A stretch of DNA of 32,484 bases from Lactobacillaceae bacterium (GTDB lineage: Bacteria > Bacillota > Bacilli > Lactobacillales > Lactobacillaceae). Below the pieces are notes generated by a model. The model had not been told where the DNA came from and made no database searches. It worked only from the letters and a program-made list of their open reading frames with translations. Location of the stretch: contig JAITPD010000015.1 in the NCBI GenBank assembly GCA_031289615.1, positions 1 to 32,484 on the forward strand, in the 5' to 3' direction. How positions within the stretch are numbered: position 1 is the first letter of the stretch; the number at the start of each line of letters is the position of its first letter. Below are positions 1-32,484 of the stretch, piece after piece. The position numbers and the translations under genes are program-made.

Positions 1-903
1 CAAGCAGGCGCACAAATTCCTAAAGGACATGTCATTAGTGTCAGCCTAGCAGCTGGGCAAACTTTTAGTGCAGCCTATGATGAATCAACAACAGTGCCTT
101 ATAAGGTCAAGATTAACACGAACCCTGGGATTGCCAATACAACTGGTGGAGCGGTGAGTGTTTTGACAGCGAATGCAGATGTGGCTCATGACACTGGGGC
201 GACTGCAATCATGAAAGTAGGATTTGATAGCGCACCAACTTTCAAGTATGCAGGTACGTATTCTGATAGTGTTCAATTTGAGGTTAGAGCAGGAGTACCC
301 GCACCAGCTCCGGGTACATCAATTTTCATTGGTGGAGTTGAGTTTAATTATGTTAAGGAACAAAATGGTAAGGCGCTCGTAGTGATGGCTGGAAGCGCAG
401 GTGAGTCACAATATCAAACTGATCCTACTGGAAATTACAAGGCCTATTATGAGTCATTGATTGAAAAAGTAGTGAACATTTGGTTTAAGAATACCTTTGA
501 TTACGAAAATGCCGGAAGCGAAGACACAATCACAATTGACGGCTATACGATTTATAAAACGACCCTAAATGGTGCAACTACTAATGTGCATGGTGGGTTT
601 GAAGATACTGGCTTCCAAAATCAGTATCTTTCTGTACCTGCTGGCAGTAGTGGTACTAATGCAATTACAGCTTATGCGTTTGTTGTAAGTAAGGCTGATA
701 TTAATGCACAGTCCGTCTCTAATGGAGGTTATAATACTGCAGAAGGTTCACGGGTAGCTAATGGAGCCTCTTATACAGTTATGCGGTCGCCTGGTGAGAA
801 TTCAGATCATGTCGCGCTTATGAGCCCTGCAAGGATATATGATAACGATGTTGATTTTTCAGCTATGCCAGTTAAACCCGCCCTTTGGATCGATATGCCA
901 TAA
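1..903 (+). CDS. Secreted DUF6273-like surface protein, 5' end missing
   Basis: The reading frame is open from base 1, so the gene starts outside the window; an apparent GTG start at 94 lies inside the conserved module and is not the real start. The visible 300 residues align throughout with the proteins at 934-2121 and 4207-5415. First comes the end of a beta-rich module (pattern VPYKVKINTN, then KYAGTYSDSVQFEV), then a Pro/Ala hinge, then a domain resembling DUF6273, which opens with a short beta strand (IGGVEFNYVK) and ends with a MRSPG block and a PALWI block. In this copy the Trp that normally precedes RSPG by two residues is Val. The missing part should hold the signal peptide and module start. 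The stop is 30 bp before the next paralog with no terminator between, so the two are probably cotranscribed. Function is unknown; a surface or binding role is inferred from the paralogs. Confidence 0.8.
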   Translation, partial: QAGAQIPKGHVISVSLAAGQTFSAAYDESTTVPYKVKINTNPGIANTTGGAVSVLTANADVAHDTGATAIMKVGFDSAPTFKYAGTYSDSVQFEVRAGVPAPAPGTSIFIGGVEFNYVKEQNGKALVVMAGSAGESQYQTDPTGNYKAYYESLIEKVVNIWFKNTFDYENAGSEDTITIDGYTIYKTTLNGATTNVHGGFEDTGFQNQYLSVPAGSSGTNAITAYAFVVSKADINAQSVSNGGYNTAEGSRVANGASYTVMRSPGENSDHVALMSPARIYDNDVDFSAMPVKPALWIDMP

Positions 904-933
904 TTTTAAAAAGCAAAAAAAGAGGATAGGCTT

Positions 934-2121
934 ATGAATATGAAAAAAATCATCACGTTAATAGCAGTATCATGTCTGTTGGCACCGAGCTCAACAATTT
1001 TTGCTGACACGTACGATACTGGTTCGTGGACAAGTGGCGATGGTACAACAGAAGTCAGCGTTGCAATTGAGTCATCATACGAGGTGACGATTCCTGAGAG
1101 CTTGGAACTTCCTCACACGAACACATATACGAATGCAGGTGCAAATGTTGGCGTGACAAGTGGAGCGACCATTCCTAAGAATGAAACGATTTTGGTTACG
1201 TTGGCAGAAGGGCAAACTTTTACAGCGGCTTACGATGCATCAACGAGCGTGCCCTACATGGTGAAGATTAACACGAACGATGGGATTGCCAATACAACTG
1301 GATCGGCGGCCGAGGTTCTACGAGTTGATTCAACCACAGCTCATGATACCGGTGCCACTTCTTCAGTAAATGTTGGTTTCGATTCGGCTCCAAATTATAA
1401 GTACGCTGGAACATATACAGGTAGCATTCAGTTTAATGTTAGTTGTGCTTTTATTCCAGCTCCAACACCGGGACCAGCAACAAACATTGTGCTTGGTGGT
1501 GAGGAATTCCAGTTCGTGAAACAAGAGGGTGATAAGTACCTCGTCATGCAAAAGGGCGATATTCCAGGCCAAACTTACTATAAGGGAACTGAAACAAACT
1601 ACAGTCCTTACTATGGTTCAGGTATTAATGCAAAGGTCGATAGTTGGTTTAATAGTACGTATGGGATGAGTAATATTCCAACAGAAGATACGATTCAACT
1701 TGACGGGTATACGGTTTATAAAACAACTTTGAATGGGGCGCGTTCAACAAGTCAAGGGTATATATCTGGAGATGGTAGTGGTCCCGATGGCTCAGCAGAT
1801 ATTGGTTTCGTTAATGAAACGGCCCAAAATAAATATAATTCAGTACCGCTTGGGGGGCCAGGAGTTTATGCAATTACTGCTTATGCCTTTGTGTTGAGCA
1901 AGGCGGATCTTGATGCACAAACAACAGACGCAGGTTTTAGTACAGCACTATCAGAAAGGTTGTCAAACGGAACTGCATATTGGCTTCGTTCACCGGGTAA
2001 TTATTATTCCAATGCGGCGGGTGTCGCTCATGATGCTAATTTTGGGACGATGCAATGTTATGGTCAATATCAATATTATGTTCGAGCAGCTTTCTGGGTT
2101 TCTGTCGATCAGGGTGAATAA
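934..2121 (+). CDS. Secreted protein with beta-rich module and DUF6273-like C-terminus
   Basis: This 395-residue protein starts at an ATG 8 bases after AGAGG. Residues 1-24 form a signal peptide (basic start, hydrophobic core, cleavage near IFADT). Residues about 25-170 form a beta-rich module with the motifs GSWTSGDG, SYEVTIPESLEL and KYAGTYTGSIQFNVS. A Pro-rich hinge follows near 171-180. Residues about 180-395 resemble DUF6273: VLGGEEFQFVK, a DGYTVYKTTLNGA segment, AITAYAFVLSKADL, then WLRSPG and a terminal AAFWVS. There is no LPXTG motif, second membrane span or LysM, so how it stays on the cell is not visible. It is the middle member of a family of three in this window and is followed by a strong terminator. 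Assignment to DUF6273 is by motif recall; a lectin-like ligand-binding role is only an inference. Confidence 0.85.
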   Translation: MNMKKIITLIAVSCLLAPSSTIFADTYDTGSWTSGDGTTEVSVAIESSYEVTIPESLELPHTNTYTNAGANVGVTSGATIPKNETILVTLAEGQTFTAAYDASTSVPYMVKINTNDGIANTTGSAAEVLRVDSTTAHDTGATSSVNVGFDSAPNYKYAGTYTGSIQFNVSCAFIPAPTPGPATNIVLGGEEFQFVKQEGDKYLVMQKGDIPGQTYYKGTETNYSPYYGSGINAKVDSWFNSTYGMSNIPTEDTIQLDGYTVYKTTLNGARSTSQGYISGDGSGPDGSADIGFVNETAQNKYNSVPLGGPGVYAITAYAFVLSKADLDAQTTDAGFSTALSERLSNGTAYWLRSPGNYYSNAAGVAHDANFGTMQCYGQYQYYVRAAFWVSVDQGE

Positions 2122-2144
2122 TTTTTAAAAAGTCAAAATAAATA

Positions 2145-2186
2145 CCGCCGAATTCAGGACGTAAAATCCTAGTTCAGCGGTTTTTT
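2145..2186. terminator. Bidirectional intrinsic terminator
   Basis: An imperfect stem begins CCGC..GAA at 2145 and closes with TTC.GCGG at 2180, followed by six T on the plus strand. The opposite strand also runs into T-rich sequence. It lies between convergent genes (stop at 2121 and minus-strand stop at 2192), so it can serve both. Confidence 0.8.
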
Positions 2187-2191
2187 AAATT

Positions 2192-3097
2192 CTACAACTT
2201 TTCTATAAATTTATAATCGAGGACTTTTGCGAAGACCACGATTGTCAAAATAGTAATTAGCGCTCCGACCGTTACGTCTGTTAAATGGTGAGCTCCGACA
2301 ATCAATCTAGAAACCATCATCAAGACACCAAATGCGACAGTCAAAGTCAGCGTGATTTTTTGTAATTTAATGTTACTGCGGTCAACGAAGAATGTGACCC
2401 AGACTAGCATCCAGGCGATATTGCTATGACCTGATGGGAAAGACTTGTGCCCGGTCGTTCCATTTAATTGGTACCAAGGGGTAAAGTGTGATCCAGCAAC
2501 ATGATTGATGATTTCATAAGGGCGGGCGCGTCCCCAAGCATCTTTCCAAATATCACAAACCGTGCTTGAGATGTACACCATTGCCACGCCAGCAATTCCA
2601 ACAATTACCAAATATTTGAGCTGTTGGACAGATTTGTTGCGTAACCAGAAATATGAAAGAGCCGTTCCGATTATAAATAACACGAATTCAACAATAGTTT
2701 TTAAAGATTGCGAATATGCAAAACTTCCACCGTCGTTATTAGCAACACCAATTGGCTGATGCGTTTGAACGTTGTTGATCCATTGTGCAAAATAAGTTAA
2801 CGTGTCGCGAGTCATGAGTGAAATCATAAAGAACGCTACTAGAAATGATAGCGTAACGATGATAATTTTCATCGGCCGTTCGATTTGTGATTTAAGCGCC
2901 TTAAACGCAAAAATTTCTGCAGCAAGGAAGGGGATAAGGGTTACGGGGAATAGCCCGAAGTCTTGGAATAATGTTCCAAAGAGGGAATTCTGATTAATGA
3001 CAGCTCTTGATAATGGAGAATCAAAGGCAGTTCCTAAGGCCATCAAGATGACGACAATAATGGCACCAATCAGTAGGTTTCTAGTTTCTTTGTGCAT
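2192..3097 (-). CDS. PAP2-family membrane phosphatase
   Basis: This is a 301-residue membrane protein with about six to seven hydrophobic segments. All three PAP2 phosphatase motifs are present: KDAWGRARP (residues 185-193), PSGH (221-224) and SRLIVGAHHLTD (263-274), giving catalytic His223 or its neighbour, His270 and Asp274. Such enzymes remove phosphate from lipid phosphates, for example undecaprenyl pyrophosphate or phosphatidylglycerol phosphate, on the outer face of the membrane; the substrate here cannot be read from sequence. The N-terminal part (residues 1-160) is longer than in a minimal PAP2 protein and adds extra membrane spans. The start codon is preceded by AAAGGAAAG on the minus strand. 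It stands alone, convergent with the surface-protein gene, and has palindromic repeats upstream. Confidence 0.9.
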   Translation of the reverse strand: MHKETRNLLIGAIIVVILMALGTAFDSPLSRAVINQNSLFGTLFQDFGLFPVTLIPFLAAEIFAFKALKSQIERPMKIIIVTLSFLVAFFMISLMTRDTLTYFAQWINNVQTHQPIGVANNDGGSFAYSQSLKTIVEFVLFIIGTALSYFWLRNKSVQQLKYLVIVGIAGVAMVYISSTVCDIWKDAWGRARPYEIINHVAGSHFTPWYQLNGTTGHKSFPSGHSNIAWMLVWVTFFVDRSNIKLQKITLTLTVAFGVLMMVSRLIVGAHHLTDVTVGALITILTIVVFAKVLDYKFIEKL

Positions 3098-3160
3098 GAG
3101 TCTTTCCTTTGTCTAATAAAGAGTAATAGTGATAGTGATGTGCAATGGCTTTGACATGGT

Positions 3161-3340
3161 GCTGAGGTTGATCAGCTTCGCTAAAGATTCTTTACGTTTC
3201 GGATGGCCCTGCACGAGTCACGGCGAATGGCAAAATAATTTGCCAATTTCACGGAGCTAAAGCACTCGTGAAAAGGTTCGCCTTGATTCGGCAAGGGCTG
3301 GTCATCCGACGACAGAATCGCTTCGCTGATCAATCTCAGC
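3161..3340 (+). repeat. Family A long palindromic element, copy 1
   Basis: The outer arms GCTGAGGTTGATCAGC (3161-3176) and its near-exact inverse at 3325-3340 bracket a 180-bp element. Inside are a second arm pair (AGATTC / GAATC, CGGATG / CATCCG), a GGCAAAATAATTTGCC hairpin near 3229-3244 and a TTCACG / CGTGAA hairpin near 3248-3272. Homologous elements lie at 5440, 7518, 18104 and 27596. It sits in the gap upstream of the PAP2 gene. Confidence 0.85.
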
Positions 3341-3355
3341 ATAATATCTCACTAA

Positions 3356-3411
3356 AATTCCTAGACATTTTATTCAAAGCCACCACGCAATTGAAAAAAT
3401 GACTAGGAATT
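3356..3411 (+). repeat. Collapsed family F hairpin
   Basis: AATTCCTAGACATTTTATTC (3356-3375) pairs with an inverse ending at 3411 (AATGACTAGGAATT). The loop and right arm contain CCACCACGCAATTGAAAAAATGAC, written here only as CCACCACGCA plus TTGAAAAAATG, which match the right arm of the full family F element at 32059. It looks like a family F copy that lost its centre. It directly follows a family A element, as at 5744. Confidence 0.65.
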
Positions 3412-3660
3412 CTATAACTAACACAACTCCGTAAGAATATAGCAAATTTTTGAATTAAATAAGAAGAATCAAAGAAATATTACTAGAAATGACGTGTTAT
3501 GAAAGTTTGAAATACAAAGTCACAGATAGTCTTGAGCATAGGTTCACAAAAAATGCACAAATAAAAACATTTTTAAATAAATAATTATTGTATGCTTTAT
3601 TTAATATGAATTGCGCGAATTGTAATTCAATAAAATGTAGAGACAAAGGACATAGATGAC
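3412..3660. other. AT-rich upstream region of the small membrane protein gene
   Basis: No gene or strong terminator is seen. The stretch is very A+T rich and probably contains the promoter of the gene at 3661. A TAATAT box lies near 3602, but no convincing -35 could be matched. A short imperfect inverted repeat (GAATTGCGCG...TAATTC, 3608-3628) sits between this and the ribosome binding site AAAGGA (3645-3650) and could be an operator. Confidence 0.35.
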
Positions 3661-4167
3661 ATGGCAGAAGAAAAGGTAGTTAAAGTAAAGAAGATTAAAA
3701 AGTGGCATTGGGTTGTCGCAATCTTGGTGATTTTAGGATTAGTGGCCGGTTGGTTCCTAACGCATCCAAATGTTGTGAGTCAAGTTGCAAACGCTTTGAA
3801 CTTGGATCCTAATGCGGGTGACAAGATTGATAAGGATGCAAACAAGAATGCCAAGAAGGGAATCCAAATTCCTGGGTATCCTGAGATTACATTGACAGCT
3901 GGAAGTCCAAAGATGAACGTTGCTTTGACAAATCCAAAAGATAATCCATGTTATTTTGAATTTACGTTGAAGATCAAAGACACTGGTGAAGTTTTGTACA
4001 AGAGTGCGGACGTGGCACCTTCAAAGACAATTAATGAAGAGACTTTGAAGCGCAGTCTAGATGCAGGAACGTATGATGCTGTGATTGAGATTCGAACAAA
4101 GGCACTTAAGTCACCGCACGCTGCAATGAATGGGGCTAACGTGGCAACACGCCTGGTAGTTAAGTAA
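3661..4167 (+). CDS. Small single-pass membrane protein with exported beta domain
   Basis: The protein has 168 residues: a lysine-rich cytoplasmic start (residues 1-16), one membrane segment (about 17-34, VVAILVILGLVAGWFLT), a Lys/Asp/Asn-rich linker (48-66), then an exported domain with the pattern IPGYPEITLTAGSP, LTNPKDNPCYFEF, DTGEVLYKS and DAGTYDAVIEIR. I recall similar short tail-exposed proteins in many Firmicutes with no assigned function. The basic side precedes the span, so the C-terminus should be outside. It ends 39 bp before the third DUF6273-like paralog and appears to be in the same transcript, which suggests the two products act together, perhaps as a membrane anchor or assembly partner for a protein that lacks its own anchor. 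That link is inference. The start uses AAAGGA 10 bases upstream. Confidence 0.8.
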   Translation: MAEEKVVKVKKIKKWHWVVAILVILGLVAGWFLTHPNVVSQVANALNLDPNAGDKIDKDANKNAKKGIQIPGYPEITLTAGSPKMNVALTNPKDNPCYFEFTLKIKDTGEVLYKSADVAPSKTINEETLKRSLDAGTYDAVIEIRTKALKSPHAAMNGANVATRLVVK

Positions 4168-4206
4168 AATAAATAGACATTTTAAACCAATTGTGAGGAA
4201 AAAATT

Positions 4207-5415
4207 ATGCGCATTCGAGATAAACAATTAAATAGCAAGAGTTTGTCAGGATTGTTTGCAATTGGTGCATCGGTCGCGTTCTTGAGCGCACCAGTGCAAG
4301 CGGATACGTATTCAAATGGATCTTGGACGAGTGGAGATGGCGAGACTGAGATTACAACAACTATTGATCCATCATACACAGTGACAATTCCAAGCACGAT
4401 CACATTGCCACAGTCTGACTCGTATACAAATGAAACTGCTAATGTATACGTTTCGGCTGGATCGACAATCGCTAAAAATCAGATCATTAACGTGAATTTG
4501 TCGGCGGACCAAACGTTTGCGGTCGAACATACTGGAGCCGCAAGTGATCAAGTGCCCTTCAAGGTTAAGATTAATGCTGGGACAGGGATTGCAAGTACGC
4601 CAGTCGCAGTGAATGTTTTAAGTGTGAATGCTGATGACGCCCATGATTTAACTTCTTCAGCGAATTTAAACGTTGGATTTGATACTGGGTCAGCTCCTGA
4701 TTTCAAATATGCTGGAAACTATTATGGTAGCATTAATTTTGATGTTAGCACGAGTGCACTTGTGACAGCTGAAGAACCAGTTGTCGGTGGTACGGTGAAT
4801 CTGAATTCAAACACGATGAATGTCGTCAAGAAGGTTAGCAATGCTGGCAAGAATTATTATCTTGTGATCGAAGCAGGGCAAGGGACTCAGGCTCAATATA
4901 ACAATGGAGCAAATTATGGTTCTTATAATAGCTCTGCGTTAAAGACTGCGATTGATGCGCAGGCTACCAGTGTTGTCACGAGTAACACGGGGACGCAAAA
5001 TGTGGTTGCGCCAGAAGGTTATAAGATTCATTCAACGGTTTTGCGTGGTTCGGACAATGGAAGCGCTGGAAGTATTCTGAATTGGGCGAGTGCTGATTTC
5101 CAAAATGCATTTTGTTCAATTCCATTGGATAGTGGAGTAACTGCTGGAGCTTCTGATACGGTCGCCTATGCATTTGTGCCAAGTTTTGCAGATTTGCAAG
5201 GTGCGTCGGCTGGAACAAGCTTCACATTTAGTGGCCAGATTAATGTCTTGGCGTCTGATGTTACGAATGTGGCGAAAACTGATGTTAATACGTGGCTACG
5301 TTCGCCGGGGCACAGTAATGTTGGAGCAGCTGCCTTGACATCTACTGGAACGCTCACAGGGATCCACGTTAGCTATAATCAGGCTGCGCGAATGGCATTT
5401 TGGATTTCAAAATAG
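4207..5415 (+). CDS. Secreted protein with beta-rich module and DUF6273-like C-terminus
   Basis: This is the third paralog, 402 residues, starting at an ATG 7 bases after GAGGA. Its signal peptide (residues 1-33) ends near VQADTYS. The mature start, TYSNGSWTSGDGETEITTT, parallels the protein at 934. Module motifs SYTVTIPSTITLPQ and KYAGNYYGSINFDVS occupy residues about 35-180. The DUF6273-like half starts near VVGGTVNLN and closes with WLRSPG and MAFWISK at the very end. No sorting motif, wall-binding repeat or second span is present. It lies 39 bp downstream of a small membrane protein, probably in one operon, and is followed by a family A repeat. Compared with the other two copies, the segment between RSPG and the terminal FWI is the most divergent part. 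Confidence 0.85.
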   Translation: MRIRDKQLNSKSLSGLFAIGASVAFLSAPVQADTYSNGSWTSGDGETEITTTIDPSYTVTIPSTITLPQSDSYTNETANVYVSAGSTIAKNQIINVNLSADQTFAVEHTGAASDQVPFKVKINAGTGIASTPVAVNVLSVNADDAHDLTSSANLNVGFDTGSAPDFKYAGNYYGSINFDVSTSALVTAEEPVVGGTVNLNSNTMNVVKKVSNAGKNYYLVIEAGQGTQAQYNNGANYGSYNSSALKTAIDAQATSVVTSNTGTQNVVAPEGYKIHSTVLRGSDNGSAGSILNWASADFQNAFCSIPLDSGVTAGASDTVAYAFVPSFADLQGASAGTSFTFSGQINVLASDVTNVAKTDVNTWLRSPGHSNVGAAALTSTGTLTGIHVSYNQAARMAFWISK

Positions 5416-5439
5416 AATTAACACGTTGTGCTGGTTATA

Positions 5440-5738
5440 TAATATTGCTGTTTGGTTGATCAGCTTCGCTAAAGATTCTTTACGTTCGGATGGCCCTGCA
5501 CGAGTCTATGCGTTTTGTTAGCGATTTATCGCTTACCAAAACACGATCCGCAGTACTTTGTTGGTCAGCTGTGTCATACAGCTGAGCGACTTAGTAACGG
5601 AGGTGGTTGCAAATGGCAAAATAATTTGCCAATTTCACGGCGCTACAGCCCGCGTGAAAAGTTTCGCCTAGATTCGGCAAGGGCTGGTCATCCGACGACA
5701 GAATCGCTACGCTGATCAACCAAAGCGCAACATTTCAA
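5440..5738 (+). repeat. Family A long palindromic element, copy 2, with internal insertion
   Basis: The outer arms TTTGGTTGATCAGC (5451-5464) and GCTGATCAACCAAA (5711-5724) are exact inverses, and the match extends outward to about 5440 and 5738. The core matches the other copies (CGGATGGCCCTGCACGA, GGCAAAATAATTTGCC, TTCGCCTAGATTCGGCAAGG). This copy carries about 100 extra bases between 5504 and 5611, which contain two more hairpins: GTTTTG.TTAGCGA / TCGCTTA.CAAAAC (5512-5542) and CAGCTGTGTCATACAGCTG (5567-5585). Confidence 0.85.
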
Positions 5739-5743
5739 CTAAC

Positions 5744-5795
5744 ATCTTGGTCATTTTATTGAAAAACCATTGCACCAATAAAAAATGGGCAAGAT
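5744..5795 (+). repeat. Collapsed family F hairpin
   Basis: ATCTTGGTCATTTTATT (5744-5760) pairs with AATAAAAAATGGGCAAGAT (5777-5795). The left arm is the same as the left arm of the full family F element at 18317, but the centre is missing. It follows a family A copy, as at 3356 and 18317. Confidence 0.65.
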
Positions 5796-5825
5796 ATTGC
5801 ACAACTTGCATTAAACGTTATAGCA

Positions 5826-5856
5826 AGCGTTAAACACGACAGTTTAGCGCTTTTTT
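5826..5856 (+). terminator. Intrinsic terminator
   Basis: AGCGTTAAAC (5826-5835) pairs with GTTTAGCGCT (5842-5851), followed by six T. It separates the upstream surface-protein and repeat region from the LRR gene, so the LRR gene should have its own promoter between 5857 and 5983. Confidence 0.8.
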
Positions 5857-5887
5857 CTGTTGCTGTTAAAAAAATCACAAAAAATTC

Positions 5888-5898
5888 GGGGGGGGGGG
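5888..5898 (+). repeat. Homopolymeric tract of 11 G
   Basis: Eleven consecutive G at 5888-5898, about 85 bp before the LRR gene start codon, between an upstream terminator and the ribosome binding site. It is therefore in the promoter or 5' untranslated region. Tracts of this length are prone to slippage. Confidence 0.9.
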
Positions 5899-5950
5899 TA
5901 CAGAATAACACCTAGTTTAACCCTATTAGAAGCGTATGCTGAGCTTGTAC

Positions 5951-5965
5951 ATAAAAACGCTTTCA
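5951..5965 (+). promoter_or_regulatory. Possible catabolite-responsive element (cre)
   Basis: ATAAAAACGCTTTCA fits the relaxed Gram-positive cre consensus WTGNAANCGNWNNCW with one mismatch (A for G at position 3). It lies just before the AAGGAG ribosome binding site of the LRR gene, where CcpA binding could block transcription. It is a pattern match only. Confidence 0.3.
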
Positions 5966-5982
5966 CAAATAAGGAGAATAAT

Positions 5983-7371
5983 ATGAATGGATTTAAAATA
6001 ACTAAAAAATTGGCGCAAACTTTGGCACTGTTGGCTGTGGTGGCTGGTGGAGCAGTGGCACCAATCGCAGGGGTGGTGATTCCAGGCTTGCAACAAAGCG
6101 TGGCGCATGCATCAGTATTATATCAGGGTAATTTCAATACAAGTCATTGGACAATTGAGGACAACGGAACCTTAACAATTGAAACGGGTGAATTAGGTGA
6201 TATGTCCGCACAATCTGCTGGAGAATCACCTTGGTATAGCTATAGAGCACAAATTACAAAGGTTGTGATTCAAAAAAATGTTAAGGCGCATACACAGTCA
6301 GCAAAATTATTTAATGATTTATTTCGGGTAACACAGTTTGATGGATTAGAAAATTTAGATACCTCTGGTGTCGAAAATATGAATTTTATGTTCGCGAATT
6401 ATCGTGGATCACAACTAGATGTTAGTCATTTCAATACCGCAAAGGTAAAAAGTATGCGGTGTATGTTTCAAGAGTGTAAGGAGTTAACAACATTAAATCT
6501 CAGTAGTTTTGAAACAAATCAAGCGGAAGATATGATTTCTATGTTTGGCGGTTGTGAAAAACTCACAAAACTAAACGTTAGTAATTTCAAAGTAGACGCA
6601 GTGAAAAATATGGATCAAATGTTCAATGGTTGTATTAATTTACAAACATTAGATCTCACATCTTGGGAAACAAAATCTATAACTTCTGCTGATTCCATGT
6701 TTTTTAATTGTTCAAGCCTTTGGAAATTAACATTAGGAGTAAATTTCACTGCAACGGGAAATACTGCTATTACTACTCCAGTTGAAGGTAAAGATTTCAA
6801 TCAAATTTACAAGGTGAGGTCAACCTCGTGGCAGGAAGTTGGAACCACCGGAACACCAAGCAATCCCAATGGTACTGAGGTTACACCTGATGATCTACTG
6901 GAAAATCACGCAACAGCAGATAAAACCGAAACATATGTCTGGCAAGGAACGCTTGGCGCTACAACCGTCGACTACACCGTTGATCCAAGCTACACCATCA
7001 CGATTCCAGCGACAATCACAATTTCACAGTCTGACAAGTATGGATCAGGCAATGTCGTGTTGAAGGCTTATCCAAAGTTGCCATATGAAGAAAGTCTCAT
7101 CAAAATCACGGCAACTTCAACTTTAACTAATTGGCATCTGAAGACAGGAGGCGATACGACAGGTGTTGCTTATCTATTCGGAACACAACCAAATGGTAGT
7201 CAGTTGAGCAGTGGTGGATGGCTGACATTCACGGCGGATGGAACTAAATCCGACGACACGGTTCAACCAGTTTACGCATCTTTGCCAGCCGGCTCGCAAT
7301 TCAAGTATGCTGGAAGCTATACGGATACGGTGAATTACACAATTGAAACTACGGATCCAAATGCACGTTAG
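5983..7371 (+). CDS. BspA-type leucine-rich-repeat secreted protein
   Basis: The chosen start is the ATG at 5983, 6 bases after AAGGAG; it puts a proper signal peptide (residues 1-43, ending VAHAS) at the N-terminus of a 462-residue protein. An upstream TTG at 5860 in the same frame would read through the G tract and is unlikely. Residues about 110-250 contain roughly five BspA/DUF285 repeats of the form MFxxCxxLxxLxLSxFxT. Residues about 320-460 repeat the beta-rich module of the DUF6273-like proteins: WQGTLGATTVDYTVD, SYTITIPATITI and FKYAGSYTDTVNYTIE. In those proteins the module is N-terminal; here it is C-terminal. No LPXTG or membrane anchor is visible. BspA-like repeats often bind host or surface proteins; the ligand here is unknown. 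Two terminators follow. Confidence 0.85.
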   Translation: MNGFKITKKLAQTLALLAVVAGGAVAPIAGVVIPGLQQSVAHASVLYQGNFNTSHWTIEDNGTLTIETGELGDMSAQSAGESPWYSYRAQITKVVIQKNVKAHTQSAKLFNDLFRVTQFDGLENLDTSGVENMNFMFANYRGSQLDVSHFNTAKVKSMRCMFQECKELTTLNLSSFETNQAEDMISMFGGCEKLTKLNVSNFKVDAVKNMDQMFNGCINLQTLDLTSWETKSITSADSMFFNCSSLWKLTLGVNFTATGNTAITTPVEGKDFNQIYKVRSTSWQEVGTTGTPSNPNGTEVTPDDLLENHATADKTETYVWQGTLGATTVDYTVDPSYTITIPATITISQSDKYGSGNVVLKAYPKLPYEESLIKITATSTLTNWHLKTGGDTTGVAYLFGTQPNGSQLSSGGWLTFTADGTKSDDTVQPVYASLPAGSQFKYAGSYTDTVNYTIETTDPNAR

Positions 7372-7384
7372 TAAATGTTTTGAG

Positions 7385-7414
7385 ACGATTCTTCTGAAAG
7401 GGAGGATCGTTTTT
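7385..7414 (+). terminator. Intrinsic terminator after LRR gene
   Basis: ACGATTCTTC (7385-7394) pairs with GGGAGGATCGT (to 7410) with some G-T pairs, followed by a T run. It starts 14 bp after the LRR stop codon. Confidence 0.7.
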
Positions 7415-7421
7415 CATCATG

Positions 7422-7468
7422 AAAGCACTGTATTACTAATTTTCGGTTAGTTAAATGAGTGCTTTTTT
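7422..7468 (+). terminator. Second intrinsic terminator
   Basis: AAAGCACT (7422-7429) pairs with AGTGCTTT, with an inner CTAA / TTAG stem, followed by six T. It is the second terminator in tandem and isolates the next operon. Confidence 0.75.
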
Positions 7469-7475
7469 GAATTTC

Positions 7476-7484
7476 TGCTATAAT
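7476..7484 (+). promoter_or_regulatory. Extended -10 promoter of the ypmR operon
   Basis: TGCTATAAT is a consensus extended -10 (TGn plus TATAAT), placed directly after two terminators and with no gene before ypmR at 7766. No good -35 is visible. Transcription starting near 7491 would place the whole family A element at 7518-7717 in the 5' untranslated region. Confidence 0.6.
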
Positions 7485-7517
7485 TGTTAAGATAACTCGG
7501 AGTTCTGGTTGGTTATT

Positions 7518-7717
7518 TGAAATATTGAGCTTTGCTTGAACAGCGAAGCGATTCCGTCGTCGGATGATAGTCCCTGCCGAATCTAGGCGAACCTTTTCAC
7601 GCGTGCTTTAGCGCCGTGAAAATGGCAAATTATTTTGCCATTCGACATGAATCGTGCAGGGCCATCCGAACGTAAAGAATCTTTAGCGGAGCTGATCAAG
7701 CAAAGCTCAATATTTCA
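7518..7717 (-). repeat. Family A long palindromic element, copy 3 (inverted)
   Basis: TGAAATATTGAGCTTTGCTT (7518-7537) is an exact inverse of the sequence ending at 7717, giving at least 20 bp of perfect terminal arms that continue with GATCAGC-like sequence. The interior is the reverse complement of copies 1, 2 and 4, including the hairpin ATGGCAAATTATTTTGCCAT (7622-7641). It lies between the extended -10 at 7476 and ypmR. Confidence 0.85.
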
Positions 7718-7765
7718 CAACTAGCACCACACGTCAGACAAACTTCTTATTAGAAAGAGAGCACA

Positions 7766-8644
7766 ATGCGAAAAATAGTTAAATTATTGTTGGTTGTCTT
7801 GCTGTTTTCAGTCTTCACGCCAACCGTTGAAGCGAAAACAACCAAGCTCACCGTCAAAAAGAGCATTAATTTAGTGACCATTGGCGATTCTTTGACAGAA
7901 GGAATTGGTGATACAAAAAAGCAAGGTGGCTATGAAAAGCGCACCGCTAAATTACTGGAGCAGACTTATCCAGTGACAGTTAAGACGGCCAATTACGGAA
8001 AAGCAGGCGACCGTTCTGACCAAATTTTAGCACGCATCAAGAAAAACCCAAGCGCGCTAAAAGTGATTGCTAAGGCCGATGTGATTGTGATGACTGCCGG
8101 TGGAAACGATTTGCAACAAGAATTATTTAAGCTTGTCACAACAAAGGATGCAGCCGATATTTTGCCAAAGGTTGATAAGCAAACTACCAACTATCACAAA
8201 AGTCTCAATCAACTTGTGAGTTATGTTCGGACTAAAAATAAAACTGCGCCAATTTTTTTGTTTGGCAATTATAATCCGCTCTATGTTTATTTGGCGAATC
8301 GCCCTGATCTCAATAACGCGGTTCATCTCTACAACGGCGTTAATTGGGCGGTCACCAAGGAACACAAGAAAATGTACTATGTCACAATTTTCAAAACGTT
8401 GACGTATGGACAATATCAGACTAAGACAGCGCAAAAGGCATTGGCCAAAGAGTCTGCCGAGGCTGCAAAGGGTTCCACTAAAAATAAATTGGTTGAAGAA
8501 ACTTTGAACGGCCCCAATAATGAAAAAAATGAGTACATTACAACTGAGGATCATTACCATCCAAATGATTTAGGCTATGATAAAATGAGTCAAGCGTTAG
8601 TTGGTGTCATGATTAAAAACAAGAAAGAATGGTTATACAAGTAA
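7766..8644 (+). CDS. ypmR: Exported GDSL/SGNH-family esterase (YpmR-like)
   Basis: A 292-residue protein with a signal peptide or N-terminal anchor (residues 1-24, ending VEAKT). The SGNH hydrolase blocks are in order: GDSLTEG with the nucleophile Ser near residue 42, the Gly block NYGKAGDRS near 73-81, GGND near 111-114, and the catalytic DHYHPN near the C-terminus. This matches YpmR-type extracellular lipase/acylhydrolases; the natural substrate is unknown. RBS AGAAAGAGAG precedes the ATG. Its stop overlaps the start of the next gene (TAATG), and ypmR-ypmS-yozE is a familiar order in lactobacilli. It is the first gene of a six-gene operon reaching dprA. Confidence 0.88.
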   Translation: MRKIVKLLLVVLLFSVFTPTVEAKTTKLTVKKSINLVTIGDSLTEGIGDTKKQGGYEKRTAKLLEQTYPVTVKTANYGKAGDRSDQILARIKKNPSALKVIAKADVIVMTAGGNDLQQELFKLVTTKDAADILPKVDKQTTNYHKSLNQLVSYVRTKNKTAPIFLFGNYNPLYVYLANRPDLNNAVHLYNGVNWAVTKEHKKMYYVTIFKTLTYGQYQTKTAQKALAKESAEAAKGSTKNKLVEETLNGPNNEKNEYITTEDHYHPNDLGYDKMSQALVGVMIKNKKEWLYK

Positions 8645-9243
8645 TGCGGCACAATTTCACAAAAAAAGAAAAGCAAATCCGCAATCAAGGGTTGCTCTGG
8701 GGCATCGGCGGAACATTGATCGCAATGGTCATATTGACGCTTGTTTTGCTATTGATGCCACAAGGTCAGAGCCCAGCTAAGGATGCCACGCCAAATCTGA
8801 GTGCTACCTCAATGGAAGTGCGGATGACCAAGGCGAATTTAAACGCTTGGATGAATAAGTATTTGAATGATGATCCAAATCTAAAGAACAAGTTTCGCTT
8901 TGAAATGGGCGATGAAAATATGATGGTCTTTGGAACTGAACGTTTGCTCGGTCAAAATGTTGACTACGGGATGAAGATGACTCCTTCTGTGACTAAAAAT
9001 GGAAATCTATTGTTGCATGCTGATTCAGTTGCGGTTGGTCAGCTCCCATTGCCAGTTAAATACGTGATGGGCGCTTTAGGAAAACATATCGACCTGCCAG
9101 TTTGGATCAAGGTTGATGCACAAAAGCAGACGATCTTGGTTGATTTTAATAAGTTGCCAAATGTTTCAGGCATGAAGTTTAAAATTGTTAAGATTGATAT
9201 GGCAAAGAATGAATTTATTTTCAGAGCGGGGTTATCAAAATAA
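8644..9243 (+). CDS. ypmS: YpmS-family (DUF2140) membrane protein
   Basis: The ATG at 8644 overlaps the ypmR stop, giving 199 residues; an earlier in-frame GTG at 8629 would overlap more and is less likely. A short basic cytoplasmic start is followed by one membrane span (about residues 16-38, GLLWGIGGTLIAMVILTLVL) and an exported domain with the DUF2140 pattern (VRMTKANLNAWMNKYL, QLPLPVKYVMGAL, LPVWIKVDAQ). The function of the family is unknown. Translationally coupled on both sides, so the product is likely made in step with YpmR and YozE. Confidence 0.85.
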   Translation: MRHNFTKKEKQIRNQGLLWGIGGTLIAMVILTLVLLLMPQGQSPAKDATPNLSATSMEVRMTKANLNAWMNKYLNDDPNLKNKFRFEMGDENMMVFGTERLLGQNVDYGMKMTPSVTKNGNLLLHADSVAVGQLPLPVKYVMGALGKHIDLPVWIKVDAQKQTILVDFNKLPNVSGMKFKIVKIDMAKNEFIFRAGLSK

Positions 9244-9464
9244 TGCGACGTTCATTTTATCAATGGTTAATGACCCAACGTGATCCGGTTACGCATGATG
9301 AGATCAAGACTTTTGCAAATAGCACTTTCTATGATCAAGCGTTTCCAAAGCAAAGTGATGATTTTGACACTGTTTCACGTTATTTAGAAGAAAACGGCCG
9401 GTATTTGCAGTCAATGGACATTTTTGATGCAGCGTGGCGTCAATATTTGGCGTCTGAAGAATAA
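9243..9464 (+). CDS. YozE-family (UPF0346) small protein
   Basis: 73 residues starting at an ATG that overlaps the ypmS stop by one base. The sequence has the family pattern RRSFYQWLM at the N-terminus, FPKQSDDFD in the middle and SMDIFDAAWRQYL at the end. The family folds as a small SAM-like helical domain and has no known activity. Charged and soluble, no signal peptide. Confidence 0.85.
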   Translation: MRRSFYQWLMTQRDPVTHDEIKTFANSTFYDQAFPKQSDDFDTVSRYLEENGRYLQSMDIFDAAWRQYLASEE

Positions 9465-9479
9465 AGGGAGAGCGGTGAC

Positions 9480-10385
9480 ATGGGACAAATTATTCAATGG
9501 TATCCTGGCCATATGGCAAAAGCATTTCGTTTAATGCGCGATAACATGAAATATGTGGATATTGTTTTTGAGTTGGTTGATGCGCGTATTCCGCTATCTT
9601 CACGTAATCCTGAGTTAAACGATGTCTTGGGTGAAAAGCCCCGGTTACTCGTTATGACGAAGACCGATTTGGCTGATCCTGCTCGCACAAAAGAATGGAT
9701 GAATTATTTCAAGAATCAAGGCTTAGCAGTGGTTGCCCTTGATTCGCGTGATCGGAAAACGCCACAGATCATTACCAAAGCTGCGCGTGAAGTTTTGGCT
9801 GAAAAGTGGGAACGTTTGGCTGAAAAGGGTGTGAAAGAAAAGGCAATCCGGGCACTGGTTGCTGGGATTCCAAACGTTGGTAAGTCAACTCTATTGAATC
9901 ATTTGGTCATGAAAAACGTTGCGATTACTGGTGATCGACCAGGTGTAACTAAAAAACTGCAATGGCTTAAAACGCCGACGAACTTGGAATTGCTAGATAC
10001 TCCAGGGGTGCTTTGGCCAAAGTTTGAGGATCAACGTGTTGGACAGCATTTGGCAATGACTGGTGCAATCAAGGACCAGTTGATTAACGTGGATGATATT
10101 GCATTGGTGATGTTAAAATTCATGCGAACTTATAATCCAACAGCCGTTATCGAACGTTATAAATTGTCGAGTGATGCCTGGGAAAAGTTTTCCGATGTTG
10201 ACATGTTATTAGAAATAACGAAAAAACTTGGCTTCAAAGATGATTACAATCGTGGAGGCGAACGACTTTTGTTTGAGTTGAGGCACGGTAAGTTGGGCAC
10301 GTATACGATTGAGATGCCAGAAGATCAGATTGGTGAAGTGCAAGATGAGCAACGAGCAGAAGAAGCTAACGATTACCGCCATTAA
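9480..10385 (+). CDS. rbgA: Ribosome biogenesis GTPase RbgA (YlqF)
   Basis: 301 residues with a circularly permuted GTPase order: G4 TKTD (60-63) comes before G1 GIPNVGKST (129-137) and G3 DTPG (173-176). This order with the N-terminal QWYPGHMAKA and a C-terminal helical domain defines RbgA, needed for late assembly of the 50S subunit. AAGGGAGAG lies 8 bases before the ATG. The last 41 bases overlap rnhB in another frame, and rbgA-rnhB is a very common pair in Firmicutes. Confidence 0.95.
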   Translation: MGQIIQWYPGHMAKAFRLMRDNMKYVDIVFELVDARIPLSSRNPELNDVLGEKPRLLVMTKTDLADPARTKEWMNYFKNQGLAVVALDSRDRKTPQIITKAAREVLAEKWERLAEKGVKEKAIRALVAGIPNVGKSTLLNHLVMKNVAITGDRPGVTKKLQWLKTPTNLELLDTPGVLWPKFEDQRVGQHLAMTGAIKDQLINVDDIALVMLKFMRTYNPTAVIERYKLSSDAWEKFSDVDMLLEITKKLGFKDDYNRGGERLLFELRHGKLGTYTIEMPEDQIGEVQDEQRAEEANDYRH

Positions 10386-11121
10386 AGAGCGTTTGTCAGC
10401 GCAACCGTCAGATGATGAGTTGCGTTTTTTTGCAAAGGACGAACGTGCTGGTGTGCAAAAACTTTTGGCAAGCTATTATCAAAGACAAGAGAAGCAGGCA
10501 CAGATTAAGCAAAAATTCACTGAACGCTTGAGCTTTGAACAAGAAGCATGGGCGCAAGGGCTCGTGTTGGCTGGCGTGGACGAAGTTGGGCGTGGTCCAT
10601 TAGCTGGGCCAGTTGTAGCTGCTGCAGTGGTCATTGATGCGTCGTTTGATATTTTAGAGGTGCATGATTCAAAACAATTATCGCTCAAGCAACGAAACTT
10701 ATTGGCTCCAGCAATCAAAGAAGCAGCTGTGGACTTTGCGTTTGGCGTGGTGAGTCCAGAAGTGATTGATGAAATTAATATTTATGAAGCTTCACGTGTG
10801 GCGATGAAAATGGCGATCGAAAAGCTCAAGGTTAAACCAGATGGCCTGTTGATTGATGCGATGGTGGTTGATCTGCCGTTGCAACAAGAAAAGTTAATTA
10901 AGGGTGATGATCGCAGCATTAGCATTGGAGCGGCCAGTATTTTAGCCAAGGTGTATCGTGACGAGCTAATGGCTGAGTATGATTTAAAATATCCAGGTTA
11001 TGGATTTGCTCAAAACGCTGGATACGGAACAAAAGTGCATTTGGCTGGACTAGCGCAACTTGGAATTACACCGATTCATCGCAAAACTTTTGCGCCCGTC
11101 AAAAAATATGTCACAGATTGA
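10345..11121 (+). CDS. rnhB: Ribonuclease HII
   Basis: The start at 10345 (MSNEQKKL) gives 258 residues and a 41-base overlap with rbgA; a longer frame from 10309 adds 12 residues that look like rbgA shadow. RNase HII motifs are present: DEVGRGPLAGP with catalytic Asp79 and Glu80, Asp171 in LLIDAM, and GDDRSISIGAASILAKVYRD with the fourth acidic residue. The enzyme cuts the RNA strand of RNA-DNA hybrids and removes misincorporated ribonucleotides. An N-terminal helical extension of about 70 residues before the catalytic core is usual in Firmicutes. The gene is followed 37 bp later by dprA. Confidence 0.93.
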   Translation: MSNEQKKLTITAIKERLSAQPSDDELRFFAKDERAGVQKLLASYYQRQEKQAQIKQKFTERLSFEQEAWAQGLVLAGVDEVGRGPLAGPVVAAAVVIDASFDILEVHDSKQLSLKQRNLLAPAIKEAAVDFAFGVVSPEVIDEINIYEASRVAMKMAIEKLKVKPDGLLIDAMVVDLPLQQEKLIKGDDRSISIGAASILAKVYRDELMAEYDLKYPGYGFAQNAGYGTKVHLAGLAQLGITPIHRKTFAPVKKYVTD

Positions 11122-11158
11122 CCCATTTGCTGGTCCTTCTTCTTTGGAGGAATGAAAA

Positions 11159-12040
11159 ATGCAAAAAAGGGTCTTTTTATTATGGTTGATGTTGGTGCCA
11201 AAGTTAGGGTTGAATGGACGTTATCGGATTTTTCAAGCGTTAGAGGAAGAGCGCGATGAAATCAGTTCAATTGAGAGCAAAGGTTTGGTCTTGACGGTAG
11301 GATTTAAATTCCGCGAGATTGATGCGGAAGTCGTAACGTGGTTAAATGAGGATCATCAGCAAGAATTAGAACAGTTGCTGCAGACGCAATTTTTAACGAT
11401 TATGGATGAATGTTATCCAGATTGTTTTAGAGATAGCCCACTGCCACCGATTGTTTTGTTTTATCAAGGTGACCTAAATCTGCTTACAACGCCAAGACTT
11501 GGGATTGTGGGCGCGCGAAAGCATAGTGCATATGGAACTTATATTGTTCAAACGTGGGTCCCAAAGCTGGTGGAAGCTGGTTTGACAACTGTTTCGGGGC
11601 TGGCGCAGGGTATCGATGGACTTGTTCACAGTTTGACATTGGATGCGCGAGGTAAGACGATTGCTGTGATTGGAACGGGGCTCAATCAAGTTTATCCAAA
11701 ACGTCCGCGGGAATTGCAAAGTGAAATTGGTCAGTATGGTCTTGTTTTGAGCGAATATTTACCCAATGAACGTGGCCTGAAGCATCATTTTCCGGAGCGA
11801 AACCGGTTAATTGCTAGCTTGTCGGAACATTTGTTAATCATTGAAGCTCGTGCACGTTCAGGTACATTAATTACAGCGAATCAGGCTTTAGATGATAACA
11901 AAGGTGTGATGGCTGTGCCGGGGCGGGTCGATGCACCTCTTTCGCGTGGATGCAACGAGTTGATTGTGGAGGGCGCGCAACCGGTATTAACAGTGTCAGA
12001 CGTGTTGACGGTGTTTGCAGAGACGCATTGGGTGAATTAG
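11159..12040 (+). CDS. dprA: DNA processing protein DprA
   Basis: 293 residues, ATG 8 bases after GGAGG. The Rossmann-like DprA core shows GIVGARKHSAYG, SGLAQGIDGLVHS, AVIGTGLNQVYPKRPREL, HHFPERNRLIASLSEHLLIIEA and RSGTLITANQALD. DprA loads RecA on incoming single-stranded DNA in natural transformation. A helical N-terminal domain (residues 1-95) precedes the core; no separate C-terminal winged-helix domain is evident. In many lactobacilli topA follows; here it is replaced by a T-box and a transporter, so the neighbourhood has been rearranged or differs in this lineage. Confidence 0.93.
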   Translation: MQKRVFLLWLMLVPKLGLNGRYRIFQALEEERDEISSIESKGLVLTVGFKFREIDAEVVTWLNEDHQQELEQLLQTQFLTIMDECYPDCFRDSPLPPIVLFYQGDLNLLTTPRLGIVGARKHSAYGTYIVQTWVPKLVEAGLTTVSGLAQGIDGLVHSLTLDARGKTIAVIGTGLNQVYPKRPRELQSEIGQYGLVLSEYLPNERGLKHHFPERNRLIASLSEHLLIIEARARSGTLITANQALDDNKGVMAVPGRVDAPLSRGCNELIVEGAQPVLTVSDVLTVFAETHWVN

Positions 12041-12056
12041 AACAGATGATAGGTGG

Positions 12057-12085
12057 TTGACAGATCCGGTTTGCCCGTGTAATAT
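12057..12085 (+). promoter_or_regulatory. Sigma-A promoter for the T-box transcript
   Basis: TTGACA (12057-12062), a 17-base spacer, and TAATAT (12080-12085). The -35 is a perfect match. Transcription would start near 12092, just upstream of the T-box leader. Confidence 0.8.
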
Positions 12086-12091
12086 TAGACA

Positions 12092-12291
12092 AATATTCAG
12101 TAGGATAATTGATTGTATGTAAGAGAAGCCACGAGTTGCTGGGAGTGGCGCAGGTCAATTGTCTGAATTATTTACAACTCAATCAAATTAATGAGGTCGG
12201 CGCTTTTTGCACTGATAAATTTGGGTGGTACCACGGATTTGCTAATTCGTCCCAACTGCGTATGTGATGTATACGCAGTTGGGACTTTTTT
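12092..12291 (+). ncRNA. T-box riboswitch, probably tyrosine-specific
   Basis: Stem I closes by TTGATTG (near 12107) and CAATCAA (near 12179) and has the AGAGA motif, then GCCAC / GTGGC with a GTTGCTGGGA loop. The specifier region reads GAATTATTTACA; the UAC at 12173-12175 followed by A is the best specifier and codes for Tyr. The T-box GGGTGGTACCACGG (12223-12236) is clear; UGGU would pair with a tRNA ending ACCA, as tRNA-Tyr does. TTGGG (12221-12225) can pair with CCCAA (12251-12255) for the antiterminator, competing with the terminator at 12249-12291 (GTCCCAACTGCGTAT and its inverse, then six T). Only about 35 bases lie between stem I and the T-box, so stem II seems absent. Confidence 0.88.
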
Positions 12292-12315
12292 ATATTAAGG
12301 AATGAGGAATTGTTA

Positions 12316-13668
12316 ATGGAAAATGAAAAGACTCCCCAGTTTGGCTGGGCATTAGGATTAGTACTATTATTAATCGTTATTTTTAGTGGCGGAATTATCG
12401 GGCTAGGACTTTCACCTTTTGTCCCGCTGGTCACGAGCTTGCTGGTAGTGATGATTTTTAGCATCATTCGCCGCGTGTCTTGGGAAGAAATTCAAAGTAA
12501 TATCTTATCAGGAGTCAAGACTGGTCTGGCACCGTTGTTCTTATTTTTGCTCATCGGAATGTTGATCGCCTTATGGATGGCAACAAATGTCATTCCAACA
12601 ATGCTTTGGATCGGATTTAAAATCTCAAGTACAACCTGGTTCTTGCCAAGTGCGTTACTGGTTACGGCTGTGGTTGGTTCAATGATTGGCTCAGCATTCA
12701 CAACTCTTGCCACTGTTGGAGTTGCTTTGATGGGCGTTGGAACTGCTCTAGGATTTAGCCCAGCGTTGGTTGCCGGGGCCGTATTATCAGGAGCTATCTT
12801 TGGAGACAAGTCATCTCCTTTGTCAGATTCAACTAACTTGGCAGCCTCAATTGCTGAAGAAGATTTGTTTGCCCACATTAAAAACTTGATGTGGACGACT
12901 TTGCCAGCATTAGCAATTTCATTTGTGATTTTCTTAGTGATTGGAATGGGCCACGAAAGCAGTTCAACAGTCAAGATTACTGAATTAGCAGACTTGTTGA
13001 CGCCAACGTGGTGGACGATTGTACCATTGGGATTGCTCGTCGTAATGGCTTGGTTAAAGATTCCGGCTATTCCAACATTGTTAACAAACGTTGGAGTATC
13101 AGCAATAGCATTTCTAACGGCCCACAATACGACACAATTAAGCGACACTTTGATGAGCGGATTCAAGACAGCTTCTAAAAATGAAATCTTAGTTGCATTG
13201 CTCAATCGCGGTGGAATGATGGCGATGATGCCAACTGTCATTATCATCATGTTGGCCTTGGCCCTTGGTGGATTGTTGACTGAGCAACGGATTTTGCAAG
13301 CTGTGATGGAACCAGTGGCCAAGCGTATCAAGACTGGCGCAGGAGTCGTGACTGGAACTGTCTTTACAGGAATCGCCGCAAACTTCATGATTGGTGAACA
13401 ATATCTTGCGACCATCCTGCCTGGACAATTATGGAAGAATGCGTTTGATCGCGTTAAGTTGTCACGTTTGGCTTTAGGACGAGCATTGGAAGATTCTGGA
13501 ACAGTAATTAATTACTTGGTTCCGTGGGGCGTGGCAGGAAGCTTTGCCGCACAGACGCTTGGGGTACCGGTGCATGAATTTGCACCATTTGTCTTCTTTG
13601 CATTGCTTTCACCAGTCTTTTCACTTCTTTCAGCTTGGACAGGAATTGGCTTGAAGCGCGTTGATTAA
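12316..13668 (+). CDS. NhaC-family Na+/H+ antiporter-like transporter, probable amino-acid transporter
   Basis: The ATG at 12316 sits 7 bases after GAGGA and gives 450 residues; a TTG at 12310 would leave too little spacing. There are about 11-12 hydrophobic segments and the NhaC hallmark GDKSSPLSDSTNLAAS near residues 158-173. NhaC-type proteins were named as Na+/H+ antiporters, but members controlled by tyrosine T-boxes (yheL type in Bacillus) are predicted tyrosine transporters. The T-box directly upstream with a UAC specifier makes uptake of tyrosine in response to uncharged tRNA-Tyr the best inference. It forms its own transcript, ending at the terminator at 13681. Confidence 0.88.
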   Translation: MENEKTPQFGWALGLVLLLIVIFSGGIIGLGLSPFVPLVTSLLVVMIFSIIRRVSWEEIQSNILSGVKTGLAPLFLFLLIGMLIALWMATNVIPTMLWIGFKISSTTWFLPSALLVTAVVGSMIGSAFTTLATVGVALMGVGTALGFSPALVAGAVLSGAIFGDKSSPLSDSTNLAASIAEEDLFAHIKNLMWTTLPALAISFVIFLVIGMGHESSSTVKITELADLLTPTWWTIVPLGLLVVMAWLKIPAIPTLLTNVGVSAIAFLTAHNTTQLSDTLMSGFKTASKNEILVALLNRGGMMAMMPTVIIIMLALALGGLLTEQRILQAVMEPVAKRIKTGAGVVTGTVFTGIAANFMIGEQYLATILPGQLWKNAFDRVKLSRLALGRALEDSGTVINYLVPWGVAGSFAAQTLGVPVHEFAPFVFFALLSPVFSLLSAWTGIGLKRVD

Positions 13669-13680
13669 TAAATGTTTTAT

Positions 13681-13708
13681 AAGGTTGGTCTTCATGGTCA
13701 GCCTTTTT
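13681..13708 (+). terminator. Intrinsic terminator
   Basis: AAGGTTG (13681-13687) pairs with CAGCCTT (13699-13705), then a T run. It starts 12 bp after the transporter stop codon. Confidence 0.65.
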
Positions 13709-13959
13709 ATGTGCCCAAATAAAATGTATCTTTATAATATAAATACGCATAAACAGTAAGTGTATAAAATAAAAATACATAGAATATTAACAGAAAATTC
13801 ACACAAAGAGGAAAAAATAGCCATTTGAAATACGTCTGTAATGAATCGTTACTAATTTGTATCTAATTGTATTCTAATTATTCACAACTACCATAAACAA
13901 AATTCACAAATTTACCGCATAATTATCCTAAATTAAGGAAATGTGAAGGAGAAACGCTT
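13709..13959. other. AT-rich promoter region of the S8 protease
   Basis: No gene or strong hairpin is seen. The stretch is very A+T rich with many TTCACA/ATTCAC-like words and should hold the protease promoter, but no -35/-10 pair is convincing. An AAGGAG ribosome binding site lies at 13946-13951. Confidence 0.4.
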
Positions 13960-16900
13960 ATGGTTATGAATAAAAAGGTAAAAAAGAATAAATATTCAGC
14001 AATTATTTTGACTTCAATTTTGTTGGGTAATTTGGTGACACCGGTTGCAACTGCCTTAGCCGAAGTTAAAGTCGCTAATGAAACACCATCTACTGCAAAC
14101 ACGCAAACTACTCAAGATGGAATGAATCCATTTGACTCACTGAAAAAGGCTTTTGATACCGAAGTGAAAAAGATTACTACTAAATTAACAAGTAGTGATC
14201 AAACCAAAGCGAAGGAATACATCATTCAATTGGATGAGAAGCCTGCTGCTGCAACGACACCCACTTCTGACGGATCTGATTCATCCATTAAAAAGATTGA
14301 AGCAGCCGATAAAAAAGTTGAAGCTGATCAAGCGGACGAAAAGAAAGCTATCGAAAAGATTACAGATAATAAGGTTGAAAAGAACTTCACTTATTTGATT
14401 AATGGTTTTAAAATCAAGGCAACTCCATTGGAAATCTCTGAGATTAAAGAAAAGGTTGATGGAATTAGCAAGGTCTCTGAAGTCCAAAAATATGAGACAG
14501 AAGATGTTAACGCTAATGATTTGGCTCAAATCCAACAAGTTTGGGAATCAAAGACGCATCCAACCAAGGGTGAAGGAATGCTGATCTCAGTCATCGATAC
14601 TGGAATGGATCCTGATCATCAAGACATGGTGCTTGGTGATTCTGGGAAGAAAAATGCCAAGTTGTCTGAAGAAGCGGTGAATAACATTGTTGAGTCAGGA
14701 ATTTTGCATGGTAAAGGAAAATATTATTCAGACAAGGTTCCTTATGGTTATAACTATGCCGATGGTGACGACAAAATATTAGATAACGGTCTTGGTGGAT
14801 ATCATGGTCATCACGTTACTGGAATCGTCGGTGCTAACGGAACAGTTGCAAACGGCGGACAACCAATTGATGGGATTACTCACGTTGATGGAGTTGCGCC
14901 TGAAGCTCAAATCATGATGATGAAGGCGTGTAATTATGCTGGTTCGTTGACCAGTGATGCAATTATCGAAGGAATTGAAGACTCAGTTAAATTGGGTGCT
15001 GATGTGATTAACATGTCAATTGGAAGCTCAACTGGTGTCTATACTGCTGATGATGCTGAAATCAATGCGGTTGAACAAGCAGCTGATGCAGGAGTTTTGT
15101 CAGTGGTTTCTGCTGGTAATTCAGGTAATTATTCTTCATTGGAAAATGCTAATACCAAGAATTTGGCTGACTTTGCAGACCAACGAACTTCTGGAACTCC
15201 AGCGGTTGCGCCAAGTGCGTTGTCAGTTGCTGCATCATATAACAGCAAGGTTCCATATACAAACATTCCACTTTTGAATTCAGATATTCCTGATTCACTA
15301 AAGATTCTGCCATTTTATGGAAATGAAAACTTCGCTAAATTCATCAAGAGTGATGATCATAGTGCAGACTTGGTTGTTGTGCCAAACCAAACTGATGATA
15401 ACAATGCCGATTTGCCTGGACTCGGCTATGAAGCAGATTATGCCGGAATCGATGTCAAGGACAAGTGGGCAGTTGTTCTTCGTGGAGATCTAACATTTTC
15501 TGATAAGCAAGCGACGGCTGTTGCACATGGAGCCAAAGGGTTAATTGTCATTAATAACGTTGAAGCTAGTGCGCCAAATGGAATTGGCTTTGAAGAAGGA
15601 ACTGATTTCGCTCCAACTTTCTCAACGACGCTTCAAGCTGGAAAAGATTTGCTGAAGTATATTGGCAAGGGTAAGACCATTAATTTTGGGACTGATGTTA
15701 CAACTGCTTTAGCTTCAGATCCAACAGCAGCCAAGCCAACTTCATTTACATCATGGGGAACTGGTTCTGACTTTTTGATGAAGCCTGAAATCATGGCAAC
15801 TGGTGGAAACGTTTGGTCAACTATGAACGATAATGGCTATGGATTGATGTCTGGAACGTCAATGTCATCACCATTTGTTGCTGGTAGTGAAGCGCTGGTT
15901 CTTTCACAAATCAAGAAGCAAAAGAATGCGCCAACTGGTCACAAGTTGATTGAAGCGGCCAAGTTGACTGTGCAAAATACGGCAGTCCCTGCTTATGATG
16001 ATGAAAATAAGACATTTTACTCACCTCGTCGTCAAGGAACTGGAAACATTCAAGTTGACGATGCTTTGAAGAACAAGACAGTGTTGGCTAATAAGGCTGA
16101 TAATACTGCAGGAGTTTCATTGAAGGAAATCAAGAACAACCAACTTTCATTCACGGTGACGTTGACTAATTACGGATCAAAGCAAGAACGTTACCAATTG
16201 GATGATAAGTATTTGACGGTTGCTCAACAAATCACTACTTCAACGGGTGACTTTGCAGATGCACCAATTGCCAAGACAAAGTTGAATCCTTCAAAGAAGT
16301 GGTTCACGCTTAAGGCTGGAAAGTCTACAACTGTTACCTTTACTGCTAATTTGAACAAGGCAAACAAGCAAACTTGGGTTGAAGGATATGTTGGCTTTAT
16401 CAATGCAAAGACGCATAAGGCGCTTTCAATCCCATACTTTGGCTACAATGGTGATTACAATCAACAAGCAGCAGTTGACAAGTTTGCTGGGCAAGCTGGT
16501 AGCAAGATGAATGTCGGACATATTTCTGATTTGTCTGGTAACTTAATTGGGTCATCGGCTTATAAAGATGAAAAGGGCGTTTTGCGAATTACTGGTAATG
16601 ATGCGAACGATTACTGGTTCTCACCAATTGGCGGAGAACTCGAGAATTCAACCGGAAACTTCAAGGCATTCGTGCCATCACTACCTTTGACACGTGATGT
16701 GGTCAAGATGAGCGTAAAAATTTATAATTCTGCTAATCAGTTGGTGAAGCAAATGCAAAACACTGCACCAGAAGGACATGCATATTTGGACAATTCATCT
16801 CATACTCCTGAGCTTGGTTTAGCTGCAAATATTGACTTAGCTTGGACTGGAACTGATGAAACTGGGGCAAACGTACCTGATGGAGACTACAAGTATGAAA

Positions 16901-18030
16901 TCTCTACCACACCTGCATTTACGGGTGCCAAGGCGCAAAAGACAACTCTTAAGGCGCGAATCGACCGGGTTGCTCCTGAAGTTTCAGAATTGAAGTTTGC
17001 TAAAAATGATGATGGGTCTTACCACATTAGCTTTGATATGAAGGATCAAGGTTCAGGAATTCCTGCAAAGTATCCACTTTTGTTTGGAATCAATGCCGGG
17101 AATGGCACAGAGCCAATTATCAAGACTGTTGGTGATTTGACTGGTGGTCAAGCAATTAAGACGCAAAAGCATATCGACTTTGCTGTAAGTGCTGAAGAAC
17201 TTGCAAATTGGCAAGTGTTTGATGAAGATAACTGTGTTTATATGTTCACTCGTGATCAAGCTGGAAATGATTTGAATGAATTGATGCGGACCAATGCTGA
17301 TGGTAGTGTTACAAAGCTTGATGCAGATGATATTCGTTCCGTTTCACACAAATATGAGTTAACAGCTGATGATGTGGTGGTGACTGATTTTAGAGCTAAA
17401 GACGGGAACAGTTGTTTTGGATCACCAATTCCAGTATTAAACTGGAATGAAGAAACTGATCGGGCAGATTCACATCCTGATTTGAAGACTTCAGAAGACT
17501 TGATTTTGCACAAAGATCCAACGACGCGTGCCACTAAGATTATGATTTATGACCGTGAAACAAAAGTGGCATATCAAAATACAACCTTTACTGCATCTGA
17601 TGGTTATTACCGAGTGAAGGATGCAGGTGGCAAGGAAGATGATTGGGCGGTTAATTTAAACTTAGCAACTAGCTTAATTGGTGATAAGCCCTTTGGATTG
17701 CATTCGCTACGGACGTTGAATCCAAAGTATGAAGACTATGTTGATGTTGATCAAACTGTTGAAATTAAGTACAATGGTGTGACCACTCAAGCTTTCATTC
17801 CAGCAGGAAACCAACATATCTCTTCTTGGGTCATACTATACGGCTCTGCTTTCACTCAGGCTGGCAGTGAAGATCCATTCCAGAATTTGCCAACGCATAG
17901 CATGGTTGATGAAATTATTTCTGGAAATGCTGGAAATCAAGTTTGGATTCAAATTAATGGAACTTGGGCACGTTTGCAAAAAGATGGCGTAGGGGTTTAT
18001 CAGATCACCTATATACCTCGTAAGGAATAG
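13960..18030 (+). CDS. Subtilisin-like cell-envelope serine protease (lactocepin/C5a peptidase type)
   Basis: 1356 residues. Signal peptide 1-34 (AIILTSILLGNLVTPVATALA), then a prodomain to about residue 190 with an inhibitor I9-like part (EYIIQLDEKP; FTYLINGFKIKATPLE). The S8 catalytic domain has Asp213 (VIDTGMD), His282 (YHGHHVTG), the oxyanion Asn block SAGNSG near 386-391, and Ser634 (SGTSMSSPFVAG). A PA domain lies between His and Ser, at about 455-580 (AVVLRGDLTFSDKQATAVAHGAKGLIVINN). After 680 come Fn3/C5a-like beta domains (LSFTVTLTNYG) and a long beta-rich tail. There is no LPXTG, SLH or LysM at the end (last residues ITYIPRKE), unlike classical PrtP. It probably degrades milk or host proteins for peptide supply. 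Own transcript with terminator at 18047. Confidence 0.92.
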   Translation: MVMNKKVKKNKYSAIILTSILLGNLVTPVATALAEVKVANETPSTANTQTTQDGMNPFDSLKKAFDTEVKKITTKLTSSDQTKAKEYIIQLDEKPAAATTPTSDGSDSSIKKIEAADKKVEADQADEKKAIEKITDNKVEKNFTYLINGFKIKATPLEISEIKEKVDGISKVSEVQKYETEDVNANDLAQIQQVWESKTHPTKGEGMLISVIDTGMDPDHQDMVLGDSGKKNAKLSEEAVNNIVESGILHGKGKYYSDKVPYGYNYADGDDKILDNGLGGYHGHHVTGIVGANGTVANGGQPIDGITHVDGVAPEAQIMMMKACNYAGSLTSDAIIEGIEDSVKLGADVINMSIGSSTGVYTADDAEINAVEQAADAGVLSVVSAGNSGNYSSLENANTKNLADFADQRTSGTPAVAPSALSVAASYNSKVPYTNIPLLNSDIPDSLKILPFYGNENFAKFIKSDDHSADLVVVPNQTDDNNADLPGLGYEADYAGIDVKDKWAVVLRGDLTFSDKQATAVAHGAKGLIVINNVEASAPNGIGFEEGTDFAPTFSTTLQAGKDLLKYIGKGKTINFGTDVTTALASDPTAAKPTSFTSWGTGSDFLMKPEIMATGGNVWSTMNDNGYGLMSGTSMSSPFVAGSEALVLSQIKKQKNAPTGHKLIEAAKLTVQNTAVPAYDDENKTFYSPRRQGTGNIQVDDALKNKTVLANKADNTAGVSLKEIKNNQLSFTVTLTNYGSKQERYQLDDKYLTVAQQITTSTGDFADAPIAKTKLNPSKKWFTLKAGKSTTVTFTANLNKANKQTWVEGYVGFINAKTHKALSIPYFGYNGDYNQQAAVDKFAGQAGSKMNVGHISDLSGNLIGSSAYKDEKGVLRITGNDANDYWFSPIGGELENSTGNFKAFVPSLPLTRDVVKMSVKIYNSANQLVKQMQNTAPEGHAYLDNSSHTPELGLAANIDLAWTGTDETGANVPDGDYKYEISTTPAFTGAKAQKTTLKARIDRVAPEVSELKFAKNDDGSYHISFDMKDQGSGIPAKYPLLFGINAGNGTEPIIKTVGDLTGGQAIKTQKHIDFAVSAEELANWQVFDEDNCVYMFTRDQAGNDLNELMRTNADGSVTKLDADDIRSVSHKYELTADDVVVTDFRAKDGNSCFGSPIPVLNWNEETDRADSHPDLKTSEDLILHKDPTTRATKIMIYDRETKVAYQNTTFTASDGYYRVKDAGGKEDDWAVNLNLATSLIGDKPFGLHSLRTLNPKYEDYVDVDQTVEIKYNGVTTQAFIPAGNQHISSWVILYGSAFTQAGSEDPFQNLPTHSMVDEIISGNAGNQVWIQINGTWARLQKDGVGVYQITYIPRKE

Positions 18031-18046
18031 AATTATATGAAACGAC

Positions 18047-18073
18047 AAAAGGCGGTTAAGAACCGTCTTTTTT
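18047..18073 (+). terminator. Intrinsic terminator after the protease
   Basis: GGCGGTT (18051-18057) pairs with AACCGTC (18061-18067) with one G-T, flanked by AAAA upstream and six T downstream. Confidence 0.75.
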
Positions 18074-18081
18074 GCTATAAT
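18073..18081 (+). promoter_or_regulatory. Extended -10 promoter upstream of the ruvAB operon
   Basis: TGCTATAAT, the same nine bases as at 7476-7484, begins inside the end of the protease terminator. The first gene downstream is ruvA at 18706, so a transcript from here would carry about 600 bases of leader made almost entirely of repeat elements A and F. Confidence 0.5.
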
Positions 18082-18103
18082 TAGATAAGTTAATGCGAAT
18101 TAC

Positions 18104-18314
18104 TAGTTATTTAAGATTGTGCTAGGTCCGATCAGCTCCGCTAGAGATTCTTTACGTTTCGGATTGCCCTGCACGATTCATGTCGAATGGCAAAATAATT
18201 TGCCAATTTCACGGCACTAAAGCGCGCGTGAAAAGGTTCGCCTAGATTCGGCAAGGGCTGGTCATCCGACGACAGAATCGCTTCGCTGACCAACTAACAC
18301 AATATTTCAGTTAA
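18104..18314 (+). repeat. Family A long palindromic element, copy 4
   Basis: The outer arms AGATTGTGCTAGGTCCGATC (18114-18133) and the inverse ending in CAACTAACACAATATTTCAG (18291-18310) pair imperfectly. The core matches copy 1: AGATTCTTTACGTTTCGGAT, GGCAAAATAATTTGCC, TTCACGG / CGTGAA, TTCGCCTAGATTCGGCAAGG and CATCCGACGACAGAATCG. Confidence 0.85.
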
Positions 18315-18316
18315 GG

Positions 18317-18623
18317 CATCTTGGTCATTTTATTGAAAGCGTGATGGTTTGAGATAATGATATTAGGTGATTATCGTGTTTACAAAGGCTGAGCTTCGGT
18401 TATAAGCCAATTTCAGGTTAACTACGGCGCTACGCTTTGGTAGCAACCTGAAATAGTCTTATCCCGACAGCTCAGAGCGCCTTTGTGCACACTCCTTAAA
18501 GCGAGGTAGCGGCACCAATTCGACTAAATTTCGGTTCACCGAAATTAAAAGCCGAATGGGACCGTGTCGCCACTTACTATCTTTATCGGAAATCAAACAC
18601 GCAAGTGAGAAATGGCCAAGTTG
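18317..18623 (+). repeat. Family F nested palindromic element with internal hairpin insertion
   Basis: The left arm (18318-18370; ATCTTGGTCATTTTATT, GCGTGATGGTTTGAG, TATTAGGTG) pairs over about 50 bases with the right arm ending at 18622. The centre (18501-18580) is another stem: GCGGCACCAATTCGACT and AGCCGAATGGGACCGTGTCGCC with an inner ATTTCGGTTCACCGAAAT hairpin. Bases 18376-18492 are a separate inserted palindrome absent from the copy at 32059: TACAAAGG / CCTTTGTG outside, then GAGC / GCTC, then ATTTCAGGTT / AACCTGAAAT inside. Confidence 0.8.
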
Positions 18624-18705
18624 CGAAGCAGAACATAGTACAATTAATACCTTGGTTAGTAATTCGCATAAGGTTAAATTTATTTATAAAGTGGGGTTTT
18701 GAAAC

Positions 18706-19299
18706 ATGTATGAATATTTAGATGGTGTGATTACGATTCTTGCCCCAAAATTTATTGTGGTTGAGGTTGCAGGAATTGGTTATCGCGTGATAGTTGCTAA
18801 TCCATATGCCTTTCCAGTTGGTAGCAAGGAACGGGTTTTTGTTGAGCAAATTGTGCGCCAAGACGAGATCACAATGTATGGCTTTCAGAGTTCCGACGAA
18901 AAAGTGCTCTTTCAAAAGTTGTTAGACGTTTCTGGAATTGGTCCTAAGAGTGCATTGGCGATTTTAGCGAATACTGATCATTCAGGATTGATTCAAGCTA
19001 TTATCAACGCAGATGTAAATTATCTCGTGAAGTTCCCTGGCATTGGTAAGAAGACGGCGCAACAAATTGTTTTGGATTTGCAAAGTAACATCGCCAAGTT
19101 GCCATTTGATTTTGGGCCACTTTCGCCAGATATTAAAAGTGCACAGGATGAAAATAGTGAATTGGCAGATGCTCTGGAAGCCCTTCAAGCTTTGGGTTAT
19201 GCCGCGCGTGAGGTTGATAAGGTTGGCAAGAAGCTCGCTGACATGGAAGAGATGACGACTGCAGATTATGTTTCAGCTGGATTGAAATTATTGCTTTAG
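18706..19299 (+). CDS. ruvA: Holliday junction DNA helicase subunit RuvA
   Basis: 197 residues. N-terminal OB fold starts MYEYLDGVITILAPKFIVVE and includes GIGYRV. Two helix-hairpin-helix motifs follow: LLDVSGIGPKSALAIL (about 70-85) and LVKFPGIGKKTAQQIVLDL (about 107-125). The C-terminal domain that contacts RuvB ends ALGYAAREVDKVGKKL and ADYVSAGLKLLL. RuvA tetramers bind four-way junctions and load RuvB. It is 18 bp from ruvB. The ribosome binding site is weak (GTGGGG). Confidence 0.95.
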   Translation: MYEYLDGVITILAPKFIVVEVAGIGYRVIVANPYAFPVGSKERVFVEQIVRQDEITMYGFQSSDEKVLFQKLLDVSGIGPKSALAILANTDHSGLIQAIINADVNYLVKFPGIGKKTAQQIVLDLQSNIAKLPFDFGPLSPDIKSAQDENSELADALEALQALGYAAREVDKVGKKLADMEEMTTADYVSAGLKLLL

Positions 19300-19317
19300 G
19301 CGGAAGAAGGTAGATAG

Positions 19318-20334
19318 ATGAGTGATGATTTGTTAAATAATATTTCGCTTGATGATGACGAAGAACAACTCGAACGTTCTATTCGGCCAACACGATTAAG
19401 CCAATATATTGGGCAAGAGCAGCTGAAAGAACGTTTGAATGTGTATATTTCAGCGGCCAAGCAACGCGAAGAACCACTAGATCACGTGCTTTTGTATGGG
19501 CCTCCTGGATTGGGTAAAACGACCTTAGCGATGGTGATTGCCAATGAAATGGAAGTTAATATTCGGACAACGACGGGACCTGCAATTGAAAAACAGGGTG
19601 ATCTCTTAGCACTATTAAATGAATTGAAGCCGGGTGACGTGTTGTTTATTGACGAAATTCATCGCTTGCCAAAAACCGTGGAAGAGATGCTTTATTCAGC
19701 CATGGAAGATTTTTATGTGGACATTATCGTTGGCGATGGCGATACTTCACGGCCAGTCCATTTTCCGCTTCCTCCGTTCACCTTAATTGGGGCAACGACT
19801 CGTGGTGGAATGTTGTCACAACCTCTGCGCGACCGTTTTGGGATTGTCGAACACATGAATTACTACAACGAAGATGAGCTCGGTGAAATTGTCGTGCGTT
19901 CTGCGCAAATTTTCAACACCGACATTCAAGCAAATGGCGCCTTTGAGCTCGCTCGTCGTTCGCATGGAACTCCACGAATTGCAAACCGCCTATTGCGCCG
20001 AGTGCGTGACTTTGCGATGGTTAAGGGTCAAGCGTCAATTGATATTGATTTAGTTGATTATGCCTTAGGACTTTTGAAAATTGACCACGCCGGTTTGGAC
20101 CAAGTCGATCACAAAATTTTGATGACGATGATTAATTTTTATAATGGCGGTCCAGTTGGGATTAAAACGATGGCAGCCAATATTGGAGAAGAAGTTGATA
20201 CGTTGGAGTCAATGTATGAACCATATCTATTGCAGATTGGCTTTTTGCAACGGACGCCGCGTGGACGGGTCGTGACGCAAGCGGCCTATGACCATTTAAA
20301 GGTGCCATATCCCAATAAAGAAGAACAAAAATAA
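19318..20334 (+). CDS. ruvB: Holliday junction branch migration ATPase RuvB
   Basis: 338 residues, normal length. N-terminal [18 protein letters not shown], Walker [12 protein letters not shown] (about 62-72), Walker B FIDEIHR (about 113-119), sensor 1 [18 protein letters not shown] (about 159-176), and the C-terminal winged helix ending [18 protein letters not shown]. It forms the hexameric motor that drives branch migration with RuvA. AGAAGG lies before the ATG. QueA follows after 15 bp. Confidence 0.96.
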
Positions 20335-20349
20335 GAAAGCAGAGCAAAA

Positions 20350-21396
20350 ATGAGCGAGTTACATTATATATTAGAAGATTTTGATTATGATTTACCGCAT
20401 GAATTGATTGCACAGACGCCGTTGGAAAAACGGGATACGTCGCGTTTACTGGCATTAAATGCGGATACTGGTGCAATGGAAGATCGGCATTTCTATGATA
20501 TTTTAGAATACCTCAATCCAGGTGATGCAGTGGTGATGAATAATTCCCGCGTGTTGCCAGCACGATTGCACGGAATTCGTCCTGATACTGGCGGGCACGT
20601 GGAAGTGTTGATGTTGCGTCAAGATCATGGGGATGTCTGGGAAACACTGGTGAAGCCTTCACGCAAGTATCCAGTTGGGGCCACGATTACATTTGGCAAT
20701 GGCGAACTAACGGCGACTGTTGTTGGTGAGCTCGAACACGGCGGACGGATGATTGAGTTTCATTACAATGGGATCTTCCTAGAAATTTTGGAAGCGTTGG
20801 GTGAAATGCCTTTGCCACCATATATCAAAGAAAAGCTTGAAGATCAGGAACGCTATCAAACGGTTTATTCAAAGGTTAATGGTTCTGCTGCAGCACCAAC
20901 AGCTGGTTTACATTGGACACCAGAATTGCTCAAAGCGGTTGAAGATAAAGGGGTTAAGCTAGTTGAGTTGACTTTGCATGTGGGGCTTGGAACTTTCCGG
21001 CCAGTTGAAGAAGAAAATATCGAAGACCACAAAATGCATTCGGAATTTTACCAGTTGAGTCAAGATGCTGCCGACACGATTAATGAAGTCCGCGCAAATG
21101 GTGGACGCATCATTGCGACTGGGACGACTTCAATTCGCACACTTGAGACAATTGGTTCAAAGTTTGCTGGGAAATTGCAGGCTGATTCAGGATGGACGGA
21201 TATTTTCATTAAGCCGGGCTATCACTGGACAGTGGTGGATGCGTTTATTACTAATTTCCATCTGCCTAAGTCAACGCTGGTGATGTTAGTTGCGGCCTTT
21301 ACCGGACGAGAAAATATTTTGAATGCTTATCAGCACGCCATTGATGAAAAATATCGTTTCTTTTCATTTGGTGATGCGATGTTTATTCATCGTTAA
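20350..21396 (+). CDS. queA: S-adenosylmethionine:tRNA ribosyltransferase-isomerase QueA
   Basis: 348 residues beginning [27 protein letters not shown], shown here only by its parts [12 protein letters not shown] and KRDTSRLL. Further QueA blocks are [51 protein letters not shown] and GTTSIRTLE. The enzyme transfers the ribosyl part of SAM to preQ1 in tRNA to make epoxyqueuosine. It sits directly upstream of tgt, the enzyme that inserts preQ1, in one transcript. Confidence 0.95.
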
Positions 21397-21405
21397 GGAG
21401 AGTTT

Positions 21406-22620
21406 ATGCGTCAATTTAGTGAGTTTGATCAATTTTTAATTGAAAAATTTCCGCTTAAAAAGGAATATTTGAATGACCCAGATCGGCCGGTCATCTATGA
21501 ATTGCTTCACGTTGAGAAAAATACTGGTGCTCGTTTGGGTCGGATTTATACGCGGCATGGAGTTGTGCATACGCCGATGTTTATGCCAGTTGGAACCCAA
21601 GCTTCTGTGAAAAATGTTTCACCACGCGATCTTGAAGAAATCAATTCGCAGTTCATCTTGTCAAATACGTATCATTTGTGGGTGCGCCCCGGGGATGATT
21701 TGATTGCCAAAGCTGGTGGACTGCATAAGTTTATGCAATGGGATGGACCAATTTTGACTGATTCTGGTGGTTTCCAAGTGTGGTCGCTTTCGGATAACAA
21801 TAAAATTTCTGAAGAAGGGGTTGATTTTAAGAATCACGTCGATGGAGCAGCAATGTTTTTGTCACCCGAAGTTGCCATGCGGATTCAAAACAACTTGGGT
21901 TCAGACGTGATGATGCAACTGGATGAGGCGATTCCATATTTTGAATCATACGAATACGTCAAAAATTCCGTTGAGCGAACGACTCGTTGGGCTAAGCGTG
22001 CCAAAGAAGCGCACAAACGGCCAAAGGATCAAGCGTTGTTTGGAATTGTGCAAGGAGCGGGCTTCAAGGAATTACGGCGCTTGTCTGCAGAAGGCTTAGT
22101 TGAGCTAGACTTGCCAGGTTATGCGGTTGGTGGGCTGTCTGTTGGTGAGACTAAGGAAGAAATGAATCGCGTTTTGGATTTCACAATGGACTGGTTGCCA
22201 AAAGATAAGCCTCGTTATTTAATGGGAGTTGCGGCACCGGATTCACTAATTGATTCAGCAATTCGTGGGATTGATATGTTTGATTCGGTATTGCCAACGC
22301 GAATCGGTCGGAATGGTACTCTGATGACCAAGCAAGGCCGGATCGTTATCACGAACGGTAAATATAAAGATGACTTTAGTTTGATTGATGCAGAAACTGA
22401 AGATTTTGGGTCACAACATTTTACAAAAGCCTATTTGCATCACCTTTTTAGGGCCAATGAGTTATATGGCCAAAATATTGCATCTGTTCACAATCTCCGT
22501 TATCTGTTAAAGTTAATGGAGGACATGCGTAAAGCAATTTACAATGACGATCTTCCAGCGTTTAGGGAAGACGTGCTTGAAAATTACGGGTATAATAAAC
22601 CTAACGCAAGACTATTCTAA
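21406..22620 (+). CDS. tgt: tRNA-guanine transglycosylase, divergent, zinc-site cysteines lost
   Basis: 404 residues from an ATG 8 bases after AAGGAG, with about 24 more N-terminal residues than typical bacterial Tgt (near 380). The fold is clear: [34 protein letters not shown] with a catalytic Asp, [28 protein letters not shown] with the nucleophile Asp, and C-terminal [11 protein letters not shown]. The usual zinc motif CxCxxC before RAYLHHL is absent: aligned without gaps, the three Cys positions are Thr331, Asp333 and Ser336 ([10 protein letters not shown]). The fourth ligand His (SVHNLRY) is kept. The substrate-loop block is [12 protein letters not shown] rather than DCVLPTRNARNG. The reaction, preQ1 for guanine at position 34, is inferred from family and from queA next door. 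Confidence 0.9.
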
Positions 22621-22642
22621 TTATTAAAGGGGTTTTATAACC

Positions 22643-22975
22643 ATGGATGCAAGAACTATTTTGATTTTCGTCGCCTTCATCGCCTTGATGTACTTTATGA
22701 TGATTCGCCCACAACAAAAGGCTGCTAAAGCCCGGGCAGCATTGTTAAGCTCAGCCCAAAAAGGTTCAGAAGTTGTTACAATTGGGGGCCTACATGGTGT
22801 CATTGACCAACTTGATGAAAAGACATTCACGCTCGATGCTGACGGAGTTTTCTTGACTTTCGATCGCTCAGCTATCCGTACTGTTGTTGAAAACAAGACG
22901 GTTGCTGCGCCTATTGAAAATGTTACAGAAGAAACTCCAGCAGCTGATGACGTTAAGTCTGACGATGCTGAGTAA
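22643..22975 (+). CDS. yajC: Sec translocase accessory protein YajC
   Basis: 110 residues. One N-terminal membrane span (ILIFVAFIALMYFMMI), then RPQQKAAK and the conserved cytoplasmic beta domain with GSEVVTIGGLHGVIDQLDEKTFTLD. The acidic C-terminus (ADDVKSDDAE) is usual. YajC associates with SecDF-YidC. Last gene of the ruvAB-queA-tgt-yajC transcript, closed by the terminator at 22988. Confidence 0.93.
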   Translation: MDARTILIFVAFIALMYFMMIRPQQKAAKARAALLSSAQKGSEVVTIGGLHGVIDQLDEKTFTLDADGVFLTFDRSAIRTVVENKTVAAPIENVTEETPAADDVKSDDAE

Positions 22976-22987
22976 TCAGTGCTAAAT

Positions 22988-23019
22988 AGAGGCCGGAGAG
23001 TATCTCGGTCTCTTTTTTT
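22988..23019 (+). terminator. Intrinsic terminator after yajC
   Basis: GAGGCCGGAGA pairs with TCTCGGTCTC across a GTA-sized loop, followed by seven T. Confidence 0.8.
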
Positions 23020-23059
23020 GCTATTCAAGTTGAAATGATAAACTGACAAGGAGTAACAA

Positions 23060-24181
23060 ATGGCCGATTTGTTAGAAATTGCCTTACAGTTAAATACGGA
23101 TCGCTCAATCATTCACGTGGATATGGATGCTTTTTATGCGCAAATTGAAATGCGTGATCATCCAGAATATCGGGATCAAGCCATTATTTTAGCTAGTGAT
23201 CCTCGCAAAAATGGTGGACGAGGAGTGGTCGCTACGGCAAACTATGCGGCTAGAAAGTTAGGTGTGCATTCAGCAATGAGTTCGGCAGAGGCTGTTAAAC
23301 TAGCACCGAACGCCTTATTTGTGCGGCCTAATTTTGATTCATATCGAGCAGTTTCGGCTCAAGTTCATGAAATTTTTCATCGTTACACAGATATGGTCGA
23401 ACCAATTGCCTTTGATGAAGCTTATCTGGATGTTACAAAGAGTAAAATTCCTTTTGAATCAACAGTGGCATTGGCACATCACTTGCAGCAAACGATTTTT
23501 GATGAGTTAACGTTGACCTCGTCAGTTGGCGTTTCGTTCAACAAATTTCTGGCAAAGCTTTCATCCGAACACAATAAACCTGCGGGATTCACAGTTGTTG
23601 CACCAGAGGAAATCCGGACGTTTTTAGATCCGTTACCCATTAAAGATATTCGCGGAATTGGTTCCAAAACCGTTCCCAAGATGAATGAGCTTGGAATCTA
23701 CACCGGCAAAGACCTGTTTGAAATGGATCAGTCTGCACTCTTGTCGCATTTTGGAAAGATGGGTTATGAATTTTATCGTAGGATTCGCGGTGTGGATGAT
23801 CGAGAAGTCGAATGGCAACGCGAACGTAAATCAATTGGGAATGAACGAACCTATGGGCCATTTCTCACACAAGAAGAAACTGTGTTTGAAAACTTGCATT
23901 ATTTGGCTGAATTGTTAGAACATTCATTGACTAAGCGCCAGATGCATGGCAAGACCATCGTTTTAAAAACGCGTGATGAGGATTTCGTCACTGAAACGCG
24001 GCGCCGGACATTGCCTGATTTTATTCCAAACGATGCAGATACTTATTATGAAATTGCCGAAGAACTCTGGGAAGAGTTAGGTGGATTCCAAAAGGCAGTT
24101 CGTTTGTTGGGATTGACTATGACGACTTTGGCGCCGATGACGTTTGATAATATGCTTTTAGACTTGTATGGGAACGATTAG
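23060..24181 (+). CDS. dinB: DNA polymerase IV
   Basis: 373 residues, ATG 6 bases after AAGGAG. Y-family polymerase motifs: IIHVDMDAFYAQIE with the first metal Asp, GRGVVATANYAARKLGV, AFDEAYLDVT with the second acidic pair, SVGVSFNKFLAKLSSEHNKP, and the helix-hairpin-helix IKDIRGIGSKTVPKM. The little-finger domain follows (SIGNERTYGPFL). Error-prone translesion polymerase. The beta-clamp motif at the C-terminus is degenerate (NMLLDLYGND). No SOS box was recognised upstream. Confidence 0.95.
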   Translation: MADLLEIALQLNTDRSIIHVDMDAFYAQIEMRDHPEYRDQAIILASDPRKNGGRGVVATANYAARKLGVHSAMSSAEAVKLAPNALFVRPNFDSYRAVSAQVHEIFHRYTDMVEPIAFDEAYLDVTKSKIPFESTVALAHHLQQTIFDELTLTSSVGVSFNKFLAKLSSEHNKPAGFTVVAPEEIRTFLDPLPIKDIRGIGSKTVPKMNELGIYTGKDLFEMDQSALLSHFGKMGYEFYRRIRGVDDREVEWQRERKSIGNERTYGPFLTQEETVFENLHYLAELLEHSLTKRQMHGKTIVLKTRDEDFVTETRRRTLPDFIPNDADTYYEIAEELWEELGGFQKAVRLLGLTMTTLAPMTFDNMLLDLYGND

Positions 24182-24194
24182 AAGTGGATTAATG

Positions 24195-24203
24195 TGCTAT
24201 AAT
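24195..24203 (+). promoter_or_regulatory. Extended -10 promoter of nrnA
   Basis: TGCTATAAT, the third copy of the same extended -10 in the window, about 100 bases before the nrnA start and just after dinB. No clear -35. Confidence 0.6.
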
Positions 24204-24305
24204 CATAAATAATAAGTAAGTGTTGCAGAGCGTTTGGTGTGTAGAAAAACGTTAAGTGAATTCAGTGGATTACTAAGATTAAATTTAATAGAATTGAGAT
24301 AGACT

Positions 24306-25253
24306 ATGACAGCGCAAACCAGCATTTTGGCGCAAATTAAAAAATTTGATACGATTATCATTCATCGCCACCAGCGACCAGACCCAGATGCCTTTGGTTC
24401 GCAATTTGGCTTGGCTGAATTGATCAAGACATCATTTCCAAATAAGCACGTGTATGTAGTTGGTAAAATGAAACCGAGTGCTGAGTGGATGGGCGAGATG
24501 GACGAAATCGCTGATGAAATTTATCATAATGCGCTAGTAATTGTTACTGATACCGCTAATTCACCGCGTGTGGATGACCAACGTTGGAACCTAGGCGAAA
24601 CCGTCATTAAGATTGACCATCATCCAAATGAGGAGCCCTATGGCGATTATAATTGGGTCGTTGAAGAGGCTTCATCTAGTTCTGCTTTGATTTTTAGCTT
24701 TTATCAGGAATTTAAAGATGAACTCAAGCTTTCTGATGCCGGCGCTTCGTTCTTGTACAACGGGATTGTTGGCGACACTGGACGGTTCTTATTTTCAACG
24801 AATTCAAAAACTATGGCAGTTGTTTCCGAATTAATGAAATTTGACTTTGATTGGTTCAAAATTAATCAGATGATGGACACGATTTCATTGCAGGCCGCGC
24901 GGATGTCGGGCTATGTCTTTGAAAATATGCAGATGAATGAGTTAGGCTTGAATTACATTGTGTTAAAGCGCGAGGTAATTGATAGCTTTGAGCTTGGTGA
25001 TTTTGGAACGGCCTTTGTGGTGCCACTGCTTGGAAAAATCAATTCCGTGAAAGCATGGATTGTTTTTGAAGAGCAAGATGAGGGATTTTACCGTGTGCGT
25101 TTGCGTTCACGAAATACCATCATTAACGGTGTCGCTGCCCGGCATGGTGGTGGTGGACATCAGTTTGCTTCTGGTGCGCTTGCCAATGACGAACAAGAGA
25201 TCGAAACCATCGTGGCTGAAGTCAACGATGTATTAAAGAAAGAGCAAGGTTAA
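24306..25253 (+). CDS. nrnA: DHH-family oligoribonuclease / pAp phosphatase NrnA
   Basis: 315 residues with the DHH motifs HRHQRPDPDAFGS (about 20-32), VTDTANSPR, KIDHHPN and the DHHA1 block ARHGGGGHQFASGA near the C-terminus. The family degrades short RNA oligonucleotides and dephosphorylates 3'-phosphoadenosine 5'-phosphate. RBS is weak (GAGAT). The helicase gene follows after 3 bp, and the pairing of two RNA-handling enzymes fits a joint role in RNA turnover. Confidence 0.92.
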   Translation: MTAQTSILAQIKKFDTIIIHRHQRPDPDAFGSQFGLAELIKTSFPNKHVYVVGKMKPSAEWMGEMDEIADEIYHNALVIVTDTANSPRVDDQRWNLGETVIKIDHHPNEEPYGDYNWVVEEASSSSALIFSFYQEFKDELKLSDAGASFLYNGIVGDTGRFLFSTNSKTMAVVSELMKFDFDWFKINQMMDTISLQAARMSGYVFENMQMNELGLNYIVLKREVIDSFELGDFGTAFVVPLLGKINSVKAWIVFEEQDEGFYRVRLRSRNTIINGVAARHGGGGHQFASGALANDEQEIETIVAEVNDVLKKEQG

Positions 25254-25256
25254 CAA

Positions 25257-26627
25257 ATGGCCAAATTTACGGACTACAACTTGCGACCAGAGATTTACCA
25301 AGCTTTGGAGCAAATTCATTTTGGAACGCCGACAAAAGTGCAAGAAAAGCTGATTCCAGTGATCTTACAGGGTCGTTCAGTGGTTGGACAATCACAGACT
25401 GGTTCCGGTAAGACCCACGCTTTTTTGATTCCAATTTTTGAAAAATTAAATATAAAAGACCAACACGTGCAAGTCATTATCACGACACCTTCACGTGAGT
25501 TAGCAGCGCAAATCAATATTGCGGCTAAACAAATCGCTAGTAATTTTGCTGAAGAAGAACAGCCAAAGATCGGTTACTATGTTGGCGGAACTGACAAAGC
25601 GCGCCAAGCCACGCAACTAAAGGCTAGCCAGCCTCAAATTGTAATTGGGACACCTGGGCGAGTTTTGGATTTGAGCAAAGCTGGTGCGTTGGATATTCAT
25701 ACAGCGCAAACGTTGGTGATTGACGAAGCTGACATGACGCTAGACGGTGGATTCTTGCCAGATGTCGACGCAATTGCTGGAGCACTGCCTTCTGATTTGC
25801 AAATGATGGTCTTTTCAGCTACGATTCCACAAAAGTTGCAACCATTTTTGAAGAAATATCTGGATAATCCTGTCGTGGAAGAAATTCCGAGCGAAACCGT
25901 GATTGCCGATACGATTACAAATTTGCTTGTCGGAACAAAGGGTAAGACCAAAGACGAGGTTGTCTATAACTTGTTGACCATGGGAAATCCATACATGGCG
26001 CTGGTTTTCACTAATACCAAAGACCGGGCCAAAGAGTTAGCCAAGTTTTTGCGGAATCAAGGCTTAAAGGTTGCCGAAATTCACGGAGATATTCAACCAC
26101 GTGAACGAAAGCGAACAATGGCAGCAGTGCAGCATCTGGATTATCAATATGTTGTTGCGACCGACCTTGCCGCACGTGGAATTGATATTCCTGGAGTTGA
26201 TTTGATTATCAACGACGGAATTCCAAATGAATTAGAATTCTTTATTCATCGAGTTGGTCGAACGGGCCGTAATAATCAATCTGGTACGGCGATTACGATT
26301 TACAATCCGGACGAAGAAGATCGGGTGGCTGCAGTTGAAAAGATGGGAATCACGTTTATTCCTAAAAACTATAGTCACGGCGAATTAAAAGATGGAATTG
26401 ATCGACGCCGACGAGTTCAACGTCAACGTTCAACAGTAAAACTTGACCCAACCATGATTGGGATGGTTAAGAAAAAGAAGAAAACTGTTAAGCCTGGGTA
26501 CAAGCGCCAAATTAAAAAGGCAATTGCAAAGGACGCTCGGTTTAAGAAGCGTGTCGCAGATCGTGAAGAATTGCGCGCGAACCGAAAAGCTAAAAAGCAA
26601 GCATCTGATAAGGCCCGTGGAAAATAG
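25257..26627 (+). CDS. cshB: DEAD-box RNA helicase, CshB-like
   Basis: 456 residues. Q motif FGTPTKVQEKLIPVILQG, Walker A SQTGSGKTHAF, TPGRVLDL, DEAD box VIDEADMTL near residue 156, FSATIP, and the helicase C-terminal HRVGRTGR. The last 60 residues are strongly basic (KKKKKTVKPGYKRQIKKA), probably for RNA binding. The N-terminal LRPEIYQALEQIHFGTPT and length suggest the CshB group involved in cold adaptation and ribosome assembly. Starts 3 bp after nrnA. Confidence 0.92.
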   Translation: MAKFTDYNLRPEIYQALEQIHFGTPTKVQEKLIPVILQGRSVVGQSQTGSGKTHAFLIPIFEKLNIKDQHVQVIITTPSRELAAQINIAAKQIASNFAEEEQPKIGYYVGGTDKARQATQLKASQPQIVIGTPGRVLDLSKAGALDIHTAQTLVIDEADMTLDGGFLPDVDAIAGALPSDLQMMVFSATIPQKLQPFLKKYLDNPVVEEIPSETVIADTITNLLVGTKGKTKDEVVYNLLTMGNPYMALVFTNTKDRAKELAKFLRNQGLKVAEIHGDIQPRERKRTMAAVQHLDYQYVVATDLAARGIDIPGVDLIINDGIPNELEFFIHRVGRTGRNNQSGTAITIYNPDEEDRVAAVEKMGITFIPKNYSHGELKDGIDRRRRVQRQRSTVKLDPTMIGMVKKKKKTVKPGYKRQIKKAIAKDARFKKRVADREELRANRKAKKQASDKARGK

Positions 26628-26655
26628 GGTAATTTTATATTAGGAGGAAATGTTT

Positions 26656-27579
26656 GTGACGTTTACACGAATTAAGAACTATACAATTATGTCGGCAGGC
26701 TTCGTTTTGGGGGCACTCCTAATTGCTATGGCGATGAATTTCTTTTTTATTCCAAATAAGATTTTCTCTGCAGGATTTAACGGAATTGCGCAACTACTGA
26801 ATTTATTCTTTGGCGTTTTTAACATTCACGTTGAAGTTGGATCAATGATTATGCTCTTCAATATTCCAATCGCAATCTTTGGATGGTTCTGGGCTGGTCG
26901 TAAATTTGTTGTTGTTAGTTTTTTGAATAATTTCTTAGCGGCTGCCTTACAAATTGTTTTGCCTAAGGTGAGCATTGTCAATCACGAACCAATTCTAGCA
27001 GCCTTGTTTGGTGGCGTGCTGGTCGGAGTTTCGATGGGAATTACCTTTAAACTTGGCTTTTCAACTGGTGGAATGGACGTTGTGGCGGCCATTGCGCAAA
27101 AGAAAACTGGTAAATCAATTGGCTTTGTAAGTATGTTTATCAATACATTCATCGTGATTATCTCAGGATTCTTCATCGGTTGGCAAAATGCGATGTACAC
27201 CATTATTGGAATCTATGCGACATCGTTGGCGGTGGATAGCATTTACACGAAGCATAAGAAGCTGACGGCGTTCATTGTGACCAAGAAGCCTGATGAGGTG
27301 ATTGAAAACTTGCAGGCCAATGTGGTGCGCGGGATTACGGTCATGGATTCTGCGGGTGCTTATACGAAGCAACCATCAAAAACTTTGATGATGGTGCTGT
27401 CGCGTTATGAGCTAAATGATATGCAGCGGTTGGCAAAAGAAGCGGACCCAGATGCTTTCATTAATGTTTTGAACACGATTGATGTTTCAAATAACTTTGT
27501 GAATGAAGACTTACAACACCAGATTCGTTTGGAAAAGTTGGCGGCGCAAAGTCATTTGTCAGACCATTTAACTAATTAA
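26656..27579 (+). CDS. YitT-family membrane protein with DUF2179 domain
   Basis: The ribosome binding site AGGAGG at 26642-26647 is only 2 bases from the ATG at 26650 but 8 bases from the GTG at 26656, so the GTG is the better start, giving 307 residues (TFTRIKNYTI...). Five to six membrane spans cover residues 10-195 with the YitT pattern FFIPNKIFSAGFNGIAQLL and GFSTGGMDVVAAI. The C-terminal soluble domain is DUF2179 (AFIVTKKPDEVIENL, GITVMDSAGAYT, DPDAFINVLNT). Function unknown; the family is common in Firmicutes. A family A repeat follows. Confidence 0.88.
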   Translation: MTFTRIKNYTIMSAGFVLGALLIAMAMNFFFIPNKIFSAGFNGIAQLLNLFFGVFNIHVEVGSMIMLFNIPIAIFGWFWAGRKFVVVSFLNNFLAAALQIVLPKVSIVNHEPILAALFGGVLVGVSMGITFKLGFSTGGMDVVAAIAQKKTGKSIGFVSMFINTFIVIISGFFIGWQNAMYTIIGIYATSLAVDSIYTKHKKLTAFIVTKKPDEVIENLQANVVRGITVMDSAGAYTKQPSKTLMMVLSRYELNDMQRLAKEADPDAFINVLNTIDVSNNFVNEDLQHQIRLEKLAAQSHLSDHLTN

Positions 27580-27595
27580 ATTATAGATTAGCTCA

Positions 27596-27792
27596 GGAAT
27601 ATTGAAATTGTTTGTTCAGCGTAGCGATTCTGTCATCGGATGATAGTCCCTGCCGAATCTAGGCGAACTTTTTCACGCGCGCTTCAGTGCCGTGAAAATT
27701 GCAAATTATTTTGCAATTCGACATGAATCGTGCAAGGCAATCCGAATGTAAAGAATCTTTAGCGTAGCTGATTAAACAAAGTACAATATTCC
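27596..27792 (-). repeat. Family A long palindromic element, copy 5 (inverted)
   Basis: GGAATATTG (27596-27604) pairs with CAATATTCC (27784-27792), extended by imperfect arms through TCAGC / GCTGA. It matches copy 3 in orientation and content. Its internal hairpin is ATTGCAAATTATTTTGCAAT instead of ATGGCAAATTATTTTGCCAT; both sides of the stem changed together. Confidence 0.85.
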
Positions 27793-27821
27793 ATAAACTT
27801 GATAAACAGAGGAGAAAAATT

Positions 27822-28007
27822 ATGCCATTTATTCATGTTGAATTAGTAGAAGGACGCTCAAACGCGCAACTAAAGGCTATGATGACCGAAATCACTGACG
27901 CAGTTGAAAAGAATACTGGTGCGCCACGTGATGCCATCAAAGTGATTGTCAATGAAATGAAGAAAGACCGTTACATGGACGGCGGAAACCTAAAGTCTGA
28001 AGGATAA
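27822..28007 (+). CDS. 4-oxalocrotonate tautomerase family enzyme
   Basis: 61 residues starting [13 protein letters not shown], the classic form: after Met removal Pro1 is the catalytic base, and Arg11 lies in EGRS. The end [12 protein letters not shown] is also typical (family motif with D-N-G). Forms hexamers that catalyse keto-enol tautomerisation; the substrate is unknown. The start has AGAGGAG 8 bases upstream. It stands alone between a palindromic repeat and glpK. Confidence 0.9.
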
Positions 28008-28040
28008 GCACAAACCACTGAACGCATATCAAATATAATA

Positions 28041-28092
28041 AGCTGGGATCAATGATGATATTAAATCGAATTGTCGTCTCAGCTTTATTTAC
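28041..28092 (+). terminator. Possible weak terminator between tautomerase and glpK
   Basis: AAGCTGGGA (28041-28049) pairs with TCTCAGCTT (28078-28086), followed by a short TTATTT tail. A second small hairpin, AGCGTAA / TTACGCT, follows near 28104-28121. Either could be a terminator or part of the glpK leader. Confidence 0.4.
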
Positions 28093-28160
28093 ATAAATCA
28101 CGAGCGTAAGCCATTTACGCTTTAAGATTTGAACCACATTTAATTTTAAGGAAATAGCAA

Positions 28161-29657
28161 ATGACTGAACAATTTATAATGGCAATCGACCAGGGAACAA
28201 CTAGCACACGGGTGATTTTGTATAATCATGCGGGGGTTCAGGTCGGAGTTTCGCAAAAAGAATTACCGCAGATTTTTAGCCAGCCGGGTTGGGTTGAACA
28301 TGATGCATTAATCATTTGGCAAGATACTCAAAAATTGATGCAGCAGGTTTTAGTGACCAGTGAAATTGACGCTCAGCAGATTATTTCAATCGGAATTACG
28401 AATCAACGCGAAACAACAGTTTTGTGGGATATGCAGACCGGTCAGCCAGTTGCGCCGGCGATTGTTTGGCAGTCTAAGCAATCTGATTTAATTGCTGACC
28501 AATTGCAGGCACAAGGGCTCAGTGAAGAAGTCCACGCCAAGACGGGGCTGTGGGTGGATTCATATTTTTCGGCAACGAAGGTCATATGGTTATTGGAAAA
28601 TGTCGTAGGATTGCGAGACCGCGTTGAACGTGGTGAAATTAAATTTGGTACGGTCGATACGTGGCTTCTATGGAATTTAACCAATCGAACAGTGCATGCG
28701 ACGGATTACACAAATGCTTCACGCACAATGATGTTTAATATCCACGAACTAAAATGGGACCAAGAGTTGCTACAATTGCTCAATATTCCGGCAAACTTGC
28801 TACCAACTGTCAAAAATTCTGCTGACAACTATGGAACAACGACTTTAAATGGCGTTGATATTCCAATCACTGCATTAGCTGGTGATCAACAGGCAGCGTT
28901 ATTTGGGCACCAAGCATTTAAGGCCGGAGCGGTCAAGACAACTTTTGGGACTGGTTCGTTCATCGTGATGAACACAGGCGCTAAACCTCAAACATCCAAC
29001 CATGGACTGCTCACGACAATTGCATATGCTCTTGATGGAAAGATCACATATGCACTGGAAGGCTCTGTCTTTGCTGCCGGAGCTGCGATTCAATGGCTCA
29101 GAGATGGGATGGAGATGATTCCTAGTGCACAAGAGTCGTCCGAATTAGCCTTTCAATCATTGGCTGATCAAAACGGTCAGATCTATGTCGTACCGGCCTT
29201 TACCGGTTTAGGGGCTCCGTATTGGGATCAAAATGTTCGTGGTGCCATGTTTGGATTAACACGGGCAACAACTAAGAGCGATATTACACGCGCAACAATC
29301 GAGTCTATAGCTTTTCAAACCAGAGATGTTTTAGAAGCGATGCAAGAAGATACCGGCAATGAATTGACGCAACTAGTGATCGACGGTGGAGCAGCTGCAA
29401 ATGATTATCTGCATGCCTTTTTAGCCGACTTGCTTCAAATAAATGTGACGCGTCCACAAAATTTGGAAATGACTTCGCGCGGAATTGCGTATTTGTCAGG
29501 AATACAGAGTGGGTTCTGGGAAAATCAGGATAATTTACCTGAACCACAAGGAATAATGGAAGCTCAATATCATAGCAAAAGCGAACAAAAGATGCAAAAA
29601 AGCTATCAGAATTGGGTTAAGGCTGTCGAATCTGCACGTATGTTCCCATCACGCTAA
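28161..29657 (+). CDS. glpK: Glycerol kinase
   Basis: 498 residues. FGGY kinase motifs: AIDQGTTSTRVILY (N-terminal ATP site), GWVEHDALIIW, TNQRETTVLWD, TDYTNASRTMMFNIH, AGDQQAALFGH, GTGSFIVMNTG and GLGAPYWDQNVRGAMFGLTRAT. It phosphorylates glycerol to glycerol-3-phosphate. In Enterococcus and Bacillus the loop before AGDQQ holds a His phosphorylated by PTS HPr (pattern YGH..xYHFYG); here it reads NYGTTTLNGVDIP with no His. AAGGAA precedes the ATG. No glpF or glpD/glpO lies next to it. Confidence 0.95.
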   Translation: MTEQFIMAIDQGTTSTRVILYNHAGVQVGVSQKELPQIFSQPGWVEHDALIIWQDTQKLMQQVLVTSEIDAQQIISIGITNQRETTVLWDMQTGQPVAPAIVWQSKQSDLIADQLQAQGLSEEVHAKTGLWVDSYFSATKVIWLLENVVGLRDRVERGEIKFGTVDTWLLWNLTNRTVHATDYTNASRTMMFNIHELKWDQELLQLLNIPANLLPTVKNSADNYGTTTLNGVDIPITALAGDQQAALFGHQAFKAGAVKTTFGTGSFIVMNTGAKPQTSNHGLLTTIAYALDGKITYALEGSVFAAGAAIQWLRDGMEMIPSAQESSELAFQSLADQNGQIYVVPAFTGLGAPYWDQNVRGAMFGLTRATTKSDITRATIESIAFQTRDVLEAMQEDTGNELTQLVIDGGAAANDYLHAFLADLLQINVTRPQNLEMTSRGIAYLSGIQSGFWENQDNLPEPQGIMEAQYHSKSEQKMQKSYQNWVKAVESARMFPSR

Positions 29658-29805
29658 AGTTAAATGTTTCCAAAATATTACCATTTAGTTAACAGTTTGT
29701 GAATGTTGGAATTAGCGCAAATATCGTAAAAAGTTGTGTTACCGATAACATTTTGAAGTGTAACAGGTAAAACAAAGACATAACGCAATCGATAAAAACG
29801 AAAGA

Positions 29806-29836
29806 AGTAATTGTCACAGGCAATTACCTTTTTTTT
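29806..29836 (+). terminator. Intrinsic terminator
   Basis: GTAATTG (29807-29813) pairs with CAATTAC (29821-29827), then eight T. It lies 150 bp after glpK in the 337-bp gap before the LysM gene; the rest of the gap is AT-rich with no gene, only a small TGTTA / TAACA hairpin near 29738. Confidence 0.75.
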
Positions 29837-29994
29837 GTGAAAATGTTGAAATAGCGCAGTTTTCAAAAGATTAAAAAACATGTGTTCCCATAAAAACACC
29901 GAATTTATGATGTATTATTAGATTATGCAATAAATTAAGATAAATTTAAGCAAACGCTAAATATAGAACGTTATAGAAAACGAGGTATGAAATT

Positions 29995-31140
29995 ATGGTT
30001 GGAAAGAAAAGAATCGCAGCCGGTGTAGTCGGAGCTTTAGGAGTTGCTGCTACAACCCAAATTCCTGCAGTTCAAGCTGCAATGGAACAATTCACACAAA
30101 CTACTGATACTCAAGATGTAAGCAACGTTAAGTCAACAACTGGTATTCAGGAAGTTAACGCTAAGAACCAAGGAATCAAGACGACTGAAACAGTTGTTGC
30201 TTCTACTGCTGCTAAGGCTGTAACAGAGGCAGTGAACGTTGTTGCTTCAGAAGGAACAATTGTTGCAACTGCGACTCCTGCTGTTTCAGATGCTTCATCA
30301 GACGCTGCATCAGAAGCGCCTGCTCCATCAGAGGCAGCTCCTTTGACTCCTGCTGAATCTGCAGCCGTTGAATCAGCAAAGCCAGCTCCAGTAGCTGTTG
30401 ATGTAACTACTTATACTGTTGTTGATGGTGATACTCTTGGAAGTATTGCTGATAAGTTTGGCGTAACTGTTGAAGCAATTCAAGCAGTTAACCCTGATAT
30501 TGACGCAACTGCATTGCAAATTGGACAAGTAATCTCAATTCCTAATGCAACTGCAACACCTTCTGCTGCACCAGCTCCTGCACCATCTTCAGCACCTGCT
30601 GTATCAGAAGCACCTGCAGAGCCATCATCAGCGCCTGCCGTTTCAGAAGCACCAGCCCAATCAGTGGCTCCTTCATCTGCAGCACCTGTACCTTCAGCTC
30701 CCGCAGCACCATCTTCAGTTGCGCCAGCTCCTGCACCTGCCGCACCATCAACTCCAACTACTGGAATTTCTGCAGCACAACAAGCAACTTTGGATGCTTT
30801 GAACGTTTTGCGGACTTCACGTGGGTTGAAGGCAGTGACTTGGGATACTGGTTTGGAAGCAACTGCACAATCACGTGCCAACTTAGTTAATTCAACTGGT
30901 TCAATTCCTAACGATCACTGGAGTTGGGGAGCTGGACCTGAAGTTATCGCCATTCAATGGGCAGCTGGTGCGCCAGTTATTAATGCTTGGAATATTGATG
31001 ATGCTTCAGTTGGAATGATTACTGACAACTTTGGACACCGTCGTTGGTTGTTGAGCCCAGATACCACTAAGGTTGGGTTCGCAATCAGTGGAGACGTCAT
31101 CGTTGGAATTTCAAACGGAACGAACTTCTCAAACTACTAA
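29995..31140 (+). CDS. LysM-CAP cell-wall protein
   Basis: 381 residues. Signal peptide 1-29 (GVVGALGVAATTQIPAVQA). A Ser/Thr/Ala-rich stretch leads to one LysM domain at about 140-182 (YTVVDGDTLGSIADKFGV, AVNPDIDATALQIGQVISIP), which binds peptidoglycan. A Pro/Ala/Ser linker (about 183-257) repeats SSAPAVSEAPA. The C-terminal CAP/SCP domain (about 260-381) has LRTSRGLKAVTWDTGLEATA, DHWSWG, PEVIAIQW and FGHRRWLLSP, with the His and Glu residues typical of the CAP cavity. Wall-attached and without a known enzymatic role. It has its own terminators on both sides, so it is a single-gene unit. Confidence 0.88.
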   Translation: MVGKKRIAAGVVGALGVAATTQIPAVQAAMEQFTQTTDTQDVSNVKSTTGIQEVNAKNQGIKTTETVVASTAAKAVTEAVNVVASEGTIVATATPAVSDASSDAASEAPAPSEAAPLTPAESAAVESAKPAPVAVDVTTYTVVDGDTLGSIADKFGVTVEAIQAVNPDIDATALQIGQVISIPNATATPSAAPAPAPSSAPAVSEAPAEPSSAPAVSEAPAQSVAPSSAAPVPSAPAAPSSVAPAPAPAAPSTPTTGISAAQQATLDALNVLRTSRGLKAVTWDTGLEATAQSRANLVNSTGSIPNDHWSWGAGPEVIAIQWAAGAPVINAWNIDDASVGMITDNFGHRRWLLSPDTTKVGFAISGDVIVGISNGTNFSNY

Positions 31141-31151
31141 AATACGATACG

Positions 31152-31191
31152 AACTCAAATTAGGAAGATTTATCCTAGTTTGAGTTTTTTT
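31152..31191 (+). terminator. Intrinsic terminator after the LysM-CAP gene
   Basis: AACTCAAATTAGGA (31152-31165) pairs with TCCTAGTTTGAGTT (to 31186), then a T run of seven. A very strong stem. Confidence 0.9.
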
Positions 31192-31224
31192 ATCGGCTTA
31201 ATGGCACTAAAAAGTGGATTTGCA

Positions 31225-31253
31225 TTGAAATTATCGACTATTTGATTTATGAT
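31225..31253 (+). promoter_or_regulatory. Sigma-A promoter of yebC
   Basis: TTGAAA (31225-31230), a 17-base spacer and TATGAT (31248-31253), each one base from consensus. It lies 43 bases before the yebC start. Confidence 0.75.
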
Positions 31254-31295
31254 TATTAGATAAACTGTCAAAAAGATTGAAAAGAGGTTTTTGAA

Positions 31296-32021
31296 ATGTC
31301 AGGACACAGTAAGTGGCATAACATTCAAGGACGTAAAAACGCCCAAGATGCTAAGCGTGGAAAGATTTTCCAGAAGTTATCGCGTGATTTATATACGGCT
31401 GCTAAAGCTGGTGGAGCTGATCCTGATGGAAATCCTGGATTACGGTTGGTGATGGAAAAGGCTAAAGCTGCCAACATGCCAAAGGACAATGTGCAACGTG
31501 CATTGGATAAGGCTTCAGGTGCTGGTGGTGCCAATTATCAAGAATTAACGTATGAAGGTTATGGACCAGCTGGTATTGCTGTGTTAGTTGAGACTTTGAC
31601 TGACAACACAAACCGGACTGCTTCAAATATTCGTTCTGCATTTAAGCATGCTGGCGGAGAATTAGGAACTTCAGGCTCAGTTTCTTTCCAGTTCGAACGT
31701 AAGGGTTACTTGGAAATTTCACGTGGCGAAGATGCTCCAGAAATTGATGAAGACCAATTGTTCGAGGATATTCTTGAAGCTGGTGCGGATGATATGAAGA
31801 CGTATGATGATCAATTTGAAATTTATACGGATCCAAAGGCGTTCCCAGCGGTTCGCGATGCATTGGTAGAAAAGGGTTATTCCTTTGAAACCGATGAAGT
31901 GACAATGGTTGCCGATAATCCATTGGAAGTTCCTGCAGATAAGGCTGAGTCATTGGCTCGATTAGTTGATGAACTTGAAGCTGACGATGATGTTTCTGCA
32001 GTTTACACTACTGCCGAATAA
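31296..32021 (+). CDS. yebC: YebC/PmpR-family protein
   Basis: 241 residues, the family's usual length. The start [20 protein letters not shown], and the blocks [50 protein letters not shown] and [17 protein letters not shown] are near-canonical. Members act as transcriptional regulators or as ribosome-associated factors that help translation of proline-rich stretches. RBS AGAGG lies 8 bases upstream. It has its own promoter; downstream are a family F element and an IS. Confidence 0.95.
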
Positions 32022-32058
32022 AATTTAGATATTTATCGCGTTGTACTGTTGTGCTATT

Positions 32059-32253
32059 GATGCAACATATTCGTCATTTAATTTAAGGCGTGATGGTTTG
32101 AAATGATGATAGTAGGTGATAACGCGAGGTAGCGGCACCAATTCGACTAAATTTTGGTTTACCGAAATTAAAAGTCGAATGGGACCGTGTCGCCACTTAC
32201 TATCTTCATTGAAAAACCACCACGCAAGTGAAAAATGACAAAGATGTTGCATT
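32059..32253 (+). repeat. Family F nested palindromic element, short form
   Basis: The left arm (32060-32117: TGCAACAT, GTCATTT, GCGTGATGGTTTG, GATAGTAGGTG) pairs with the right arm (32195-32252) over about 58 bases. The centre repeats the element at 18317: GCGGCACCAATTCGACT, an inner AAATTTTGGTTTACCGAAAT hairpin, and AGTCGAATGGGACCGTGTCG. The 117-bp insertion seen at 18376 is absent here. Confidence 0.8.
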
Positions 32254-32256
32254 AGA

Positions 32257-32320
32257 ATATTGCTCTTTAATTGAACAGTAAAGAATCTATTGCGAAGCTG
32301 AACAATCAACAAAGCAATAT
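32257..32320 (-). repeat. Truncated family A element (arms only)
   Basis: ATATTGCTCTTTAATTGAAC (32257-32276) pairs with the inverse ending AAAGCAATAT at 32320. The sequence TAAAGAATCT...GAAGCTGA and the following ACAACTAGCACCACAC match the end of copy 3 at 7670-7732, but the core between is gone. Confidence 0.6.
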
Positions 32321-32367
32321 CATACAACTAGCACCACACATTATTTTGAATCAAAGCTCTGACGAAA

Positions 32368-32484
32368 TGAAGGGCTCCAAGAAAGTTAGACAAAATCTAA
32401 CCAACTTGGAGCCCTTTTATTATGACAAAATATAGTTTTGAACAGAAAGTTACAGTTGTGCAAGAATATCTTTCAGGCAGCTTG
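32368..32484 (+). mobile_element. Left end of an IS3-family insertion sequence, cut by the window
   Basis: TGAAGGGCTCC starts a likely terminal inverted repeat. GAAGGGCTCCAAG pairs with CTTGGAGCCCTTT, with an inner GTTAGA / TCTAAC stem, forming a hairpin with a T run just before the transposase start, which would stop outside transcripts entering the element. The right end is outside the window. Confidence 0.65.
32422..32484 (+). CDS. IS3-family transposase OrfA, first 21 codons
   Basis: The visible residues MTKYSFEQKVTVVQEYLSG, with ser-leu following, match the helix-turn-helix start of IS3/IS150-type OrfA proteins. The gene runs out of the window at its 3' end. No clear Shine-Dalgarno is seen, which is common in such elements. 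Confidence 0.7.
   Translation, partial: MTKYSFEQKVTVVQEYLSGSL

Follow-up and report, generated by a model that had tools for sequence, protein, structure and literature searches.

This locus raises the question of why a long palindrome recurs several times within a short stretch of a Lactobacillaceae genome, with arms that differ between copies while matching within each copy. The window, that is the whole stretch of DNA analysed, comprises 32,484 nucleotides of contig JAITPD010000015.1. An earlier note had described in it five full copies and one remnant of a palindromic "family A" with arm-by-arm covariation, and had suggested that it is the folded state that has been conserved, either as RNA or as a DNA cruciform.

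Composite structure of the elements in the window

Five A copies were located at the claimed places, and core coordinates and strands were determined for all five. The outer arms quoted in the earlier note exist and pair within their own copy, and the matched change in the inner hairpin, from TGGC..GCCA to TTGC..GCAA, was recovered as well. The palindromic family is real, but the palindrome is not the complete unit: the element has the layout outer end, A, B, outer end, in which the palindrome represents module A, B is a second hairpin module and the outer ends are shared between copies. A and B are inner multi-hairpin modules that occur jointly, alone or in deleted form. Since B and the shared outer ends are present, copy 4 extends to about 18671, and the remnant at 32257, a genuine but internally deleted A, does not stand alone and joins an element at about 32042-32342. 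The features of the window are as follows:

3173-3328, + strand: A core of copy 1, 156 nt, with base arms at about 3161-3172 and about 3329-3340
3360-3407, + strand: reduced B hairpin of copy 1 (CCTAG..CTAGG), read from the sequence
3413-3432, - strand: worn outer end of copy 1, with 6 mismatches in 20 positions
5420-5819, + strand: complete element of copy 2, with an outer end at 5420-5439 and the opposite outer end at 5800-5819 (- strand)
5461-5714, + strand: long A core of copy 2, with about 100 nt of extra hairpins
5744-5796, + strand: reduced B of copy 2, inside the element 5420-5819
7541-7694, - strand: A core of copy 3, without B, with an outer end at 7716-7735 (- strand) and the opposite arm at about 7505-7540
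18091-18671, + strand: copy 4, A and long B, with outer arms at about 18091-18105 and about 18657-18671
18133-18288, + strand: A core of copy 4, within 18091-18671
18318-18623, + strand: long B of copy 4, within 18091-18671
27617-27770, - strand: A core of copy 5, with outer arms GGAATATTG / CAATATTCC
about 32042-32342, + strand: element of copy 6, with an outer end at 32323-32342 (- strand) and a left end that scores weakly
32067-32246, + strand: long B of copy 6, within about 32042-32342
about 32256-32320, + strand: internally deleted A of copy 6, within about 32042-32342

B is found in copies 1, 2 and 4 and at the 32-kb locus; copies 1 and 2 have the reduced form, copy 4 and the 32-kb locus (32067-32246) the long one. 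The predicted fold of copy 1 amounts to -94.9 kcal/mol over 196 nt.

Size and distribution of the family

The expectation of many copies per genome was borne out by 183 A anchors with at most 2 mismatches in the 2.01-Mb genome, compared with none for a reversed-pattern control. The typical A core measures about 155 nt, and the cores fall into class I (88 aligned) and class II (17 aligned), the latter differing from class I in its helix sequences while keeping the architecture. The tip of B occurs in 62 forms among 84 copies. The placement is mostly intergenic, as 12 of 155 copies overlap an open reading frame according to a simple ORF caller, and both orientations occur among co-directional neighbouring genes (52 versus 59).

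A covariance model matched nothing in 27 further congeneric genomes or in 300 more genomes sampled across the family; as far as searched, the element family is restricted to one species. Plasmid, phage and viral collections contained no match to the element, nor did an exact 22-mer match the GTDB genome collection, from which the host genome is possibly absent. No Rfam family reached the gathering score over the window, and the best of three matches over 18050-18700 had an E value of 0.79, all three being far below gathering. Literature on Weissella MITEs, judged by title and abstract, reported no such element, and a search of the literature on palindromic MITE hairpins in Lactobacillus found nothing.

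Transposon ends and target duplications

The outer ends are inverted and have the consensus AACGCGTTGTGCTAGTTGTG. A weight matrix detected both ends in 45 elements, 13 of which are flanked by an identical 4-bp target duplication (expected 1.14), while the exact duplication is absent from the other 32; an earlier pass had given 11 of 30 elements. Terminal inverted repeats, target duplications and a high intergenic copy number, three traits of MITEs, are found here, and the family is probably a MITE-like, non-autonomous mobile DNA element. Transposition, which the earlier note had set against a kept fold, is supported by these duplications, although the signature is partial.

With respect to divergence, the transposon ends differ by 20-22% per site, whereas in the class I A core the figure is 3.4% for paired and 7.6% for unpaired sites. 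A search for ends with at most 3 mismatches gave 97 matches versus 16 in the control, with no transposon between ends in the draft assembly; neither a transposase carrying these ends nor a mobiliser was found by this end-match search. A candidate autonomous transposon on contig C24, the one neighbouring facing pair 1-3 kb apart among the end matches listed, was rejected, as its ends flank host genes and each belongs to its own small element. Two other origins were also considered. A recent insertion of the A core into old empty palindromes was rejected, since the core-less palindromes inspected still contain core fragments and therefore look like internal deletions. Nor is it favoured that the arms are pre-existing terminators, because many of them are recognisable relatives of one consensus.

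Extent of covariation

Inside A, 11 of 37 pairs have changed on both sides, compared with 5.1 after shuffling that ignores the relatedness of copies. Outside the core, excess arm pairing was assessed in 71 of 122 copies, the other 51 being excluded because B joins within 32 nt. The excess declines from z 7.7 (1-6 nt) through 4.6 (7-12 nt) and 2.3 (13-18 nt) to 0.5 (19-24 nt), and the next two bins gave -2.8 and -0.1. Over the first 10 arm positions of all 122 copies, mean pairing was 6.20 versus 5.49 after shuffling (maximum 5.80 of 500 shuffles), an excess that is modest but real; in many copies the arms are poorly paired. The B arms covary weakly (z values of 1.8 and 1.9), and the anchoring was wrong in some copies; the transposon ends of 34 elements show no covariation (30 matched non-consensus positions versus 34.1 after shuffling). 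Accordingly, the arm-by-arm covariation of the earlier note holds inside A and over the first 18 nt or so outside it, but it is not general.

Matched changes at adjacent pairs are clustered (12 versus 5.9 expected, p 0.0075), and two copies (L054 and L120), as their alignment reads, apparently carry matched insertions in both arms. Template switching during replication can yield matched changes without selection for a fold, as described in PMC8794818. A kept RNA accounts for the matched arm changes no better than do DNA copying errors combined with exchange among the copies.

Strand signature of helix changes

The count relied on here covers stacked helix pairs in four alignments (88 and 17 A copies, 55 and 16 B copies). 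Departures from pairing comprised 125 G.U cells, 124 A.C cells and 218 others, or 67 G.U and 65 A.C when scored as column events. Since departures of the G.U kind, which an RNA helix would tolerate, and of the A.C kind, which it would not, are equal in number, the helices carry no RNA strand signature. In class I alone the balance varies with the structure used (36 G.U versus 20 A.C in one, 44 versus 86 in another), and the lean of 66 base stems towards G.T (88 versus 66 A.C) is likewise seen in shuffled pairs (106 versus 78). The proposal of a fold kept as RNA is therefore unsupported by the stacked helices and by the occurrence of both orientations, whereas a kept DNA fold is possible.

In its behaviour the covariation resembles something generated by DNA replication: it weakens away from the hairpin, it carries no RNA strand signature, and the transposon ends do not show it. 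Covariation among repeat copies is often taken as proof of a functional RNA, and the present case, in which it is measurable on more than 100 copies in one genome, calls for caution when RNA genes are called from repeats.

Core alikeness and possible exchange between copies

The left end is gone in 58 copies, 40 of which retain B in place on the right and which therefore look like worn whole elements. Rare core changes averaged 1.26 in 46 copies lacking the left end and 0.76 in 21 copies with a good one (p 0.22); loss of the left end is thus accompanied by no significant increase in wear of the A core. The similarity of A cores between copies is unrelated to that of their arms, linkage among core sites drops to 0.02 beyond 20 nt, and all four combinations occur at 174 of 190 core site pairs. 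Core variants consequently look reshuffled between copies, and a class II-like pattern in the right segment was matched by 8 of 88 class I copies. The PHI test for exchange was significant in B (p 0.001) and not in A (p 0.63 and 0.165), so that recurrent mutation at free sites could account for the reshuffling in A. Several core sites with three or four letters adjoin invariant sites.

Evaluation of explanations

On balance, we lean towards an old BOX-like composite MITE family with a homogenised interior and arms re-matched by template switching. A DDE-type cut-and-paste transposase would have spread the elements in trans via their ends in a phase that may now be mostly over; ectopic gene conversion between copies would since have kept the inner modules alike, and template switching during replication at the hairpins would re-match the arms next to the core and so generate covariation, any effects on the host being presumably incidental. 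The target duplications, the stronger decay of the ends, the little-worn cores of copies without a left end, the reshuffled look of core variants, the PHI result in B, the class II-like segments in class I copies, the fading and clustering of matched changes and the missing G.U excess were counted in its favour. Homogenisation alone does not predict the three- and four-letter core sites or the 62 forms of the B tip, and the PHI result in A, the failure to find a transposase with these ends and the 32 of 45 elements lacking an exact duplication likewise count against it. The main rival, selection in place, we regard as rather unlikely. Here the A and B cores of a domesticated element would be maintained at most loci because a protein recognises their DNA, either in duplex form or extruded as a hairpin, for instance in chromosome folding or repair, and the ends, no longer needed, would decay. 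Cores intact where ends are gone, invariant sites beside free multi-letter sites and the PHI result in A agree with such a role, and the lack of orientation bias and of an RNA signature fits a DNA site; however, the residual helix changes look unfiltered across all three kinds of departure, PHI supports exchange in B, the family was found in no relative searched, and about 180 separately selected sites would be a large claim.

It is improbable that many copies give rise to a functional structured RNA whose base pairing is under selection. The significant core covariation, the architecture of class II with its different helix sequences and the very stable predicted folds are what such an RNA would produce, as are the G.U lean of one class I count and the G.T lean of the base stems; against it stand the equality in stacked pairs, the opposite lean under the other class I structure, the same lean in shuffled stems, the use of both orientations and the missing Rfam match. 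It is very improbable that the A core is itself the mobile unit, moved as a single-stranded hairpin by an HUH (RAYT/IS200-type) transposase, although hairpin cores are conserved here and arms are not, and compensatory changes are common and the hairpin unit conserved in REPINs too, as described in PMC3116915. This reading is opposed by the target duplications at the outer ends of part of the elements (13 of 45) and by the B module retained in 40 of 58 copies without a left end. HUH elements are not known to make target duplications.

What is unexpected is the contrast between centres that remain alike and transposon ends that decay. Only tentatively do we propose that, in this genome, where no sbcCD was found, some 180 folded cores have remained alike long after their ends rotted, either by hairpin-driven exchange and template switching or by selection as domesticated sites. 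With interiors kept and ends lost, the family allows exchange between dispersed copies, or domestication, to be put to the test; if the homogenised-MITE reading is true, it would exemplify concerted evolution in a dispersed bacterial repeat through self-homogenising palindromes.

Comparison with known repeats

BOX elements occur in Streptococcus pneumoniae, which belongs to the same order as the host bacterium. As described in PMC3049150, they are likewise composite, modular and strongly folded, with inverted ends and target duplications, measure 67-637 bp and are present in many copies in a genome of about 2 Mb. Their modules are boxA, boxB and boxC, whereas the present family consists of two nested hairpin blocks with worn ends and kept interiors, sequence comparison having been confined to Rfam. 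The account of prokaryotic MITEs in PMC10969869 lists further shared traits, namely non-coding sequence, inverted ends, duplications, AT-rich intergenic targets, stable stem-loops and truncated copies. In QMITE1, treated in the same source, conservation is higher in the ends and direct repeats than elsewhere, opposite to the present family with its better conserved interior, for which no related insertion sequence was found. REPINs, according to PMC3116915, share dispersed extragenic hairpins with compensatory changes between copies, but they are short REP doublets, in contrast to a core of about 155 nt accompanied by B and target duplications. Hairpins formed by template switching acquire multi-base matched arm changes through replication, without separate compensatory mutations; the cases described in PMC8794818 and PMC8604942 concern RNA genes and yeast coding sequences, whereas the present one concerns a dispersed bacterial repeat.

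Hairpin nuclease and palindrome content

The hairpin nuclease SbcCD was not found in the draft assembly of the host, and the lineage seems to have lost it. In 100-kb samples, near-perfect palindromes had a similarly low frequency in four other species lacking sbcCD and in three that carry it; since this measure finds only two in 100 kb of the host, the comparison says nothing on loss of SbcCD as a sufficient cause. Local folding energy tracks the G+C content.

Anatomy and copy number of the composite repeat

The five copies of the palindromic module A that an earlier note had described, as well as the remnant at position 32257, are all present in the window, which is the complete contig C22 of a draft genome of 2.01 Mb in 65 contigs. 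The anchor GCTAAAGATTCTTTACGTT occurs 172 times in this genome with at most one mismatch and 183 times with at most two, and the initial reading comprised 144 copies from fetched stretches of the genome. The right boundary was recognisable in 122 of them, 14 of the other 22 being cut by the end of the sequence. The bounded copies comprise 105 standard-length ones, 15 that carry extra hairpins of about 100 nt between the core halves, among them copy 2 (5461-5714), and two short ones. The standard-length cores were divided into 88 of class I and 17 of class II, the latter having the architecture of class I with different helix sequences.

The order of the element is outer end AAYGCGTTGTGCTAGTTGTG, base stem, A core, B module and inverted outer end. 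The A core (CAGC..GCTG, about 155 nt) has a main stem that bears two inner hairpins, and the B module (CCTTGGTCATTTT..AAAATGACCAAGG) occurs in short and long forms. The predicted folds reach -94.9 kcal/mol for copy 1 (196 nt) and -210.5 kcal/mol for copy 4 (591 nt). Forms that have A alone or B alone, or that are nearly empty (71 nt at locus L154), look like one-hairpin deletions. The tip hairpin of B (18526-18560 in the window, and other B copies) is hypervariable, with 62 forms in 84 copies that are mostly still foldable and have loop types including TTCG, TTTA and GAAA; it adjoins nearly invariant sequence.

Transposition signature and distribution

Identical 4-bp flanks were found in 13 of 45 two-ended elements vs 1.14 from mismatched pairs, and identical 6-bp flanks in three vs 0.02 expected, in a set in which some end scores are weak and 32 elements have no exact duplication; a first pass had yielded 11 of 30 vs 1.31 for 4 bp. 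The A/B element behaves as a modular MITE of the BOX type, and no closer named relative was detected in the searches made. No mobiliser was found among 110 ends read, seven of which reach neither A nor B and show no transposon there. One of these seven, at locus L059 (contig C2, 4121 to the contig end), continues into unrelated sequence, possibly by insertion into an element. A simple ORF caller placed 12 of 155 copies in overlap with ORFs. Among 135 copies with genes on both sides, 52 have the orientation of their co-directional neighbours and 59 the opposite one; divergent genes flank 16 copies and convergent genes eight. These counts are close to the intergenic background.

A sequence search with the RuvA protein of this genome matched three loci, in Weissella uvarum (60% identity), W. 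minor (59%) and Pediococcus pentosaceus (54%), and on account of these matches the host is a Weissella-like lactic-acid bacterium. BLAST searches with A and with B plus end detected nothing in the 27 other genomes of the genus, nor did the A covariance model in the same genomes (best 108 candidates scored per genome) or in 300 other genomes sampled from the family, including some members of the genus (10 candidates each, stricter filters). Single one-mismatch matches to the 19-mer anchor in six of 200 other genomes were taken as chance. The family may have been permitted by loss of the hairpin nuclease SbcCD. SbcD scored above the cut-off in 21 of 28 genomes from the genus, and the same 21 have a full-length SbcC (split into two pieces in one); the present genome gave no SbcC match and only a weak SbcD-like match, and is 95.6% complete, so that an assembly gap is possible. 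Both proteins were also not found in six other genomes of the 28, yet these relatives do not have the A/B family. In 100-kb samples, near-perfect palindromes were about as rare in four of these six as in three sbcCD-bearing species, by a measure that detected only two in the sample from the present genome, and local folding energy tracked G+C content.

Covariation of the hairpin and its base

The earlier note had claimed arm-by-arm covariation and had taken it to suggest that the folded form is kept, as RNA or as a DNA cruciform. In a set of 39 cores (22 random class I and all 17 class II), 11 of 37 pairs had changed on both sides vs 5.1 after shuffling, with a covariation score of 0.163 vs 0.083 for shuffled and 0.013-0.059 for slid alignments, a signal that partly represents the contrast between the two classes. 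Outside the core, the z score for excess pairing in 71 of 122 copies was 7.7 at nt 1-6, then 4.6 and 2.3, and 0.5 at nt 19-24, with values of -2.8 and -0.1 farther out. The 66 alignable base stems contain 76 matched non-consensus positions vs 43.9 in shuffled pairs (maximum 64 in 1000), and where both arms are far from the consensus (88 copies) they are 7.45 edits apart vs 8.61 when shuffled. Since the excess decays outward and is absent at the transposon ends (30 matched non-consensus positions vs 34.1 shuffled in 34 elements), the covariation is real for the hairpin and its immediate base and does not extend to the ends. The B module displayed only a weak trend.

A kept RNA strand predicts more G.U than A.C departures. 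The stacked pairs of A (88 and 17 copies) and B (55 and 16 copies) revealed 125 G.U vs 124 A.C cells, or 67 vs 65 column events, besides 218 other mismatches. Alternative structures of class I leaned in opposite directions (36 v 20 or 44 v 86), and the base stems favoured G.T (88 v 66), as did shuffled pairs. We conclude that the signature of an RNA strand is absent. Matched changes lie side by side in 12 cases vs 5.9 expected (p 0.0075), and two loci, L054 and L120, seem to carry matched insertions in both arms. Adjacent matched changes and paired insertions are the pattern that template switching would give (PMC8794818). For REPINs, compensatory changes had earlier been described as common (PMC3116915).

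Conserved interior and worn ends

The outer ends diverge from the consensus by 20-22% per site. Class I cores diverge on average by 3.4% where sites are paired and by 7.6% where they are unpaired, the median being 1.1% in either case, in copies collected by a core-anchor search that could favour intact cores. Many outer ends are worn remnants, because the left-end score exceeds the random 95th percentile in 76 and the random median in 122 of 144 copies. Where the left end is gone (58 copies, all classes counted), B is still present to the right of 40. Rare changes per class I core number 1.26 with the left end gone (n=46) vs 0.76 with a good end (n=21; p 0.22), and the corresponding rank correlation is -0.08 (p 0.47). 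For 93 ends found independently, the adjoining core is essentially complete in 56 cases, partial in 22, a count that includes long forms, and absent in 15; the complete cores have a median identity of 94% and a lowest of 78%, class II being counted. This reversed decay, with the interior kept and the ends worn, is unusual, as is the measurable hairpin-centred covariation.

Exchange of sequence between copies combined with template switching was ranked first as an explanation, and selection in place second. Core distance and arm distance are unrelated among copies, linkage between core sites drops to 0.02 past 20 nt (chance about 0.01), all four combinations occur in 174 of 190 core site pairs and 51 of 72 fully scored copies are distinct haplotypes. 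The PHI test of linkage by distance supported exchange for B (p 0.001; common sites 0.051) and left it unsupported for A (p 0.63 and 0.165); the r2 version gave p 0.059 and 0.003 for A and p <0.001 for B. Pure homogenisation is opposed by core sites that carry three or four letters with invariant sites adjoining, and by the 62 forms of the B tip in 84 copies.

Neighbouring features of the window

5888-5898: 11 consecutive G residues, upstream of a DUF285/BspA-repeat protein that starts at about 5983; the tract may be prone to slippage and phase-variable
13960-18030: a large protein of the subtilase family, containing PA and Fn3-like domains and immediately preceding copy 4
32380-32484: beginning of an ORF resembling the start of an insertion sequence, which we take to be of the IS3 type, within which the contig terminates
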